Shown here one piece after another: positions 1 through 64,000 of a stretch of 64,000 nucleotides of DNA (position 1 is the first letter of the stretch; every line of letters starts with the position of its first letter). The position numbers and the translations under genes are program-made. This DNA is from Streptomyces sp. SAI-127 (GTDB taxonomy: Bacteria > Actinomycetota > Actinomycetes > Streptomycetales > Streptomycetaceae), in the NCBI RefSeq assembly GCF_029894425.1, contig NZ_JARXYJ010000002.1:319815-383814 (forward strand), written 5' to 3'. The notes beneath the pieces were generated by a model that saw only the letters and a program-made list of their open reading frames with translations, was not told the origin of the DNA and ran no database searches.

Positions 1-2
1 CG

Positions 3-1226
3 CGCGTGCTGCAGTTCGCGCCGTTCGGGTTCGACGCCTCTGTCTGGGAGGTGCTGATGGCCCTGGCAGGCGGTGGCACGCTGATCATGGCCGGTGCGGT
101 GGAACGGGCCGAGCCGGACCGGCTGGCCGCGCTGGTCGTCGGCGGCGGGGTGGAGGTGGCGACCGTGCCGCCGTCGGTACTGGACGTGCTGCGGCCGCGG
201 GAGTGGGCCACGGTGGGCACACTGTTCACGGCCGGGGAACGGCTGGAGGGGCATCTCGCGCGGCGCTGGGCCGCAGGGCGGCGGCTGTTCAACGCCTACG
301 GGCCCACCGAGACCACGGTGTGTGCCACGGTCGGCGCGTGCGACACGGCCGACCCGCAGGCACCGTCCATCGGCGGTGCGATTCTCCGCACCCGGGTGTA
401 CGTCCTGGACGCTTCGCTGCGGCCGGTGCCCCCCGGGGTGGCCGGCGAACTGTTCATCGCGGGCGCGCAGGTGGCCCGCGGGTACCTCGGGCGGCCGGCG
501 CTGACGGGCGAGCGTTTCCTGCCCGACCCCTACACGGGCGACGGGCGGCGCATGTACCGGTCCGGGGACCGGGTGCGCCGGCTGGCGGACGGGCGGCTCG
601 AGTTCCTGGGCCGCGTCGACGATCAGGTCAAGGTGCGCGGTTTCCGGATCGAACCGGGGGAGATCGAAGCCGTCCTCACCGCCCACCCGGCGATCCGCAC
701 GGCCGTGGTCACCGCCCACGGGGACGACGCCGAACGGAGGCTGATCGCCTACTCGGTCCCCGCCGACCGGGGCGAGGGCCTGCCTCCCACCGCCGAGCTG
801 CGGGCCTTCGCGGGCGACCGGCTCCCGGCGTTCATGGTCCCCGCGGTCTTCGTCGAGCTCGCCGAACTGCCCCTGACCACCAACGGCAAGGTCGACCGGG
901 CCGCCCTGCCCGACCCGGCCGGTGAGGCACGTATGGGCACGGCGCAGGCGTACGTGGCACCCCGCACCGGGGCCGAGGACGTGATCGCCGGTATCTGGGC
1001 GGAGCTGCTGGGGGTCGAACGGGTCGGCGTGCAGGACAACTTCTTCGACCTGGGCGGGCACTCCCTGCTGGCCACCCAGCTGGTGTCCCGCATCCGGGAG
1101 GCGTTCGACGTCGACCTGACCCTCGCCGAGGTCTTCGAGGAGCCCACGATCGAGGCGCTCGCCGCTGTGGTCGCCGCGGACGGCGGGACCGAGGACGGGG
1201 CAGAGTACGAGGAGTTCGAACTGTAG
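3..1226 (+). CDS. NRPS, C-terminal adenylation-PCP module (5' end outside window)
   Basis: The reading frame is open at the left edge, so this is the C-terminal ~407 residues of a larger synthetase. It starts inside the adenylation core (FDASVWE), followed by NAYGPTETT, the YRSGD ATP-binding motif, the GRVDDQVKVRG hinge and TNGKVDR with the catalytic lysine. A peptidyl carrier domain ends the protein, with the phosphopantetheine serine in LGGHSLL (codon 1062-1064). Aligned by eye to GrsA, the pocket reads D-A-W-T-F-A-A-V-C plus K, one or two changes from the phenylalanine code, so Phe or a close aromatic is my prediction. No thioesterase, epimerisation or condensation domain follows, so the chain must be passed on or released by another protein. 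A hairpin lies just downstream. Confidence 0.93.
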   Translation, partial: RVLQFAPFGFDASVWEVLMALAGGGTLIMAGAVERAEPDRLAALVVGGGVEVATVPPSVLDVLRPREWATVGTLFTAGERLEGHLARRWAAGRRLFNAYGPTETTVCATVGACDTADPQAPSIGGAILRTRVYVLDASLRPVPPGVAGELFIAGAQVARGYLGRPALTGERFLPDPYTGDGRRMYRSGDRVRRLADGRLEFLGRVDDQVKVRGFRIEPGEIEAVLTAHPAIRTAVVTAHGDDAERRLIAYSVPADRGEGLPPTAELRAFAGDRLPAFMVPAVFVELAELPLTTNGKVDRAALPDPAGEARMGTAQAYVAPRTGAEDVIAGIWAELLGVERVGVQDNFFDLGGHSLLATQLVSRIREAFDVDLTLAEVFEEPTIEALAAVVAADGGTEDGAEYEEFEL

Positions 1227-1252
1227 GCGTCCTCCTCAGGGAGGACACTCCG

Positions 1253-1290
1253 GACACCGCCCGTCCCTCACGTGGGGGACGGGCGGTGTC
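1253..1290 (+). terminator. Hairpin terminator after NRPS gene
   Basis: Perfect 15-bp arms (1253-1267 and 1276-1290) around an 8-base loop, 27 bases past the NRPS stop codon. There is no long T run, which is normal for high-GC actinobacterial terminators. It separates the NRPS transcript from the ABC transporter genes. Confidence 0.75.
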
Positions 1291-1371
1291 GTCCCTCCCT
1301 CACACGGGCGCCGTGAAAGCTGGCTCTGTGCCGTGACGACCGCCGACCCCGTTCTCTCTAGGGTTTTCACC

Positions 1372-2325
1372 ATGGAGAAGACGATCGATGAGTCGGAAGC
1401 GACGATCGAGGTCAGTGACGTACGCAAGCGCTTCGGGAGCACCCAGGCGCTCGACGGGATGACGTTCACCGTCAGGCCCGGTCAGGTCACCGGCTTCGTC
1501 GGTCCGAACGGCGCCGGGAAGTCCACCACGATGCGGGTGATCCTCGGCCTCGACAGGCCGGACACGGGAACCGCCCTGGTCGGCGGACGCCCCTACCGGG
1601 ACCTGCGCACACCGCTGAAGCACATCGGGGCGCTGCTGGACGCCGCCGCTGTGCAGCCCAGCCGCTCCGCCCGCCACCACCTGCTGTGGCTGGCCCACTC
1701 GCAGGGGCTCAACGCCGCCCGGGTCGACGCGGTGCTTCGCCAGGCCGGTCTGCAGGACGTCGCCCAGCGCAAGGCCGGTGGGTTCTCCCTCGGCATGCGG
1801 CAGCGGCTCGGCATTGCCGCGGCCCTCCTCGGCGACCCGCCGGTCGTCATGCTGGACGAGCCGTTCAACGGGCTCGACCCCGAGGGCTTCATGTGGATGC
1901 GGGGCTTCCTCGCCGCCCTCGCGGCTCAGGGCCGGGCGGTGCTCGTCTCCAGCCACCTGATGAGCGAACTCCAGGACACCGCGGACCACGTGGTGGTCGT
2001 CGGCCGGGGCAAGGTCCTCGCCGACATGAGCGTGCGTCAGCTGCTGGAGTCCATGTCCGAGGGGCGGGTCACGCTGCGCACGTCCGCCCGCGACGACGCC
2101 ATGACGGTGCTGGCACGCGCCGGCGCCACCGTCAGCTCCACCGGCACGGACACCCTCAGCGTCACCGGCATGGCGGCCGAGAACGTCGTCTCCCTGCTCG
2201 GCGCCCACGGGGTGCCGTTCTCGGAGGTCTCCTCGCACCGCGCGTCACTGGAGGAGGCCTACATGGAACTCACCCGGGATGCCGTGCAGTACCACGGGAT
2301 GATGCCCGAGGAGGCCGGTCGATGA
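1372..2325 (+). CDS. ABC transporter ATP-binding protein
   Basis: About 317 residues; the nucleotide-binding subunit of an ABC-2 type exporter. Visible motifs are the Walker A site GPNGAGKST, the signature FSLGMRQR, Walker B VVMLDEPFNGLDPEG and the H-loop SSHL. The C-terminal third is the variable extension seen in drug and lantibiotic exporters. I chose ATG at 1372 because AGGG lies about 9 bases upstream; an in-frame GTG at 1333 would add 13 residues. The stop overlaps the ATG of the next gene (ATGA), so the permease is translationally coupled. Lying between NRPS and tailoring genes, it probably exports the peptide or gives self-protection (inference). Confidence 0.93.
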   Translation: MEKTIDESEATIEVSDVRKRFGSTQALDGMTFTVRPGQVTGFVGPNGAGKSTTMRVILGLDRPDTGTALVGGRPYRDLRTPLKHIGALLDAAAVQPSRSARHHLLWLAHSQGLNAARVDAVLRQAGLQDVAQRKAGGFSLGMRQRLGIAAALLGDPPVVMLDEPFNGLDPEGFMWMRGFLAALAAQGRAVLVSSHLMSELQDTADHVVVVGRGKVLADMSVRQLLESMSEGRVTLRTSARDDAMTVLARAGATVSSTGTDTLSVTGMAAENVVSLLGAHGVPFSEVSSHRASLEEAYMELTRDAVQYHGMMPEEAGR

Positions 2326-3875
2326 CCTCCACCCTCACCCCGCCCCGCGCGGCCGCCCGCTCGGACCGCGGCGGCTTCGTACGGCTGCTGCACGCGGAAT
2401 GGACCAAGTTCCGCACCGTGCGCGGCTGGGTGGCGAGCAGCGCCGGCGCCGTCCTGGTCATCTGCCTGGTCGGGTTGCTGGCCACCGCCGCAGGCAACCA
2501 GTCGGGCCCGGACGGCAGTTCCGCGCTGCCGGTCGGTCCTGGCGGCCAGGCGGTCAACGACAGCTTCTACTTCGTGCACCAGCCGCTCCAGGGCGACGGC
2601 ACCGTCACGGTGTCCGTGTCCTCGCTGACCGGCGTGGTCGCCACCGACCCGAAGAGCAGCCGGGCCGGTCTCGCCCCCTGGGCCAAGGCCGGGATCATCG
2701 TCAAGGACGGCCTGGACCAGGGCTCGGCGTACGCGGCGATGATGCTGACGGGCGCGCACGGCGTGCGCATGCAGTACGACTACACGCACGACATCGCGGG
2801 GACGGCCGGCCAGGCCACCCGGGAGCAGCCGGTCTGGCTGCGCCTGCAGCGCTCCGGCGACACCGTCACCGGCTATCAGTCGACGGACGGCGCCAAGTGG
2901 ACCGAGGTCGGCAGCGCTCGGCTGTCCGGACTGTCGGCGACCGCACAGGTCGGGCTGTTCGTGACTTCTCCGTCGGTGGAGGAGAAGACCGGCACCGGCA
3001 CCGGCTTCGCCCCCGCCGTGGCCACCGGAGCCTTCGACCGGGTGGACCTCGGCGGGCAGTGGAGCGCGGGCAACTGGCAGCAGCGCCAGGTCGGTGACGG
3101 CGCCGGCACCTCCGGGAGCTACAGCCAGACGACCAAGGGCCAGGCCGTCGCGTCGGGCAGCGGCTTCACCGTCACCGGCGCCGGAGACATCGCGCCGGTC
3201 GTGGGCGGGCCCGCCACCAGCGGCGTGCGGACCATCGAGAACTTCCTCGTCGGGGCCTTCGCCGGGCTGATCATCATGGTTGTCGTCGGCGCGGGCTACA
3301 TCACCGTCGAGTACCGGCGGGGCCTGATCGGCGTCACCCTGGCGGCCAGCCCGCGCCGCGGCCGCGTCCTGGTGGCCAAGGCACTCGTGGTGGGCAGCGT
3401 CGGGTTCGTCGTGGGGCTGGTCTCCGCGGCCGTCATGGTGCCCTTCGGTGGACAGCGGTCGGAGTCGAACGGCTTCCCGGTGCTGACCGTGCCGAGCGGC
3501 ACCGAGCTGCGGGTCGTCGTCGGCACGGGCCTGCTGCTCGCCGTCGCGAGTGTTCTCGCTCTCGCCGTCGGCACCATCCTGCGGCGCAGCGCCGTCGCCA
3601 TCACCGTGGTCGTCGTCGGGATGGTGCTGCCCTACCTCCTCGCCACCGCCTCGATCCTGCCGGACGGCGCCTCCGAATGGCTGCTGCGGGTCACCCCCGC
3701 CGCCGGCTTCGCCATCCAGCAGAGCGTCGCGCGCTACGAGCAGGTCGTCACCGTCTACGCGCCCGGCTCCGGCTACTTCCCGCTGGCGCCCTGGTCCGGC
3801 TTCGCCGTGCTGTGCGCCTACGCGGCCGTGGCGTTCGCCGCCGCCGTGGTCCTGCTGCGCCGGAGGGACGTATGA
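2322..3875 (+). CDS. ABC transporter permease with large extracytoplasmic domain
   Basis: 517 residues, overlapping the ATPase gene by ATGA. An N-terminal cytoplasmic stretch (HAEWTKFRT, typical of ABC-2 permeases) leads to one membrane segment near residues 35-55. A soluble region of about 250 residues follows, probably outside the membrane and resembling a concanavalin-like beta-sandwich (segments such as WLRLQRSGDTVTGYQS). Several more membrane segments lie in the C-terminal 200 residues. Permeases with such an inserted domain occur in actinobacterial exporters; here it may bind the peptide or sense the surface (inference). The gene overlaps the next permease by ATGA, so the three genes form one exporter operon. 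Confidence 0.85.
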   Translation: MTSTLTPPRAAARSDRGGFVRLLHAEWTKFRTVRGWVASSAGAVLVICLVGLLATAAGNQSGPDGSSALPVGPGGQAVNDSFYFVHQPLQGDGTVTVSVSSLTGVVATDPKSSRAGLAPWAKAGIIVKDGLDQGSAYAAMMLTGAHGVRMQYDYTHDIAGTAGQATREQPVWLRLQRSGDTVTGYQSTDGAKWTEVGSARLSGLSATAQVGLFVTSPSVEEKTGTGTGFAPAVATGAFDRVDLGGQWSAGNWQQRQVGDGAGTSGSYSQTTKGQAVASGSGFTVTGAGDIAPVVGGPATSGVRTIENFLVGAFAGLIIMVVVGAGYITVEYRRGLIGVTLAASPRRGRVLVAKALVVGSVGFVVGLVSAAVMVPFGGQRSESNGFPVLTVPSGTELRVVVGTGLLLAVASVLALAVGTILRRSAVAITVVVVGMVLPYLLATASILPDGASEWLLRVTPAAGFAIQQSVARYEQVVTVYAPGSGYFPLAPWSGFAVLCAYAAVAFAAAVVLLRRRDV

Positions 3876-4648
3876 GAAGGGCCGGACACGCCGAGTGGAC
3901 CAAGCTGCGCACCGACGCCGGCAACGGCTGGCTGGTGCTGGGTGTGGTCGCCCTGACCGTGGCGGTCGGCGCCGCGGTGGCCATGACCTCCCGCTGCGAT
4001 GCTGTGGGCTGCGGTGAGGACCCGGCCCGGCTGAGCCTGACCGGGGTGATGGTCGGGCAGGTCGTCGTCGCCATCGTGGCGGTGCTCATGGTGGGCAACG
4101 AGTACAGCAGCGGCATGATGAAGACGACCCTGGCGGCCATGCCACGCCGCCTCACCGTGCTGGGCGCCAAGGCCTCCGTCCTCACCGCGGTGATGCTGGC
4201 GGCGGGCACGGTCGCCGTCCTGGCGTCCCTGCTGACCGGGCGCATCGTCCAGCCGGACCGCGGGTTCACCGAGGCACATGGTTACAGCGCCCTGTCGCTG
4301 GCCGACGGGCCCACCCTGCGGGCCGCCGTGGGCTCGGTGCTCTACCTCGCCCTGATCGGTCTCCTCAGCCTGGGCATCGCGATGGTCGTACGGAACTCCG
4401 CGACCGCCATCGGCATCGTCCTGGCGCTGCTGTTCGTCTTCCCGATTCTCGCCCAGGTGGTCGCCGACCCGGACTGGCAGCGCCACCTGCAGCAGATCTC
4501 CCCGATGACCGCGGGCCTCGCCGTCCAGAGCACCATCGACCTGGGCAAGCTGCCCATCGGCCCCTGGAAGGGCCTGGGCGTGCTGGCCCTGTGGGCCGCC
4601 GGCGCCCTGGCCGCGGGCGCCTGGCTGCTGCGCGCCCGGGACGCGTGA
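3872..4648 (+). CDS. ABC transporter permease
   Basis: 258 residues and the second membrane subunit of the exporter. It begins with the same HAEWTKLRT signature as its neighbour and has about six hydrophobic segments, with NEYSSGMMKTTLAAMPRR in the first cytoplasmic loop as in ABC-2 family permeases. Its ATG overlaps the stop of the upstream permease. It ends 42 bases before a large inverted repeat that probably ends or regulates transcription here. Substrate cannot be told from sequence; the context suggests the cluster's peptide. Confidence 0.87.
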   Translation: MRRAGHAEWTKLRTDAGNGWLVLGVVALTVAVGAAVAMTSRCDAVGCGEDPARLSLTGVMVGQVVVAIVAVLMVGNEYSSGMMKTTLAAMPRRLTVLGAKASVLTAVMLAAGTVAVLASLLTGRIVQPDRGFTEAHGYSALSLADGPTLRAAVGSVLYLALIGLLSLGIAMVVRNSATAIGIVLALLFVFPILAQVVADPDWQRHLQQISPMTAGLAVQSTIDLGKLPIGPWKGLGVLALWAAGALAAGAWLLRARDA

Positions 4649-4690
4649 CGGGCAACCGGCCAAGGACGCCGAACCCCGAGCACCGCACCA

Positions 4691-4742
4691 CCGGTTCGCG
4701 TGTTCAACCGACGCACAGGATGCGGTTGAACACGCGAACCGG
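4691..4742. promoter_or_regulatory. 20-bp perfect inverted repeat; StrR-like operator or terminator
   Basis: Arms 4691-4710 and 4723-4742 are exact reverse complements around a 12-base centre. The inner half-sites read GTTCAACCG and CGGTTGAAC. The StrR-family consensus as I remember it is GTTCRACTG-N11-CRGTYGAAC, so this is a near match with a 12-base spacer. The cluster encodes a StrR-type activator at 18.6 kb. The site lies between the exporter genes and the first small gene at 4906, where an operon promoter is needed. It could equally serve as a strong terminator for the exporter operon; no T run follows. Confidence 0.6.
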
Positions 4743-4905
4743 CCGTCCCGCACCGGGATTTGTGGATGAGCAGGCACCGTTGCCGTACGCTGAGAGCGCC
4801 TAATCACGCGACAACACGTTTCGCGGCATTCCGACGAACCTCATTTCCGGTTCCCCGATGCTGCGCGTGCCCGTGTTCGCCGTCGGCTCGCTTTCGGAGG
4901 TTCCG

Positions 4906-5181
4906 GTGAGGAAGTACTGCAAGTCCTACCTGCTGGGTGAATTGCGTCGCTTTCCGGGCTGGGCGGCCGGAGCACAGCCGGAAGAGCGCGAGATGACTGA
5001 CGACACCACGGTGTTCCTCTGCGACGAATTGACCGTTCTGATCAGCCCGGTCGGCGTCGACAAGGACAAGAGGCTGTTCACCGAGGACACTCCTGAGTGG
5101 CGCGAATTCTGCGAGACCACGCTGAAGTTCCGCATTCCGGAGGACCTCGCCTTCGCCTACGCCGAGTCCGAGCAGAACTGA
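4906..5181 (+). CDS. Small conserved-looking protein of unknown function
   Basis: 91 residues from GTG at 4906, preceded by GGAGG five bases upstream; an ATG at 4858 is in frame but has no good ribosome site. The N-terminus is basic with two cysteines nearby (KYCKSYLLGELRRFPGW), the middle is acidic, and the C-terminal half has a VFLCDELTVLISPVG strand-like stretch. No signal peptide or membrane segment is visible and I do not recognise the family. It is the first gene after the large inverted repeat and is followed after 17 bases by another small gene, then by the PLP and carbamoyltransferase genes. It probably works with them, perhaps as an accessory subunit or carrier (inference). Confidence 0.7.
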   Translation: MRKYCKSYLLGELRRFPGWAAGAQPEEREMTDDTTVFLCDELTVLISPVGVDKDKRLFTEDTPEWREFCETTLKFRIPEDLAFAYAESEQN

Positions 5182-5198
5182 GCCCACGAGAGGCTGCC

Positions 5199-5537
5199 AT
5201 GGATGAGCTGACGCAACGCCTGAGCGACGCACAGCCGGTGGAGGTGGGCGGCCCCAAGCCCACCCTGGAGGAGCTGCACACCCGGCTCACCGACATCGGC
5301 ACCGTGTTTGTGAAGTTCACCGACACCCGAGGTGGCACCGACCTCGGCATCCGCCTGGACCAGGAGGCGACCGACCTGGGCGCGGCCGACTTCGAGCAGG
5401 GCGCCGGCACCGTCCACGTCGAGGGCACCCTGATCCTCAACGACGACCCGGTGCGCTGCATCGCCGACATCGACCTGGCCACGCTCAAGGGAACCGGTCG
5501 CCTCGTCGTCGTGGAAATGTCCGAGGCCGTCGGCTGA
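5199..5537 (+). CDS. Small protein of unknown function in the amino-acid operon
   Basis: 112 residues, ATG at 5199 with GAGAGG just upstream. The sequence is acidic and looks like an alpha-helical start (residues 1-45) followed by alternating beta strands (FVKFTDTRGGTDLGIRL, VHVEGTLILND, GRLVVVEM). No cysteine-rich motif, carrier serine motif or MbtH signature is present. It lies 17 bases after one small unknown gene and 12 bases before the PLP enzyme gene, so the four are probably one operon. I do not recognise the family and do not assign a function. Confidence 0.72.
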   Translation: MDELTQRLSDAQPVEVGGPKPTLEELHTRLTDIGTVFVKFTDTRGGTDLGIRLDQEATDLGAADFEQGAGTVHVEGTLILNDDPVRCIADIDLATLKGTGRLVVVEMSEAVG

Positions 5538-5549
5538 CAGGTTTGCGAC

Positions 5550-6563
5550 ATGAGGGCGGTGAGCTCTCCGCACCCGGCACTTCCCCCGGTCGGGACCACT
5601 CCGGTCGTGGATGTCGCCGTGACCGTGCACGGAGTCGAGCGCAGGCTCCGACTGAAACTCGAATCGCACAATCCCCAGGGCTCGTTGAAGGACCGCATCG
5701 CCGTCTTTCTCATCGAGGACGTGGCCGACCGCATCGACAAGGACATCGGCATCATCGAATCGACGTCGGGGAACCTCGGTGTCGCGATGGCAGCCGAATG
5801 CCAGGAGCGTGGAATTCCCTTCAACGCCGTCGTCGATCCCCGCACCAGTTCCTTCTTCGTGGACCGCATTCGTGAACTGGGCGCGCGGGTCACGGTCGTC
5901 GACGAACCGGATTCCTCAGGTGGTTATCTTCTCAATCGCATCCGGCACGTCCGGGAACAACTGCGCACCCGTCCCGGACTCGTGTGGACCAACCAGTACC
6001 GCAGCGAAGCCAACCCCCGCGCCCACTTCGCCACCACGGCGCCCGAACTCAGACAGCAGGTTCCCGGCCCCGCGACTCTCTTGGTGCCCGTCTCCACGGG
6101 TGGCACCCTCGCCGGGCTTGCCCGGTACGTCGCCGAGACCGACGTCCCCTGGACGCTCGTCGGGGTCGACGTGCACGGCTCCGCCGCCCTCGGTGGGGCA
6201 CCGCCCGGCCGGCGCCTGCTGTCCGGGATCGGGGCCAGCTGCCCGTCGTACTTCCTGCCCGCGGACAGGGCGCAGGCCCAGTACGTCGATGTCGGCGACG
6301 CGATCGCGGCCTGCCTGTGGCTGTCCGAGCACGCCGGGATCGGCGTCGGCGGCAGTTCCGGAGCCACCGTCGCCGCCGCACTGCGGCTGTTCGGCGAGGA
6401 CCCCGACACGCACGAGCTGGTCTGTCTGTGCCCCGACGGCGCGGACCGGTACCTGAGCACTGTCTACCACCCCGGCTGGCGGGCGGCCCACGGCATCACA
6501 GCGGCCCGGATCGGCGGCGTCACAGCCCCCGGCGGGGCGGACCCTGCCGAAGCGTGGGGGTGA
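5550..6563 (+). CDS. Cysteine-synthase-like PLP enzyme (SbnA/VioB type)
   Basis: 337 residues, fold type II PLP enzyme. The Schiff-base lysine is K47 in NPQGSLKDR; ESTSGNLGV is the substrate-carboxylate loop and VSTGGTLAGL the phosphate-binding glycine loop. SbnA (staphyloferrin B) and VioB (viomycin) are relatives that replace the beta-substituent of activated serine on the way to 2,3-diaminopropionate. The usual partner, an ornithine-cyclodeaminase-like dehydrogenase (SbnB/VioK), is absent from this window. The next gene is a carbamoyltransferase homologue, the same pairing used to make beta-ureidoalanine in viomycin. I infer a beta-amino or ureido-alanine precursor; a cysteine or O-ureidoserine type product is possible. 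The ribosome site is weak (AGG). Confidence 0.85.
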   Translation: MRAVSSPHPALPPVGTTPVVDVAVTVHGVERRLRLKLESHNPQGSLKDRIAVFLIEDVADRIDKDIGIIESTSGNLGVAMAAECQERGIPFNAVVDPRTSSFFVDRIRELGARVTVVDEPDSSGGYLLNRIRHVREQLRTRPGLVWTNQYRSEANPRAHFATTAPELRQQVPGPATLLVPVSTGGTLAGLARYVAETDVPWTLVGVDVHGSAALGGAPPGRRLLSGIGASCPSYFLPADRAQAQYVDVGDAIAACLWLSEHAGIGVGGSSGATVAAALRLFGEDPDTHELVCLCPDGADRYLSTVYHPGWRAAHGITAARIGGVTAPGGADPAEAWG

Positions 6564-6585
6564 GGCCCCTCAAGAACGGAGAATC

Positions 6586-7527
6586 ATGGGCGCAAGGGAA
6601 CGCGGACTGCTGACGCTGTCCGACCTGACCGGGCAGGACCTGGAACGCCTCGCGTCCCGGTCCCGGGAGCTGTTCCACGACGAGTCGGCGCACGACCGTC
6701 CGCTGCGCGACAAGGTTGTCGGGGTGCTGTTCACCAAGACGTCGACGCGCACCAGAACCGCATTCAGCGCCGGCACCGTCAAACTAGGAGGATTTCCGCT
6801 GCTGTACGGTCCCGGAGACCTCCAGACTGCCACCGGGGAAACGCTTCAGGACACCGGGCGCGTCTTCGGATCCATGCTCGACGGACTCGTCGCACGCACG
6901 GCCGGACCCCTGAGGGAATTGCGGGAGATATCCCGCGCCGGCGACCTTCCTGTCATCAACGCGATGGCCACGGAGGAGCATCCGACACAGGGAATCTGCG
7001 ACCTGGCCACCATGCTCATGGAATTCGGAGCACTGGACGGCCTGACGGTGCTGTACGTGGGGGAGGGAAACAACACGGCGTCGGCACTCGCGCACGGGCT
7101 CTCCCGCCTGCCGCACTGCGACGTCACGTTTGCCACACCACCCGGCTACGGACTCGACCAGCAGATCCTCGACGACGCCGCCAAGCAGGCGGCCGCAGTC
7201 GGCGGAAGCGTCCGACAGGTCCATGACCTCGACGAACTCCCGCACCAGGTACACGTCGTCTACACCACCCGCTGGCAGACCACCGGCACTGTCAAGCCGG
7301 ACCCCGACTGGCGCCGCGTCTTCCAGCCGTTCCACGTCGACGAGCGTCTCATGGACCGCTGGCCCGACGCGAAATTCATGCACGACCTGCCGGCACACCG
7401 CGGCGAGGAGGTCTCGGCAGCCGTCCTCGAAGGGCCCCGCTCGATCGCCTGGAAACAGGCCCGCATGAAACTCACCAGCGCCATGGCCGTCCTCGAGGAA
7501 GTCATCGCCGGGACGGCCCGCTCCTAG
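6586..7527 (+). CDS. Ornithine-carbamoyltransferase-like protein
   Basis: 313 residues, about the length of OTCase. The carbamoyl-phosphate loop STRTRT is at residues 53-58 and HPTQ at 132-135. The ornithine-binding HCLP motif of true OTCases reads HDLP at 266-269, so the cysteine that contacts the amino-acid substrate is replaced by aspartate. That suggests a different acceptor amine. VioL and CmnL are OTC-like enzymes that carbamoylate 2,3-diaminopropionate in tuberactinomycin clusters, and the adjacent SbnA/VioB-like enzyme makes such an acceptor plausible here. ATG 6586 has GGAG upstream and lies 22 bases from the previous stop. A housekeeping arginine-pathway role is unlikely given the context. 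Confidence 0.85.
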   Translation: MGARERGLLTLSDLTGQDLERLASRSRELFHDESAHDRPLRDKVVGVLFTKTSTRTRTAFSAGTVKLGGFPLLYGPGDLQTATGETLQDTGRVFGSMLDGLVARTAGPLRELREISRAGDLPVINAMATEEHPTQGICDLATMLMEFGALDGLTVLYVGEGNNTASALAHGLSRLPHCDVTFATPPGYGLDQQILDDAAKQAAAVGGSVRQVHDLDELPHQVHVVYTTRWQTTGTVKPDPDWRRVFQPFHVDERLMDRWPDAKFMHDLPAHRGEEVSAAVLEGPRSIAWKQARMKLTSAMAVLEEVIAGTARS

Positions 7528-7672
7528 CCCCCTTTCCACCGGGCCCGAGTGCCGCAATTGAACAGAGCCAATCACGGTTGTCTTTCCGGGGAGTCTGCTG
7601 ATTCTCTGCAGTGGTCGTTCCACCTCACGTATTCCTCGATGTCGTTCGGTTTCTCCTGGAGGCGGCAAGCAC

Positions 7673-9256
7673 ATGGCTGAAGAGCAGCTGTATCTGCGGT
7701 CCAAGGTCATCGTCGAGCCGCTCGTGGACAGGTTCTACGTCTGGCCGCACACCCTGGCTCCCATACAGGCCGCGATGAACCTGGCCTTCCTCCAGGTTCC
7801 GCTGCTGGAGTCATACCTGCAGTCCCCGAAGGTCCACGTCGCGGCCAGCCACAACCCCGAACTACGCGGCGGATACTTCATCAACATCCCCGAGGAGCGC
7901 GCCGGCGAGGTGCGCGACCTGCTCGCCACCATCAAGCGCGAGCGGGCGGAGATGCTCCGCTTCGCGGAGGCGATCGCCGAGGGGCAGGAACTGCTGCGGG
8001 CGAACGCCACCGGCTTCGATCTCACGCCGCTCTACCCCAAGCTGCCCCAGGAACTGGGCGGCCTGGTGGAACTGGCCTACGACACCGACAACCAGGCACA
8101 GATGCGGTTCCTGGAGCCGCTGGCCTACCGCAGCAGCATCTATCAGGAGTCGCGCCAGTCGGTGCAGTTGTCCTTCGAGACAGGCATCGAGCGCCCGTTC
8201 ATCCTCAGCACCCCGCGGCTGCCGTCCCCGGACGTCCTGGAGCTGCCGATTCCGTTCCGGCACGCCGGCCTGGAGGAGTTGTTCAGGACCCGCGTGCACC
8301 CCACCACCCTGGGGCACCTGCGGGAGGCGCTGGAGCTGGACGAGGAGCAGACGAAGCAGCTGTCCGGGATGCTCAGCGAGCAGCCCGCCCTCTCCGCGGA
8401 CCGCCACATCGACAGCGGTGGCCGGATCCGCTACTTCGGACACGCCTGTCTGGTCCTGCAGACCCCCGAAGCGGCGATCGTCACCGACCCGTTCATCAGC
8501 GCCGACAACACCGCCGGCGACCGCTACACCCTCGACGACCTGCCCGACTTCATCGACCTGGTGCTGATCACCCACGGCCACCAGGACCACATCGTCCTGG
8601 AGACGCTGCTCCAGCTGCGCGGCCGGGTCGGCGCGGTCGTCCTGCCGCGCTCCTCGCGCGGCAACCTGGCCGACCCGTCGATGGCGCTGATGCTGAAGTA
8701 CCAGGGCTTCCCGGTCATCGAGGTCGACGACTTCGACGAGGTCGCCTTCCCGGGCGGCAAGGTCACGGCCACCCCCTTCCTCGGCGAGCACTGCGACCTC
8801 GACATCCGCGGCAAGTCCACATACTGGGCCGAGTTCGCCGGCAAGAAGGTCTTCGTCGGCGCGGACTCCTCGGGCATCGACCCGCTGCTGTACCGGTACG
8901 TGAAGGCGCACCTCGGCACCGCCGACATCGCCTTCCTCGGTATGGAGTGCGACGGCGCCCCGCTGACCTGGCTCTACCAGGCGCTGCTGACCAAGCCCGT
9001 GACCAAGAAGATGAGCAACTCCCGCAAGCTGTCGGGCTCCAACGCCGCGCAGGCCGCCGACATCATGGTCGAACTCGGGGCCAAGGAGGCGTACGTCTAC
9101 GCCATGGGCGAGGAGTCCTGGCTGGGCCACGTCATGGCGACGACTTACAACGAGGACACGTACCAGATCAAGCAGATCGACGAGTTCATGACCTGGTGCA
9201 AGGACCGCGGCATCAAGGCAGGACACCTCTACGGCCAGCAGGAATGGCGCTGGTAG
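7673..9256 (+). CDS. CmlA-type diiron beta-hydroxylase (metallo-beta-lactamase fold)
   Basis: 527 residues, matching CmlA of chloramphenicol biosynthesis (about 532). The N-terminal ~240 residues form the dimerising domain; the C-terminal part is a metallo-beta-lactamase fold. Metal ligands visible are H301, H303, D305 and H306 (HGHQDH), E372 (LGEHCD), D398 (GADSS) and probably H486 (WLGHVM). The glutamate at the position where lactamases have histidine is the CmlA hallmark (its E377). Such enzymes hydroxylate the beta-carbon of an amino acid tethered to an NRPS carrier domain. The target here may be the Phe-like residue of the upstream NRPS or another aromatic (inference). A 145-base gap precedes it, so it may have its own promoter. 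Confidence 0.9.
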   Translation: MAEEQLYLRSKVIVEPLVDRFYVWPHTLAPIQAAMNLAFLQVPLLESYLQSPKVHVAASHNPELRGGYFINIPEERAGEVRDLLATIKRERAEMLRFAEAIAEGQELLRANATGFDLTPLYPKLPQELGGLVELAYDTDNQAQMRFLEPLAYRSSIYQESRQSVQLSFETGIERPFILSTPRLPSPDVLELPIPFRHAGLEELFRTRVHPTTLGHLREALELDEEQTKQLSGMLSEQPALSADRHIDSGGRIRYFGHACLVLQTPEAAIVTDPFISADNTAGDRYTLDDLPDFIDLVLITHGHQDHIVLETLLQLRGRVGAVVLPRSSRGNLADPSMALMLKYQGFPVIEVDDFDEVAFPGGKVTATPFLGEHCDLDIRGKSTYWAEFAGKKVFVGADSSGIDPLLYRYVKAHLGTADIAFLGMECDGAPLTWLYQALLTKPVTKKMSNSRKLSGSNAAQAADIMVELGAKEAYVYAMGEESWLGHVMATTYNEDTYQIKQIDEFMTWCKDRGIKAGHLYGQQEWRW

Positions 9257-9299
9257 CCGATCGACAGCCCGGATCCCCAGTCCCTCAGGAGGTACGTCC

Positions 9300-10325
9300 A
9301 TGACGGCGCACGACATCGCGCACGTCGAGCTGTACACCAAAGACGCACTGTCCTGCGTCGACTACTTCGTCGATGGCATGGACTTCACGCGCGTCGCGGA
9401 TTGCGTGCAGGCCGACCGCAGCTCCATCCTGCTGCGCCAGGGTGAGACCGACCTCGTCGTCACATCGGGCCGGGGAACGTGGAAGTTCCTCGACCAGCAC
9501 GGGGACGGCATCGCCGACATCGCCCTGGCCTGCGACGACGTGGACGCCACCTTCGCCGGGGCCGTCGCCGCCGGGTCGGAACCGCTCGGCCCGGCCTACG
9601 GCAGCCCGGTGGTGCGGGGCTTCGGCGATGTCACGCACACCCTGGTGGCCCATGATCCGGACGCCGCGGCGCGCGGCTGGCCCGCCGGGCGCCGCTGGGT
9701 CCCCGCGCCGCCGGCCCCGGCAGGACCCGCTGGACGGATCCGCCGGCTCGACCATGTCGCGGTGTGCGTCGAGGGCGGCAGTCTCACCGAGTACGCCGAC
9801 TACTACGGTGCCGCGTTCGGTATGGAGCGCTACTCCTCGGAGTACGTCGCCGTCGGCGGGCAGGCGATGGACTCCGTGGTCGTCCGTAGCGGCACCGGAC
9901 ACGTCACGTTCACCCTCGTCGCGCCGGACCCCGGCAAGGACCCCGGACAGCTCGACGCCTTCCTGGAACGCAACAGCGGTCCCGGTGTCCAGCACCTGGC
10001 CTTCCTGGTCGGCGAGATCATCCCTGCGGTCGGCGAGTTCCGCGACCGCGGTGTGGAGTTCCTCAGCACCCCCGGCACGTACTACGACCTGTTGGGCGAG
10101 CGGTTCGCGGACATGCGGGAGGAGATCGCCGAGCTGCGCGCCGGGCAGATCCTGGCCGACCGCGACGAATGGGGTTACCTGCTGCAGCTGTTCAGCCGTT
10201 CTCCCTACGAACGCAACACGCTGTTCTATGAGTTGATCCAGCGTCAGGGTTCACGCGGGTTCGGCAGCGCAAACATCCGCGCGCTGTACGAGGCCGTGGA
10301 ACGTGACCGGCTGGCCGCCGGGTGA
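9300..10325 (+). CDS. hmaS: 4-hydroxymandelate synthase
   Basis: 341 residues, two vicinal-oxygen-chelate domains. Iron-ligand regions are HIAHVEL near the N-terminus, RLDHVAVCVEG (His) near residue 160, GVQHLAFL (His) near 230 and the LFSRSPYERNTLFYELIQR segment (Glu) near 305-320. HmaS and 4-hydroxyphenylpyruvate dioxygenase share this fold; HmaS hydroxylates the benzylic carbon to give 4-hydroxymandelate instead of homogentisate. I choose HmaS because the next gene encodes the two following enzymes of hydroxyphenylglycine synthesis. Its stop overlaps the GTG of the next gene (GTGA). AGGAGG precedes the ATG. Confidence 0.93.
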   Translation: MTAHDIAHVELYTKDALSCVDYFVDGMDFTRVADCVQADRSSILLRQGETDLVVTSGRGTWKFLDQHGDGIADIALACDDVDATFAGAVAAGSEPLGPAYGSPVVRGFGDVTHTLVAHDPDAAARGWPAGRRWVPAPPAPAGPAGRIRRLDHVAVCVEGGSLTEYADYYGAAFGMERYSSEYVAVGGQAMDSVVVRSGTGHVTFTLVAPDPGKDPGQLDAFLERNSGPGVQHLAFLVGEIIPAVGEFRDRGVEFLSTPGTYYDLLGERFADMREEIAELRAGQILADRDEWGYLLQLFSRSPYERNTLFYELIQRQGSRGFGSANIRALYEAVERDRLAAG

Positions 10326-12736
10326 ACGCCGAGAGCGCCCCGGGCACCGTCCGGGGCCCGCACACGCTGGCCGAGTACGCCGAGCTGGCCCGAGCCGCGC
10401 TGAACCCCGAGACGTGGGACTTCATCGAGGGCGGTGCCGGACAGGAACGGACCCTGGCGGCCAACGGCGAGGCGTTCGACCGTGTACGGCTCCGGCCCCG
10501 CGTCCTGACCGGCGTGGGCCGGCCGGACCTCGGCGTGCGGATCCTGGGCCGCAACTGGGCGGCGCCGTTCGCCGTCGCGCCCATCGCCCATCACACGCTG
10601 GTCCACGAAGCGGGGGAGGCGGCCACGGCCCGGGCGACCGGACGGGCCGGCGTTCCCCTGGTCGTGAGCACCTTCGCCGGGCGCACCTTCGAGGAGATCG
10701 CCGAGGCCTCCTGCGCACCGCTGTGGCTCCAGGTGTACTGCTTCCGGGACCGTGCGGTGACCCGGGCGCTCGTGGAACGCGCCGAACGGGCGGGCTTCGA
10801 GGCGCTGGTGCTCACGGTGGACGCGCCCCGCCTCGGGCGGCGACTGCGCGACCTGCGCAACCGCTTCCGGCTCCCGCCCGGCGTCGGGCCCGCCAACCTC
10901 CCCGGCGAGAACGTCTCGTCCCCGGCCGACCACGCGCTGGCCGCCTTCGACGACAGCCTCGACTGGTCGGTCGTCGACTGGCTGCGCTCCGTCAGCTCCC
11001 TGCCCGTGCTGATCAAGGGCATCCTGACCGCCGACGACGCACGCCGGGCCCTGGCGGCGGGCGTCGACGGAATCGTCGTGTCGAACCACGGCGGCCGCCA
11101 ACTGGACGGAGCGACCGCCACCCTGGAGGTCCTCCCCGAGATCGCCGCGGAGGTCGACCACGCCTGCCCGGTCCTCCTCGACGGCGGCGTCCGGCGGGGC
11201 CGGGACGTTCTGGCCGCGCTCGCGCTGGGTGCCGACGCGGTCCTGCTGGGGCGGCCCGTCCTGCACGGACTTGCGGTCCACGGGGAGTCGGGCGTGGGCC
11301 GCGTGCTGGACATCGTGGCCGAGGAGCTCACCGAGGCAATGACGCTCACCGGGACGGCCTCGGCCGCACAGGCGGGCCCTCACCTGGTGGGTGCCGCCGA
11401 CCGGACCGAACCGCCGGTCCCGGTCACCCCGCGCCGCGCGGCGGGCGCCGGCCTGCTCAAGGCGGAACTGCACGGCAGCCTCCAGGACCCGGTGCTGGAC
11501 ACCATGAACTTCCTCAACGAGATCACGCACCGCTACCCCGACGCGATCTCCTTCGCGCCGGGCCGCCCCTACGACGGCTTCTTCCGCACCGAGGACATCT
11601 TCGGGTACCTGCGCCGCTACCTCGACCACCTGGAGGAGGGCGGCGCCTCACCCGAGCAGGTGCGGTCCGCGCTCTTCCAGTACGGCCCGACGAGCGGCCA
11701 GATCCGTGAGCTGATCGCCGACTCGCTGCGCAAGGACGAGGACATCACCGTGGGGCCGGAGTCCGTCGTGGTCACCGTCGGCTGCCAGGAGGCGATGTTC
11801 CTCGCGGTCCGCGCCCTCATCTCGGGCCCCCAGGACGCGCTGCTGGTCTCCAGCCCGTGCTACGTGGGCATCACCGGGGCCGCCAGGCTGCTGGACGTCG
11901 AGGTGACCGCGGTCGAGGAGGACGACGACGGGTTCGACCCGGCCCGCCTGCAAGCCGCTCTGCGTGCCGAACGGGCCCGCGGACGGCGTCCCCGTGCCTT
12001 CTACGTCATCCCCGACCACTCCAACCCTTCCGGCCGCACCATGCCGCTGAGCGCCCGCCACGAACTCCTCGAACTCGCGCGGCGCGAGGACCTGCTGATC
12101 CTGGAGGACACCCCGTACCGCATGGTCAGCCCGGGCCGGCAGTTGCCGACCCTCAAGGCCCTGGACCGGGACCGCAGGGTCGTGCACCTGGGCTCCTACT
12201 CCAAGACCCTGTTCCCCGGGGCGCGGGTCGGCTTCGCCGTGGCGGACCAGAGCGTCGTGGACGACGCGGGGCGCACCGGACTGCTCGCCGACGAACTCAC
12301 CAAGATCAAGAGCATGGTGACCGTGAACACCTCCCCGGTGAGCCAGGCCGTCGCGGCGGGGATGCTGCTGTCCGCCGACGGACGCACCTCCGAACTCAAC
12401 GCCCGGGCCGCCGCGTATTACGGAGACGCGATGCGCGTCACGCTCCAGGAGCTGGAGCGCAGTTTTCCACCGGGCGAGCGCGCCCGGCTCGGTGTGCGCT
12501 GGAACGAGCCGTCCGGCGGGTTCTTCCTCGCGGTCCAGGTGCCGTTCCGTGCGGACAATGCGGCGCTGACCCGCTCGGCGGAGGAATTCGGTGTCATCTG
12601 GACACCCATGTCGTACTTCTATCCGCAGGGCGGAGGGGATGACGAGATCCGGCTTTCCGTGAGCTATCTGACGCACCAGGAAATAGCCGACGGAATGGAG
12701 CGGCTGGCCCGCTTCGTGAAGACGCAGACGGCGTGA
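10322..12736 (+). CDS. 4-hydroxymandelate oxidase / hydroxyphenylglycine aminotransferase fusion
   Basis: 804 residues in one frame. Residues ~1-360 are an FMN-dependent alpha-hydroxy-acid oxidase (Hmo): VVSTFAGRTFEE, active-site H256 in VSNHGGRQLDGA and the FMN phosphate loop GGVRRGRDVL. A linker of ~25 residues leads to a fold-type I aminotransferase (HpgT, ~385-804) with PDHSNPSGRT and PLP lysine K628 in GSYSKTLFPGARVGF. The oxidase makes 4-hydroxyphenylglyoxylate and the aminotransferase makes L-4-hydroxyphenylglycine; HpgT homologues also aminate the Dpg precursor. In the calcium-dependent-antibiotic cluster of S. coelicolor these are separate genes. No frameshift or internal start-like break is seen at the joint. 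Confidence 0.93.
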   Translation: MNAESAPGTVRGPHTLAEYAELARAALNPETWDFIEGGAGQERTLAANGEAFDRVRLRPRVLTGVGRPDLGVRILGRNWAAPFAVAPIAHHTLVHEAGEAATARATGRAGVPLVVSTFAGRTFEEIAEASCAPLWLQVYCFRDRAVTRALVERAERAGFEALVLTVDAPRLGRRLRDLRNRFRLPPGVGPANLPGENVSSPADHALAAFDDSLDWSVVDWLRSVSSLPVLIKGILTADDARRALAAGVDGIVVSNHGGRQLDGATATLEVLPEIAAEVDHACPVLLDGGVRRGRDVLAALALGADAVLLGRPVLHGLAVHGESGVGRVLDIVAEELTEAMTLTGTASAAQAGPHLVGAADRTEPPVPVTPRRAAGAGLLKAELHGSLQDPVLDTMNFLNEITHRYPDAISFAPGRPYDGFFRTEDIFGYLRRYLDHLEEGGASPEQVRSALFQYGPTSGQIRELIADSLRKDEDITVGPESVVVTVGCQEAMFLAVRALISGPQDALLVSSPCYVGITGAARLLDVEVTAVEEDDDGFDPARLQAALRAERARGRRPRAFYVIPDHSNPSGRTMPLSARHELLELARREDLLILEDTPYRMVSPGRQLPTLKALDRDRRVVHLGSYSKTLFPGARVGFAVADQSVVDDAGRTGLLADELTKIKSMVTVNTSPVSQAVAAGMLLSADGRTSELNARAAAYYGDAMRVTLQELERSFPPGERARLGVRWNEPSGGFFLAVQVPFRADNAALTRSAEEFGVIWTPMSYFYPQGGGDDEIRLSVSYLTHQEIADGMERLARFVKTQTA

Positions 12737-12756
12737 CACGATTTCGCCGCACGTAT

Positions 12757-13314
12757 TTACGCTTCGCTTTCCCACTGTCCGCCGAGCGCGTTCCAGCGTT
12801 CAGCGGACAGTGCGAACATCAGCATGTCGACGCGTTCCCGCGTGACCCGGGCGAACACGGCGCGCTGCCCCGAGCACACGAATCCGAGTCGCTCCAGCAG
12901 GCGCGCGGAACGCTCGTTGCGTACGTCGCACTCGGCCGCCGCCGTGTGCAACCCCCCGGCGAACAGGGCGCGCAGCACACCTGCGACCGCCTCGGTGGCG
13001 TACCCCTGTCCCTGCCGGTCACGGGCCAGGCTGAAGCCCAACTCCGCCTCCTGGCCCGACCGCCGGCGGTTCACGGCGACATCGCCCGCCACGCGGCCGT
13101 CGGCCTTCACCTCGATCGCGTACGGGAACCAGCCCGGCGCGTTCGGATCGCTCCGGGAGTAGGCGCGGAGCAGACGGTGCGCCGACTCCAGGGACAGCGG
13201 GAATTCCCAGTCCTGAAAACGGGCGACCTCCGGGTCGGATCGATAGGCGATGAAATCTTCTACATCGCTGTGAGTGAAACGCCGGAGCCGAAGGCGCGGG
13301 GTGTCCATCTGCAT
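12757..13314 (-). CDS. GNAT N-acetyltransferase (RimJ-like)
   Basis: 185 residues from ATG 13314; an ATG two codons later is also possible. The protein starts TPRLRLRRFTHSDVEDF, characteristic of RimJ/RimL-type GNATs, and has the acetyl-CoA loop as RDRQGQGYATEA followed by NERSARLLERLGF. It ends 20 bases from the fusion gene and is read toward it, with divergent dpgA on its other side. It could acetylate the peptide or a precursor as resistance or tailoring, or be an unrelated passenger. The sequence does not decide. Confidence 0.85.
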   Translation of the reverse strand: MQMDTPRLRLRRFTHSDVEDFIAYRSDPEVARFQDWEFPLSLESAHRLLRAYSRSDPNAPGWFPYAIEVKADGRVAGDVAVNRRRSGQEAELGFSLARDRQGQGYATEAVAGVLRALFAGGLHTAAAECDVRNERSARLLERLGFVCSGQRAVFARVTRERVDMLMFALSAERWNALGGQWESEA

Positions 13315-13469
13315 CCGGCAAGGATCCCATGGCGGCCTCCGATGCAAAAGTCCACACGGCGCGCTGCCAGTTGATGCCTTTACCCTCCCCGCGTCATAGT
13401 GGGCCGTTGCCACTGTTGCCCGATCGGTTTTCCGATGGGCTCTCCGGCCGACTCCGGGAAGGAAGAAAA

Positions 13470-13532
13470 GTGTTAGTACCGAAGTTTCTCGTGCGCAGCA
13501 AGACCCGTATGTGGGGGTGGACCTTCCGATGA
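13470..13532 (+). CDS. 20-codon leader ORF with TTA codon, overlapping dpgA
   Basis: A GTG at 13470 preceded by GGAAGGAAG starts a 20-codon frame whose second codon is TTA (13473-13475). Its TGA (13530-13532) overlaps the dpgA ATG at 13529 as ATGA. The peptide is basic and aromatic at its end (KTRMWGWTFR). The strong ribosome site and exact overlap suggest translational coupling, so that TTA decoding (bldA tRNA) would gate dpgABC translation. This is inference from the arrangement; the peptide may have no function of its own. Confidence 0.5.
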   Translation: MLVPKFLVRSKTRMWGWTFR

Positions 13533-14680
13533 CCCGAGCCGCCAGTCTTCCGGGTGCAGCGCCCCTGGCACCGCCCGCCCTTGCGGGGAAGAACACGACC
13601 GGCACCGCCAGGATCGCGGGCGTCGGCACCGCGACCAGCGAACAGTCGTACTCGCAGGCCGAACTCCTCGACCTCTTCGCCATCACCGACCCCAAGGTCC
13701 GCTCCGTCTTCCTCAACAGCGCGATCGAGCGCCGCTTCCTGGCCGTGCCGCCCCGGGGCGCAGACGGCACACCGCAGGCCGAGGCGCAGGGCGAACTGCT
13801 CGCCAAGCACAAGCGGCTTGCCCTCGACATGGGCGCCAGGGCCGTCCGGGCGTGCCTGGCCGACTCCGGCCTGGACCTGGCGGACATCGACTACCTGTGC
13901 TGCGTCACCACGACCGGCTTTCTCACCCCGGGCCTGAGCGCCCACCTGATGCGCGCCATGGGTATCCGCTCCGGCACCAGCCGCGTCGACGTCGTCGGCA
14001 TGGGCTGCAACGCCGGGCTCAACGCCCTGAACGCCACGGCCGGCTGGGCCGTGGCCAACCCCGGCAAGGTCGCCGTGATGGTGTGCACCGAAGCCTGCTC
14101 GGCCGCGTACGTCATCGACTCCACACTGCGCACCGCCGTCGTCAACAGCCTCTTCGGCGACGGGGCGGCCGCCATCGCCCTGGTCGCCGACCCGCCGGAC
14201 GCCGCGTACGGCCCGCCGGTCGTGACGCCCGACCCCGGCAGCCCGCGCATCCTGGGATTCGCCAGCCACCTCATCAGCGAGGCGATCGACGCGATGCGCT
14301 ACGACTGGGACGACGGGCAGGGCAAGTTCAGCTTCTACCTCGACCCGAATGTCCCCTACGTCGTCGGAGCCAACGCCGAACAGGTCGTCGACCGCCTGCT
14401 CGGGGCCGCCGGACTGCGCCGCAGCGACGTCCGCCACTGGCTGGTGCACTCGGGCGGCAAGAAGGTCATCGACGCCGTACGGATCAACCTGGGCCTGACC
14501 CGCCACGACGTACGGCACACCACCGGCGTGCTGCGGGACTACGGCAACCTGTCGAGCAGCTCCTTCCTGTTCTCCTACGAGCGGCTGCTGACGGAGCGTG
14601 CGGCCCGGCCCGGCGACCACGGTGTCCTCATGACCATGGGGCCCGGTTCGACCATCGAGACTGCCCTGGTGCAGTGGTGA
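13529..14680 (+). CDS. dpgA: Type III polyketide synthase, 3,5-dihydroxyphenylacetyl-CoA synthase
   Basis: 383 residues with ATG 13529. This start places the nucleophile at C160 (MGCNAGLNAL), the number I recall for characterised DpgA enzymes, which favours it over the GTG at 13511. The rest of the Cys-His-Asn triad is seen in WLVHSGGKKV and YGNLSSSSF. The enzyme condenses four malonyl-CoA units toward 3,5-dihydroxyphenylacetyl-CoA, the scaffold of 3,5-dihydroxyphenylglycine. It is followed 11 bases later by dpgB. Translation may be coupled to the overlapping TTA leader. Confidence 0.95.
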   Translation: MTRAASLPGAAPLAPPALAGKNTTGTARIAGVGTATSEQSYSQAELLDLFAITDPKVRSVFLNSAIERRFLAVPPRGADGTPQAEAQGELLAKHKRLALDMGARAVRACLADSGLDLADIDYLCCVTTTGFLTPGLSAHLMRAMGIRSGTSRVDVVGMGCNAGLNALNATAGWAVANPGKVAVMVCTEACSAAYVIDSTLRTAVVNSLFGDGAAAIALVADPPDAAYGPPVVTPDPGSPRILGFASHLISEAIDAMRYDWDDGQGKFSFYLDPNVPYVVGANAEQVVDRLLGAAGLRRSDVRHWLVHSGGKKVIDAVRINLGLTRHDVRHTTGVLRDYGNLSSSSFLFSYERLLTERAARPGDHGVLMTMGPGSTIETALVQW

Positions 14681-14691
14681 CGGAGGATCAG

Positions 14692-16736
<2,045 letters not shown>

Positions 16737-16761
16737 CGCCGCGCGCCATTTGAACACCTTG

Positions 16762-16787
16762 CCGACGGGGTCACCCGGCCCCGTCGG
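16762..16787. terminator. Bidirectional hairpin between dpgC and prephenate dehydrogenase
   Basis: Nine-base arms (16762-16770, 16779-16787) with an 8-base loop between two convergent genes; the right side runs into the end of the reverse-strand gene. Fits a shared terminator. Confidence 0.6.
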
Positions 16788-17943
16788 TGCGGACCTCGAC
16801 CGCAATCGGATCACGGGACTCTGCCGGACGCGTCGCACGGTGTGGCGCGTCCGGCAGAGCGACCATGAGGGTGGCCCAGCCGCCGGCCCGCAGCTTCCGG
16901 GAGAGGTCCGCCACCGACGTCTGCGGGACGGACAGCGACACGCTGCCGTACGGCAGTCCCTGGGCGTTCTCCAACCGGACGTCCTCGATACGGCCGCCGA
17001 GCTCCTCGACGGCGCCGAACAGCCGGGCCAAAGTGCCCGGTCGGTCGGACAAGGCCACGCTGAGCCGGACCTCGGCCGGCACCCCCGACGCCGGTCCCGC
17101 GACCCGGGCTCGCCCCCGGTGACCGTGCCGGAGCAGGGTCTCCAGCTCTCCTTCCGCCCGCTCGCGCACCTCGTCGTCGACGTGACCGAGGGCCCGCAGC
17201 GCCCCGACGGCCCTGCCGAGGTCGGCGGCATAGGCGTCGAGGACGTCGGCCAGCGCGTCCGCGTTGGCGGTGAAGATGTCCCGCCACAGCTCCGGGGCGC
17301 CGCCCCCCGGGCCGGCGACGTTCCTCAGTCCCTGTCCGGCCACCCGGATGTCGGCCTCCGTCGCGTCCACCAGCGTCGCGGCCATCAGCGTGGAGATCAG
17401 CTGCGGCGCGTGCGAAGTGAGGGCCAGGGTGCGGTCGTGCACGAGCGGGTCCATGATCACCGGCACTCCGGAGCACAGGGAGACGAGTTCCAGCGCCCGG
17501 TTCAGGACCGATTGGTCGGTGCGCGCCGACGGAGTGAGGATCCACGGCCGGTCCTCGAAGACGTCGGCCCGTGCGGCGAGTGGTCCGGAACGCTCGGTGC
17601 CCGCGAGCGGGTGGCCGCCGATGAAGCTGGACGGCTCAGCGCCCGCCAGCCGCAGGTCGTCGTACGGCCGTGTCTTGACGCTGGCCACGTCCGTATAGGC
17701 GTGGGCGACGCCTCGGCGCTGCAGTTGTTCGAGCACCGAACCGGTGTGTGTCGGGGGGACGGCGATCACGGCGAGGTCGACGCGTTCGGCCGGTGTGCCG
17801 ACCGAACCTGCTCCCATGGCCTCCGCCGTCCTGACGGCCGTGGTGTTCACGTCCTCGAGATGGACCGTCAGGCCACGTCGGGTCAGTGCGAGCGCGACGG
17901 AGGTGCCGATGGCGCCGGTTCCGACGACCGTGACGGTCTTCAC
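16771..17943 (-). CDS. Prephenate dehydrogenase with C-terminal ACT domain
   Basis: 390 residues. The NAD-binding start is VVGTGAIGTSVA, followed by the IGGHPLAGTERSG active-site segment and a helical dimerisation domain with TSHAPQLIS. An ACT-like regulatory domain occupies about residues 285-355 (RLSVALSDRPGTLARLFGAVEELGG). The enzyme makes 4-hydroxyphenylpyruvate, the substrate of HmaS, so it feeds hydroxyphenylglycine synthesis. A cluster-borne copy is common in Hpg-containing peptide clusters. It reads away from the regulator gene, leaving a ~690-base divergent control region. Confidence 0.93.
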   Translation of the reverse strand: MKTVTVVGTGAIGTSVALALTRRGLTVHLEDVNTTAVRTAEAMGAGSVGTPAERVDLAVIAVPPTHTGSVLEQLQRRGVAHAYTDVASVKTRPYDDLRLAGAEPSSFIGGHPLAGTERSGPLAARADVFEDRPWILTPSARTDQSVLNRALELVSLCSGVPVIMDPLVHDRTLALTSHAPQLISTLMAATLVDATEADIRVAGQGLRNVAGPGGGAPELWRDIFTANADALADVLDAYAADLGRAVGALRALGHVDDEVRERAEGELETLLRHGHRGRARVAGPASGVPAEVRLSVALSDRPGTLARLFGAVEELGGRIEDVRLENAQGLPYGSVSLSVPQTSVADLSRKLRAGGWATLMVALPDAPHRATRPAESRDPIAVEVRTDGAG

Positions 17944-18635
17944 GCCCTCGGCTCCCGTTCACCGCTCGCACCCTCGAAAACCGACGGGGGGCCGAGCGGT
18001 GCATAAGAGTCCGATATCCGGATCCCGTTCACGCATGGATAGGTGCAGTCTCCGCCTCCGTCGGGCGGGGTGAATGCATAACCGTGCGAACTGCCGAAGT
18101 GCACCCCACGACCACTGATCATGCCGACCCCCAACAGATCCGAACCCATTGCCCGGAGATCCTGCGCCGGATCGTAGTCATCGCATCCCGTGTGAGCGAC
18201 TCGCGGCCCAGCGGGGGGCCGTGCAGCGCCTCCTGAAAGGGAATATGAAATTCCGTTAAATTCTGGGTCAGAATTCGGCCAGTGGATTTCGGAAACGCCG
18301 ATGGGGATCGGTTCGGGCGCCGGAGTCGACTGGGCGGCTTCCCTGGTGGTTTGCCCGCCGGTGGAGTGACGGGCGCGTCCCGTCAAGTCTCGGGCAACGT
18401 GAATTTCCGATGTTCTGCCGGTCGACAGGCGTGAAGTGGAACAGCGACGATGGCGTGAGTGAGCCTTGCGGTGTGCGAGGAGGGCAGTGGGGCGTGGAGG
18501 GGTCCCCTGCGATCCGCGCCGTGGTCCCGGACGAGCGGGTGTTGGTGCGCCTGGAGCCGGCGGGGCCTGACGGGAGAACGGGAGCAAGTCCGCTTGAGCG
18601 GACCGAAAGGTATGTGCAGGTAGAATACCAACGGG
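17944..18635. promoter_or_regulatory. Divergent control region between prephenate dehydrogenase and StrR-type regulator
   Basis: No convincing gene in about 690 bases; the reverse-strand frame here has poor codon use. Two palindromes stand out: AATTCTG-GGT-CAGAATT at 18259-18275 (7-3-7) in a locally AT-rich patch, and TGACGGG-CGCGT-CCCGTCA at 18367-18385. A TAGAAT hexamer at 18621-18626 could be the -10 box of the regulator, which would put its transcript start within a few bases of the GTG. These are candidate operators only. Confidence 0.4.
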
Positions 18636-19703
18636 GTGAATATTTTGGTTCAGTCGGTTCGTGCGCTGGAATCAACGTCCGATGAAAGTGCCGACTTAAT
18701 CGGTGCGACAAGACATTCCATAAACCCCAGGAAAAGCGCTTTCACGGTTCCGGTCGCCGTGCTTCTCCCTGGTGATTCCCTTCGCGCACTGGGACAGGAC
18801 GAAGAACATGTGGCGCGGCTCGCGGAAATCGACGCCGCACTGCCTCCGATTCTCGTTCACCGGCTCACCATGCGGGTGATCGACGGAATGCACCGACTGC
18901 TGGCCGCCCGGGTCAAGGGTCAGAAGACGATCGAGGTCGAGTTCTTCGACGGAACTCCTGAGGACGCGTTCCTGTACGCGGTGGAAGCGAACATCTCGCA
19001 CGGGCTGCCCCTTTCCCTGGCCGACCGCCGGGCCGCGGCCACCCGGATCATCGCCTCGCACCCCCAGTTGTCGGACCGGGCGATCGCCCGGGCGGCCGGG
19101 CTGGGAGCCAAGACGGTGGCGGCCATCCGTCGCCGCTCGTCCGGGGGCGAACCGCACCTGAGCGCGCGCATCGGCAGGGACGGCAAGGTACGTCCGCTCA
19201 ACAGCGTCGCCGGCAGACAACGGGCCGCCAAACTCATCGCGGAACGACCGGAAGCCTCCCTGCGTGAAGTGGCCAGGCTCGCCGGTATCTCGCCCGCGAC
19301 GGTCAGCGACGTCCGCAGACGGCTGGAAACCGGTCAGCCACCGGTGACGGAAGGCGTCAAATCCCCTTTGGCGCAGACGAGTTCGGCGCAGACGCCGCCC
19401 GCCGCCAAACGGGGGACGGACCGCCGCCTGCCCATTGTCCCGTCAGATCCCGCAAACGTGCTCGAAAAGTTGCTTCGTGATCCTTCGCTGCGCCACAAAG
19501 AGGAGGGTCGGCAATTGCTGCGGCTGCTGCGGCAGAACGCGATCGCCGCGAACGAGTGGGACGAACTGATGGCCGCCGTCCCGAGCCACTGCGGAGCGCT
19601 GGTGGTGGGCCTCGCGCGTCACTATGCCGAGATCTGGACGGATTTCGCGCAACTGTTGGACGAGCGCGTGCGGACCGAGGACCGGAAGCCGGACGACAAG
19701 TGA
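18636..19703 (+). CDS. StrR-type ParB/HTH pathway activator (contains TTA codon)
   Basis: 355 residues. The N-terminal domain is ParB-like (VPVAVLLPGD, DGMHRLLAARVKG), followed by a helix-turn-helix region (ADRRAAATRI, LSDRAIARAAGLGAKTVAAIRR) and a second HTH-like stretch (REVARLAGISPATVSDVRRRL). This is the architecture of StrR, NovG and the glycopeptide activators, which bind GTTCRACTG-type inverted repeats. Codon 21 (18696-18698) is TTA, so expression should depend on the bldA leucyl tRNA. The most likely target in the window is the inverted repeat at 4691-4742. The GTG start has only a weak GGGG site. Confidence 0.92.
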   Translation: MNILVQSVRALESTSDESADLIGATRHSINPRKSAFTVPVAVLLPGDSLRALGQDEEHVARLAEIDAALPPILVHRLTMRVIDGMHRLLAARVKGQKTIEVEFFDGTPEDAFLYAVEANISHGLPLSLADRRAAATRIIASHPQLSDRAIARAAGLGAKTVAAIRRRSSGGEPHLSARIGRDGKVRPLNSVAGRQRAAKLIAERPEASLREVARLAGISPATVSDVRRRLETGQPPVTEGVKSPLAQTSSAQTPPAAKRGTDRRLPIVPSDPANVLEKLLRDPSLRHKEEGRQLLRLLRQNAIAANEWDELMAAVPSHCGALVVGLARHYAEIWTDFAQLLDERVRTEDRKPDDK

Positions 19704-19719
19704 CCCGACCTGAGGTCTC

Positions 19720-19753
19720 TCAGGCGTGCGGCCCGGACCGGCCGCACGCCTGA
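19720..19753. terminator. Bidirectional hairpin between regulator and glycosyltransferase
   Basis: Arms of 14 bases (19720-19733 and 19740-19753) with a 6-base loop, placed between two convergent genes. No T run. Fits a shared terminator. Confidence 0.75.
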
Positions 19754-19770
19754 CGCGGACATGTGTGCCA

Positions 19771-21870
19771 TCAACCGCCGCACCGGTAGAGGGTGCCCTG
19801 CGTGTCCGCACTGTTCCCGCCGTACGCGGTGGCCGGTACGGCGGTACAGGCGGTCTTCACCCAGGAGCGCACCCCGGTGATGGCCGCGTTGCCCTTCCCC
19901 TGGGTCTGCGCGAACCCTTGCCAGCCGTCGGCGGCGAGGACGACGTAGCGCAACCGCCCCTCGGCGACCAGCTGCTTGACGTCGGTCACGGTGGGCGTGG
20001 GGGCTCCGCCGCTGAACCCGCCCATCGGCAGTACTTTCGCGCCGGTCGCCAGGATGTAGTTCCAGGACATGACGGCGGAGTCGGCGGCGAAGACGAACGT
20101 TGCGCCCTCGCGGTGCTGTTCGGCGTAACGGAGCAGACCGTGCTGGGAGGCCGTGAGCGTGTCGGACTCGTTCAGGGAGGCTTCGGCGGCGGCCGTGCCC
20201 TGCGGTGCGTTGCTGCCGTGCACCACGTTCGCCGCCCTGTGCACCGCGCTGCCGCCCGTGTTGAACGGGCCGGCCGTGGCGTCCATCGCGGTGCCGGCGT
20301 ACTGCGGATCGAGCACCGACAGCGACCAGGCCGCGGGCGCCGCCAGCAGGGTGACCAGGGAGGCCACCAGGCCGCCGGTGGCCAGCCACCCGCGGTGCAG
20401 CCCCTTGCGGTGGGCGAGGGTCAGGGCCGTGATCGCGCCCGCGCCCACCGCCATGAGCAGCCAGGGCAGCCAGGGCAGGAAGTCGGGGTAGAGGAAGCAG
20501 AGGAAGACGCTCCACACCAGCTCCGCCGCGACCGCCGTGCGCAGTGCCCATGTCCTGCGGCCGTCCCGGTACGCGCGCCAGAACATCACGATGCCGGTGG
20601 CGGACAGCGCGGCCAAGGCGGGCGCGAGCATCGCCACATAGGCGGTGTGCGGCACCTCGATGGCGCTGAGCACACCGGCACTGACGGTCAACCACAGTCC
20701 CCACAGCACGAATCCGCCGCGGATCCTGTCGGTGCGCGGGGTGGTGCGCCGCCAGCGCAGACCCAGTGCCAGGCTCATCAGCGCGAGGGGGTACAGCCAG
20801 CCCACCTCGGGTGCGAAGCGGCTGCCGAGCAGCTTGCCCGGCGTGGGGCCGCCGCCGGAGGACCCGTCGTTGGACGGGCCGGCGCCGCTGCCGGCTCCGT
20901 CCGGCCGGTCCGGGGCCGGGGTACCGGCGTTCGGCGGGGCGCCCGCGGTGCCGACCGCGCCGGTCATCTGGTCGACCGAGCCCTCCACCAGGTCGTCGGA
21001 GAAACGGTTGAAGCCGTTGTAGCCGAACACCATGGTGACGGCGCTGTTGTCGGTCGTGCCGTCGACGTAGGGGCGATCGGAGGCCGGCGTGACGGTCAGG
21101 AGCAGCACCGAGGACAGCGAGACCGCAGCCGTGACCGCGCCGGCGGCCAGGACGTGACCGGTCCTGCGGCGCAAGGGTCCGGGGGCCAGTAGCAGGTAGG
21201 CGAGGGCGAGGGCCGGCAGGACCACCCAGGCCTGCAGCATCTTGGCCTGGAAGCCCAGCCCGATCCAGGCACCGGCCGCCAGCAGGGGGAGCAGTCTGGC
21301 TCCGAGCACGGCCCGCTGACAGGCGTCGGCGGCCAGGACCAGGCACATGGTCAGCGCGCCGTCCTCCATCGAGTGCCCGAACATGGACGCCAGCACGGGG
21401 GTCAGCGTCATGATGCCGGCGGCGAGGAGACCCGGTACGGGACCGGACCAGCGCCGCACCACCCGGTAGGTGACGAGCACCGTGACCACGCCCTCGACGA
21501 CCTGGGGGAGCGTCAGGGACCATGCGTGGAAGCCGAAGACGCGGGCGGAGAGTGCCTGCGGCCACAGGAATCCGGCGAGCTTGTCGATGGTCAGGGTGGC
21601 GCCCGGGTCCAGCGCGCCGTAGAAGAACGCCTCCCAGCTCTCCGACATGCTGCGGGCGGCGACGGCGTAGAACGGAGCGTATCCGCTGGTCGTGATGTTC
21701 CAGGAGTAGAGCAGGGCCGCCAGGGCGGCGACGGCCAGGAGCGCCGGGCGCGCCCAGCGCGGCTGGTCCGCGGGGGACTTCCACACCTCCCAGCCACGCC
21801 GGACGTCGGCCTTCGGAGGGGATGTGGGTTCGGGTAAGGAAGCGGTGGGGGAGTCGAGAGCGGTAGTCAT
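19771..21870 (-). CDS. GT39-like polyprenyl-phosphate-dependent membrane glycosyltransferase
   Basis: 699 residues with a cytoplasmic start, about 11-13 membrane segments and a C-terminal extracytoplasmic domain. The first loop holds GYAPFYAVAARSMSESW and DKLAGFLWPQ, typical of the ArnT/PMT (GT39-like) enzymes that use lipid-linked sugars outside the membrane. A low-complexity Gly/Pro/Ala/Ser stretch (residues ~315-345) sits in a later loop. Teicoplanin and ramoplanin clusters carry mannosyltransferases of this general type, so mannosylation of the exported peptide is possible. Homologues also occur as ordinary cell-envelope genes, so membership of the cluster is not certain. Confidence 0.85.
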   Translation of the reverse strand: MTTALDSPTASLPEPTSPPKADVRRGWEVWKSPADQPRWARPALLAVAALAALLYSWNITTSGYAPFYAVAARSMSESWEAFFYGALDPGATLTIDKLAGFLWPQALSARVFGFHAWSLTLPQVVEGVVTVLVTYRVVRRWSGPVPGLLAAGIMTLTPVLASMFGHSMEDGALTMCLVLAADACQRAVLGARLLPLLAAGAWIGLGFQAKMLQAWVVLPALALAYLLLAPGPLRRRTGHVLAAGAVTAAVSLSSVLLLTVTPASDRPYVDGTTDNSAVTMVFGYNGFNRFSDDLVEGSVDQMTGAVGTAGAPPNAGTPAPDRPDGAGSGAGPSNDGSSGGGPTPGKLLGSRFAPEVGWLYPLALMSLALGLRWRRTTPRTDRIRGGFVLWGLWLTVSAGVLSAIEVPHTAYVAMLAPALAALSATGIVMFWRAYRDGRRTWALRTAVAAELVWSVFLCFLYPDFLPWLPWLLMAVGAGAITALTLAHRKGLHRGWLATGGLVASLVTLLAAPAAWSLSVLDPQYAGTAMDATAGPFNTGGSAVHRAANVVHGSNAPQGTAAAEASLNESDTLTASQHGLLRYAEQHREGATFVFAADSAVMSWNYILATGAKVLPMGGFSGGAPTPTVTDVKQLVAEGRLRYVVLAADGWQGFAQTQGKGNAAITGVRSWVKTACTAVPATAYGGNSADTQGTLYRCGG

Positions 21871-22076
21871 GCGGATCCATCACTTTCCCGTGATGTGGTG
21901 TACATGACAGTGAGGGTAGGAGTAGCTCCGCTGTTCAGACCAGGACGGTGCCGGCCGGACACGCGTCCAGGGCGCCGAGGCCGCGGCGCCATCGCGGTGC
22001 TGCCGACAGCTCACCCGGACATCCGCGTCGGCACGCCGCCGTCCGCGGCGGACGGCGGCGTGCCTCGATTCCTGCC

Positions 22077-22394
22077 TCACTCCCGCGCGACATGCTCCTT
22101 GAGCCACCGCAGCAACGCCGCGAACTCCGGGGACATGTCCGCATCCGACTGGACGAGAACGGACGAGTGGCCGCCTTCCTCGACCGTGATCGAGTAGCTC
22201 ATGGCATCCGGTACGTGCTTGCGGGGCTCCGGGTTTCCCGCAGCCGCCGCAGTTGTTGGAACGGCCGCGGCCACCAGCCGGGACAACTCGGCCGCAGCAC
22301 TTTCGGGTAGGGCGTGGGTGTCCACCACGTCCAGCGGGAGGCCGGCGAGGACCGGCGCCGCGAGCCCGCCGTGCGTCGCCAAAGTGACCCTCAT
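22077..22394 (-). CDS. Emfourin-like protease inhibitor
   Basis: 105 residues; GAGAGG precedes ATG 22394. It starts with a short strand (MRVTLATHGGLA), then a segment with VVDTHALPESAAAELSRLVAAA, and ends YSITVEEGG, VLVQSDADMSPEFAALLRWLKEH. This pattern is that of emfourin, the inhibitor of protealysin-type M4 metalloproteases, which is usually encoded next to its protease. No protease gene is visible nearby, so this is an orphan copy. Family assignment is from recall of the pattern. Confidence 0.65.
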   Translation of the reverse strand: MRVTLATHGGLAAPVLAGLPLDVVDTHALPESAAAELSRLVAAAVPTTAAAAGNPEPRKHVPDAMSYSITVEEGGHSSVLVQSDADMSPEFAALLRWLKEHVARE

Positions 22395-22467
22395 GGCACC
22401 TCTCAGCCGTCCGCCGCTTACACGTTCCCGCAGTGGTACCCGGTGTCGGCCGCCGGGCATCCCGACG

Positions 22468-22701
22468 TCAACCGCCAGCCGTCGCACGGCCCTTGAGCGC
22501 GGCCACGTCCCGGCTCAGCTCCTGCACCTGGGCCGTCAGCGCCCTGACTGCCGCGGCCGCATCCCCGTTCTGGCCGGCTGTGCGATTGCGCGCCCTTGCG
22601 AGCCCTGCCGAGACCCCGGTGATCGAGATGCCGACCTCCTGCCACGCCTACCGGCCTGGTCTCTTCGCCTTGCCGGTCTGGCGTTCGTAGAGCAGCCGCA
22701 T
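22468..22701 (-). pseudogene. Small coiled-coil-type protein interrupted by an amber codon
   Basis: An ATG at 22701 with GGAGG upstream opens a frame that stops at TAG (22648-22650) after 17 codons (MRLLYERQTGKAKRPGR). The same frame then continues with good codon use to TGA at 22468, ending in a heptad-like helix (AAVRALTAQVQELSRDVAALKG). The two parts read as one basic-to-coiled-coil protein of about 77 codons. Nonsense mutation or sequencing error are the simplest explanations. I do not recognise the family. Confidence 0.4.
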
Positions 22702-23017
22702 CGGCGCTCGCCTCCAGGCCGCTGCTCACCTCCCGCAACGGGCGGCGGATGGAGCGGAGAACACGCCGAGGCGGATCGTGCGGGTGGTCGCTGAGCGGCA
22801 CGCCGGGCCGACGGGGCCGGCGGGCGAGCTGACCGCCGACGGGGTGGCGCTGTGGCTGTCGCCGTTGGACGACGACGAGCAGGAACAGGCCGCCGCCGGC
22901 ACGGAGAAAGTGCACGTCACACGACTGGCCCCCTGCTGTGGCGCGGACGGTCCCGCGCATCGAGCGTGGTCTGGGCGGGGCAACGACGCCCCGGCCGAGC
23001 GCATAGAACGGATCCTC

Positions 23018-24142
23018 ATGCCCGTCACCGTGAAAGACCACCGGGTACCCCACAAGTCCACCGTCCCCGCGAACAAGGACGAGCACGTCGAACTCTTCGT
23101 GCGGGAGCGCGACGGCACGTCCCTTGGCCACCTCGGCGAGCGCACGGCCGTCCTGATGCTCCACGGCCGGAGCGTTCCGGTGCTCGCGGGCTTTGATCTC
23201 GATTTCAAGTCGTACAGCTGGGCCGATGCACTGGCCAGGGCCGGTTACGACGTCTTCATGATGGACCTCCAGGGCTCAGGGCTGTCGCCGCGGCCGAAGA
23301 TGGACGACCCTCGCAACGTCAACCCCGCCCAGCAGCACCTTCTGAAGCCGAGACCTCCGGGATTCACGCCGGGCCCGCCGAACTATCCGTTCCAGCTGAC
23401 CAACTCGAACAGCGACCGGGACGACCTGAACGCCGTCGTGGACTGGATCATCCGCGAGCGCGGGGTGGAGAAGGTCGCCTTCATCGGCTGGTCCGCGGCC
23501 GCGTTCACGATGGGGCCGTACGCGGTCAAGAACCCGGGCAAGGTGTCGAGCCTGTTCCTGCTGGCGCCGATCTTCCCGCCCGAAGGCACGTCGAACGCCC
23601 CCGACCCCCTGCCACAGCCCGGCTTCCCGACGTTTGTGAGCACGAAGGGGGGAACCTGGGACGGGTGGGGCAGCGAGGTGCACTGCGAGGGCCAGCGCGA
23701 AGATGAGATGCGCGACAAGGTGTGGGACGCGATCATGGCAAGCGATCCGGTGGGCAGCACGTGGGGGCCGGTCGGTGAAGGGCGCAATCGCATCCGAAAC
23801 TTCGTCCGGTGGGGTTGGAACAAGACCACCGCGGGGCAGGGTGGCGTCCTCGGCGGCAGCGTGCCGGTCCTCATCGCGTACGGGGAGTACGACAGGCAGG
23901 TGAACACGTCGAGCGAGGATCCGGAATTCAACTTCTCGGTCCCCGCGCTCTACAACGCCATCGCCGGCAACCACAAGCTGATGGTCAAGCTGGACTGCGC
24001 CGGGCATTCGCTGGTGTGGGAGATGCAGCACAAGAACGTGCACAACCTCTCGAAGCACTGGCTCAAGCACCTGAAGGTCGACGGCAAGACCCAGGGCATC
24101 TTCGACATGAACACCAACGGCGACATCAGCCCGGCTCCATAG
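23018..24142 (+). CDS. Alpha/beta-hydrolase
   Basis: 374 residues from ATG 23018; the frame stays open upstream to 22778 but without convincing coding character. The hydrolase fold is shown by AVLMLHGRSVPVLAGFD (oxyanion region), YDVFMMDLQGSGLSPRP, the nucleophile elbow GWSAAA (serine near residue 168), VLIAYGEYDRQV (acid) and DCAGHSLVWE (histidine). A large cap region of about 100 residues separates the elbow from the acid. Substrate is unknown. The gene stands alone between the emfourin-like gene and a decayed transposase. Confidence 0.85.
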   Translation: MPVTVKDHRVPHKSTVPANKDEHVELFVRERDGTSLGHLGERTAVLMLHGRSVPVLAGFDLDFKSYSWADALARAGYDVFMMDLQGSGLSPRPKMDDPRNVNPAQQHLLKPRPPGFTPGPPNYPFQLTNSNSDRDDLNAVVDWIIRERGVEKVAFIGWSAAAFTMGPYAVKNPGKVSSLFLLAPIFPPEGTSNAPDPLPQPGFPTFVSTKGGTWDGWGSEVHCEGQREDEMRDKVWDAIMASDPVGSTWGPVGEGRNRIRNFVRWGWNKTTAGQGGVLGGSVPVLIAYGEYDRQVNTSSEDPEFNFSVPALYNAIAGNHKLMVKLDCAGHSLVWEMQHKNVHNLSKHWLKHLKVDGKTQGIFDMNTNGDISPAP

Positions 24143-24399
24143 AACAGCCGAGCCCTCGACCGCGAACCGCGGGCGCCCAGGCCGCCGAGGCACCGGCGAG
24201 GTGGAGTCCGCCGCCTGCGTGCCCTCGCCCGAACGACGGGCCACGGCATCGTCCACGGCAGCGTCGTCGCCCTGGGCGGGAGCGTGACCGGGTGGATCAT
24301 CTGGTGGCTCCAGCAACGCTGACCCGGCGCTGATCCCGTCGTCCACCCGGATTGGTGGTCCCGGTCGTCCAAGACCGGGACCACCAGATCCGCCAGTTC
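24143..24399. other. Intergenic stretch with a possible gene fragment
   Basis: No intact gene. The forward strand holds an open stretch ending at TGA 24320-24322 whose last residues (GIVHGSVVALGGSVTGWIIWWLQQR) look like the end of a small membrane protein, but no start is seen. Confidence 0.3.
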
Positions 24400-25046
24400 T
24401 CCCCGATGACCGGCGAAGTGCGAGCTCGATCAAGGGGCCTCGATGAACGGCAGCCCGACCGCGGCGAGCTTCCTCTGGAGGTTGATGTCCCTGGTAGCCA
24501 CGTAGATCGCGGAGCCGGGAATGGCAGCGCCTGGACGGTGGCGTGCCTGGCCCGGATACGGTTGGCGAACCGGTCGCTCCGCCATGGACAGTGCACCTTC
24601 TCCTCAGGCTGGACCGATACCTCGCCAAGGTTGTTCCACAGATGCCTCCTGTCAGAGACCTGGACAGCCTGGGGCGCCCCGGCCGTGGCCGCCTTCAGCG
24701 AAGAACGGCGCGCGGTCCCGGCAGACGACCTCGACCCCAGGTCGCTTCGGCAACCATGCAGCCATGCTTGACGCCTCCCGGTCAGGCAGCGGTCCACCGG
24801 CCGACGGGTTTCGACATCGACCAGCACCGTTCCGTAGACCCGTCCTTTACGTGTGGCGTACTCATCGACACCAACCACCCGCGGGGACGGGACTTCCGGT
24901 TCGGACAACGCGCCGAGCAGCCGCAACACCGCGCTGCGACTGGTGGACACCCGAAGGCCCGTGCCATCCGGGCGCCGGCCCGGCCGGCGAAGACCCCGGA
25001 CCGCAGTGTCGACCACACCAAGATCGACCCTGGCCATTTCGGGCAT
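24400..25046 (-). pseudogene. Decayed ISL3-family transposase
   Basis: The reverse strand carries patches typical of ISL3 transposases: [29 protein letters not shown] around 24.8-24.9 kb and [20 protein letters not shown] around 24.6-24.7 kb. They are joined by segments in shifted frames (for example [15 protein letters not shown] where a leucine/alanine-rich stretch is expected). Start and end are missing and no terminal repeats were recognised. It marks an old insertion between the hydrolase and reductase genes. The flanking 25047-25404 holds no gene I can support. Confidence 0.7.
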
Positions 25047-25404
25047 CTTCCCGAAGCTCCGTCGGAGCGCCAGCTGTCACTCAGTCCGCGGGCATCACGG
25101 AAAGCGAGCCAGAACCGGTTCTCGCGAACAAGGCCAGCGGGGCTTTGAAGCAGGTCAGATGCGCAGCGGATGCGCTTGGAGGTGCAGGTCGAGACGGGTG
25201 CGGGGGAGCTGCGGTCCTTGCAGGGCTGGTTGCGGGCGGATTCTGAGATACGCCGCGTCTGTCGCGGTTGAGGTGCGGGGTGTGGTCGTGCTGGGCCCGC
25301 GCGGTGCTCAACTGCCCGATGGGCTCTCGGTGTGGCCTGACCGATGAGTTTTGCGCGCCGTGCTGGTCTGTACGCCGAATACCGACTCACGGGAGGCTGA
25401 CGCC

Positions 25405-25968
25405 ATGCGGAAACTGACCTTCGCCATGAGTATGAGCCTGGACGGCTACATCGCCGCGCCCGGCGACGACCTCGGATGGAGCGTGCCGAGCGACGAGCTG
25501 TTCCAGTGGTGGTCCGACCGGGTGGACACGACGGGCCTGGCGCTGTACGGACGCAAACTGTGGGACACGATGAGCTCCCACTGGCCGACCGCCGACAAGG
25601 AGCCGGATGCCACACCGGCGGCGATCGAGTTCGCCGGCCGCTGGCGGGACATGCCGAAGGTGGTGTTCTCCTCTACGGCCAGAACGGTCGACTGGAACAC
25701 CCGTCTGGTCACCGGCGACGCGGTCACCGAGATCGCCAGGCTCAAGGCCGACGACGGCGGCCCCATGGACATCGGCGGTGCCACACTCGCCGCGGCGGCC
25801 ATGCGGGCCGGGCTGATCGACGAGTACGCGATCGTCACCCATCCGGTCCTGGTGGGCGGCGGCACGCCGTTCTTCACCGCCCTGGACAACTGGGTGAAGC
25901 TCAGCCTGGTGGAGACCCGGACGTTTCCCGGCGGCGTGATGCTGACCAGGTACGAGACCAGGCGCTGA
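25405..25968 (+). CDS. RibD C-terminal domain / dihydrofolate-reductase-like protein
   Basis: 187 residues; GGGAGG precedes ATG 25405. The start FAMSMSLDGYIAAPGDDLGW and the later GGATLAAAAMRAGLIDEYAIVTHPVLVGGGTPFF are typical of the stand-alone RibD_C (DHFR-like) proteins common in Streptomyces. They bind NADPH and probably reduce small molecules, but physiological substrates are rarely known. It is monocistronic here. A second, broken member of the family lies at 61.2-61.8 kb. Confidence 0.9.
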   Translation: MRKLTFAMSMSLDGYIAAPGDDLGWSVPSDELFQWWSDRVDTTGLALYGRKLWDTMSSHWPTADKEPDATPAAIEFAGRWRDMPKVVFSSTARTVDWNTRLVTGDAVTEIARLKADDGGPMDIGGATLAAAAMRAGLIDEYAIVTHPVLVGGGTPFFTALDNWVKLSLVETRTFPGGVMLTRYETRR

Positions 25969-26158
25969 GTGCCCGACGGCGGATCAGCGCGGGCTTCGGG
26001 CCATCCGAGGATCTCGTGGCGCTGTGTTCCGAGGCGATCGTGACGTCCCTGCCGGATCGATCCTGTTCAGGGTGTCTCAGCCCCAAGGTGTCTCAGCGCG
26101 GCGCAGCTGCCATAGACGGGACGTGACGGGCGTCGCGGCCTCGTGCCGCAGCGGCCGC

Positions 26159-26497
26159 TCAGAGGTGGCCGTCCAGGAACTTCCGTATCTCGGCGATGGT
26201 CATGGGCCCCGTGCCGTGCGCCACCGCCTCTCCCTCCACCAGCAGGACGCAGGACGGGGCTCCGGTGATCCCGTATCGCTCGGTTGCGGCCGGACACCGC
26301 GTGATGTCAGTGCGGACAGCCGTCAGGCGGCCCGCGTAGTCGTCGGCGATGCCACCCACGACAAGGTCCATCACCCGGCAGGGTTCGATGGCCTTGGGCC
26401 ATGCCCCGGTGAAGTACGCGAGGACCGGAACTTTGCTCATCCCGAGGATGAAAGAGAACTCCGCGTCCTCACGGGGTCGGTGAACCCGCTTCGCCAT
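26159..26497 (-). CDS. Thioredoxin-like protein lacking the CxxC motif
   Basis: 112 residues from ATG 26497 with AGGAGC upstream. A thioredoxin fold is suggested by VPVLAYFTGAW, LTAVRTDI and YGITGAPSCVLLVEG (the cis-proline loop has APS). Where thioredoxins have WCGPC this protein reads AWPKAIEPC: the first cysteine is gone, three residues are inserted and only the second cysteine remains. It therefore cannot do normal dithiol exchange. A role in mixed-disulfide binding or as a chaperone is possible. It faces the RibD-like gene. Confidence 0.75.
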   Translation of the reverse strand: MAKRVHRPREDAEFSFILGMSKVPVLAYFTGAWPKAIEPCRVMDLVVGGIADDYAGRLTAVRTDITRCPAATERYGITGAPSCVLLVEGEAVAHGTGPMTIAEIRKFLDGHL

Positions 26498-26988
26498 GCA
26501 AGCTCCTGACCTCACGTTCCGTCATTCCATCCCCATCATCCCTCGCGCCGTGTGCCAGGTCGGCGGTCTGTCGTCCGGCTGACCTTCGGAACGGAGGCAC
26601 GGGGCCGTCGCGGAACTACGGTGGTCCCCGGCGCGAGCGGCCCGGCCCCCGGCCCCTGGTGAACGGCCTGGCCGCCCCGCCGGTCACCCAGCTGCAGCCC
26701 GCCGCGCGCCCGCGGGTCAGCTCGTTCCTGGCCGGCGCCCGCCGCGACGACGTGAAAGCCGTTTTACCGGGCGTAGCGGCCCAGATCGCCGACCAGATGC
26801 TCGATGAGCGCGTCGACGAACGGGCCGGTGTGCATCGTCCACCGGATCCAGTCAAGCCGTATCCGCCACCGCGCTTCTCAGAGGCAGCGCCCCCGCCGGG
26901 CTTTACGAGGCCTTGTCTCGTCTTCATAGGGACGAGGCACGACTGCTGGACCGCCGGCGGACGCGGTCGTGGACGGCCGACGTACGCG
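26498..26988. other. Gap with a possible gene tail
   Basis: No intact gene in about 490 bases. A reverse-strand stretch ending at TAA 26764-26766 reads MHTGPFVDALIEHLVGDLGRY and looks like the C-terminus of some protein, but its upstream part is lost. Confidence 0.3.
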
Positions 26989-28128
26989 TCAGCTGACCCG
27001 AAGACCGAGCGCCAGCGTCAGTTCAAGGACCCGGCGTGGCGACGCGAGATCCGGAAACAGCTCCCGCAGCTGCGACATCCGGTACCGGACTGTCTGAGGG
27101 TGGACGAACAACGCCGCCGCCACCTCGTCCCGCCTGCCCTGGTGCAGCAGCCACTCCCGCAACGTTTCCTCCAGCCGTCGTGCGGTCGCGGCGGGCAAGG
27201 TCCGCAACGGTGCGAGGGCTCGGGCACGCAGGTCTGCGAACGCGTCCGCGTCGGCGCTCAGCACCAGCTCGGGCAGGTGGTCCTCGGTGTCGCGAATATC
27301 AGAGGAGAGCAAGCGCGCGCGTACGGCTCGTGCGTACGAGGCGGACGCACGAGTCCATGGCCGGGGCGGGCCGACCACGGCGGTGCGGTCGGTCAGCTGC
27401 CGCAAGAGATGTGGTCGGTCGGCATCGGGGACGAGCAGCACACCGGTGGCTTCCGGCAGATCGTCGAGGACGAGGGTGCTCGGGTCGAGCGCGCGGTAGG
27501 CGGGCCGGGCCTGGGCGGCGGGCAGCAGGACCGCGGTCAGCGAGACCGGAGGCTGCCATCCGGCCCGTTGAACAGAGGCCAGCAGCACGTCCGGGCTCGC
27601 GCCGGCGAGGAGGTCGCGGGCCAGGTGTTCCAGGTGGCGCTCCTGGTCCCTGCCCCGGGCGGCCAGTTCGTCGGCGTGGCCCGCGGCGCTCGCGGCGGAG
27701 AGCTCGTCGATGTAGGCGAAGGTCAGCTCGGCGAACTTGGCGACCTCGGCGGCGGGCAGACCTGCGGGTACGGCGCCTGCTGCCAGGCATCGCCATGCCA
27801 CGCGGGCGCCGACGCGGTAGGCGCTGAGCAGGGCGTCCATCGAACGGCCGTCGCGCACCTCGCCGCGGCCCAGCTCATAGGCCGCGTCACCGGCGTCGCC
27901 GCCTGTGGCGTTCCCGCTCGCGAGGTCCAGGTAGTGCCCCAGGGCGGTGCGGACGGCTCGGCGGATGGTGGCGCCCATGTGGCCCGAGAGGGCGTTGGCG
28001 TAGGGAGGGACCTCGTCGATGATCGCCTGGACGACCTCGTCGGCGGTGGTCTTCAGCGCGGCCCGCAGTGCTGTGACCGTCGTCTCGTCCAGGGCCAGTT
28101 CGCTGGCCCTCTGGATTGCATGGCTCAC
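26989..28128 (-). CDS. PucR/CdaR-type transcriptional regulator
   Basis: 379 residues from GTG 28128, with AGGGA about ten bases upstream; a TTG at 28149 is also in frame. The N-terminal part is helical (RsbRD-like, residues ~1-150: VVQAIIDEVPPYANALSGHMG). The middle has a degenerate GGDEF-like region. The C-terminus has the PucR helix-turn-helix with LREWLLHQGRRDEVAAALFVHPQTVRYRMSQLRELF. Such regulators usually control neighbouring divergent genes. Here the reductase-desaturase pair starts 87 bases away on the other strand, so it is the likely target. Confidence 0.92.
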   Translation of the reverse strand: MSHAIQRASELALDETTVTALRAALKTTADEVVQAIIDEVPPYANALSGHMGATIRRAVRTALGHYLDLASGNATGGDAGDAAYELGRGEVRDGRSMDALLSAYRVGARVAWRCLAAGAVPAGLPAAEVAKFAELTFAYIDELSAASAAGHADELAARGRDQERHLEHLARDLLAGASPDVLLASVQRAGWQPPVSLTAVLLPAAQARPAYRALDPSTLVLDDLPEATGVLLVPDADRPHLLRQLTDRTAVVGPPRPWTRASASYARAVRARLLSSDIRDTEDHLPELVLSADADAFADLRARALAPLRTLPAATARRLEETLREWLLHQGRRDEVAAALFVHPQTVRYRMSQLRELFPDLASPRRVLELTLALGLRVS

Positions 28129-28215
28129 GTTTCTATTCCCTGCGAACAATTCAGCCAGCCAGATTTACGTCCTGTGGTCAGGACTTTACGCCTTGAGGCG
28201 CAGCAAGCTGGAGTC

Positions 28216-29271
28216 ATGACGAGTACAGCTCTGCGCAGCAGGGCGTGGAAACTGCTGGAGATGGTCACGACGCCGCTGCTGCCGTCGGACTACCTCGACC
28301 TGGTCAGCCCGCTGCGTGCGGGCGCTGACCTGCGTGGGCGCATTGAGGCCGTGCACCCCGAGACGGGGGACGCCGCGACCATCGTGATCAGGCCGGGACG
28401 GGGCTGGCGCGGCCACACGGCCGGTCAGTACGTGCGGATCGGAATCGACGTCGACGGAGTGCGCCTGTGGCGTGCCTACTCCCTCACCTCGCCGACAAAC
28501 CGCCAGGACGGCCGCATCACGATCACCGTGAAGGCGATCCCGGACGGCAAGGTCAGCAACCACCTGGTCCGCAGGGCGAAACCGGGCACGCTGATCCAGC
28601 TCGACCAGCCGACCGGTGACTTCGTGCTGCCGCAGGCCAAGCCCGCCAAGGTGCTCTATCTGACGGCCGGCAGCGGCATCACGCCCGTGATGGGCATGCT
28701 GCGCGACACCGAGTTCGACGACGTCGTCATGGTCCACTGCGCGCCACAGCCGCAGGACGTGATCTTCCGCAGCGAACTGCACGACCTGGTCGCGGACAAG
28801 AAACTGCGGCTCACCGAGGTGCACACCGACACCGACGGCATGCTCGACATCGCCCGTCTCGACGAACTCGTGCCCGACTGGGCCGAGCGCGAGACCTGGG
28901 CCTGCGGGCCCGCGGGCCTGCTCGACACCGCCGAAAAGCACTGGAGCGAGCACGGCGTCCTGGAGCGCCTGCACACCGAACGCTTCCGCCCCACCATCGT
29001 CGTCGCCGGCGACGGCGGCGAGGTCACCTTCAGCGCCACCGGAAAGACCGTCGACGCGGACGGCGCCACGCCGTTGCTGGACATCGGCGAGGAGGCCGGA
29101 GTGCTCATGCCCTCCGGGTGCCGCATGGGCATCTGCTTCGGCTGCGTCACGCCGCTCAAGGCGGGCGCCGTCCGCGACCTGCGTACCGGCGAGATCACCG
29201 AAGCCGAACCGGGCGTCCTCATCCAGACCTGCGTGTCCGCCGCCGCGGGCCCCTGCGACATCGAACGGTAG
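28216..29271 (+). CDS. Flavin reductase with 2Fe-2S ferredoxin domain
   Basis: 351 residues. An FAD-binding domain comes first (RAYSLTS, VSNHLV), then an NAD(P)-binding domain (LYLTAGSGITPVMGM, ETWACGPAGLLD). A C-terminal plant-type ferredoxin has cysteines spaced as in GCRMGICFGC with a fourth in IQTC. This order matches the electron-transfer partner of membrane acyl desaturases, as in the mycobacterial DesA3/Rv3230c pair. The desaturase gene starts seven bases downstream, so the two work together. Confidence 0.93.
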   Translation: MTSTALRSRAWKLLEMVTTPLLPSDYLDLVSPLRAGADLRGRIEAVHPETGDAATIVIRPGRGWRGHTAGQYVRIGIDVDGVRLWRAYSLTSPTNRQDGRITITVKAIPDGKVSNHLVRRAKPGTLIQLDQPTGDFVLPQAKPAKVLYLTAGSGITPVMGMLRDTEFDDVVMVHCAPQPQDVIFRSELHDLVADKKLRLTEVHTDTDGMLDIARLDELVPDWAERETWACGPAGLLDTAEKHWSEHGVLERLHTERFRPTIVVAGDGGEVTFSATGKTVDADGATPLLDIGEEAGVLMPSGCRMGICFGCVTPLKAGAVRDLRTGEITEAEPGVLIQTCVSAAAGPCDIER

Positions 29272-29278
29272 GAGCACC

Positions 29279-30397
29279 TTGACCGCCATCGACCCCACCG
29301 CCCACCTGACCGCGGAGCAGATCGAGGAGCTCGGCCGCGAGCTGGACGCGATCCGCGACGAGGTGATCGCCGGCCGCGGCGAGAAAGACGCCGCCTACAT
29401 CCGTAAGGTCATCTCGGCGCAGCGCACGCTCGAGCTGGTCAGCCGGGGCGTGCTGCTGTTCTCGATCTTCCCGCCCGCGTGGCTGCTCGGCACCGCCGGG
29501 CTGTCCGTCGCGAAGATCATGGACAACATGGAGATCGGCCACAACATCCTGCACGGCCAGTGGGACTGGATGCGAGACCCGAAGATCCACTCCACCACCT
29601 GGGAATGGGATCACGTCTCGCCGTCCGAGCAGTGGAAGCACTCGCACAACGAGCTGCACCACACGTACACCAACGTGATCGGCAAGGACAACGACCTCGG
29701 CTACGGCATCATGCGCGTCGACGAGGACCAGAGGTGGCATCCGATCCACCTCGGCCAGCCGCTGTGGAACTTCATCAACGCCTGCTTCTTCGAGTACGGC
29801 ATCGCCGCCTACGACCTGGAGCTCGGCAAGAACCTGCACAAGCGCCGCCGCAAGAACCCGGAGTTCCGCGCGCGGGCCAAGGCCGTCGGCCGCAAGATCC
29901 GCAAGCAGGTGCTCAAGGACTACGTCATCCACCCGCTGCTGTCGGGCCCGTCGTTCCTCCCCACGCTCGCGGCCACGTTCACCGCGAACCTGGTCCGCAA
30001 CATCTGGTCCCACTCGGTGATCATGTGCGGGCACTTCCCCGAAGGCGTGCAGGTCTTCGAGCGCCGCTCCATCAAGGGCGAGACACGCGGCCAGTGGTAC
30101 CTGCGCCAGATGATGGGCTCGGCGAACATCAGCGGCAGCAAGGCCATGCACTTCATGACCGGCAACCTCTCGCACCAGATCGAGCACCACCTGTTCCCGG
30201 ACCTGCCGAGCAACCGGTACGCCGAGGTCGCGGTGAAGGTGCGCGCGCTGTTCGAGAAGTACGAGCTGGAATACGTCACCGGCCCACTGCCCAAGCAGGT
30301 GTTCTCCGCTTGGCACAAGGTCGTCCGGCTCTCACTGCCGAACAAGAAGCCCAAGGTCAAAACGCCGGACCGCGCGCAGGAGCTCGTCGCCGCCTGA
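29279..30397 (+). CDS. Membrane fatty-acid desaturase
   Basis: 372 residues starting at TTG 29279, chosen because AGGAG sits six bases upstream and no better start exists. The three histidine boxes of di-iron desaturases are present: GHNILHG (HxxxH), HNELHHTY (HxxxHH) and HQIEHHLFP (HxxHH). Hydrophobic segments lie at about residues 55-80 and 215-240. It probably introduces a double bond into acyl-CoA or phospholipid acyl chains, using electrons from the upstream reductase, under control of the divergent PucR-type regulator. It might affect membrane fluidity; nothing ties it to the peptide cluster. Confidence 0.94.
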   Translation: MTAIDPTAHLTAEQIEELGRELDAIRDEVIAGRGEKDAAYIRKVISAQRTLELVSRGVLLFSIFPPAWLLGTAGLSVAKIMDNMEIGHNILHGQWDWMRDPKIHSTTWEWDHVSPSEQWKHSHNELHHTYTNVIGKDNDLGYGIMRVDEDQRWHPIHLGQPLWNFINACFFEYGIAAYDLELGKNLHKRRRKNPEFRARAKAVGRKIRKQVLKDYVIHPLLSGPSFLPTLAATFTANLVRNIWSHSVIMCGHFPEGVQVFERRSIKGETRGQWYLRQMMGSANISGSKAMHFMTGNLSHQIEHHLFPDLPSNRYAEVAVKVRALFEKYELEYVTGPLPKQVFSAWHKVVRLSLPNKKPKVKTPDRAQELVAA

Positions 30398-30772
30398 TTC
30401 CCGGTTCGGTTCGGATCCCTCGGCCGACCGGCGGCACCACCGGGGTTCAGCCCGTGTCCGGGTGCCCTGGTCCGCCAGGGCCTCGTACGCCGCGTCAGCG
30501 TCAGCCTCGTCCGCGCCGAACCCTGCAGGGTCCGGCTCGTCGTCCTCCGCCCAGAACACCTCCTGGGACAGCCGCTCTTCCCCGGCAACGAGTGGGGCAT
30601 CGCCAAATCTGTCGATCAGCACCCGCCGTGGACGGGCGGGTGACAGCAAGCGGGGGAGTGGTCGGCGCGGAATCGCGCACCCCCCACAGGGCGTCCGGGG
30701 TCCCGCCGATGCCGTGTAGCCCGACCCCGTTTCGGGAGCCGGCGAAGGCCCTGATTCAGAAGGTCGCGCAGC
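30398..30772. other. Gap without a convincing gene
   Basis: A reverse-strand frame (30332-30649) has an acidic stretch (SQEVFWAEDDEPDPAGFGADEADADAAY) but overlaps the desaturase end, lacks a clear start and matches nothing I know. I do not call it a gene. Confidence 0.3.
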
Positions 30773-31198
30773 TCAGGTGAAGGACAGCAGCATGTTCGTC
30801 TCGCCGATGGCCAGTGTGGTGCCGATGACGCAGAACAGGCCTTGAACGACGCTGGTGATCGGCATGCGCAGCCGTGCGTGGACGTAGCACGACACGGCGA
30901 GCGCACACGGGATGAACCAGACCACGGCCAGCTGAAGCGGCGACACGTCCTCGCTCTCGGTCGGCGTAGGCCCTGGCGGCCCGGAGTGCGACATGCCGAC
31001 GATGAACATGAACAGAGCCACTCCCGCCAGGGCCGCGGCATCGGCCACCGCCAGCAGCAGCGCGACCGCGGCATCGGTCAGCCGAGAGGGCCGCTGCCTC
31101 TGCGCCCCGGTGCCGTCATCCTCATCCGTGACGGACCGCTCGCCGAAGCGTCGCCGCAGTCCGCCGCTGTCGTTCCGGATTCTCTCCCACCAGACCAC
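30773..31198 (-). CDS. Small integral membrane protein
   Basis: About 141 residues from GTG 31198; an ATG at 31246 in the same frame is possible and neither has a good ribosome site. A hydrophilic acidic start is followed by three or four hydrophobic segments (VALLLAVADAAALAGVALFMFIVG; LQLAVVWFIPCALAVSCYV; SVVQGLFCVIGTTLAIG). It resembles the many unnamed actinobacterial membrane proteins. Function unknown. The following 31199-31687 has no gene I can support. Confidence 0.55.
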   Translation of the reverse strand: MVWWERIRNDSGGLRRRFGERSVTDEDDGTGAQRQRPSRLTDAAVALLLAVADAAALAGVALFMFIVGMSHSGPPGPTPTESEDVSPLQLAVVWFIPCALAVSCYVHARLRMPITSVVQGLFCVIGTTLAIGETNMLLSFT

Positions 31199-31687
31199 TG
31201 CTCGACTGCACCATGGAGGCGGCGATTCCACCCCGGCCCGGTTCATAACGACTCGGCTTCCGCCGACGCAGGCCGACCCGGGCCGTCGCGGTGGCGTACG
31301 TGGCGTCATGGGCGGAAGGTGATGTCGGCGGGCCTCCTCTCAGGGACCGCCCGATACTCGTCGCTCTCGGGGACGGCCGCCGCCCGCATACGTCTCAGCG
31401 TGTTGCTAGCGACGTTGGCTCGCGTGCGCTGATCGGCCGCGTACGTGCGGACCGATTGGCGGCGGATTCCTCGACTTGTCCGGGTGCTGTTCTGGGGCCG
31501 GAGAGCGTTGACCCGCCCGCCTGCGGCCAAGCGCTGCTCGGGGGCTCTCAGGGGCGGCGTGACGACAGGGTGATGTGCGCACCGTCGTGATCCAGGATCC
31601 GGACCGGATCCCGCTGGCACCCCGCGCACAACGGCTCAACGGGCAGCGACGCCATTTCGGGTGCGCCCGGGATGGCGGGAGCGTTGC

Positions 31688-32455
31688 TCATGCCCGGTGG
31701 ACCGCGTGCCCCAGATACGTCACCACCGGGCTGCCTTCTGGTTCGAGCACCATGTCGACCAGTTCCGGCAGCTGCTCGTCGGTCAGCGTGCCACGCCGGC
31801 GCCCGCGCGTCGCGCGCACCAGGCTGCGTACGTCGCGCGGCTTGAACGCCGAGACGTCCTGTCCGGACAGCCCCGCCCGGTCGAGGGCCTCGGCGAGCTC
31901 CGCCGGGCGGCGCAGCCGGTGTGCGGCGTAGCGGCCGCGGGGCATGATCCGTGTGCCCGGGAAGGCTTGGAAGGCGCCGAGGTATATGAGGCGGGACACC
32001 GGGGTGCGGTTCACCGTGTCGTAGACGAAGGCCCCGCCGGGGCGCAGCACGCGCGCCGCCTCCGCGAGGACCGCGTCCGGCCGTTCGGTGATCTCGAGGG
32101 TGTCGGCGCAGTACAGGAGGTCGAAGGAGCCGTCCGGCAGGTCGAGTTGCTCTGCGGGTGTCGTCAGGTAGGTGATGCCCAGCCCGTCGTCCGCGTCAAG
32201 GGCGAGGGCCGTCGCGGCGGGGGACGGGTCGGCGGCGACGACCTCGAAGCCGAGCCGGGCGAGGCCGCGGGCCAGAATGCCGCGCCCGCTGCCGATGACG
32301 AGCGCCCGGCTGCCGGCAGCCGCGAGGCTCGCCTTCGAGAGCACCTGCCGCAGGTACTGAAGGCGTACGGACTGAAAGGTCAGGGCCCGGATGTGGCGTC
32401 CGTCGACGGCCGCGGGCCCGGCCGAGTCGAGTTCTATGCGCGGGGCGGTGGGCAT
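31688..32455 (-). CDS. SAM-dependent methyltransferase (UbiG-like)
   Basis: 255 residues. The class I methyltransferase fold is seen in RALVIGSGRGILARGLARLGFEVVAADPSP (SAM-binding motif I), DGSFDLLYCADTLEIT (motif II) and AEAARVLRPGGAFVYDTVNR (motif III). This matches UbiG/Coq3-type O-methyltransferases in general form, though the true substrate is unknown. It is divergent from the HxlR regulator, with palindromic sites between them, so it is probably repressed by it. Confidence 0.88.
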   Translation of the reverse strand: MPTAPRIELDSAGPAAVDGRHIRALTFQSVRLQYLRQVLSKASLAAAGSRALVIGSGRGILARGLARLGFEVVAADPSPAATALALDADDGLGITYLTTPAEQLDLPDGSFDLLYCADTLEITERPDAVLAEAARVLRPGGAFVYDTVNRTPVSRLIYLGAFQAFPGTRIMPRGRYAAHRLRRPAELAEALDRAGLSGQDVSAFKPRDVRSLVRATRGRRRGTLTDEQLPELVDMVLEPEGSPVVTYLGHAVHRA

Positions 32456-32486
32456 GGCAGGCTCCCTCGACGCTCCGGGTCAGGTA

Positions 32487-32526
32487 TCCCTAGGGAACCT
32501 AGCATCGACGAGTTCCCTGAGGGAAC
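32487..32526. promoter_or_regulatory. Paired palindromic operator between methyltransferase and HxlR gene
   Basis: Two related palindromes: TCCCTAGGGA at 32487-32496 and GTTCCCTGAGGGAAC at 32512-32526, with centres about 28 bases apart. Both share the core CCCT-n-AGGG. Spacing near three helical turns and the divergent gene arrangement suggest an HxlR operator acting on both promoters. Confidence 0.65.
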
Positions 32527-32548
32527 CCGGCGCCGATACGATGGCCTT

Positions 32549-33103
32549 GTGACCCGTACCCCCCTCTCCGGCGTCGCGTGTTCGATCGCCCGCGCGACCG
32601 ATCTGTTCGGCGACGCCTGGACGGCCCTGATCATGCGCGACGTCCTCGTCGGCCTCCGCCGCTTCGACGAACTGGCCCAGGACCTCGGCCTGTCTCGCAA
32701 GATCCTCGCCGCGCGGCTGGCCCGGCTGGTCGAGGAGGGCGTACTGACGCGCGAGCGGTACCAGACCGCGCCGCCGCGCGAGGAGTACGTGGCCACGGAG
32801 AAGGGCCGGGAGCTGTACCCCGTCCTGCTCGCGCTGATGGCCTGGGGCGACAAGTGGTACGCAGGCCCCGCGGGGCCGCCCGCCCGGATCCGCCACGACG
32901 CCTGCGGGCACCTGGCAACGCCGGTCGTGGCCTGCGACGCCTGCCGGGAGCCGCTCACGGTGGCCGACACGACGCAACTGCCCGGCCCCGGCGGGCGGGT
33001 GGGGCCGGGCACGCAGCTGCTCGGACCGCTGATCGCTGCGCGAGGAGAGGCGGTCCCAGAGCCGGCTACGGCCCCGGATGCCGGCCGATCAGGCCCTTCA
33101 TGA
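32549..33103 (+). CDS. HxlR-family transcriptional regulator
   Basis: 184 residues from GTG 32549. The winged helix-turn-helix spans about residues 5-95: CSIARATDLFGDAWTALIMRDVL with a conserved early cysteine, FDELAQDLGLSRKILAARLARLVEEGVL and YVATEKGRELYPVLLALMAWG. The remaining C-terminal part has four cysteines (DACGH..., ACDACRE) that may bind metal. It probably controls the divergent methyltransferase and itself. Signals sensed by HxlR proteins are often electrophiles or aldehydes; nothing here shows which. Confidence 0.9.
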   Translation: MTRTPLSGVACSIARATDLFGDAWTALIMRDVLVGLRRFDELAQDLGLSRKILAARLARLVEEGVLTRERYQTAPPREEYVATEKGRELYPVLLALMAWGDKWYAGPAGPPARIRHDACGHLATPVVACDACREPLTVADTTQLPGPGGRVGPGTQLLGPLIAARGEAVPEPATAPDAGRSGPS

Positions 33104-33337
33104 TCTCGTTGTCGACCGTCCAAGTCCTCTTGACCCGGGCGTCCAGCCCAATGCACACCACGCGGCGCTCAGCCCCAGCATCGGCCTGACCGCACCCAAA
33201 GGCTGTCGTCCACGGTCCACCGCCGTCAGCTCACGCACCACGCACAGCCGGAACGGCACACCAGCCACGCCCGACCAGCCCCGACACGCAAGATCCTGTA
33301 CGAGCTCCGAGGCAAAGGAGATCTACGGTGTCGCACC

Positions 33338-33598
33338 ATGACCACTCTGATCATCGGCGGTAGCGGTTTCCTGGGTGCCGAGTTGATACGGCAGGCGACC
33401 GCAGCCCAGCAGACCACGGCCGCCACGTATGCCACCAGGCCCGGCAACGCCTCCCAAGCTGCCTGGTACCACCTTGATCTGCAGGACGCCGCACGCCTGG
33501 ACGCCGTCATGACCGAGGTGAGGCCGCGCCTCGTCATCAACGCCTCGAGCGGCGCCTGGACGTGCGCCTCGACAGCTGGGCGACCCAGCGCCGCCTGA
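33338..33598 (+). pseudogene. Truncated NAD-dependent epimerase / RmlD-like reductase
   Basis: Only the N-terminal 70 residues of a Rossmann SDR remain (TTLIIGGSGFLGAELIRQA with GxxGxxG, then VRPRLVINASSG). The normal frame is then lost and the ORF ends at 86 residues where family members have 280 or more. It lies 110 bases before the tRNA-Trp gene, so a recombination event near the tRNA may have removed the rest. Confidence 0.7.
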
Positions 33599-33708
33599 CC
33601 ACCAGGCTGCGCGGCGCTCGAGAGTTCTGCAAGTCTCCGCGCTGGCCCAGCCCGTCGGCTCATGAGTGAGCGGCCAGGGCCCCATGGGGCCCCGGCCGCT
33701 CCGCTGTG

Positions 33709-33783
33709 CAGGGGCGGCAGGATTTGAACCTGCGGCGTGCGGGTTTGGAATCCGCTGCTCTGGCCGGGCTGAGCTACGCCCCT
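33709..33783 (-). tRNA. tRNA-Trp (CCA)
   Basis: The reverse strand folds as a 75-nt cloverleaf: acceptor AGGGGCG/CGCCCCT, D arm GCTC/GAGC, anticodon arm GCGGA-TTCCAAA-CCCGC with anticodon CCA, T arm GCAGG-TTCAAAT-CCTGC and discriminator G, as expected for tryptophan. CCA is not encoded. The last base pair of the anticodon stem is A-C, a mismatch that could weaken function. Streptomyces normally has another tRNA-Trp elsewhere, so this may be an extra copy. Confidence 0.85.
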
Positions 33784-34047
33784 TCGGTAGCTGGAGCCTG
33801 GCACGGCCGGGGCCCCGGCCGCGACCGGTTTTCGGGCGCCACGTCTGCGTCCTCGAGGGGCAGGAACGGGGGGCGTGTCTGGGGCCGCTCCATGGCCGCA
33901 CGGCGGCGGCCGGCGAAAGTGCGCGTTCTCCACGGCGTCACTCTGCCTGGGCCCGATCGTCGTGGGGCGGCTGTCGACGTTCTCGACGGGGCGTTCGGTC
34001 ACGGGCCCGCGCGTAGCACCAGAGCCCGCTTGCATACCGGTTCGCCG

Positions 34048-34420
34048 TCATGCGATGGCTGTCAGGGACAGCGAGGTCTCGGCTGTGGTCTTCTTTGTCG
34101 GCTGACGGCGGTGCTTGAGCTTGGTGCGGGCGTTTGCTCGTTCTTCCGCGGCGATCTGTTCCAGAACGGGTGGCCGACGATCAGAGCTGCGAGCTCGAGT
34201 TCCCGCGTGCGCAGCGTGCCGATGCGCAGCTGGTCCGCAGGGTCCCAGTCCGGGGAATCAGGGCGGGAAGAGGGACGCACGTGGTTCTCGTGGGTCGTCC
34301 ACGCGGCCAGCGGCTCGACGGACCAGGGCTGCTTCTTGAGAAGGCTTTCAGCTCGCCTCGTACTCCTCAAGCTCGTCCTGGGCCTTGATGAGGTCCTTCG
34401 GTTCCCGGCTCGCCCTGAAC
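34048..34420 (-). pseudogene. Decayed gene, unknown family
   Basis: Three overlapping reverse-strand frames together read as one protein: KDLIKAQDELEEYEAS, then VEPLAAWTTHENHVR and DWDPADQLRIGTLRTRELELAALIVGHPFW, then LEQIAAEERANARTKLKHRRQ, ending at TGA 34048. At least two frameshifts separate them. The pattern resembles a small protein often found near mobile elements in Streptomyces, but I cannot name it. The rest of 33784-34572 shows no gene. Confidence 0.5.
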
Positions 34421-34572
34421 GGTGACGGCACACTGGTCCTTCCCGCCGTACGCGGGGAACCGACGAAATGCGATGCTCCGGGTGACGGGATGCGTGGGGC
34501 TCAAGGCCAGTCGGCTGAGCAGTGGCCACATATCCGTCGACTCTCGCGGGACTCACAGTGCGTCGGCGCCGG

Positions 34573-35406
34573 CTAGCCGAGCCTTCGCAGCACCTCGGCG
34601 ATGTTGGATCGGTACGTCTGCAGCGCCCGGAGTCCGGCGGCGTAGCGGTCGCGGTGCCGTGCGATGTCCACGGCCTGCGTCCGCGCCTGTGCAGCGTGCC
34701 AGAGCTCGGCTGTATGGTGGCGGCGTTTGCAGGTGACGTCCGCGGCGGCGGTGGCCCGCTCCCGCTGCGTATGGCGGGTGTTGCCGTCACTGCCCCGCTG
34801 CCAGGCGGGGTCCGTGTAGGCCGCGACGGGGTCGGGATAGCGCTTGAATCCTTGTTCTGCCACACAGCGGGACCACACATCCCATGCCGCACGGAGACGC
34901 GGGTCGCGCTTGACCGCCTTGTCGATCTCGATCGCCCGTGTACTTGCGTAGAGCCAGTCCCGCTTGAGGTCGATGCCGCGCATCAGCCGCCGGTTCGTCT
35001 CGGCGTTGCAGGCGGGGAAATCCGCATACTCGGCGTTGGTCATCCGGCGGCCCTTCGGCCGGGAATCCCGGGACGTTGCCGGGTCCCAGCCGTAGCCCCA
35101 GCGGCGGGCGGTGGCGAGATCCAGGGCGCCATAGTCGGTGCTGACCGCGGTCATGACGAAAGGGTCGCTGGGGTAGCGGGGGTCGAGTGGGAAGTCCGGG
35201 TGGCCATGCTCCGCCATGCACTGCCGGTCCAGCAACGCCGATGCACGCTGCGATCGTTGGTAGTCCTGCGGCGTGAAGTCGTAGCGGTCGGCCGGGAGGG
35301 GGCCGAGGTCCGACGCCGTACGGATGACCTCCGGGCGTCCTGGACCGGAGACACAGATCGCTGCCAGCACCACCACGACACCCAGTCGCCACCCCAGCAT
35401 CGTCAT
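34573..35406 (-). CDS. Secreted protein of unknown function
   Basis: 277 residues from ATG 35406; upstream in-frame starts would lengthen the N-terminus. The start MTMLGWRLGVVVVLAAICVSG looks like a signal peptide or an uncleaved anchor. The mature part contains repeated Cys/Trp-rich segments (ALLDRQCMAEHGH, FPACNAETNRRLMRGI, AAWDVWSRCVAEQGFKRY, ADVTCKRRHHTAELW), giving four conserved-looking cysteines. Streptomyces genomes hold many such secreted proteins of unknown role. No partner gene is adjacent. Confidence 0.75.
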   Translation of the reverse strand: MTMLGWRLGVVVVLAAICVSGPGRPEVIRTASDLGPLPADRYDFTPQDYQRSQRASALLDRQCMAEHGHPDFPLDPRYPSDPFVMTAVSTDYGALDLATARRWGYGWDPATSRDSRPKGRRMTNAEYADFPACNAETNRRLMRGIDLKRDWLYASTRAIEIDKAVKRDPRLRAAWDVWSRCVAEQGFKRYPDPVAAYTDPAWQRGSDGNTRHTQRERATAAADVTCKRRHHTAELWHAAQARTQAVDIARHRDRYAAGLRALQTYRSNIAEVLRRLG

Positions 35407-35631
35407 GCGCAGGGATGCTAGCGAACAGCGCGCAGCGGCCGGCCATGGCCCCCGGCAACTCATCCACACATGCCAAGACTGGGTCAGCGACGAGATGCAG
35501 CGATGCCCAGTGACGAAATGCCGTCGGCGCCCGGATGCTCTGTGCTGGTTCGGACTTGCTTCCCAGATTGGGAACCGCAGCCGAGGTCGGTGGGCGAATC
35601 TGGAGGGTGCTCAGCAGGCCGAAGGAGAACC

Positions 35632-35769
35632 GTGGCACTCTGCGTGGACGAGATCAAGGCCTCCACCGCGATCGCGAAGCTCCGCGGTCTGCAGTACTTC
35701 CACTGGTGCCGCTTGACCGCCGGCACCGAGGCCGAACTGTGCCTGTTCGCATCTGCTGGCGGCGCCTGA
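35632..35769 (+). CDS. Possible 45-residue protein with strong ribosome site
   Basis: GAAGGAG sits five bases before GTG 35632 and the frame ends at TGA 35767-35769. The product (ALCVDEIKASTAIAKLRG..., YFHWCRLTAGTEAELCLF) has three cysteines and no membrane segment. The strong ribosome site supports translation, but the sequence may be the tail of an eroded gene. It lies 24 bases before the end of the reverse-strand ArsR-like gene. Confidence 0.4.
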   Translation: MALCVDEIKASTAIAKLRGLQYFHWCRLTAGTEAELCLFASAGGA

Positions 35770-35793
35770 AAAAAACAGTGCTGATCCGAGCCC

Positions 35794-36774
35794 TCAGCCC
35801 GAACCGGCGACCAGTGCCTCGCCGAGCGGGGTGCGCCGGTAGAGCACCGACCGTCCGGACCGGGCGCGGACGAGCAGCCCCGCGCCTCGCAGGATGGCGA
35901 GGTGGTCTCCTACCGCGCCGGGTGTCATGGCGAGGCTTCGGGCGAGGTGGCTGGTACTGGCCGGGGCGTCCAGCGCCAGCAGCAGCCGGGCTCGGGCCCG
36001 GCCGACCAGAGCGGTCAGCGCGTCCGGTTGCGGAACGGTCTGCTGTTCGCCCCACAAGGCGGCGGTGCCGCGGGCGGGATAGACCAAGGTCCTGGGCCAG
36101 GGGTCTTCCAGGTGGGCGGCGATATTCCCGACGAAGACCGAAGGGATCAGCAGGAGCCCGTCGCCGGCGAGGCGGACTGTTCCGACGTGGGGGAAGTGAC
36201 CGATCTCGATGCCGCCGGCTTGCCAGGCGATGCTCGGGTGCAGGCTCTCGATGGTCGTGACCCATCCGTGTTCGCCGATCACACCCACCCGGTGCACGAC
36301 GTCGCGCTCACAGATCGCGCGCAGTTGCGGCCAGTCCGGGGCGAGCAGTTGGTGCCACGCCTGGTCCATCGCCTCGGCGATCCTGGGGACGGCGTCCGTC
36401 GAGTCCAGCACTGCGCGTACGCGGGGATCGCGGGCGGACGGGCCGGTCGCGTTGGTGGCGATTTCGTGGCGGGCCGCTTCCAGCGGTGTGGCCCGGATCA
36501 TGGCCAGGTCGTCTGCCCAGGTCTGGTTGAGGCCGCGCGGGGGTGGGGCGACGAAGTTCGGTCCGGATTGTGTCGTGTGCAGCGCGAGGGCAGCGTTCAA
36601 TTCGGTCTCGCGGCGAAGCCGTTCAAAGGCCGGCAGGAGCCGGGTGGCCCAGGCTCGCGGCAGCGGCCGGTCTTGCCCGGCGAGCGAGCGCAGCAGGAAG
36701 CAGAGCTCCATCGCGGGGGAGAGCGCGAAGCGGCTGCGCAGCAGGTCCTCGACGGACACTTCGAAGCGGAGCAC
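35794..36774 (-). CDS. ArsR-like winged-helix regulator with N-terminal effector domain
   Basis: 326 residues. The N-terminal ~245 residues are an alpha/beta region of unknown function (the type common in Streptomyces regulators). The C-terminal ~75 residues form an ArsR-like winged helix: ALTALVGRARARLLLALDAPASTSHLARSLAMTPGAVGDHLAILRGAGLLVRARSGRSVLYRRT. The order, effector first and DNA-binding last, is typical for this group. It is divergent from an MFS transporter with a perfect inverted repeat between them, so it most likely represses the transporter. Confidence 0.9.
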   Translation of the reverse strand: MLRFEVSVEDLLRSRFALSPAMELCFLLRSLAGQDRPLPRAWATRLLPAFERLRRETELNAALALHTTQSGPNFVAPPPRGLNQTWADDLAMIRATPLEAARHEIATNATGPSARDPRVRAVLDSTDAVPRIAEAMDQAWHQLLAPDWPQLRAICERDVVHRVGVIGEHGWVTTIESLHPSIAWQAGGIEIGHFPHVGTVRLAGDGLLLIPSVFVGNIAAHLEDPWPRTLVYPARGTAALWGEQQTVPQPDALTALVGRARARLLLALDAPASTSHLARSLAMTPGAVGDHLAILRGAGLLVRARSGRSVLYRRTPLGEALVAGSG

Positions 36775-36804
36775 CCTGCCATGCTACCGAGGGACGTCTG
36801 TTCC

Positions 36805-36824
36805 GATTCGTCCAGCGACGAATC
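36805..36824. promoter_or_regulatory. Operator-like inverted repeat between regulator and MFS gene
   Basis: GATTCGTC-CAGC-GACGAATC, 8-base perfect arms around 4 bases, 31 bases from the regulator start and 40 from the MFS start. Size and place fit an ArsR-family dimer site. Confidence 0.65.
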
Positions 36825-36863
36825 ATTGGTGAGTGGCGTGGCCGCACGGCGAGGCTGGCCGTC

Positions 36864-38162
36864 ATGACCCCAACCGCCGAACTCGCGCAGGGCAACCACC
36901 GTGCCACCTACCGGGAGGTGCTGGCCGAGCCACGCTTCCGGCTGCTCTTCTCGACCCGTACCGTCGCGATCACTGCGGACGCGCTGCGGATCACGACGTT
37001 CTCGGTTCTGGTCTTCTCGGCCACCGGCTCCGCACTGCTGAGCGCACTGGCCTTCGGCATCGGCTTCCTCCCACAGCTGTTCGGCTCGCTGCTGCTGGGC
37101 TCGCTGGCCGACCGACTGCCGCCCCGCGCGCTCATCACCGGCGGCTACGCCTTGACGTGCGCCGCCGCCCTACTGCTCGCCCTGGTGCGGATGCCGATCG
37201 CGGCAAGCCTCGGTGTCGTGGCGCTGGTCGCCCTCGCCACACCGGTGTTTCACGGCGCGTCGAGTCGGCTGGTCGCGCAGTCACTGGAGGGCGACGCCTA
37301 TGTACTGGGCCGTTCACTGAACAACATCGCTGCCTCCGGCGCGCAATTGTTCGGTCTGGCGCTGGGAGGTGCGGCCGTCGCGGTACTCGGCCCGCACCGG
37401 GCGCTCGCGGTAAGCGCCGCCCTCTACCTCGGCTGCGCGCTCGCTATCCGCATGCGGCTACCCCGGCTGGAGCTGGGAGAGCTCGGCGGCACGCCCGGCA
37501 GCGATCGGGGCGATGGCGGGGCCGTTAGGGCCAGCCTGCACGGTGCGGGCCTGCTGCTGCGCGGACACACGGTACGACGACTGATGCTGGCCCAGTGGCT
37601 ACCGCCCGCGTTCGTAGCGGGCGCGGAAGGTCTGATCGTCGCCTACGCGGGAGAACGCCACTTCGCGCCCGGCTGGTACGCGGTGCTGATGGGCTGTCTG
37701 CCGGTCGGCATGCTTGTCGGCGACCTGCTGGTGGGTCGACTGCTTCGGCCACCCACCCGGGAGCGACTGGTAGTCCCCTTGATTGCGCTGACGGGACTGC
37801 CGCTGGTCGGCTTCGCCGCCGAGCCCGGGGTGGGCGTCTCCTCCTGTCTGCTGCTGCTCTGCGGCTCCGGATTCGCATCCGGTCTCGGCCTGCAACGGCC
37901 GTTCCTGGACGCCCTGCCGCAGGATGGCCAGGGCCAGGCCTTCGGTCTGCTCGGCTCCGGCAGCATGACGTTGCAGGGCGTCGGGCCGGCCTGCTTCGGC
38001 TTGGTGGCCGCAGGCATCGGAACAGGCGGCGCAATCGCCCTGGCAGGCGGCGCGGCGGTGCTTACCGCCAGCTGGATTCTCACCTGGCACCCGCCCACCT
38101 CCCCGGTCCCCGTCCCGAACTACTCATCGGGATCGGAGAACGGCACCGAACAGCATGCGTGA
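36864..38162 (+). CDS. MFS efflux transporter
   Basis: 432 residues, about 12 hydrophobic segments. The start (TYREVLAEPRFRLLFSTRTVAITADALRITTFSVLVFS) and the loop 2-3 motif GSLADRLPPRALI are typical of the MFS drug:H+ antiporter / enterobactin-exporter-like group. ATG 36864 was chosen as the first start downstream of the operator. It faces away from the ArsR-like regulator, which probably controls it. Substrate unknown. Confidence 0.88.
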   Translation: MTPTAELAQGNHRATYREVLAEPRFRLLFSTRTVAITADALRITTFSVLVFSATGSALLSALAFGIGFLPQLFGSLLLGSLADRLPPRALITGGYALTCAAALLLALVRMPIAASLGVVALVALATPVFHGASSRLVAQSLEGDAYVLGRSLNNIAASGAQLFGLALGGAAVAVLGPHRALAVSAALYLGCALAIRMRLPRLELGELGGTPGSDRGDGGAVRASLHGAGLLLRGHTVRRLMLAQWLPPAFVAGAEGLIVAYAGERHFAPGWYAVLMGCLPVGMLVGDLLVGRLLRPPTRERLVVPLIALTGLPLVGFAAEPGVGVSSCLLLLCGSGFASGLGLQRPFLDALPQDGQGQAFGLLGSGSMTLQGVGPACFGLVAAGIGTGGAIALAGGAAVLTASWILTWHPPTSPVPVPNYSSGSENGTEQHA

Positions 38163-38369
38163 AGTTCTCCTGCGTAATAACCGTCGCAGGTCGGGCCGGC
38201 CGCGAACCGCCAGGCACCCCACCCCACTCTCACCCCCACGTCTCTCCGACAGACAGTCAATCCCGGTAGCCCATTGGGTTGGGAGTCCGAAGCATCGGCT
38301 CTGCCAGCCGCTGCGGACCATGTACGGGATCTTGAGACCACGAGCAGCACACAGAGAGGCTCATGCCGC

Positions 38370-38984
38370 ATGATCGATGAATTCGCGAAGGACAACCTGC
38401 ACGGGAGACTGCGGCGGGACCGCGAGGCGCTGCTCTGGAAACTCGACGGCTTGTCCGAATACGACGCCCGCCGACCTTTGACAGCGACCGGGACCAACCT
38501 CCTCGGCCTGGTCAAACACGTGGCCAACGTCGAGGCCCGGTACTTCGGCGAGGTCTTCGACCGCCCTTCCCCGGAACCGCTGCCCCGGTGGCAGGACCAC
38601 TCCCACGGCAGCGATCTGTGGGCGACCCAGGACGAAACCCGCGATCAGATCATCGGGTTCTACCGGCGCACATGGGAACACTCGGACGCAACGATCAACG
38701 AGCTTCCCCTCGACGCCCCCGGCCACGTGCCGTGGTGGCCGGAGCCTTGTCCCAACACGAACCTGTTCGCCGTCATGGTCCACGTCCTCGGAGAGTCCAT
38801 CCGGCATGCCGGGCACGCCGACATCCTGCGCGAGGGCCTCGACGGCCGGACCGGGGTGCGCGCCGAAAACGAGAAGCAAATCGACGAGGAAGCCCGTGCG
38901 GCCTACTGCGCGAAGATCGAGCAGGCCGCCAGGTCAGCCGTCCCAATCAAGGCTTCCGCATCGTTCGCCATAAGGCGATCTTGA
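38370..38984 (+). CDS. DinB-family (DUF664) protein
   Basis: 204 residues. The DinB four-helix bundle is shown by the three metal-site histidines: LVKHVANVEARYFGEVF near residue 52, and HVLGESIRHAGHADILRE (two histidines) near 137-147. Such proteins are thought to act as metal- and thiol-dependent enzymes in detoxification, but the real substrates are mostly unknown. It is followed 57 bases later by the small nucleoside-hydrolase-like gene. 38163-38369 contains nothing I can identify. Confidence 0.87.
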   Translation: MIDEFAKDNLHGRLRRDREALLWKLDGLSEYDARRPLTATGTNLLGLVKHVANVEARYFGEVFDRPSPEPLPRWQDHSHGSDLWATQDETRDQIIGFYRRTWEHSDATINELPLDAPGHVPWWPEPCPNTNLFAVMVHVLGESIRHAGHADILREGLDGRTGVRAENEKQIDEEARAAYCAKIEQAARSAVPIKASASFAIRRS

Positions 38985-39041
38985 ACACCCTCGTTCTCGT
39001 CTCCGCGGGCACCCCTTGGACGACACCACCAGGAGGAACCA

Positions 39042-39431
39042 GTGTCATACCCGCAACTGCTCACCCCCGAGGAGAAGCTCGACGACGCGAAGAAGCTGTT
39101 GAGCCTCCCGCGTATCGTCGTGATCTGCGGTTCCACCCCCTTCATGACCGAGATGGCCGAGGCCGATCTGCGGGAGACCAAAGCCGGAAAGATTGTCGGC
39201 AAACCGGGCTGTGACATGAAGTCGCCGCACGAACTCTGGTCCGATCCTGTCGAGGCCGAGGCGCTGAAGGTTCGACTCGACGATCTGCACCGGGCGAAGA
39301 TCCGGCTCGCTGATGAGGTGCTCGTAGCCGGCGCTTACATCGGAGACAGCACCCGAGCCGAAATCGCCTACGCCCGGTCGCTGGGCAAGCCCGTGCGGTT
39401 CACGCACCCCGAAGTCGACCCTGACGCCTGA
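39042..39431 (+). CDS. Nucleoside 2-deoxyribosyltransferase-like small protein
   Basis: 129 residues from GTG 39042 with AGGAGG just upstream. It has a Rossmann-like core, VVICGSTPFMTEMAEADLRE, then RLDDLHRAKIRLADEVLVAGAYIGDSTRAEIAYARSLGKPVRF. This is the signature of the small nucleoside-2-deoxyribosyltransferase-like or TIR-like nucleotide-binding proteins. The glutamate in STRAEIAYA would be the catalytic residue. Function in the cell unknown. Confidence 0.72.
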   Translation: MSYPQLLTPEEKLDDAKKLLSLPRIVVICGSTPFMTEMAEADLRETKAGKIVGKPGCDMKSPHELWSDPVEAEALKVRLDDLHRAKIRLADEVLVAGAYIGDSTRAEIAYARSLGKPVRFTHPEVDPDA

Positions 39432-39557
39432 CCGCCTCGCGGTGGCTTCGGCCGCCGCCCACCCCACACCCCCTGCAAGCATCCCTTGGAATTGATCATC
39501 TAAGGGCTTGCAGGGGATCAAGGTGATGCTTCCCGTTCTGACGCTCCTTGGTGTGGT

Positions 39558-39950
39558 ATGCCCATCCCGGATGAAACTCGTCACCAACTCGCCGTGAAGT
39601 TCGCGGTGTTGCTCCCGCATCTGGACGAGCGGCAGCGACGGCTGCTGATGGCTGCGGAGGCCCGGGACCTGGGGCACGGCGGTGTCCGAGCCGTGGCACA
39701 GGCCGCTGCGGTCAGCGAGACGACGGTCCGCAAGGGCGTGTTCGAACTCGAGGCCGGTGAGGAGCCTCTGGGGCGGGTGCGGCGTCCGGGCGGGGGCCGT
39801 CGGAGGGTCGCGGATCTGGATCCGGGGCTGCGGCCGGCACTGTTGGCGCTGGTTGAGCCGGATGTGCGGGGTGATCCGATGTCGCCGCTGCGGTGGACGG
39901 TGAAGTCCACCCGCACGCTTGCGCGCGAGCTGACCCGGGCGCTCCGGGTC
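39558..39950 (+). pseudogene. N-terminal fragment of an ISAzo13-family transposase
   Basis: From ATG 39558 the frame reads as the start of an ISAzo13-type transposase: LAVKFAVLLPHLDERQRRLLMAAEARDLGHGGV, SETTVRKGVFELE, GRVRRPGGGRRR, then the segment ending LARELTRALRV at 39950. Beyond that the sequence changes character and the DDE catalytic part is missing. So only about 130 of ~400 or more residues remain. Confidence 0.72.
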
Positions 39951-40427
39951 GCCGGGCGGTTTCGTGTCTTCTTCACTCGTGGCCTGGAGGAAGAGCTTCC
40001 CCGCTCGGTCTGCGGCAGCCCGTCGTACTGGTGGTGGCTGGGGTGGCCGCCCGCGTGCAAGTGCCGGAATTCTCGCCACGCGTCGCGGACGTCCGGTCCG
40101 ATGTCCTCGACGATGTGCAGAGCCCAGTCCAGCAGCGCCGTCCTGGTGGCGGCACTTCGATCCTGGGGTCTTGTCGCCGCGGTCGGTCTTGCTGTCCTCG
40201 TGCAGCTCCCCGGGGGGCGGACCCGCCACGGTTCCGTGACGGACGTGCGGTGTTCTGGCGGCCGTTCCGCAGTGTGGCCGAGCAGCTTGCCCATCGCGAC
40301 GGTGAGGCTCATGTCGAGTCGTGGTCCACGCCATCACCTCTACGCTTTGATCGAGCCGACCGCGGCGCGACGGGCAGACATGTCCGCAAGGACCGCGACC
40401 TGTTCCGCCCTGTGGAGGTAATCCCCT
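39951..40427. other. Mosaic stretch with an unidentified reverse-strand fragment
   Basis: No intact gene. The reverse strand has a protein-like patch (ALLDWALHIVEDIGPDVRDAWREFRHLHAGGHP) at about 40.05-40.15 kb within a longer open frame (start near 40312). It may be the end of a small regulator or transposon gene. It directly abuts the transposase fragment, so this is a junction. Confidence 0.3.
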
Positions 40428-41090
40428 ATGCGTCTGCTACTCATACGCCATGGCCAGACTCCGTCCAACCTCAAGCACCTGCTGGACACCGAGGCGCCGG
40501 GGCCGGCGCTGACACCGCTGGGGCAGGAGCAGGCTGCCGCGCTGCCGCAGGCTCTGGCGGCGGAGCAGATCGATGCCCTGTACGCCTCAACACTGGTGCG
40601 CACCCAGCTGACCGCAGCTCCACTGGCTGCCGCGACGCGGCTGGAGGTCCTGGTCCGGGACGGGATCAGGGAACTGGCTGCCGGAGACCTGGAAATGCGT
40701 GGCGACGACGACGCGGCCGCCCTCTACCTCGCCACCGCGTTCGCCTGGTCCGAAGGGGAGACCGGCCGCAGGATGCCCGGCGGCGAGAACGGCGTGGAGG
40801 CCCTGGGCCGTTTCGACGCTGTCGTCGCCGAGGCAGCGGGAACAGGTGCGAAGACAGTGGGCATGGTCAGCCACGGCGCGATGATCCGGACGTGGGTGGC
40901 AGCCCGAGCGGCCAACGTCGATGTGGCGTACGCGTCCAGCCACCCACTGGGCAACACCGGCGTCATCGTGCTCTCCGGCTCGCCCGACCGGGGCTGGCAG
41001 GTTCTCCTGTGGGAGGAACACCCTTTCGGCCCGGAAGGGAGCTTCCCCGAGGACAGTGGCCCGGCCGGCGCGGCCGCTCCTGGTCGCTGA
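40428..41090 (+). CDS. Histidine phosphatase (phosphoglycerate-mutase-like)
   Basis: 220 residues; GGAGG precedes ATG 40428. The phosphohistidine motif is LIRHGQTPSN at the N-terminus, with a downstream arginine in ASTLVRTQLTAAPLA, an acid region (IRELAAGDLEMRG) and the second histidine in GMVSHGAMIRTW. This identifies the branch-1 histidine phosphatase superfamily. Whether it acts on a metabolite or protein cannot be told. No operon partner. Confidence 0.92.
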   Translation: MRLLLIRHGQTPSNLKHLLDTEAPGPALTPLGQEQAAALPQALAAEQIDALYASTLVRTQLTAAPLAAATRLEVLVRDGIRELAAGDLEMRGDDDAAALYLATAFAWSEGETGRRMPGGENGVEALGRFDAVVAEAAGTGAKTVGMVSHGAMIRTWVAARAANVDVAYASSHPLGNTGVIVLSGSPDRGWQVLLWEEHPFGPEGSFPEDSGPAGAAAPGR

Positions 41091-41196
41091 AGGGCCGCCT
41101 TCTCTGCTGCTCAATCTCTGGCTGCCCTGCCGACAGAAGTTCCACCACGCTTGCCCGCCGGGTCCGGGAAGGACGAATCGCTGTCGCGGGCGAAGA

Positions 41197-41616
41197 TCAG
41201 ATGGCCAGGATCGCACGTACTCGCTTGCCGCCCCCGGTGACCGGGGTGACGTCGAAGTGCTCGGCCAGGCACCGCACCATGGCCAGGCCCCGCCCGCTTT
41301 CGGCTTCGGCCGCGGGTGGCCGCAGGCGGGGTCTGGCGGGGCTGTCGTCGGAGACCTCGACGGTCACCTGCTCATCGGTTACCCGCAGGCGCAGGCGGCA
41401 GCCACCGTGGCCGTGCCGGGTGGCGTTGGCGACCAGTTCGGACACGATGAGCGTCGCGTCGTCGATCTGCTCGGCGTGCACCGGCGCCATCCGGTGGCGG
41501 GGTCGGGCCAGAAACGCGGAGGTCAGCCTCCGCGCCCGTGCGGCCGAGGTGGCCTGGTCGGACAGCTGATACTCCACTCGTACGGAACGCCGATGGGTAC
41601 GCCGATGCGTACGCAT
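41197..41616 (-). CDS. RsbW-like ATP-binding (anti-sigma-type) protein
   Basis: 139 residues. The HATPase fold has the N-box SELVANATRHGHG and a G1-like region (EVSDDSPARPRL) followed by ESGRGLAMVRCLAEHFDV. These single-domain GHKL proteins are abundant in Streptomyces and usually act as anti-sigma factors or partner switches. No sigma or antagonist gene is adjacent. A second protein of the type lies at 42351. A basic N-terminus (MRTHRRTHRRS) may be too long by a few codons. Confidence 0.85.
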   Translation of the reverse strand: MRTHRRTHRRSVRVEYQLSDQATSAARARRLTSAFLARPRHRMAPVHAEQIDDATLIVSELVANATRHGHGGCRLRLRVTDEQVTVEVSDDSPARPRLRPPAAEAESGRGLAMVRCLAEHFDVTPVTGGGKRVRAILAI

Positions 41617-42350
41617 GGCGGATCACTTCCCCTCCTAGGGCACCCGGCATGCTGGCGGCCTGGCCGCTCGCCGGGGCTCGCGCCGTGTCCTGGGTACGGG
41701 TCCTGCCCAGTCCTGATGCCCCTGGAAGGTGATCGCCAACCCGCAGACGGGCGGGCGACTTGACGGGACCGATCTTCCGGAGGACCACGCAGTCCGCCCT
41801 GGTCTGCCCACTTGGTACACCGTGGACGCAGGGCCGTCAGCCAGGGAGCAGCTCCGGACTCTTCTGGGGGCGATGTGGCTGCGGACCCGGAAACGGCCGG
41901 CCTCGTTCCCCTGCGCCGGGATGAGATCGACGGCCACCGGTCCGGCGAATGGGCAGCCCTGTTCCGCGGCACGCCTGCTGGTCGCCGTCGGCCTGGACGA
42001 TCGACGCGCCGCATCCAACGACCGCCGACGCGTGGAGCTCACCGTCACCCCCCGGGGCCGGGAACTCGGCCCGCGGGCCAAACGGACCGAGCGCAGCTGC
42101 GGCGCCAGCACCGCTGCGAAGCTCGACCACGCCAGTCTCACCGCAGCCTGCACCGCTTTGGAAGCACTGCTGCACGACACACCACTCGCCGCCCCGCCAC
42201 CGTCATCGAGGGGCGTCAACGTCCGTGGACCAGCGGTATGCACGGAGCAGACGCTGAACACGAACGGCCTATCCGGGCTGCCCCACGGGATGGCTGGGGT
42301 TTCTCGGGGCAGGCGAAGAGGGGTCTTGAGTATCCATCCCACGGAGGATT
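41617..42350. other. Gap containing a decayed MarR-like gene
   Basis: The forward strand at about 41,975-42,190 carries a MarR-type C-terminal half in one frame (LLVAVGLDDRRAASNDRRRVELTVTPRGRELG, then LTAACTALEALL). The helix-turn-helix half before it is unreadable, so this is a remnant. Otherwise nothing is supported. Confidence 0.5.
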
Positions 42351-42758
42351 GTGATCGTGCACCCGACCGAGGAAGACGAGGAAGACCATAAGGCCCTGCA
42401 CGGGGCCAGCCCGCAGACCGCGGAGCGGGCGAGGGAGGTAACACGCGGGTTCTTGTCCGCAGTGGCCGCACCCGCCGGAGTCGCTACGGATGCGGTGCTG
42501 TTGGTGGTGTCAGAGCTGGTCACCAATGCGGTGCGGCATGCCGGCGGAGTGACCCAGTTCCGCCTGGTGGCCGGTCCGGGAACGGTGACGGTGACAGTGG
42601 AAGACGCAAGTTCAACTGCCCCCACGCTGCGGCGGAGCAGCGTAGGCGAGCCGGGCGGGTTCGGCTGGCAACTGGTGCGGGAGCTGTCCGAGGACGTGGA
42701 GGTCAGCACCCGACCGGGTGGGAAGACGGTGTCCGCGCTGCTGGCGCTGTCCCACTGA
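42351..42758 (+). CDS. RsbW-like ATP-binding protein
   Basis: 135 residues from GTG 42351 with GGAGG six bases upstream. The GHKL ATPase domain shows VVSELVTNAVRHAGG (N-box), VTVTVEDASSTAPTL (G1-like) and GGFGWQLVRELSEDVEVS (G2-like). An acidic N-terminus (TEEDEEDHK) precedes the domain. It is likely an anti-sigma or partner-switch kinase. It is a different subtype from the 41197-41616 protein, so the two are not a recent duplication. Confidence 0.87.
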   Translation: MIVHPTEEDEEDHKALHGASPQTAERAREVTRGFLSAVAAPAGVATDAVLLVVSELVTNAVRHAGGVTQFRLVAGPGTVTVTVEDASSTAPTLRRSSVGEPGGFGWQLVRELSEDVEVSTRPGGKTVSALLALSH

Positions 42759-42818
42759 CACCGCGGGCCGACTGGAGCCGCATCGCCGACAACGCGGCTC
42801 CAGCCGACTGGACCTCGG

Positions 42819-43112
42819 TCAGTCGATGCCCTCGACGATGCGGAAGTCGCGCTCGACGCCGTCGGAGAGGGCGACCAACGCCTCCTGGTAGGCCGCACTC
42901 TCGCGCGCCGCGACGGCCTGCTCGAAGCTGTCGAACTCGACCAGGACGGTGCGCTCGGCGATTCCGGCGTCATACGCCACAACCCGACCGCCACGGACGA
43001 AGGTCCGACCGCCCCCGGCCTCGACGGCCAGAGCGGCCAGCTTGTTGTAAGCAGCCAGCTTCTCAGGGTCTGAAATGGTGCGGTAGGCGCTGACCCAGTA
43101 GCCCTTGGGCAT
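42819..43112 (-). CDS. DUF1330-family protein
   Basis: 97 residues; GGAGG precedes ATG 43112. The sequence GYWVSAYRTISDPEKLAAYNKLA, GRTFVRGGRVVAYDAG, VLVEFDSFEQAVAARESAAYQEAL is the DUF1330 pattern, a small ferredoxin-like dimeric alpha/beta barrel fold. The biochemical role is unknown. Confidence 0.92.
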   Translation of the reverse strand: MPKGYWVSAYRTISDPEKLAAYNKLAALAVEAGGGRTFVRGGRVVAYDAGIAERTVLVEFDSFEQAVAARESAAYQEALVALSDGVERDFRIVEGID

Positions 43113-43145
43113 GGAACCTCCAGTGTTGGGATGAGTGCATCTGAC

Positions 43146-43694
43146 TTACGGGTTGGTCTCGGACGAGCGTCGGCGGGCGAGAGCGAGGCTTGTCAGCGTC
43201 GTGATCGCCATGGCGCCGATGCCGACCAGCGCCGCGGTGGTGTAGGCGCTGTCGTCGGGGAAGAGGTGGCCGGGGCCGGTGCCCGCGGCGAGGATCAGGC
43301 CGCCGATGGCGCTGCCCAGGGAGTACCCGACGCTGCGGACGACGTAGTTGAAGCTCATGGCGTTCGACGTCTCGCTCTTGGGGGTGACGGCCAGGATGAC
43401 GCCGGGCATCGCGGCCGAGAAGCCGCCGACGCCGAAGCCGAGCACGCCCATCGCCGCGAACAGTTCGGCCAGGTCCGACCGGGCCGCCGCGAACAGCGCG
43501 AACCCGCCGCCGACCACGACGGCGCTGCCGGCCAGGAGCAGGGGGTCGGCGATCCGCGTCCGGACCCGCGGCGTGAGCTTGCCGGCGACGAACCCCAGCA
43601 CCGAGAACGGGATGAGGACCAGCCCGGCGACGAAGGTCGTCAGCCCGAAGCCGTTTCTCCGCACACGCATCCTCCACAGCCCATGACCGCGCAT
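43146..43694 (-). pseudogene. C-terminal half of an MFS transporter
   Basis: The frame carries about five or six membrane segments and matches the second half of MFS drug exporters (FGLTTFVAGLVLIPFSVLGFVAG, TPRVRTRIADP, SVGYSLGSAIGGLILA). The first ~200 residues expected upstream are absent, and the reverse strand before 43694 shows no continuation. The remaining 43695-43981 holds nothing identifiable. Confidence 0.75.
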
Positions 43695-43981
43695 CCGTCA
43701 CAAGATCTCCGACAGCGCGTCGTCCATCTCCCCGATCCGCCCGGGCAGGCCCCATCGGCCGAACGAACACGACGCTATGAGGCCGACTGGAAGATGCCAG
43801 CGAAGGCCTTGGACGGGTCCGGACGCCGGGCCTCGACGAACCATTCCCGACCGAACAACCAACCGAAGACAGGGGCCGGAAGACGAACCAGCACCCGGTG
43901 AGTGCTGGGCCGATCGACTACATGGCTCCGCCTGCAGTTTCCCCGCAACCGAACGGAAAGTTCATCAGGAAGGGGTAGAGG

Positions 43982-44914
43982 CTAGGGCACCCTGTATCCG
44001 GCGGCGCGGAACAGTTCGTACCATTCGGATCGAGTGAGCGGGAGGTCCGAACCGAGCGCGGCGGCCGTGACGCGTTCTGGCGTGGTCGTGCCGAGCACGA
44101 CCTGCATCTGCGCGGGATGGCGCGTGATCCAGGCGACCGCGATCGCCTCGGCCGGCACGCCGTACTTGTCGCTCAGCCGGTCGATCACCGCGTTCAACTC
44201 GGGGAAGCGTTCGGAACCGAGGAACGGGCCGTCGAAGAATCCGGCCTGGAAAGGCGACCATGCCTGGATGGTGATGTCGTGCAGGCGGCAGTAGTCGACG
44301 ATTCCGTCATCACGTACGACCGACTGATCGAGGTTCTGCATATTCGCGGCTACGCCCTGCGCGATCATCGGCGCGTGAGTGATCGACAGTTGCAGCTGGT
44401 TCGCCACGATCGGTTGGGTTACGTACTTGCGCAGCAGGTCGAGCTGTCGGGGGGTCTGGTTGGAGACGCCGAAAGCACGCACTTTGCCTGCCGCCGACAG
44501 CTCATCGAAGGCGCGGGCCACTTCTTCCGGCTCGACGAGAGCGTCGGGACGGTGCAGCAGCAGGATGTCGAGATAGTCCGTGCCCAGTGCCTGGAGTGAA
44601 CCGTTCACGGACTCGATGATGTGGTGGTGAGAGAAGTCGAAGTACGGCCCGTCCTTGACGATGCCGGCCTTCGACTGAATGACGAACTGCTCACGCTCCG
44701 ACGAGCTGAGCTTCATGGCTTCAGCGAAACGACGCTCGCAACCGTGGTCGTCCGAGCCATAGACGTCGGCGTGATCGAGGAACGTGATGCCGGCGTCGCG
44801 CGCAGTGTTCACCAGCCTGCGCACCGCCTCGTCGGTCATGTTCTCGATGCGCATCAGGCCAAGGACGACGTTGGGGACCACCATGTTGGTGCCGGGCAGA
44901 ATGAAGGTCTTCAT
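43982..44914 (-). CDS. Aldo/keto reductase
   Basis: 310 residues. The catalytic residues are visible: D-Y in ITFLDHADVYG (Asp and Tyr), lysine in QFVIQSKAGIV and histidine in YLDILLLHRPD. The C-terminal NADPH loop is VVLGTTTPERVTAA. It resembles the YdhF-like oxidoreductases. Codon use is less GC-rich than its neighbours, with more A/T in third positions, hinting at transfer from a lower-GC donor. A second, broken aldo/keto reductase lies directly upstream. Confidence 0.93.
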   Translation of the reverse strand: MKTFILPGTNMVVPNVVLGLMRIENMTDEAVRRLVNTARDAGITFLDHADVYGSDDHGCERRFAEAMKLSSSEREQFVIQSKAGIVKDGPYFDFSHHHIIESVNGSLQALGTDYLDILLLHRPDALVEPEEVARAFDELSAAGKVRAFGVSNQTPRQLDLLRKYVTQPIVANQLQLSITHAPMIAQGVAANMQNLDQSVVRDDGIVDYCRLHDITIQAWSPFQAGFFDGPFLGSERFPELNAVIDRLSDKYGVPAEAIAVAWITRHPAQMQVVLGTTTPERVTAAALGSDLPLTRSEWYELFRAAGYRVP

Positions 44915-44942
44915 GTGCTTCTCTCGCTGTGACTTGAACGTT

Positions 44943-45386
44943 TCAGACGGAAGAAAGTGCGAACTGGTCAGCCGTGGGTTCGAGATCGGATCCGGCTGCG
45001 GAGTCGCGGATGCTTGCGGAGCGGGCGGCCGCGGGCTCCTTCACGTTCGCGATACGCCGAGCGGGCTCCAGGGCAGGAAGGAGAGGCCGAGCTTGGCGCC
45101 ACTGCTCGAGTTCTCCCCGGCTGGAGCGGAAGGCGGGCGAAAACTGGTCCTGCACCGACACGAGCCGACCGCCGAGCAGTTCGCGGGCTACGTCGATCTG
45201 CGAGACACCGGCGTTTGACATGCCGGCCATCACGACGACGCCCCCGTCGAGCAACTCCCGTATTGCACCCACCGGGACGGCGGGCTCGGACGATGGAACC
45301 GGTAGGGACGGATCGCGTCGACGCCGAACCGGCGGGCTGGGCCCGATCACGGAGATGGTCCGGCCGACGAGAGTGCGATGCTGCAT
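44943..45386 (-). pseudogene. Eroded aldo/keto reductase-like fragment
   Basis: A central piece matches the middle of aldo/keto reductases (IRELLDGGVVVMAGMSNAGVSQIDVARELLGGRLVSVQDQFSPAFRSS), the region that normally reads GVSNF...IVSVQNRYS. The catalytic N-terminus is missing and the C-terminus is scrambled. It sits head-to-tail with the intact reductase but belongs to a different subgroup. Confidence 0.55.
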
Positions 45387-45447
45387 GAGTTTCCTCCTCC
45401 CGGACCCCTTGGCGAGTGCGCGGTGCAGTGCGACGTCGCGTGCTCAC

Positions 45448-45501
45448 TCTAGAAATCGCCGATCTAGAAATCCAACAGCTGTTGGTTCTGATACTCAGAA
45501 C
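45448..45501. promoter_or_regulatory. Dense array of repeats and palindromes (operator-like)
   Basis: Within 54 bases of relatively AT-rich DNA lie a direct repeat TCTAGAAATC (45448-45457 and 45463-45472), a 14-base palindrome CCAACAGCTGTTGG (45472-45485), and an inverted repeat GTTCTGA-TAC-TCAGAAC (45485-45501). They abut or share single bases. No intact gene starts within 180 bases on either side, so it may be the control region of a lost gene. Confidence 0.5.
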
Positions 45502-45687
45502 TGTGGGATCTAAATGGATCGCCGAGCGGACAACTGGACTGAAGACGCGTTGTAGAGGATGGACCGCGGTGCGTCTGCGTCGTTGCCCCGAGAGACCCGG
45601 ACACCACTTGATTGGCGTACCTGGTGCTGATCTTCTCAGTGTGAATGATCAGCAGGCGATTTCGCGAGGTGCGGGCGAGCTCAGGCG

Positions 45688-45987
45688 ATGGGAGAGGGGC
45701 TCATGGAATGGGTCGTGGGAAGTGGAAGTGGCATGGTCCTGGGCGGCCTGCTGGCGGTCACCCTGGGCATGGTGTCGATGCGCACGGGCTGGACACTGCC
45801 CTGGGTGCGCCGTCGTGTCACCCGCCCGCGCATCTACGGGATCGCAGGTTTGCTGCTGGGAGCGCCTGCGTGATCGGGGTGTTCTACTTCCACGTCGTGC
45901 CAAGCCCGTCCTGGGAGTTCCGCTTCTTCGGCACGAATGCCCTGATGTTCTCCGGTCTGATCTTTGGACGTCGTCTCGGTTGGTGCA
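45688..45987 (+). pseudogene. Small membrane protein with a frameshift
   Basis: From ATG 45688 (or the ATG at 45703) the frame gives two membrane-like stretches (MVLGGLLAVTLGMVSMRTG, RPRIYGIAGLLLGA) and then stops at TGA after residue 61. The continuation, CVIGVFYFHVVPSPSWEFRFFGTNALMFSGLIF, is in the next frame starting at the same spot (around 45865). One base has probably been lost. The combined protein looks like a common unnamed Streptomyces membrane protein. Confidence 0.5.
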
Positions 45988-46595
45988 CTACATGCCGCGG
46001 TCTGGGCCGTATGCCTCGCGAGCAGGTTGGCCTGGTCCTGCGGGTGGGTACTCCAGCCACACTGGGCCGGGGTAGAAGGCTGTGCTGTCCCAGCCGGCCG
46101 TCTCTTCGCCGATGAGGTAGCGGTACAGCCACTCGGCGAAGGTCATGGGGTGTCCGACCCAGTCGCCCTCTGCCCCTTGCACCACCACACCGTCGGAGAA
46201 CCCGTGGACCGACGGGGCTACGAAGACCGCAGCTCCTTGATCGGTGGCGGCGATGGGCATGAGGCCCTCGGCGGTTCCGAAACTGAGCTGGGGGAGTTGA
46301 CAGAAGACGCGAGGACCATCGTCCGGCCCAGTGATGGAGGACTCCCATTTGCTCTCGGCCCACGCTTCTGATGCCGAGCGGATCCCGTCGCCCAGGTTCC
46401 ACCACTCTGAGGCGGGGTGGGACAGAGTGAGGTGCCCGTTGATCTGCACCGGTGCATGGGCGTCAACGATCTGTTTGTAGTCCGCCGGAAACGTCCTGCC
46501 GAGTTCCTCTTCCGGGCTGACCCAGGCCGCAGGGTCTGCGTGGCGTTTCTCTCCGGGCCGAGCATGGCGAAGACTGCCTGCAGGTAGTCGATCAT
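45988..46595 (-). pseudogene. SMI1/KNR4-type protein with dinucleotide frameshift
   Basis: ATG 46595 opens MIDYLQAVFAMLGPE, then the frame goes wrong. Skipping two bases within GGAGAGAAA restores KRHADPAAWVSPEEELGRTFPADYK and the frame runs to 45988 with SEWWNLGDGIRS and MTFAEWLYRYLIGE, typical of SMI1/KNR4 (SUKH) proteins. The change looks like one extra GA unit. SUKH proteins serve as immunity proteins to nuclease toxins or as general interaction domains; no toxin gene is adjacent. Confidence 0.6.
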
Positions 46596-46693
46596 GGCGG
46601 TCGTGGCTCCTCGAAGCGCTTGCCGGGGATCGTTCGTGTCAGCATCGTGCACCCCTCCTGTCGACGGTTGGCCGGGCTCTTCGTTGTCATGGC

Positions 46694-47515
46694 ATGGAGA
46701 TGGTGCGGCAGTTGGTGCCAGACAGGTTGTGGGAACTTTTCCTTCACGTGATGCCCGAGGCGCCGTACGTCCACAAGGCGGCGGACGTCGGAGGGCTGAC
46801 GACCTCGGAGTCCTGGCCGCGATTTTGTTCGTTGCCACGTCCGGATGCACATGGCGGTGGCGGCAGCTCCCACCCCAGTTCGGAGCGTAATGGCAGCCCG
46901 CGCCCACCGCCGATTCACACGCTGGACCGAAGCCCGCGTTTGGGCCAAGCTCCACCGCCTGGTGCTCGATGAACTGGGTGCCCGCGGGGAACTGGACTGG
47001 TCGGGGTGTGCGATCGACTCAGTGGGCCCGCGGGCGGTAAAAGGGGGCCGCTGACCGGACCGAACCCGACCGACCGCGGCAAACTCGGATCGAAGATTCA
47101 CCTGATTACCGACCCGAACGGACTGCCTCTCTCGCTGGGCATCTCGGGCGCCCACATGCACGACAGCCGCGGCCTAGAGCCGATCGTGCGCGGGATCCCG
47201 CCGATCCGTTCTCGCCGTGGATCACGCCGGCGACGGCCCGCGAAACTCCACGCGGACAAGGGGTACGACTACGTCCACCTGCGCCGCTGGCTCCGCAAAC
47301 GCGGCATCCGCCACCGAATCGCTCGCAAGGGCATCGAGTCCTCGCAACGACTCGGCCACCACCGGTGGGTAGTCGAGCGGACCGTGTCCTGGCTTGCTGG
47401 CTGCCGCCGGCTCCACCGCCGCTACGAACGCACGGCAGAACACTTCCTTGGCTTCGTCGGCATAGCCGCGACTCTCATCTGTCACCGCCGCCTCACCAAC
47501 GAGACGACGTCTTAG
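46694..47515 (+). pseudogene. Decayed IS5-family transposase (two-frame type)
   Basis: The forward strand carries an IS5-type transposase in pieces: LWELF... in one frame, ADDLGVLAAILFVATSGCTW in another, HRRFTRWTEARVWAKLHRLVLDELGARGELDW...CAIDSV in a third. The catalytic half follows (TDRGKLGSKIHLITD, HADKGYDY, RRWVIERTVSW-like VVERTVSWLAG). Between the last two, A4G5 at 47039-47047 would allow the -1 frameshift used by this IS group. The two earlier frame changes are not of that kind, so the gene is dead. An intact IS5-type element is inserted at its stop codon. Confidence 0.7.
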
Positions 47516-48632
47516 TGAGCGTTTGGTTCTGGTATTGAATGGTTCATGGCGAATTTCGGGAGCCAGATCGAGCGCCCAACGAAGTGATTCGCCGGAAACG
47601 CCGCTTCTGCGGCAATCAGCAGAACGGTAATGCGCCGGTTTCCTGGTAAGAGCTCCTGTCTCATTCAGGAACCTACCGGTTCGTACCGAGTTGAGAATGC
47701 ACGCCCCGGTGCACCCAGCACCCCCGCACACGCCCTGCTCAGACCGACGGCCACCGCATACCCAGGCATCATGCAGCCCCCGCGGCCCTACCCCAGCGAC
47801 CTGTCCGACGCCCGCTGGGAACTCATCCGCCCCACCCTCGAAGCCTGGCGCCAGGCCCGCAACGGCATCCGCAAACCCACCCACGACCTGCGCGCCCTGA
47901 TGAACGCCATCCTCTACGTCGACCGCACCGGCATCCCCTGGCGCTACCTGCCCCACGACTTCCCGCCCCACCAGACCGTCTACGGGTACTTCGCCCACTG
48001 GGAAGCTGACGGCATCTTCGACCAGCTCACCGGGCTATTACGCGGCAAAGTCCGCCAGGCCGAAGGCCGCACCAGCGAGCCCAGCGCCTGCCTGATCGAC
48101 AGCCAGAGCATCAAAACCTCCGCCACCGTCCACCTGACCAGCCAAGGCATCGACCCCGCCAAGAAAATCATCGGACGCAAGCGGCACATCGCCACCGACA
48201 CCCTCGGCCTCCTGCTGGCCGTCGCCGTCACCGCCGCCAGCGTCCACGACTCCGCCGCCGGCACCCAGCTCCTGACCAACGTCCGCGAGCGCCACCCCAC
48301 CATCACCAAAGCCTGGGCCGACAACGGCTACAAGACCAAAGCCGTCGAAGAAGCCGCCCACCTCGGCATCGACCTCGAAATCGTCCAACGCGACCCCACC
48401 ACCCGCGGCTTCCACGTCCAGCCCCGCCGCTGGGTCATCGAACGCACCCTCGGCTGGCTCATGCACCACCGCCGCCTGGCCCGCGACTACGAAACCCACC
48501 CCCACCGATCAGCAGCCATGATCCAAATCGCAGCCATCAACCTCATGACCCACCGCCTCGCCCACGAAACCACCACCAACTGGCGCGACAGCTAAGCCAA
48601 ACGAAACAGACAACGGAGAACCAAACGCTCAC
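47515..48632 (+). mobile_element. Intact IS5-family insertion sequence, 1,118 bp
   Basis: Perfect 16-bp terminal inverted repeats (GTGAGCGTTTGGTTCT at 47515-47530, its complement at 48617-48632) enclose one transposase gene. The flanks carry a TTA duplication (47512-47514 and 48633-48635), as expected for IS5-group target sites of TNA type. The left end coincides with the TAG stop of the older transposase, so this is a nested insertion. About 240 bases before the transposase ATG are non-coding. Confidence 0.9.
47771..48595 (+). CDS. IS5-family transposase
   Basis: 274 residues in one uninterrupted frame. The DUF4096-type N-terminus is YPSDLSDARWELIRPTLE with ILYVDRTGIPWRYLPHDFPP. The DDE residues are in ACLIDSQSIKTS (D), KAWADNGYKT (D) and RRWVIERTLGWL (E). 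Length and motifs are normal for the family, so the element is probably still mobile. Confidence 0.95.
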   Translation: MQPPRPYPSDLSDARWELIRPTLEAWRQARNGIRKPTHDLRALMNAILYVDRTGIPWRYLPHDFPPHQTVYGYFAHWEADGIFDQLTGLLRGKVRQAEGRTSEPSACLIDSQSIKTSATVHLTSQGIDPAKKIIGRKRHIATDTLGLLLAVAVTAASVHDSAAGTQLLTNVRERHPTITKAWADNGYKTKAVEEAAHLGIDLEIVQRDPTTRGFHVQPRRWVIERTLGWLMHHRRLARDYETHPHRSAAMIQIAAINLMTHRLAHETTTNWRDS

Positions 48633-48635
48633 TTA

Positions 48636-49071
48636 TGGGAGTCAGTCAGATGCGGCCGTCGCGGCCGTAGGGTATCTGAGCAGCCTGGACGGGCTGACGT
48701 TCCGCGTCCGAGCTGACACCGCGTGAAGCCGCCATGAAAGCGGCCGCCTGGGAGCCCGGCGTCCGCGCTGGGCGGGCTGGTTGTTGGCCGGTGATTCAGG
48801 CCGGGGCGCCCGGGTGGTCCAAGCCGGGCGCGGAGGGTGGCGGCGAGTCTTCGGCGCGGGCCAGTTCGATGCGCACGTCCTCGATCTTGTGGGCGGCCTG
48901 CTCGGGTCCTGATCCCGGTGGCAACCGCAGGAGGCGTAGCGGGTGCGCCCGTCTCGTCTCATGCCGAGGGCACGGACAAGTTGAGCAACGACCCCACTCA
49001 GTCAGGCCGCACAGCGGGGTGCCGGAATCTCAGCTTTTCGCCGAACCCTCGACGAACGGCGACATGGGGAC
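48636..49071. other. Gap with a possible reverse-strand fragment
   Basis: No intact gene. The reverse strand ending at TGA 48796 reads PPGSGPEQAAHKIEDVRIELARAED and looks like the helical C-terminus of a lost protein. The first bases after the IS are probably the outer end of the older IS5 element. Confidence 0.35.
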
Positions 49072-49881
49072 TCATCCGTCGTGGCGTTGTCTTATGGAAC
49101 GCGGCCATCGCTCCCGTGAGTCCCCGCGCACCTTCCGCAGGATCTCCTCCCGAAGGCGACTGCGATCGGAGTCTCGCCGGAAGCGAACGCCTCTCAAAGC
49201 CCTGACCGCCGCAGCCAGCCGCCCTGCCTGCTCCGCGTTGAGGGTGTCGGCCATCTGCACCGCGAGCCTTATGGCGTGGTATTGCTCGAAGGGGGTTCGC
49301 GGCTGCGCGATGACGGCAAGGACAGCGTCGAAGTCCCGCAGGTCAGGGCTGGCCTGCATCATTGCCAAGGCAGTGATGCGCTCCTCGTCCGTTCCATGCC
49401 GCAACCAGCGCAAGACCTCGATTGATTCGAAAGACTGCTCGTGCGCCATGTGTCGCGCACGGGCGATCACCTCTTCCAAGGCCCGGGTACGCGAGGGGCC
49501 GGGACGCATCGAAGCGCGCACTGCGCCGTACTCGGCGGCGACGGGCCCCGCGGCCTCCAGCAAGGTCCTCGCCTCTGCACGCAGAGCGCGAGCCGTGACG
49601 ACGTCGCCCTGGCGTTCGGACTCCTCCGCCAACGCGAACCGCTGCGCTGCGGCGGCCCGCAGTCTCAGGGTGGCCCCCGCGAATTCGAGACTGTCGATCC
49701 GACTTCCCAGCAGGGCGAGGAGCAGCAAAACGCCCCCGAAAACGATCAAAGCCGCCGCGCCGGACCCGTTCTGCGTCACGAAGACCGCACACGCCCCCAG
49801 CCCGAACGACCCCGCGCCCACGACAACGGTCAGGGCACGCATGACGGGAGCGAACGAGACATCCGCGTCCGTCGTCTTCAC
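49072..49881 (-). CDS. Membrane protein of unknown function
   Basis: 269 residues. Two membrane segments near the N-terminus (MRALTVVVGAGSFGLGACAVFV, AALIVFGGVLLLLALLG) are followed by a long charged, helical cytoplasmic part (RLRAAAAQRFALAEESERQGDVVTARALRAEAR, RTRALEEVIARARHMAHEQSF). The last third has HEAT-like helical pairs (LRWLRHGTDEERITALAMMQASPDL). It ends with a basic tail. I do not recognise the family. No operon partner is adjacent. Confidence 0.75.
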   Translation of the reverse strand: MKTTDADVSFAPVMRALTVVVGAGSFGLGACAVFVTQNGSGAAALIVFGGVLLLLALLGSRIDSLEFAGATLRLRAAAAQRFALAEESERQGDVVTARALRAEARTLLEAAGPVAAEYGAVRASMRPGPSRTRALEEVIARARHMAHEQSFESIEVLRWLRHGTDEERITALAMMQASPDLRDFDAVLAVIAQPRTPFEQYHAIRLAVQMADTLNAEQAGRLAAAVRALRGVRFRRDSDRSRLREEILRKVRGDSRERWPRSIRQRHDG

Positions 49882-50610
49882 CGGCCTCTCCGCCTCACGT
49901 CGGGTGAGCGCGAAAATACCGGCAAACGACCCTGAAGCCGACCAGCGAAGGCTCCGTGTCGACGCCGTCCACTAACAATGACCGTCCGGACGAGTGGACG
50001 CCTACGCGACCTGGAGCAGGTTGGAAAACCCTCGTGTCACCGACGGTCTTCTTGGCGAGCTGGCGGCTGCGTTGCTGTCGGGCCCAGCCCTTCAGCATGG
50101 CCTCGAACATGACCGGCGCCGGCGGCACTGCTCCTGAAGATCGGCGAGGGGCACGGCCGTAGCTAATGGTGAACTGCGTTCACAGGAGCATCTGTTGGCT
50201 CGTCATGGTCGCTCTTTCAGACGAGGCGAGAAAAGCGGACGGATCTTCCGCTCACTCCGCCCCGGCGTGCGTGGAACGCGGCCGCGGCGCCGCACGAGAG
50301 GGGATGTGGGGCACTTCTCGTACGGGGTGTGCGCCGCGGGTCGACGACAGGCGTGGTCACCGGTGGGCGCCGCGGTTCATCTCGACGACGTCCTCCGGGT
50401 GGGATTGGCACCGAGGGCGGCGAAGCGCTCCGCCATGCCGTCGCGGACGGCCGCGTCCGTGACGCGATGGGCCGCGGCCAGTTCCTTCCAGACACCGACG
50501 TTCCGGCCGACCTGCTCGACCGGCACGCGGCAGCTGCCATCGCGCAGGCGATCCCCGGGGTGGGGCCCGCCCTCACCGTGTCGCCAGGGCCGGCGGGTGC
50601 GGCGGGCCGC
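49882..50610. other. Gap of about 730 bases without a supported gene
   Basis: The best patch is on the reverse strand, ending at TGA near 50379 and reading NVGVWKELAAAHRVTDAAVRDGMAERFAALGANPTR, which looks like the C-terminus of an unknown protein lacking its start. Forward-strand frames here have poor codon use. Confidence 0.3.
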
Positions 50611-51612
50611 TCACGGTGCTGGGGAACCGGAGAGTGAGGCGGGGAGGCTGAACGACGGGAACAGCGCACCGTCGAGGAAGACCACGATCCGTGCGATCAG
50701 GCCGTTTCGGATCTCCAGCACGTGGATGCCGTGCGGGACGAACGAGCCGTTTTTCGCCGGGCTGTAGGTTGCCACTGCCGGGCAGCCGTTGGCGGAGGTG
50801 GCGAGGGACCGGTGCGGTCGGGTGAACGCCCGGCGGCTCAGGTGGTCGACGACGGCCGCGCGGCCGAGGAACCAGGTCGGGATCGGCGGCATCTCGTACT
50901 CGATGTCCGAGCGCAGCAGTTCCGCCAGAGCGGCGGTGTCCGAAGTCTCGAAAGCGCGCAGGTACTGCCGCATGATCTTCTCGTCGAGTGCCGCGTCGGC
51001 CGTGGAGTTCGACGCCGTGTCCTCCTCGTCGGGCATGTCCTGGGCCAGTGTCTCGCGGGCGCGCTGAAGAAGACTGCGGGCGGCGGTGACGGTGATCCCG
51101 AGGAATTCGGCTGCCTCGGCGGGACGGAAGGTGACCACGTCGACCAGGATCAGGACGGCGCGCTGCCGGGCGGGCAGCCGTTGAAAGGCGGCGATGAGTG
51201 CGAGCCGGGTGCTGTCGCGGAGCGCCGCGATGCCGGCGGGGTCGTCCTGCGGGTCGCCGAGTCGGTGCGTGGGGATCGGCCCGAGCCACGGCAGCGCATC
51301 CGCCCGCGACAGGTCGGCCGTCTCCGGAGTCTCCGTCGCGGCGCCCAGGCCGGAGGGCAGGACGCGTCGGTGGTTGCTCTGCAGGGCGGTCAGGCAGGCG
51401 TTGGTCGCGATCCGGTACAGCCAGGTGCGCAGCGACGATCGTTCGTCGAACTTGTCGTATCCGCGCCAGGCCCGGATCAGCGTCTCCTGCACGAGGTCCT
51501 CGGCGTCCTGGAACGACCCGAGCATGCGGTAGCAGTGCGCGAGCAGTTCCTGTTGATACGGGTCGGCGAGGCGGGTGAACTCCTCGCCCGTGCGGCGGCT
51601 CTCAGCGGACAC
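50611..51612 (-). CDS. SigJ-type ECF RNA polymerase sigma factor with SnoaL-like tail
   Basis: 333 residues from GTG 51612 with AGGAGG upstream. Region 2 is YQQELLAHCYRMLGSFQDAEDLVQETLIRAWRGYDKFDERSSLRTWLYRIATNACL; region 4 has FQRLPARQRAVLILVDVVTFRPAEAAEFLGITVTAARSLLQRARETL. A SnoaL-like domain (~residues 210-325) follows, with MRQYLRAFETSDTAALAELLRSDIEYEMPPIPTWFLGRAAV. In this ECF group the tail regulates activity in place of an anti-sigma factor. Its start overlaps the original end of the upstream transporter gene by 11 bases, so the two formed an operon. Confidence 0.92.
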   Translation of the reverse strand: MSAESRRTGEEFTRLADPYQQELLAHCYRMLGSFQDAEDLVQETLIRAWRGYDKFDERSSLRTWLYRIATNACLTALQSNHRRVLPSGLGAATETPETADLSRADALPWLGPIPTHRLGDPQDDPAGIAALRDSTRLALIAAFQRLPARQRAVLILVDVVTFRPAEAAEFLGITVTAARSLLQRARETLAQDMPDEEDTASNSTADAALDEKIMRQYLRAFETSDTAALAELLRSDIEYEMPPIPTWFLGRAAVVDHLSRRAFTRPHRSLATSANGCPAVATYSPAKNGSFVPHGIHVLEIRNGLIARIVVFLDGALFPSFSLPASLSGSPAP

Positions 51613-53048
51613 CGAGTTCCTCCTGGGAGGTGTGAGCGACCGGGTGTTGCGCGGCCCGCCGCGCGCTGGGCGTGCGACCCGGGGCGAGGATGCCCGAGGC
51701 GGCCCCGACGAAAGCGAGCACCGCGGACGTGATGATGGCCGCCGAGAAGCCGTCCGCGAACTGCTCAGGCGACCGGTCGCTGCCGTGGGCCGCGAAGACC
51801 GCGGCGAGGACGGCGATGCCCAGGGCCGCCGAGTTGGCGCACCGTGCTGAAGGTGCCGCCGGCCTTGCCCATCGACTGCGGCGGCACCGACGTCATCACC
51901 GCGCTCTGCTGGGCGGGCATGGCCATCGACGTCCCGATGCCCGAGATGATCAGCGCGGCGACCGAGGACGCGTAGGAGTCGTGGTGGTGGGCGTTGACGC
52001 CCAGCCACACCAGTCCCGCACCCTGAAGGAACAGCCCCGACGAGATCAGCCAGCGCGGGCCGATACGGTCCTGCAGCCGGCCGGCGAGGGGGGCGACGAA
52101 GAACAGCGGCACCGTCCACGGCAGGAACCTGACCCCGGCGCCCAGAGGCGAGTAGCCGAGCGAGATCTGGAGGTATTGGGCCAGGAAGAAGACCGTGCTG
52201 AACAGGGACGCGGTCAGCAGGAGGGTCGAGAGGTTGCCGGCGGCGAAGGCGGGGACGCGGAACAGGCGCATCGGAAGCATCGGCTCCGTGACGCGCCGCT
52301 CCCAGCCGACGAACGCGGCGAGCAGCGCGAGGCCGCCGACCAGGGAGCCGAGAACCTCCCCGCTGGCCCAGCCCGCCGGGCCGGAGCGAACCAGCGCCCA
52401 CACCAGGCCGAACATCGAGGCCGCGACGAGAAGGATGCCCATGTAGTCGATGGCGACGGGCTTTCCCTTCATCTCGGTGAGCTTGGCCGCCGCGAACGGG
52501 ATGACCGCGGCGATGACAGGCACGTTGATCCAGAAGATCCACTGCCAGGCCAGGCCCTGGGTGACGGCTCCGCCGACGAGCGGGCCGCCGACGACGGCGA
52601 GACCCATCACGGCAGCGTAGATGCCCATGACAGAGCCGCGCTTGTGCGGCGGCGCGGCCGCGGTCAGGAGCGCCAGTGCCGCCGGCGAGATCATGGCGCC
52701 ACCGGCGCCCTGGAGGACGCGGGCGGCGATCAGCAGTCCGATGTTCGGCGCCAGGGCGCATGCGGCCGAGGCGAGCGCGAAGACGACCAGGCCGAGAATG
52801 TATGTCCGCTTGCGGCCGATCCGGTCGCCGAGTTCGGCGCCGGGGATCATGAGTGCGGCGAAGCTGAGACTGAACGCGTTGACGGTCCATTCCAGGCTCG
52901 TCATCGAGGCGCCCAGGTCGTGGTGGATCGTTTGGAGCGCGGTGGCGACCACGAGTTGGTCGAGGGCCACCACGAGGGCGGCGACCGCGGTCAGTACCAG
53001 TACCCACGGCAGTGATGCCGGTGCCTTGGGAGGCGGGGCGAGGGTCAT
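51602..53048 (-). pseudogene. EmrB/QacA-type MFS transporter with C-terminal frameshift
   Basis: The first ~400 residues are a full 14-segment drug exporter (ALDQLVVATALQTIHHDL, motif GAELGDRIGRKRTYI). Near 51838 the frame shifts: TFSTVRQLGGPGHRR is seen where LGGALGIAVLAAVF would follow. The expected frame then runs on from there (LGIAVLAAVFAAHGSDRSPEQFADGF) to a TGA at 51602-51604 that overlaps the sigma gene start. Two bases appear deleted. Without the shift the product would be about 480 residues. It may be a sequencing error. Confidence 0.75.
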
Positions 53049-53349
53049 GTTCGGTCCTTCCGATCAGGTCTTGGTGATACAGACCTGTCGGCGGTCGCCG
53101 TTTCACCGGTCCGGGACGGCCGAGGACGGCGAAGAGCGCGTGGCTCGCTTCCACCGGCACAGAACTCACGGGCTCAAGAGGGCGTCGTACCCCGGAAGGC
53201 ATACTCTGCGCCCCGGCGGTCGGGTCCTGCGGCTGTTGCCGACTGATGGGGCGGCGATGGCATGTCCAAAATTGGCGGGGGCGGCGACGGTTGGGTGAGG
53301 AGCCGTGTGCCCGGGCCCGGGGACGACGGTCGAGCGAGAGGGAGACGGA
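53049..53349. promoter_or_regulatory. Divergent intergenic region
   Basis: Separates the reverse-strand transporter/sigma operon from the forward YCII gene, and should hold promoters for both. No repeat or palindrome of note was seen, and no gene. Confidence 0.35.
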
Positions 53350-53730
53350 ATGCCCGAATACATGGTGCTGCTGTACGCGTCCGGGGCCGACGAGGCCGAG
53401 GAGGTGGATCCCCGCAGCCGATGGGCGGAGATGTCGTTGTGGCAGGAGGTCACCGAAAGTCTCCGCGAGGCGGGGGTGCTCGTCGCCAACCGTCCGCTGC
53501 ACCCCGCGGACAGCGCGACGACGGTGCGCGTGCGTGACGGGGAGGTGGAACTGACCGACGGGCCGTTCGCCACCACCAAGGAGGTCCTCGTCGGCTATTA
53601 CCTGCTCGACTGCGTCGACCTGGACCAGGCGCTGACATACGCGGCCCGGATGCCGACCGCGCGGCGCGGCTCCGTCGAGGTGCGGCCCGTCGTGGACCGC
53701 GCCGATATCCCGGCGCTCGACCGGACGTGA
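53350..53730 (+). CDS. YCII-related (DGPF-domain) protein
   Basis: 126 residues. EYMVLLYASGADEA, the WAEMSLWQEVTESLREAGVLV helix and the eponymous TDGPFATTKEVLVGYYLLDCVDLDQAL define the family. Such genes are typically coupled to ECF sigma factors of a particular group, and here the next gene is one, overlapping by GTGA. GAGGGAGACGGA lies just before the ATG. Members may act as small binding proteins in the sigma pathway. Confidence 0.92.
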   Translation: MPEYMVLLYASGADEAEEVDPRSRWAEMSLWQEVTESLREAGVLVANRPLHPADSATTVRVRDGEVELTDGPFATTKEVLVGYYLLDCVDLDQALTYAARMPTARRGSVEVRPVVDRADIPALDRT

Positions 53731-54123
53731 GCGGCCGCGACGGGACCCGGCCGGAGTCGGACGACGCCGCGGCCGCCGCAGTCGACCGGGTGTTCCGCAC
53801 CGAGCGGACGGCCGTCCTGGCCACCCTCATCCGCCAGTTGGGCGGCGACTTCCAGCTCGCCGAGGACGCGCTCCAGGAGGCCTTCGCCGCCGCCCTCACC
53901 GCCTGGCGTCGCGACGGCGTACCGGACCGGGCCGGAGCATGGATCACCGTCGCGGCCCGCCGCCGCGCCGTCGACCGCCTTCGCCGCGACCGGTCGCTCG
54001 CCGACCGCGCCGCACGCCTGGCCGAACTCGTCCGCCTGGACGGGCAGGAGCATCCTCCCGTGACCGACGACGCCGTCGGCGCGCTCGACGACGACCGGCT
54101 ACGGCTGATCTTCACCTGCTCCA
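53727..54123 (+). pseudogene. Truncated ECF sigma factor
   Basis: Starting at GTG 53727, overlapping the YCII stop, the frame gives a normal region 2 (VDRVFRTERTAVLATLIRQLGGDFQLAEDALQEAFAAALTAW, then AGAWITVAARRRAVDRLRRDR) and ends in LRLIFTCSM at about 54123. In this group LIFTC is followed by CHPAL and region 4; here the rest (~270 residues) is replaced by unrelated DNA. The gene cannot give a working sigma factor. Confidence 0.8.
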
Positions 54124-54240
54124 TGGACGGTGGACGCCGGTCCGCCCTGGCGGCGAACCGGCTTCCCCTGCCCTGCTCCGCAAGAGCTTCAATCCCTCCC
54201 CGGCCTGACGGCCGGGGTGTCCACGAAGGACAGACCCGAT
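54124..54240. mobile_element. Possible right-end remnant of an IS200/IS605-type element
   Basis: Directly after the sigma break lies CTTCAATCCCTCC followed by the hairpin CCCCGGCC-TGAC-GGCCGGGG (54198-54217) and GTGTCCACGAAGG. As I remember it, this arrangement is common at the right end of Streptomyces IS200/IS605 elements, just after tnpB. No tnpB coding sequence remains, so the call rests on the hairpin and its flank. Confidence 0.45.
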
Positions 54241-54362
54241 GATGGAAGACATCGACGATGTCGGCCTGGTCACCGCCGGAGCCGATTGCTTGCCACCCAA
54301 CAGGACCCCTCCCTCCTTCCGAGGCAGGCAGCCGCGCCGAAGGTATGCGCTCCATACCTGCT

Positions 54363-54785
54363 TCACGGCGCCGGTACGGCACCGATCTGCTGCAGGACTC
54401 CGAGGAGGTCGGGCTGGCCTCGTTCGCCGACGATCCGGCCGTGGGCAAGGTAGTAGAAGTTCATGGCCTGCACCGAGACCTTGTTGCCGCTCGCAGGGAT
54501 CCCGAAGAATTCGCCCTCGTGCGTGCCGCGCATGGTGAACCGCGCAGCCACCGTGTCGCCTTCCCTGACCATCTCTTCCAGGGTCCACTGGACGTCCGGG
54601 AGTCCGCTGCGCATCATCCCGATGACTTCCATGTAGCCCTCGGGGCCTCGAAGCGGTTCCGGGTGACTCGGTGCGTGAAACACTGCGTCGGGAGAAATGA
54701 CCTCGCGGGCAAGGTCCTCGTTGGCCGTGTTGATGAACTCGACGAAGCGGTTCATTACAGACTCGACAGATTCCGGCGGCATCAT
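54363..54785 (-). CDS. SnoaL-like polyketide cyclase family protein
   Basis: 140 residues. The sequence MNRFVEFINTANEDLAREVISPDAVFHAPSHPEPLRGPEGYMEVIGMMRSGLPD, then FTMRGTHEGEFFGIPASGNKV and MNFYYLAHGRIVGERG is the standard SnoaL / ester-cyclase fold. Members range from cyclases to small-molecule-binding proteins. It is divergent from a PadR gene with a strong operator in between, and so is probably part of that regulon. Confidence 0.9.
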   Translation of the reverse strand: MMPPESVESVMNRFVEFINTANEDLAREVISPDAVFHAPSHPEPLRGPEGYMEVIGMMRSGLPDVQWTLEEMVREGDTVAARFTMRGTHEGEFFGIPASGNKVSVQAMNFYYLAHGRIVGERGQPDLLGVLQQIGAVPAP

Positions 54786-54830
54786 TCTCCACCTTTCAGG
54801 GTGGTCGGTGGCGATCCGGCCTCCACGCTA

Positions 54831-54862
54831 ACATCGAATCGATGTATGCATCGATTCGATGT
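54831..54862. promoter_or_regulatory. PadR-type operator, 14-bp perfect arms
   Basis: ACATCGAATCGATG-TATG-CATCGATTCGATGT. Each arm also contains ATCGAATCGAT, itself nearly palindromic. It sits between the SnoaL gene (start at 54785) and the PadR gene (start at 54883), 20 bases before the latter. Confidence 0.8.
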
Positions 54863-54882
54863 GACTGTGGGATAGTGGGGGC

Positions 54883-55443
54883 ATGCTGGAACTAGCGATA
54901 CTGGGCTTCCTGGCCGAGGGCTCCCTGCCCGGACACGAGCTACGCCGCCGGGTCTCGCAGTTGACCGGGTACACGCGGCCGGTCAGCGACGGCAGCCTGT
55001 ATCCGGCGATCAACCGCCTCGCCAAGGCGGACCTGCTGGAGCGGTGCGCCGACCCAGGTGCGGGCGCAGCGCGGTACCTACTGAGCCTGACCGACGCCGG
55101 GCGCACTGAGCTGCTGAAACGGCTGCGCAAGCCGGCCGACCATGAGATCACCGACTTCACCCGCTTCTTCACCGTCCTGGCGTTCCTCTCCCACCTGCCC
55201 GACGTGTCCGAACAACACGCGGTGCTGCGCAGACGGCTGCAGTTCCTGGAGGAGCCGGCGAGTTTCTTCTACTCCGGTGACAGGCCGCTGCGAGCCGAGG
55301 AGGTCCCGGACCCCTACCGGCGCGGCATGCTGCTCACCGCCCGCGCCATCAGCAGCGCCGAACGCGCCTGGCTGCACAGTGTTCTGGATGGCGGCGAGCC
55401 CACCGAGAACGCTTCCTTCCCGCTCGACGAACCTGCAAGCTGA
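54883..55443 (+). CDS. PadR-family transcriptional regulator
   Basis: 186 residues. The winged helix has LELAILGFLAEGSLPGHELRRRVSQLTG and SDGSLYPAINRLAKADLLER, with ARYLLSLTDAGRTELLKRL for the wing. A helical C-terminal dimerisation arm follows (HAVLRRRLQFLEEP). It almost certainly binds the large palindrome just upstream and controls itself, the divergent SnoaL gene and the following oxidoreductase gene, which starts 22 bases downstream. Confidence 0.93.
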   Translation: MLELAILGFLAEGSLPGHELRRRVSQLTGYTRPVSDGSLYPAINRLAKADLLERCADPGAGAARYLLSLTDAGRTELLKRLRKPADHEITDFTRFFTVLAFLSHLPDVSEQHAVLRRRLQFLEEPASFFYSGDRPLRAEEVPDPYRRGMLLTARAISSAERAWLHSVLDGGEPTENASFPLDEPAS

Positions 55444-55465
55444 CCGCCCACGGAGGTACCCGTCC

Positions 55466-56446
55466 ATGCTTGCGTCCTGGTACGACGAACAGGGCCCTGC
55501 CGCCGATGTCCTGCACGTTGGGGACCTGCCCGACCCCACCCCCGGCCCCGGCGAGGCCCGCGTCCGCGTCAACGTGTCGGGCGTCAATCCCGGCGACACC
55601 AAGAAGCGGCGCGGCTGGCTCGGCTCCTCAATGCCGCACCCGCGGGTGATCCCGCACAGCGACGCCGCCGGAGTCATCGACACCGTGGGCGACGGGGTCG
55701 ACGCCCGCCGCGTCGGACAGCGGGTCTGGGTGTACGGCGCCCAGTCCTACCGCCCCTCCGGCACCGCCGCCCAGTTCACTGTGGTACCCGCGGATCTGGC
55801 CGTCCCGCTGCCCGACCACCTCAGCGACGAACTCGGCGCCAGTCTGGGTATCCCCGGAATCACCGCCCACCGCACCGTGTTCAGTGACGGCCCCGTCGAC
55901 GGACGCCTCGTGCTCGTGCACGGGGTGCTCGGCGGCGTCGGCTCCCTGGCCGCGCAGCTCGCCCGGTGGGGCGGCGCGACGGTGATCGGAACCGTGCGGC
56001 ACGGCAGCGACCTGGACCGCGTCGACCCCGCCGTGGTCACCCACGCCGTGGCGCTCGACGCGGACGACCCCGTCACCGCGATCCGCGCACACGCTCCCAA
56101 CGGGGTGCACCGAATCGTCGAAGTGGCCCTGTCCGACAACGTGGACCTGGACAACGCCGTCGTCGAGAACGGCGCGGTTATCGCTGCCTACGCCACCAGG
56201 GACGATCGGCCCCGACTTCCCTTCTGGCCCCTGCTGTTCAACAACGTCACGCTGCGCATGCTCGGCAGCGACGACTTCCCCGTTGCGGCAAAACGGCAGG
56301 CGGCGCGCGACATCACCGCCGCAGCCGCGGTCGGCATGCTGACCGTCGCCATCGGCGACCTGCACCCGCTCGAAAAGATCGCCCAAGCCCACGACCGTAT
56401 CGACGCCGGCGGCCGAGGTCGCGTACTGGTGACCATCCCCAGCTGA
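55466..56446 (+). CDS. Quinone-oxidoreductase-like NADPH-dependent reductase (MDR family)
   Basis: 326 residues; GGAGG precedes ATG 55466. The medium-chain reductase fold is shown by PGPGEARVRVNVSGVNPGD, PHSDAAGVIDTVGDGV, the nucleotide loop VHGVLGGVGSLAAQLARWGGA and GRVLVTIPS at the end. The zinc-binding cysteines of alcohol dehydrogenases are absent, as in quinone oxidoreductases. It is likely co-transcribed with padR, so the pair with the SnoaL protein may handle an electrophile or aromatic signal (inference). Confidence 0.93.
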   Translation: MLASWYDEQGPAADVLHVGDLPDPTPGPGEARVRVNVSGVNPGDTKKRRGWLGSSMPHPRVIPHSDAAGVIDTVGDGVDARRVGQRVWVYGAQSYRPSGTAAQFTVVPADLAVPLPDHLSDELGASLGIPGITAHRTVFSDGPVDGRLVLVHGVLGGVGSLAAQLARWGGATVIGTVRHGSDLDRVDPAVVTHAVALDADDPVTAIRAHAPNGVHRIVEVALSDNVDLDNAVVENGAVIAAYATRDDRPRLPFWPLLFNNVTLRMLGSDDFPVAAKRQAARDITAAAAVGMLTVAIGDLHPLEKIAQAHDRIDAGGRGRVLVTIPS

Positions 56447-56817
56447 ACTGCACCGGTCCCCGGCAGCACGAAGCCCGCTAGGTCGCGCGCAACATCATCC
56501 GTCTCAAGCATGGCCGGGAAGCTAGCAGATACCGCCTCTGACCAGCGAATATTTCTCGCTTAGTTCAGCTAACGGCACGGTACCGATCCACCTTGCGTCC
56601 GCGACCGAGAACAACTCGATCCAGTTCCACCAGTACCACTTGGAGGACATGGGCAGTGAGTACGCCAAGGACCAGGTGGTTGGACCTCGGATGCGGAGCT
56701 GAGGGAGCTGCGGCTGCCCACGGCGAAGACACCTCACGTTGCTCTGCCATCAAGTCGGTTGGCCGTGAGGGTCGGGGTCTTCGAACAGTCCCGACTGGGC
56801 TTGGAGAGAATCCCGGC
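56447..56817. other. Gap with an unrecognised reverse-strand patch
   Basis: A short reverse-strand frame (56522-56737) contains SLPMSSKWYWWNWIELFSVADARW, whose composition is protein-like, but it has no homologous family I can name and no clear start. Nothing else is seen. Confidence 0.3.
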
Positions 56818-57423
56818 ATGGTGATGGCACGGCACTGGTACTCCTCGTCGCCCGTCGTGGACGGGCACGCGCTGCTGAATGAGCCGGGCTTCTGGCCCGC
56901 GTACTTGGCGGACCTGGCTGAGGGGTTCGCGCCGGAAGCCTTCGGATCGGACGCGGGCGACGCGGACGCCATGCTGGACACGCTCCACGACCCGTCGGCG
57001 TGGCCCATGTTCACGGTGCCGCTGGCCGACGGCTTCGCGATCGTCGTGCACTTCAACAGCGGCGAGGAGTTCACAACCACGGACTACTTCCTCACACATC
57101 CCGACTGGAGCCAGGATCTCGTCCTGGCCAGTGACGATCAGGACCGCATTGGCCCGGGGCTGTGCTGGCCCGAGCTCTCCGCACTGGTGGAGGCGCCAGC
57201 GGCCGCTGTTGGCATCACCGACCCCCATGCCCGGCTCCTTCTCCTGCTGCCCGTTCTGGGCGACACGGCGGTCTCGGAGGACGCGGTGGCCGCCGTCGTC
57301 CAGGCGCTCGTTGCTGCAGGGGCTCCCGAGGCGAGCGAGCTGTTGGCCAGGCGGCTGCTCCAAGGGCACCCGATGTGGGGCGGCGAGGACTGGTGGTTCG
57401 ACACGCCCCGGCACAGCGTGCCG
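56818..57423 (+). pseudogene. Protein of unknown function, 3' end apparently lost
   Basis: GGAGAG lies before ATG 56818. About 200 residues have good codon use (HWYSSSPVVDGHALLNEPGFWPAYLADLAE, FAIVVHFNSGEEFTTTDYFLTHPDWSQ, CWPELSALVEAP, LLLLLPVLGDTAVSEDAVAAVVQAL). After GGEDWWFDTPRHSVPS the frame stays open to 57970 but runs antisense through the glycosylase gene, so its natural end is probably missing. I do not know the family. Confidence 0.5.
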
Positions 57424-58254
57424 TCAGCCGGATGTCTCCCAACTGGTGGTGAACAACGCGCATTCGAGCAGGTCGGGTGCTGCACCGGACGGCCAGCTGT
57501 CGCCTCCGGCCAGCTGGTTGGCGGCGGCGTGCATGAAGGAGAGGTAGACCTGGTAGCGGTGGGGCGACCAGTTGCTGTCCGACCAGACCCAGGCGGCGAC
57601 CGAGCCGTCCACATCGTGGCGGCTCTCGCGGCCGACCGCGGCGGCCATCCACCTCAGGCGCCTGGACAGCACGCGGTCGAGGATGAGTGGACGCGGGCCG
57701 TGGGCGGGCGGCAGCGCGATGCCGGTGAAGTAGAGGAACTTGGTGAAGAAGGCTGGGCCGAGCCCGGGAACTTGCCGGTGGAGTGCGGCGTACGCCTGTG
57801 GTGCACCGTGCTCGCGCAGTGCGGTGACCGCGGTGGCCAGCGCCGTGTCGAGGCTGTCGAAGGCCAGGATCTTGTGCAGGGTGGCCGGGCCGCTGCCGCC
57901 GGGAGTGCCGCGCTTGCCCTTGCCCCACACATACGTCGCGACCAGTGCCTCCTGGAACGCCTCCCGCCGTAGCGCGTCGGCGACGGCCGAGGCCACCTCC
58001 GCCCGGCTGACCGGAGCGTCACCGCCTGCGGAGGTGGGCGCCAGCGCCTCCGGCCACGGAGTGATCTGCGCCCACCGGCCGGGCGTGTAGCGGACGGTGT
58101 GCGCGCCGGCTGTCCCGTCCGCGAAAGCAGCCGCATTCGTCTCCCACCAGCTGCCCAGCGCCCGTACAACGGCGTCGGGCAGCAGGCGTGCGGCCATCTC
58201 GCGGTCCACCGCGTCCGCACGCTCCTGGCGACCCTGCCCGTCCTGTTCGTTCAC
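57424..58254 (-). CDS. OGG-fold DNA-glycosylase-like protein
   Basis: 276 residues. The helix-hairpin-helix region is visible as LHRQVPGLGPAFFTKFLYFTG, the family's HhH-GPD core, followed by RPLILDRVLSRRLRWMA; the Asp in ILDRVL is a candidate for the catalytic aspartate. The N-terminal half has an 8-oxoguanine-glycosylase-like shape (VRYTPGRWAQITPWPEAL). The Brig1 phage-defence glycosylase belongs to a related group as I recall. Its ATG overlaps the stop of the PIN-protein gene (ATGA), so the two are made together. Confidence 0.75.
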   Translation of the reverse strand: MNEQDGQGRQERADAVDREMAARLLPDAVVRALGSWWETNAAAFADGTAGAHTVRYTPGRWAQITPWPEALAPTSAGGDAPVSRAEVASAVADALRREAFQEALVATYVWGKGKRGTPGGSGPATLHKILAFDSLDTALATAVTALREHGAPQAYAALHRQVPGLGPAFFTKFLYFTGIALPPAHGPRPLILDRVLSRRLRWMAAAVGRESRHDVDGSVAAWVWSDSNWSPHRYQVYLSFMHAAANQLAGGDSWPSGAAPDLLECALFTTSWETSG

Positions 58255-59219
58255 GAGCCGTTCCCTGCCTGACGTGCCGCCGAGTCGGGGGAGTGTGCGC
58301 CGGAGTCCTTAGGTTCGGGCTGCTGCGGTACGCCTACGTCCGGCACGAGCTCGGCGGCTGCCTGCTCCAGCTCCTGCCGGCGAAGTTCGCCTCCCTCGAT
58401 TAGGTACGTGTCGGGCAGGGGCAGTGCCGGCAGCCCCCAGGCGCGGGCGCGGGTCCGTACGCCGATGTCGCGGCTGACGACGACCACCTCCGCGGGAGCG
58501 ACGGCCTGGTGCAGACACAGTGCTGAGGCCACCAACTCGTCGTCCGGCACGGGAAGGCGGGCGTGCCCGGGCTCATCGGCCGCGATGAACACTGGGGTTC
58601 CGTCGTCCGCGGTCGCCTTCTCGGGCCCTGATTCCAGGACCGACTCCAGCAGCCGGAACACGCCGCGCGCTCGCCGGGAGATCTTCTTGTCCCCGGTCTG
58701 GTAGCTCTTGGTGTCGATCTCGTCGACCACGACGTGCGGGACCATGACCGCGGTGCCCTTCCCGAAGACCTTCTGCCAGGGGACCTTGTCGAACCGCGTG
58801 AAGTGCAGCGTGGTGTTCGTGTCCAGCACCGCGTACCGCAAGGCACCGGCGTGCCCGTAGCGCTCCTGCATGGCACGCACCCGGTTGGCCACGGTTCTGA
58901 AGTACTCCCGGAGTTCGGCGAGTTCCACGTACATCATCAGCCGGGCCTCGTCCAACGGAGCAGTGAGGATCGCCCGGTAGCGTCCCGCACGAAGCGGTGC
59001 TGCGATCTCCCGGTCGCTGAACCGCCGGTTGATCTCCTCGGCGGCCTGCCATGTCCACTCGTCGTACCGCTTTCGCACGGCCCGCATCTCGGCCTCGGCG
59101 TCCGCGCCCGTCCTCATCATGTGAGGGATCCGGATGGAGACGTCGTTGAGGGTTCCGGCCACGAGATCGTCATCCAGGAAATTGATCGCCTCGGCGCAGG
59201 TCGTTCCAGCTCTCAGCAT
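58251..59219 (-). CDS. PIN-domain protein
   Basis: 322 residues from ATG 59219, which has GGGGGAGG about 9 bases upstream; a GTG at 59264 is in frame but lacks a site. The N-terminal ~150 residues are helical. The PIN domain follows with the acidic residues expected for a metal-dependent nuclease: D in YAVLDTNTTLHF, E/D in VVVDEIDTKS, D in PVPDDELVASAL, D in VVVSRDIGVRTRARAWGLPALPLPDTY. It is translationally coupled to the OGG-fold protein. A toxin-type RNase without its antitoxin, or a nuclease acting on glycosylase-made abasic DNA, are both possible. Confidence 0.82.
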   Translation of the reverse strand: MLRAGTTCAEAINFLDDDLVAGTLNDVSIRIPHMMRTGADAEAEMRAVRKRYDEWTWQAAEEINRRFSDREIAAPLRAGRYRAILTAPLDEARLMMYVELAELREYFRTVANRVRAMQERYGHAGALRYAVLDTNTTLHFTRFDKVPWQKVFGKGTAVMVPHVVVDEIDTKSYQTGDKKISRRARGVFRLLESVLESGPEKATADDGTPVFIAADEPGHARLPVPDDELVASALCLHQAVAPAEVVVVSRDIGVRTRARAWGLPALPLPDTYLIEGGELRRQELEQAAAELVPDVGVPQQPEPKDSGAHSPDSAARQAGNGS

Positions 59220-59475
59220 GGCCTTGTTCCTCCCCCTCGGGGCCCGGCGGTCCCCGTCCGGCACATCCTGTCAGCGCTGACGCCCTATGCGAGTTCCAAT
59301 TCCTGCACCCGACCCGGCCAGGCCCCTTGCCCTTGGTCGTCACCTCCTGCCGCCAGCGCGTCAACGAAGCAGGCGCCCGCCGCGACGCCACCCGACTTCA
59401 CACCGAACACTTCTCCCAAACCGTCGTGGTATCCGGCCTGATCGGCCGCTGAGGCCCTGCCACGCCGGGGCGGCG

Positions 59476-60792
59476 TCAGCGGCCGCCCCGCGGCCGGAAC
59501 CTGCGCGCCGTCAGGAGCACCAGTGCGCCGCCCGCCGCGAGCAGGACGGCGGCGCCCGCCCGTAGCAGGACTTGGTGTGAGCCGGTGGCGGCGAGATGGC
59601 CGCCAGTCGTCGTTCCGCTGGTGGTTCCCGTCCCGGAGCCGGACGGGCTCACGGTGGCCGGCGTGGGCGCGGAGGCGCTGGGCGTCGGGCTGGACGTCGC
59701 CGAGCCGGTGGCCTTCACTGTGATCGCGGTGGTGTCGTTCGCCGTGTCGTCGTCACGGTTGGGGTATTCGGGGTTATTCACCGCCCGCACGCTGCCCTGC
59801 GCGCCGGGGACGACACCGTCGATGCGCACCGTGAACTCCTGGGACACGGAGTCGCCCGGGCGGAAGTCCGTGCTGGCGATGGCGCAGGTGTAGCTCTTCG
59901 CGCCGGCCTTGCCCGGAGTGCAGTTCCACAGTGGCCCGGGGTCGCCCTGCTCGCCCGGGCCGGGGGCGCCGGTGATGGTGGTGCCCGGGGGCGGGGTCAC
60001 CACGAACGTGCCGGAGTTGGCGGCGTCCATCCACCGGAAGTTCATCCAGCCCGGCCCGTTGTTCCGCACCCCCACGGTGATACTCACCGTCTCGCCGGCC
60101 TTGCCCTCGACCGTGTCACCGAGCGCCTGGTAGTCGGCGTGCTGGGTGGTGGAAAAAGTGCCGTACCCGGAGCCGGTGAATGTGGAGCCGGAGGCGACAG
60201 GCTTCAGGCCGAGCGGCGCGCCGGTGCCGGTCTCGGGGAAGTCGTACGGGTCGAAGGAGTCGGGCGCCGCGGCACCGACCGGCCACACCATGTAGGTGTT
60301 GTAGCCGTACATCGTGTCCTTGGATGCGGTGTAACGCAGCGGCGCATCCGTCTCGTAGGCCGCGCCGGGCGTGACCGGAGTGTCGAACCGGCACCACGCG
60401 CCGCCACCGGGCCGACCCGAGTAGTGGCAGTTGGAGCGGTCACGGGCGAGCGAGACGCCTTCTGAGTCCTGCACCAGCAGCATGACGCCCTTGTCACACC
60501 TGACCTTGAGGGTGCCGGTGCTCACGCAGTCCCCCGTGACCACCATCGTCGCCTTCCCCGCGAGGGACGACGCGTCGACCGCGACCGAGACGTCAAGGGC
60601 GTCCCCGCCCGAGGCGGTGATGCCGAGGTCCAGGTTCGGGCCTTCGCCCTTGGTGGGGAGGTAATAGTTCTCCTGGGCGTCCAGGACGAGCGTCGTTGCG
60701 GCAGCGTGCGCGGCCGGGGTTGCGACCGCCAAAGCCGCGGTCCCGACTGCGGCGGCCGCCGCAGTCCGCCATGTTCTGCGTATCGTCAGCAC
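59476..60792 (-). CDS. Cell-wall-anchored surface protein (LAxTG sorting signal)
   Basis: 438 residues. A signal peptide (RRTWRTAAAAAVGTAALAVATPAAHA) leads to about 330 residues of extracytoplasmic beta-rich sequence with scattered cysteines and a late DUF11-like repeat. A Thr/Ser/Pro/Gly linker (SATSSPTPSASAPTPATVSPSG) precedes LAATGS, a hydrophobic helix and the basic tail RRFRPRGGR. The LAxTG form is recognised by class E sortases in Streptomyces, so the protein is probably covalently attached to the wall. No sortase is adjacent. Confidence 0.88.
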   Translation of the reverse strand: MLTIRRTWRTAAAAAVGTAALAVATPAAHAAATTLVLDAQENYYLPTKGEGPNLDLGITASGGDALDVSVAVDASSLAGKATMVVTGDCVSTGTLKVRCDKGVMLLVQDSEGVSLARDRSNCHYSGRPGGGAWCRFDTPVTPGAAYETDAPLRYTASKDTMYGYNTYMVWPVGAAAPDSFDPYDFPETGTGAPLGLKPVASGSTFTGSGYGTFSTTQHADYQALGDTVEGKAGETVSITVGVRNNGPGWMNFRWMDAANSGTFVVTPPPGTTITGAPGPGEQGDPGPLWNCTPGKAGAKSYTCAIASTDFRPGDSVSQEFTVRIDGVVPGAQGSVRAVNNPEYPNRDDDTANDTTAITVKATGSATSSPTPSASAPTPATVSPSGSGTGTTSGTTTGGHLAATGSHQVLLRAGAAVLLAAGGALVLLTARRFRPRGGR

Positions 60793-61213
60793 ACTACGTG
60801 GACACGCCAGAAACCAAAAGGTTGTGCCCTGAGCGTCCGTCAGCTGACGGACGGGCTCCGCTCTGGGAACCTCTCCAGAGCACCCGAATCAGCGACGGCC
60901 GACGGCCGACGTTCACCGGCGATCTGCACAGATCAGCGCGACGTGTCCTTCGACGACGCCGGAACTGTAGGTGAGCGTCATGCCGGCGAGGACGGCATCC
61001 CAGTCCTGGCGCAGGAATCCGGCGAAGCCCCGCACAGGCCAGGGACCGTTGGTTCGGCAGTGTCATACCCGCGCCAGGGTCTCTCTTCCCTCCACTTTGT
61101 TGCGTCTTGAAGCGTGTGGGAAATGTGGGGAGTGAAGAGCGCGTGTGAGGGCCCAGCGACCGAAGCCGCCGGCGCCGGCCTGGTTGCCGTCCAGGCCGGC
61201 GGACGGGGCGAAG
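60793..61213. other. Gap without a supported gene
   Basis: No frame on either strand looks coding in about 420 bases. It contains the promoter region of the surface-protein gene. Nothing else stands out. Confidence 0.35.
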
Positions 61214-61819
61214 TCACGCAGGGACGTCGAGCGGCGGGTGCTCGAGCACTCGGGGCTTGTACTCGACCAGCTGGATGCGGCCGTCGAAGGTGCGGTGCTC
61301 GATCATCTCGAGGGCAACGTCCGGATAGCCGTCGTAGATACGTTCCTCGCCCGTGGCCCCGGTGATCACCGGGAACATCACGACCCGGAAGCGGTCGACG
61401 AGTCCGGCTCGTAGCAGGGACCGGCACAGGCTGAGGCTGCCGATGGTGCTGAGGAGCCCCGAGCCACTCGACTTCATGGCGCGGACCGCCTCGACGGCGT
61501 CGTCGCGGACGAGCGTGGAGTTGGCCTACGTCAGTGGCTCCTCGAGTGAGGAGGAGAACACCAACTTGGACGCTTGCGTGAGCTCGTCGACGGACGCTTC
61601 TTCTTCGGGCCTGAACTCGTCTTGGCCGTTCGGGACCTCGCCTGCGGCGAAGCCCGACATCAGGCGGTAGGTGTTCGCTCCCATCAGGTAGGTGGCCTCA
61701 GGCTGCTCACCGAGCCATGCGAGGTACTCCGGGCCCTCGAGGCCCCAGAACCCGGGCCATCCCTCTCCCGATGCGTAGCCGTCGAGGGAGGTGATGAAGT
61801 CGACGAGAAGCTCCGACAT
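61214..61819 (-). pseudogene. RibD/DHFR-like protein interrupted by an amber codon
   Basis: The frame from ATG 61819 (LLVDFITSLDGYASGEGWPGFWG, YLMGANTYRLMSGFA) runs to LEEPLT and stops at TAG 61526-61528. The same frame then goes on without a shift (ANSTLVRDDAVEAVRAMKSSGSGLLSTIGSLSL, VMFPVITGATGEERI) to 61214. Relatives usually have tryptophan at this place, so a single TGG-to-TAG change would explain it. Together about 200 codons, the usual length. Confidence 0.8.
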
Positions 61820-62405
61820 GGCGGTGTCCTTTCCTGGGGTGTCATGAAATTGGACCGGCCGGGAGCCATAAACTCATCGGTCGCTGCCAACACAAGCCGC
61901 CGTGGCCCTCACGAACGCTGATCTACTGTTCGGGAGCGGTGGTGACCAAGCACAAGGTGCGCGCTCTGCTGGCGCCGCTGGACCGGTTCCCGGCCGCTCG
62001 AAAGACGGATGCCTTTCCTGCTTACGTGTTCAGCATGGCGCAGAAGGGCCTTGGTGACCTCGTCGCGCTGGCGGCGAAGGGCCAACCGCAGGTGCTCCTA
62101 CGCTCGAAGGGGCCGAGCTATCACTCAGAGTGGCCGCGTGAGAGAAGCCGAGCCAGAACCTCCTCTGGCCCAGGGCGGACGACTGATCGCCGGGCTCTGT
62201 ACCCCAGACGGGCCAGTCGAAGAGGCACCCGCGCGGAAGCTGCGGTACTCATTGATCACGACCCGATACGCGGCCCTGGCGCCGTACTGAATAGGAAGCG
62301 ATTTTGAGGCAGTCATGCGACTGCTTCGAATGAGACAGCCTTTGCCAGAGTCCGGAACGTTCAATGAACAACGAGACACATGGTCCCCGTTTGGGGGGAA
62401 CGTTC
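61820..62405. other. Gap with unrecognised fragments and palindromic repeats
   Basis: Forward frames from 61939 look partly protein-like (VTKHKVRALLAPLDRFPAARKTDAF) but lose this quickly. The segment ends with two copies of the palindrome GAACGTTC (62355-62362 and 62398-62405), the second directly touching the ATG of the glycosyltransferase gene. Confidence 0.35.
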
Positions 62406-64000
62406 ATGCTGAAGGTCAGCATCGTGGTGCCCGTCTACAACGCGGGCCGTTACGTCGACATGTGTGCGCCGTCGCTTTTACGTCAGACTCTGGGGGAGGA
62501 CGCGTACGAGGTCATCTACGTCGATGACGGCTCGACCGACGATTCCGCGCAGCGGCTCGATCAACTGGCGGCGCAGCACGCGCATGTGCGGGTGATCCAT
62601 CAGGAGAACTCGGGCTGGCCCGGCAAGCCCCGCAACGTCGGCATCCGGGAGGCGCGCGGGGAGTACGTGCAGTTTGTGGACCAGGACGACGAGTTGACCC
62701 CGGCGGCGCTGGAACACCTGCACCGGCTGGCCGCCCGTAACGGCTCGGACATTGTCCTGGGCAAGGTCGTGGGCAGCATGGCGGGACCGAGCAACGTCTT
62801 CAAGCGCACCGTGGAGCGCTGCACGGTCGAGGACGCGCCCCTGATGGAGAGTCTGACCCCGCACAAGATGTTCCGCCGCGACTTCCTGCTCGCCCACGAC
62901 CTCAGGTTTCCCGAGGGCCCGGTGCGGCTGGAGGACCAGCTGTTCATGGTCCGCGCCTATTTGCGTGCCAAGACGGTCTCGATCCTCGCCGATCACCCCT
63001 GCTACGTGTGGAAGCGCCGGGACGACGGCGGCAACACCAGCAGCCGCGCCTCCGCCCCGGAGGACTACTACGGTCATCTGCGCACGGTGGTGGAGGCGAT
63101 CAAGAAGGAGACCCGGCCCGGCCCGCTGCAGAACCACCTGCTGCGCCGTTCCTATCGCGTGGAGCTTCTGCGTCCGGTGGGTGAGCCCCGCGTTCTGCAG
63201 CGCACCGGCAAGAACCTCGAGCGTTACTTCGACGTCGTCCGCGCCTTGGCCCTTGAGGCCTATCCGCCCGGTGTGCGCGAGGGCCTGCCCGCCCTGACCC
63301 GGCTGCGGGCGCACCTGCTGGAGGAGGGCCACCTGGACTCCCTCGTCGAACTCTCGCGCCGCACCCAGCGCATCAGGCCCGAGGTCACCGTGGACGACAT
63401 CCGCTGGCGCGACGGAAAGCTCCACGTCACGACGACGGTCGGTATGCGCCGCGCGGACGGTGAACCCCTGGCTCTGGTCGAACGTTACGGCCGTATGCTC
63501 CTGGACCCCGAACTGTTGGCCGGTATCAAGGGCGCCGAGGGCTGGGAGGCCCCGCACCCCCTCGGCCATGCCTACGGCGAACTCCTCGTCCATGACACGG
63601 CCCGGGAGCTGTGGTGGTACCCGGACGCCGACCTGACCCCGCGCACGCAACCGCTCGGCGGTGGCCGCCACCGTGTCGTGCTCACCGGCGAGACGGCCAT
63701 CGACCCCCTCACCCTGGTCGGCGGCCGGCCGATGGAACCCGGCACGCACGTGGTGTGGGCGAGCGCCCAACTCCTCGGCGTGGGCCGCAGGGCGCGAGTG
63801 ACACGCAGCGACGCCGCAACGCGCAGAGCCGGGACCGACGTCGGTTTCGGCTCGGTCAGGGTAGGAACCCGACCCCACCTGGTGATTCCGGCCTGGGACG
63901 GCCAGGCCGGCCAACTCCGCCTCGCCGTACGCCCACCGGGGCAGGCCACACTCCCGCACCGCATCTACCTGCGCACCACATCGGCCCCACCCATCCGCCG
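62406..64000 (+). CDS. GT2-family glycosyltransferase (3' end outside window)
   Basis: At least 531 residues, still open at the right edge. The GT-A domain has KVSIVVPVYNAGRYVDMCAPSLLRQ, the UDP-binding YVDDGSTDDSAQRL, GWPGKPRNVGIREARGEYVQFVDQDDEL (a DxD-like site) and the acceptor-side region (MFRRDFLLAHDLRFPEGPVRLEDQ). A long C-terminal part follows with beta-rich segments. This is like the glycosyltransferases of teichoic-acid or exopolysaccharide genes in Streptomyces. Codon 25 (62478-62480) is TTA, suggesting bldA dependence. GGGGGG lies 7 bases upstream. Confidence 0.92.
   Translation, partial: MLKVSIVVPVYNAGRYVDMCAPSLLRQTLGEDAYEVIYVDDGSTDDSAQRLDQLAAQHAHVRVIHQENSGWPGKPRNVGIREARGEYVQFVDQDDELTPAALEHLHRLAARNGSDIVLGKVVGSMAGPSNVFKRTVERCTVEDAPLMESLTPHKMFRRDFLLAHDLRFPEGPVRLEDQLFMVRAYLRAKTVSILADHPCYVWKRRDDGGNTSSRASAPEDYYGHLRTVVEAIKKETRPGPLQNHLLRRSYRVELLRPVGEPRVLQRTGKNLERYFDVVRALALEAYPPGVREGLPALTRLRAHLLEEGHLDSLVELSRRTQRIRPEVTVDDIRWRDGKLHVTTTVGMRRADGEPLALVERYGRMLLDPELLAGIKGAEGWEAPHPLGHAYGELLVHDTARELWWYPDADLTPRTQPLGGGRHRVVLTGETAIDPLTLVGGRPMEPGTHVVWASAQLLGVGRRARVTRSDAATRRAGTDVGFGSVRVGTRPHLVIPAWDGQAGQLRLAVRPPGQATLPHRIYLRTTSAPPIR

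What the first reader, a model, noticed from the sequence alone, without database searches (positions are those of the whole stretch)
3..21870. Hpg/Dpg peptide cluster with an unusual set of precursor and tailoring genes
Seen: complete Hpg genes (hmaS, fused hmo-hpgT), dpgABC, a CmlA-type beta-hydroxylase, an SbnA/VioB-like plus OTC-like pair, an ABC exporter, a StrR-type activator and a GT39-like glycosyltransferase near one NRPS module with a Phe-like pocket. Known Hpg/Dpg products such as glycopeptides, feglymycin and the ramoplanin/enduracidin group do not, to my knowledge, combine Dpg with a ureido- or diaminopropionate-type residue. The product may be a new lipid-II-type or other peptide; this is inference.
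Basis: partly seen in the sequence, partly recalled or inferred. Interest (0 to 1): 0.8.

Follow-up and report, generated by a model that had tools for sequence, protein, structure and literature searches.

The report
Giant 24-module aromatic-peptide gene cluster
These genes are the right-hand end of a roughly 114-kilobase bacterial gene cluster that probably builds a 24-residue peptide from an unusual mix of rare amino acids; no product was found for it in the papers searched, so it is a good lead for a new natural product.

Summary
The block is the right end of a cluster of about 114 kb reaching C2:227912, 92 kb left of the window. The left part holds four NRPS proteins with 24 modules (6+2+7+9), MbtH, a fused ABC exporter, an SbnB-like dehydrogenase, a VioC/OrfP-type arginine hydroxylase and a VioD-type capreomycidine synthase. 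One cluster thus encodes hydroxyphenylglycine, dihydroxyphenylglycine, a diaminopropionate/ureido residue and capreomycidine, plus a CmlA-type hydroxylase and a GT39 sugar transferase. It lacks tested defining features of glycopeptides (seven modules, X domain, P450s) and ramoplanin-type lipopeptides (starter domain). Two single-contig genomes carry the same gene order, 6-2-7-9 split and five epimerase positions, with 14 and 15 of 24 pocket codes identical; two marker searches hit the same 5 of 392 genus genomes. Best reading: one non-lipidated, probably mannosylated, aryl-glycine-rich 24-mer, assembled A-B-D-C. Gene content and conservation are shown; peptide length, several residue identities, order, sugar and target are inferred. 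No product was found in print; MIBiG could not be searched.

The parts
1..1226 (+). 3' end of NRPS protein D (10,933 aa, C2:288239-321040): last adenylation domain (code DAWTFAAVCK, Phe-like) and carrier domain, acidic tail EYEEFEL, no thioesterase
   Evidence: Pfam AMP-binding and PP-binding; code by alignment; tail EYEAFEL in G308, EYEEFDL in G298
1333..2325 (+). ABC transporter ATPase
   Evidence: PF00005 101.5 bits; best NCBIfam hit is the lantibiotic-protection ATPase family, 177.7 bits, below its cut-off of 309.75
2322..3875 (+). ABC-2 type permease with a weak DUF1349-like stretch
   Evidence: PF12679 41.9 bits; DUF1349 32.0 bits against cut-off 32.4
3872..4648 (+). second ABC-2 type permease
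   Evidence: PF12679 39.6 bits
4858..5181 (+). small conserved protein of unknown function (107 aa)
   Evidence: 77 homologues, none with a named function in the table; in L065, L066 and L074, G298 and G308
5199..5537 (+). small conserved protein (112 aa), function unknown
   Evidence: only a marginal CBF_beta match, 25.3 bits against cut-off 25; conserved next to SbnA
5550..6563 (+). SbnA-family PLP enzyme, first step of 2,3-diaminopropionate
   Evidence: TIGR03945 275.3 bits, best of its NCBIfam hits but below the equivalog cut-off of 349.95
6586..7527 (+). transcarbamylase with a changed second-substrate site, proposed diaminopropionate carbamoyltransferase
   Evidence: keeps STRTRT; YTDVWASMGQ of an archaeal OTCase reads YTTRWQTTGT here and HCLP reads HDLP; SbnA-like gene near 3 of 4 distant relatives
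7673..9256 (+). CmlA-type diiron beta-hydroxylase (acting on carrier-bound amino acids, from recall)
   Evidence: CmlA_N 282.5 bits; PDB 8a90 425 bits, CmlA 311 bits
9300..10325 (+). HmaS, 4-hydroxymandelate synthase-like (Hpg pathway)
   Evidence: HPPD equivalog 316.6 bits, above its cut-off of 277; HmaS rather than HPPD from its place next to Hmo-HpgT
10322..12736 (+). fused Hmo-HpgT (Hpg pathway)
   Evidence: FMN_dh residues 23-356 plus Aminotran_1_2 residues 449-795
12733..13374 (+). unknown 213-aa protein, fast-evolving
   Evidence: no Pfam or NCBIfam hit; 78 and 72% in L065 and L066, 44-45% in G298 and G308, at the left cluster end in G298
13511..14680 (+). DpgA type III PKS
   Evidence: NF042429 644.1 bits, cut-off 425
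14677..15393 (+). DpgB
   Evidence: ECH_1 31.6 bits; a homologue in 80 of 80 DpgA loci
15390..16736 (+). DpgC dioxygenase
   Evidence: NF042432 718.1 bits, cut-off 530
16771..17943 (-). prephenate dehydrogenase (4-hydroxyphenylpyruvate supply)
   Evidence: PDH_N 101.7 bits; present in G308, not found in the G298 stretch
18636..19703 (+). HTH regulator, probably StrR-like
   Evidence: HTH_23 31.8 bits; relatives in 24 of 80 DpgA loci and in G298 and G308
19771..21870 (-). GT39/YkcB-type polyprenyl-phosphate sugar transferase (mannosyltransferase-like)
   Evidence: PMT_2 73 bits, YkcB_C 74.6 bits; 72% homologue at the left end of the G298 cluster, two partial matches (70% and 38%) at the right end in G308

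Best explanation
This is the right end of one conserved biosynthetic cluster of about 114 kb (C2:227912 to 341684, i.e. window -91902 to 21870). Free precursors are made by dedicated enzymes: Hpg (HmaS, Hmo-HpgT, TyrA supply), Dpg (DpgABC plus HpgT), 2,3-diaminopropionate (SbnA + SbnB), its ureido form beta-ureidoalanine (transcarbamylase), and capreomycidine or a hydroxylated form (VioC/OrfP-type hydroxylase + VioD-type cyclase). A 24-module NRPS without a complete starter C domain joins them in the order A-B-D-C and releases the chain from the thioesterase at the end of C. CmlA beta-hydroxylates a carrier-bound residue. The ABC systems export the peptide and protect the cell, and the GT39 enzyme adds mannose outside. 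Predicted chain: [aryl-Gly]-[aryl-Gly]-Thr-Asp-[aryl-Gly]-D-[basic]-[basic]-[aryl-Gly]-Asp-D-Tyr-D-[aryl-Gly]-Phe-D-X-Gly-Gly-Gln-like-Phe-Tyr-D-[aryl-Gly]-[aryl-Gly]-capreomycidine-[aryl-Gly]-Gly-Phe. Shown: gene content, module and epimerase counts, pocket codes, conservation. Inferred: residue identities (especially which DALS pocket is Hpg or Dpg, and what the two DVGEATAVD modules load), module order, export and protection roles, mannosylation and a cell-envelope target.
For: 24 A domains in proteins of 6526, 2131, 8134 and 10933 aa. Upstream SbnB family; VioC 426.9 bits (cut-off 418.6); VioD 536 bits (cut-off 390.9); PDB best hits L-arginine beta-hydroxylase 4m23 and aminotransferase 4m2j. 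Same cluster with 6-2-7-9 modules, same order and five long A-domain gaps (4.5-4.8 kb) at the same places in G308 and G298; 14 and 15 of 24 codes identical, the rest differing at 1-3 of 10 positions. Both markers (OTC, module A2) hit the same 5 of 392 genomes. Order A-B-D-C: each of 5 E domains is followed by a DG-type C domain and no other C domain has that motif, which joins A to B; TE on C (PF00975); TubC_N docking domain at the start of C and a conserved acidic tail at the end of D. Transcarbamylase site change and SbnA linkage.
Against: SbnA and SbnB score below their equivalog cut-offs. The hydroxylase scores higher against GntD (466.1, cut-off 345) than VioC (426.9). HmaS passes the HPPD equivalog cut-off. 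The capreomycidine pocket assignment (C4, DAEDIGAITK) is weak: S. phyllanthi has DAEEIATITK and DADENGTITK without a VioD above cut-off, though its assembly is fragmented; two VioD-bearing Dpg clusters show no such code in the stretches read; and C4 is not specially close to the capreomycin domain CmnG (228.8 bits, behind many others). The DALS pockets do not match the Hpg (DIFHLGLLCK, DAVHLGLLCK) or Dpg (DPYHGGTLCK) codes read from an Amycolatopsis orientalis vancomycin-type NRPS, and whole-domain identity does not favour Hpg or Dpg either. Gene order A-B-C-D is not the proposed assembly order. The TE nucleophile region reads AQSGS, not GxSxG. In or43 the NRPS A domains come out in pieces in several frames, so it does not test the order.
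Confidence: 0.65

Rival explanations
1. Two products: A-B-C make a 15-residue peptide released by the TE, and D makes a separate 9-residue peptide or acts in another order.
For: D has no thioesterase and follows C in the gene order; there is a gap between C (ends 287384) and D (starts 288239).
Against: All four NRPS proteins lie together in both other single-contig copies. D has neither a loading module nor a release domain; it ends in an acidic tail and C begins with a TubC_N docking domain.
Confidence: 0.15
2. A known but differently described antibiotic family: the product has been isolated but sits in papers or databases that could not be searched.
For: The dpg-side block is in six Streptomyces-group genomes seen here (own, L065, L066, L074/or43, G308, G298); subscription journals and MIBiG were not available.
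Against: The only two papers holding both capreomycidine and hydroxyphenylglycine are a prediction-tool paper and an A-domain review; no paper holds any of four code strings searched.
Confidence: 0.15
3. The transcarbamylase does not make ureidoalanine: it carbamoylates another amine (ornithine to citrulline or a side chain on the finished peptide), and diaminopropionate is used as such.
For: The two DVGEATAVD modules look like ornithine/diaminobutyrate pockets (recalled codes), so the free diamine may be what is loaded. All its best NCBIfam and PDB matches are ornithine transcarbamylases.
Against: Its ornithine-site motifs are changed, and SbnA-like genes lie near 3 of 4 distant relatives.
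Confidence: 0.3
4. It is a glycopeptide or ramoplanin-type antibiotic cluster of an ordinary kind.
For: Shared Hpg/Dpg genes, CmlA, mannosyltransferase-like gene, probable StrR-like regulator.
Against: 24 modules; no P450 on contig C2 (28 hits elsewhere in the genome); no Trp-halogenase-family match on C2 (4 elsewhere); no condensation-like X domain before the TE; only half a C domain at the start of A.
Confidence: 0.04

Closest known systems
Tuberactinomycins (viomycin/capreomycin) precursor genes
   Same: SbnA-, SbnB-, VioC-, VioD- and carbamoyltransferase-type genes together in one cluster (roles of the viomycin genes other than VioC/VioD recalled; that CmnA-A1 loads diaminopropionate is from PMC12400406, part 1 of 3 read)
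   Different: 24 modules instead of five, aryl-glycine pathways, and every one of the 24 modules has an A domain
Feglymycin
   Same: NRPS peptide rich in Dpg, a 13-mer (start of the abstract of PMC5133696 in the listing); linear, Hpg-rich and without P450 crosslinks from recall
   Different: 24 modules against 13 residues; five E domains, so no strict D/L alternation; extra capreomycidine and diaminopropionate genes; sugar transferase
Ramoplanin/enduracidin lipodepsipeptides
   Same: Long NRPS peptides; ramoplanin carries a di-mannose (start of the abstract of PMC4635501 in the listing); Hpg-rich and fused Hmo-HpgT in enduracidin from recall
   Different: They have 17 residues and an N-terminal fatty acid (same abstract); here no complete starter C domain, plus Dpg and capreomycidine genes
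Glycopeptide antibiotics (vancomycin, teicoplanin)
   Same: Hpg, DpgABC, CmlA-type beta-hydroxylase, probable StrR-like regulator, GT39-type transferase (the last three recalled for some glycopeptides)
   Different: Seven modules, X domain and P450s were tested and not found here
Dpg clusters with capreomycidine synthase in Dactylosporangium siamense (L088) and Nonomuraea guangzhouensis (L095)
   Same: Hmo/HpgT, DpgABC, CmlA, MbtH and a VioD above cut-off on one contig
   Different: Different NRPS pocket codes; no SbnA, SbnB or OTC match over 75 bits in the stretches read

Membership tests
Glycopeptide antibiotic cluster | Seven-module NRPS | tested here: not met
   24 modules
Glycopeptide antibiotic cluster | P450 crosslinking enzymes in the cluster | tested here: not met
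   28 PF00067 hits in the genome, 0 on contig C2
Glycopeptide antibiotic cluster | X domain before the TE | tested here: not met
   no Condensation-family hit between C2:284726 and 288437, while the vancomycin-type control has two in its last protein, G204:C61:106247 and 109370
Glycopeptide antibiotic cluster | Hpg and Dpg pathway genes | tested here: met
   (HmaS by position, see observation check)
Ramoplanin/enduracidin lipodepsipeptide cluster | Starter C domain and fatty-acid activation genes | tested here: not met
   NrpsA starts with the C-terminal half of a C domain only; no stand-alone acyl ligase among the genes scanned
Ramoplanin/enduracidin lipodepsipeptide cluster | 17 modules | tested here: not met
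   24 modules
Feglymycin-type cluster | 13 residues with alternating D and L (alternation recalled) | tested here: not met
   24 modules, 5 E domains
Tuberactinomycin cluster | Capreomycidine and diaminopropionate precursor genes | tested here: met
   VioC and VioD above cut-off; SbnA/SbnB family but below equivalog cut-offs
Tuberactinomycin cluster | Pentapeptide NRPS with an A-less module | tested here: not met
   24 modules, each with an A domain
Known product cluster (MIBiG) | Same gene order as a characterised entry | not testable with these tools
   no MIBiG access; literature searches showed no match in the rows listed

The most novel reading that the evidence does not exclude
The cluster makes the founding member of a new class of natural peptide: a 24-residue, non-lipidated, mannosylated chain rich in aryl-glycines that also carries capreomycidine and diaminopropionate or ureidoalanine, thereby joining the tuberactinomycin and glycopeptide precursor repertoires, possibly folding into a defined structure that binds a cell-envelope target.
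Probability: 0.5. Interest if true: 0.78.

Novelty: new variant of a known kind. Interest (0 to 1): 0.62.

Why it matters
Peptides containing Hpg and Dpg include important cell-wall antibiotics. A 24-module line without a complete acyl starter or P450s, holding both aryl-glycine and cyclic-guanidine precursor genes, and conserved in module number, order and most pocket codes in three complete copies, implies a selected and useful product. The dpg-side block is present in named type strains (S. pseudovenezuelae DSM 40212, S. humi), so it can be tested. It also offers an apparently dedicated diaminopropionate carbamoyltransferase subfamily that could be assayed directly.

Tried and rejected
Rejected: ordinary glycopeptide and lipodepsipeptide readings; the idea that the left flank belongs to another pathway.

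Led nowhere: deciding Hpg versus Dpg from identity to vancomycin-type A domains or from codes in print; confirming the capreomycidine pocket through CmnG or through other genomes; placing the diaminopropionate module by PDB matches; using or43 to test module order, because its A domains come out in pieces; finding a function for the two small proteins. The 24 codes were first read by motif and finally by alignment. GrsA position numbers, substrate meanings of codes, the residue order of vancomycin and viomycin gene roles are recalled, except where a call is named. In the carbamoyltransferase comparison 2 of 8 distant relatives (L030, L035) had been read in the wrong orientation and were dropped. 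In the genus searches only 4-5 candidates per genome were scored. An early family sample had the transcarbamylase at E <= 1e-60 in 34 of 200 genomes; the surroundings of only four of those relatives were read.

Mended after checking against the calls: cluster length (113,773 bases), the statement on pocket-code conservation (now counted), the counts of regulator and DpgB relatives, the HmaS/HPPD caveat, and the wording on literature searches; confidence lowered by 0.01 for the code count.
Full report
What is there. The window is C2:319815-383814 of a three-contig genome; its first 21.9 kb are the right end of a larger cluster. The two strongest assignments are DpgA (644.1 bits against a cut-off of 425) and DpgC (718.1 against 530). 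The fused Hmo-HpgT is one 804-aa protein with FMN_dh followed by an aminotransferase domain. SbnA and the transcarbamylase are assigned at family level. The HmaS candidate passes the HPPD equivalog cut-off (316.6 against 277) and is called HmaS from its place beside Hmo-HpgT.

The left flank. Eight 20-kb stretches (C2:160001-320000) were fetched. Four NRPS genes run from C2:237011 to 321040 with products of 6526, 2131, 8134 and 10933 aa, called A, B, C and D here (start codons are the first in frame and unverified). All 24 modules have an A domain. Protein C ends in a thioesterase (PF00975, 54.6 bits); D ends with a carrier domain. A starts with the C-terminal half of a condensation domain only, so no acyl starter is evident. 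Upstream lie, in order: SbnB-like (211 bits, cut-off 326.9), VioC/GntD-type hydroxylase (VioC 426.9 against 418.6; GntD 466.1 against 345), VioD capreomycidine synthase (536 against 390.9), then histidine kinase, fused ABC exporter, MbtH and an alpha/beta hydrolase. In the PDB the hydroxylase is closest to 4m23 (L-arginine beta-hydroxylase, 334.3 bits), ahead of CmnC and the 2wbo/2wbq entries that I recall as VioC, and the cyclase to 4m2j (271.7 bits). I recall 4m23 and 4m2j as streptothricin enzymes, so a hydroxylated capreomycidine is possible.

Pocket codes (alignment to motif-anchored positions). A: DALSLGGVIK, DALSLGTVMK, DFWSVGMVHK, DLTKMGHVGK, DALSLGGVIK, DVGEATAVDK. B: DVGEATAVDK, DALSLGTVMK. 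C: DASTVAAVCK, DALSLGTVMK, DALSLGTVMK, DAEDIGAITK, DALSLGTVMK, DILQLGMIWK, DAWTFAAVCK. D: DLTKMGHIGK, DASTVAAVCK, DALSLGTVMK, DAWTVAAVCK, DAWFLGVIAK, DILQLGMIWK, DILQLGMIWK, DAWQFGLIDK, DAWTFAAVCK. By recalled codes these read Thr, Asp, Tyr, Gly, Phe and Gln-like where plain. Eight of 24 modules share a DALS pocket of two sub-kinds (6 GTVM, 2 GGVI). I assign them to Hpg and Dpg by elimination. The control does not confirm this: the Amycolatopsis orientalis vancomycin-type NRPS gives DIFHLGLLCK and DAVHLGLLCK at its Hpg positions and DPYHGGTLCK at its Dpg position (residue order of vancomycin recalled), and whole-domain identity is no closer to these than to its Tyr domains. Five epimerase domains follow A6, C2, D2, D3 and D5.

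Conservation. DpgA relatives in named genomes gave 80 loci, the best of 260. The block from the ABC genes to DpgC, with SbnA and the transcarbamylase, is in 3 of 80: S. pseudovenezuelae DSM 40212, S. humi MUSC 119 and Streptomyces sp. or43. The or43 contig also has VioD, the kinase, exporter, MbtH and hydrolase on the other side of its NRPS. In the genus sample, the transcarbamylase at E <= 1e-135 and module A2 at E <= 1e-180 hit the same 5 of 392 genomes, the own one included; DpgA occurs in 55 of 392. Two of the five, G308 and G298, are single-contig genomes. In both the cluster is present in the same order, with 24 A domains split 6-2-7-9 (one A domain in each reported in two pieces; in G298 these lie in two frames of the B gene) and five long gaps (4.5-4.8 kb, room for an E domain) at the same places; five HHxxVD[AT] motifs typical of E domains are found in each. 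Of 24 ten-letter codes, 14 are identical in G308 and 15 in G298; the others differ at one to three positions. The differences that may change a residue are A5 (GTVM in G298) and the aromatic pockets C7 and D9 (Phe- or Tyr-like).

Assembly order. Each of the five E domains is followed by a DG-type C domain, and no other C domain has that motif; since A ends in an E domain and B starts with a DG-type C domain, A hands to B. B ends in a carrier domain; both C and D begin with DE-type C domains. C carries the thioesterase, so it should act last. C also begins with a TubC_N docking domain (42.6 bits, cut-off 26), and D ends in a conserved acidic tail (EYEEFEL, EYEAFEL, EYEEFDL), as I recall for such docking pairs. 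Hence A-B-D-C and 24 residues. This is inference.

The transcarbamylase. Against an archaeal ornithine transcarbamylase the carbamoyl-phosphate motif STRTRT is kept, but YTDVWASMGQ becomes YTTRWQTTGT and HCLP becomes HDLP. The same letters occur in G308 and G298. Of 8 distant relatives aligned, 2 were read in the wrong orientation and dropped; all 6 others have HDLP and an RW where ornithine transcarbamylase has DVW, 4 of them the full RWQTTG. Of four relatives whose surroundings were fetched, three have an SbnA-like gene near, two of these also SbnB. A diaminopropionate carbamoyltransferase giving beta-ureidoalanine is the likeliest reading, though family models and PDB matches name ornithine transcarbamylase first.

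What is missing. No P450 of 28 hits in the genome lies on C2, and none of the four Trp-halogenase-family matches. No condensation-like X domain precedes the thioesterase, while the vancomycin-type control has two condensation-like hits in its last NRPS protein. So it fails tested features of glycopeptide and ramoplanin-type clusters. [quoted passage not shown]

Literature. Two papers hold both capreomycidine and hydroxyphenylglycine: a prediction tool and an A-domain review (passages of the second). PMC8399532, on genome mining for capreomycidine genes (passages and outline), reports clusters with both vioC and vioD; the words Hpg and hydroxyphenylglycine do not occur in it. The rows listed by other searches showed no such peptide: 20 of 29, 15 of 4,653, 5 of 5, 0 found (four code strings), 9 of 9, 12 of 32, 15 of 2,001. 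Most subscription papers and MIBiG were out of reach, so this is absence from what was listed only.

Wider picture. Dactylosporangium siamense and Nonomuraea guangzhouensis also combine Hpg, Dpg, CmlA and VioD genes, with other NRPS codes, so the pairing of aryl-glycine with capreomycidine genes is not confined to this cluster.

Noticed in passing
window 4858-5181: A 107-aa protein with 77 homologues, none named in the table, many on short metagenome contigs: a conserved orphan family found beside SbnA in this cluster.
   Followed up: partly
window 2322-3875: An ABC-2 permease carries an extra DUF1349-like stretch (32.0 bits against cut-off 32.4).
   Followed up: no
C2:286500-287384 (left of the window): The thioesterase of NRPS protein C has AQSGS where GxSxG is expected, also in G308 and G298.
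   Followed up: partly
L088 and L095: Hpg/Dpg/CmlA clusters with a capreomycidine synthase gene in Dactylosporangium siamense and Nonomuraea guangzhouensis, with different NRPS codes: further unassigned combinations.
   Followed up: partly
L068, L069, L071-L073, L077-L079, L082-L084: Eleven Hpg/Dpg-type loci with a CmlA 82-86% identical to the one here, in Streptomyces, Kitasatospora and Actinomadura; products not identified here.
   Followed up: no
L173 and L174 (S. phyllanthi): A domains 60-62% identical to module C4 with codes DAEEIATITK and DADENGTITK in a fragmented genome without VioD above cut-off, so this pocket may take other basic residues.
   Followed up: partly
Streptomyces sp. or43, contig G202:C67:1455-7367: Further NRPS modules (2835-aa open frame) lie on the far side of the dpg block in or43; no A domain was found there in the G308 and G298 stretches.
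   Followed up: no
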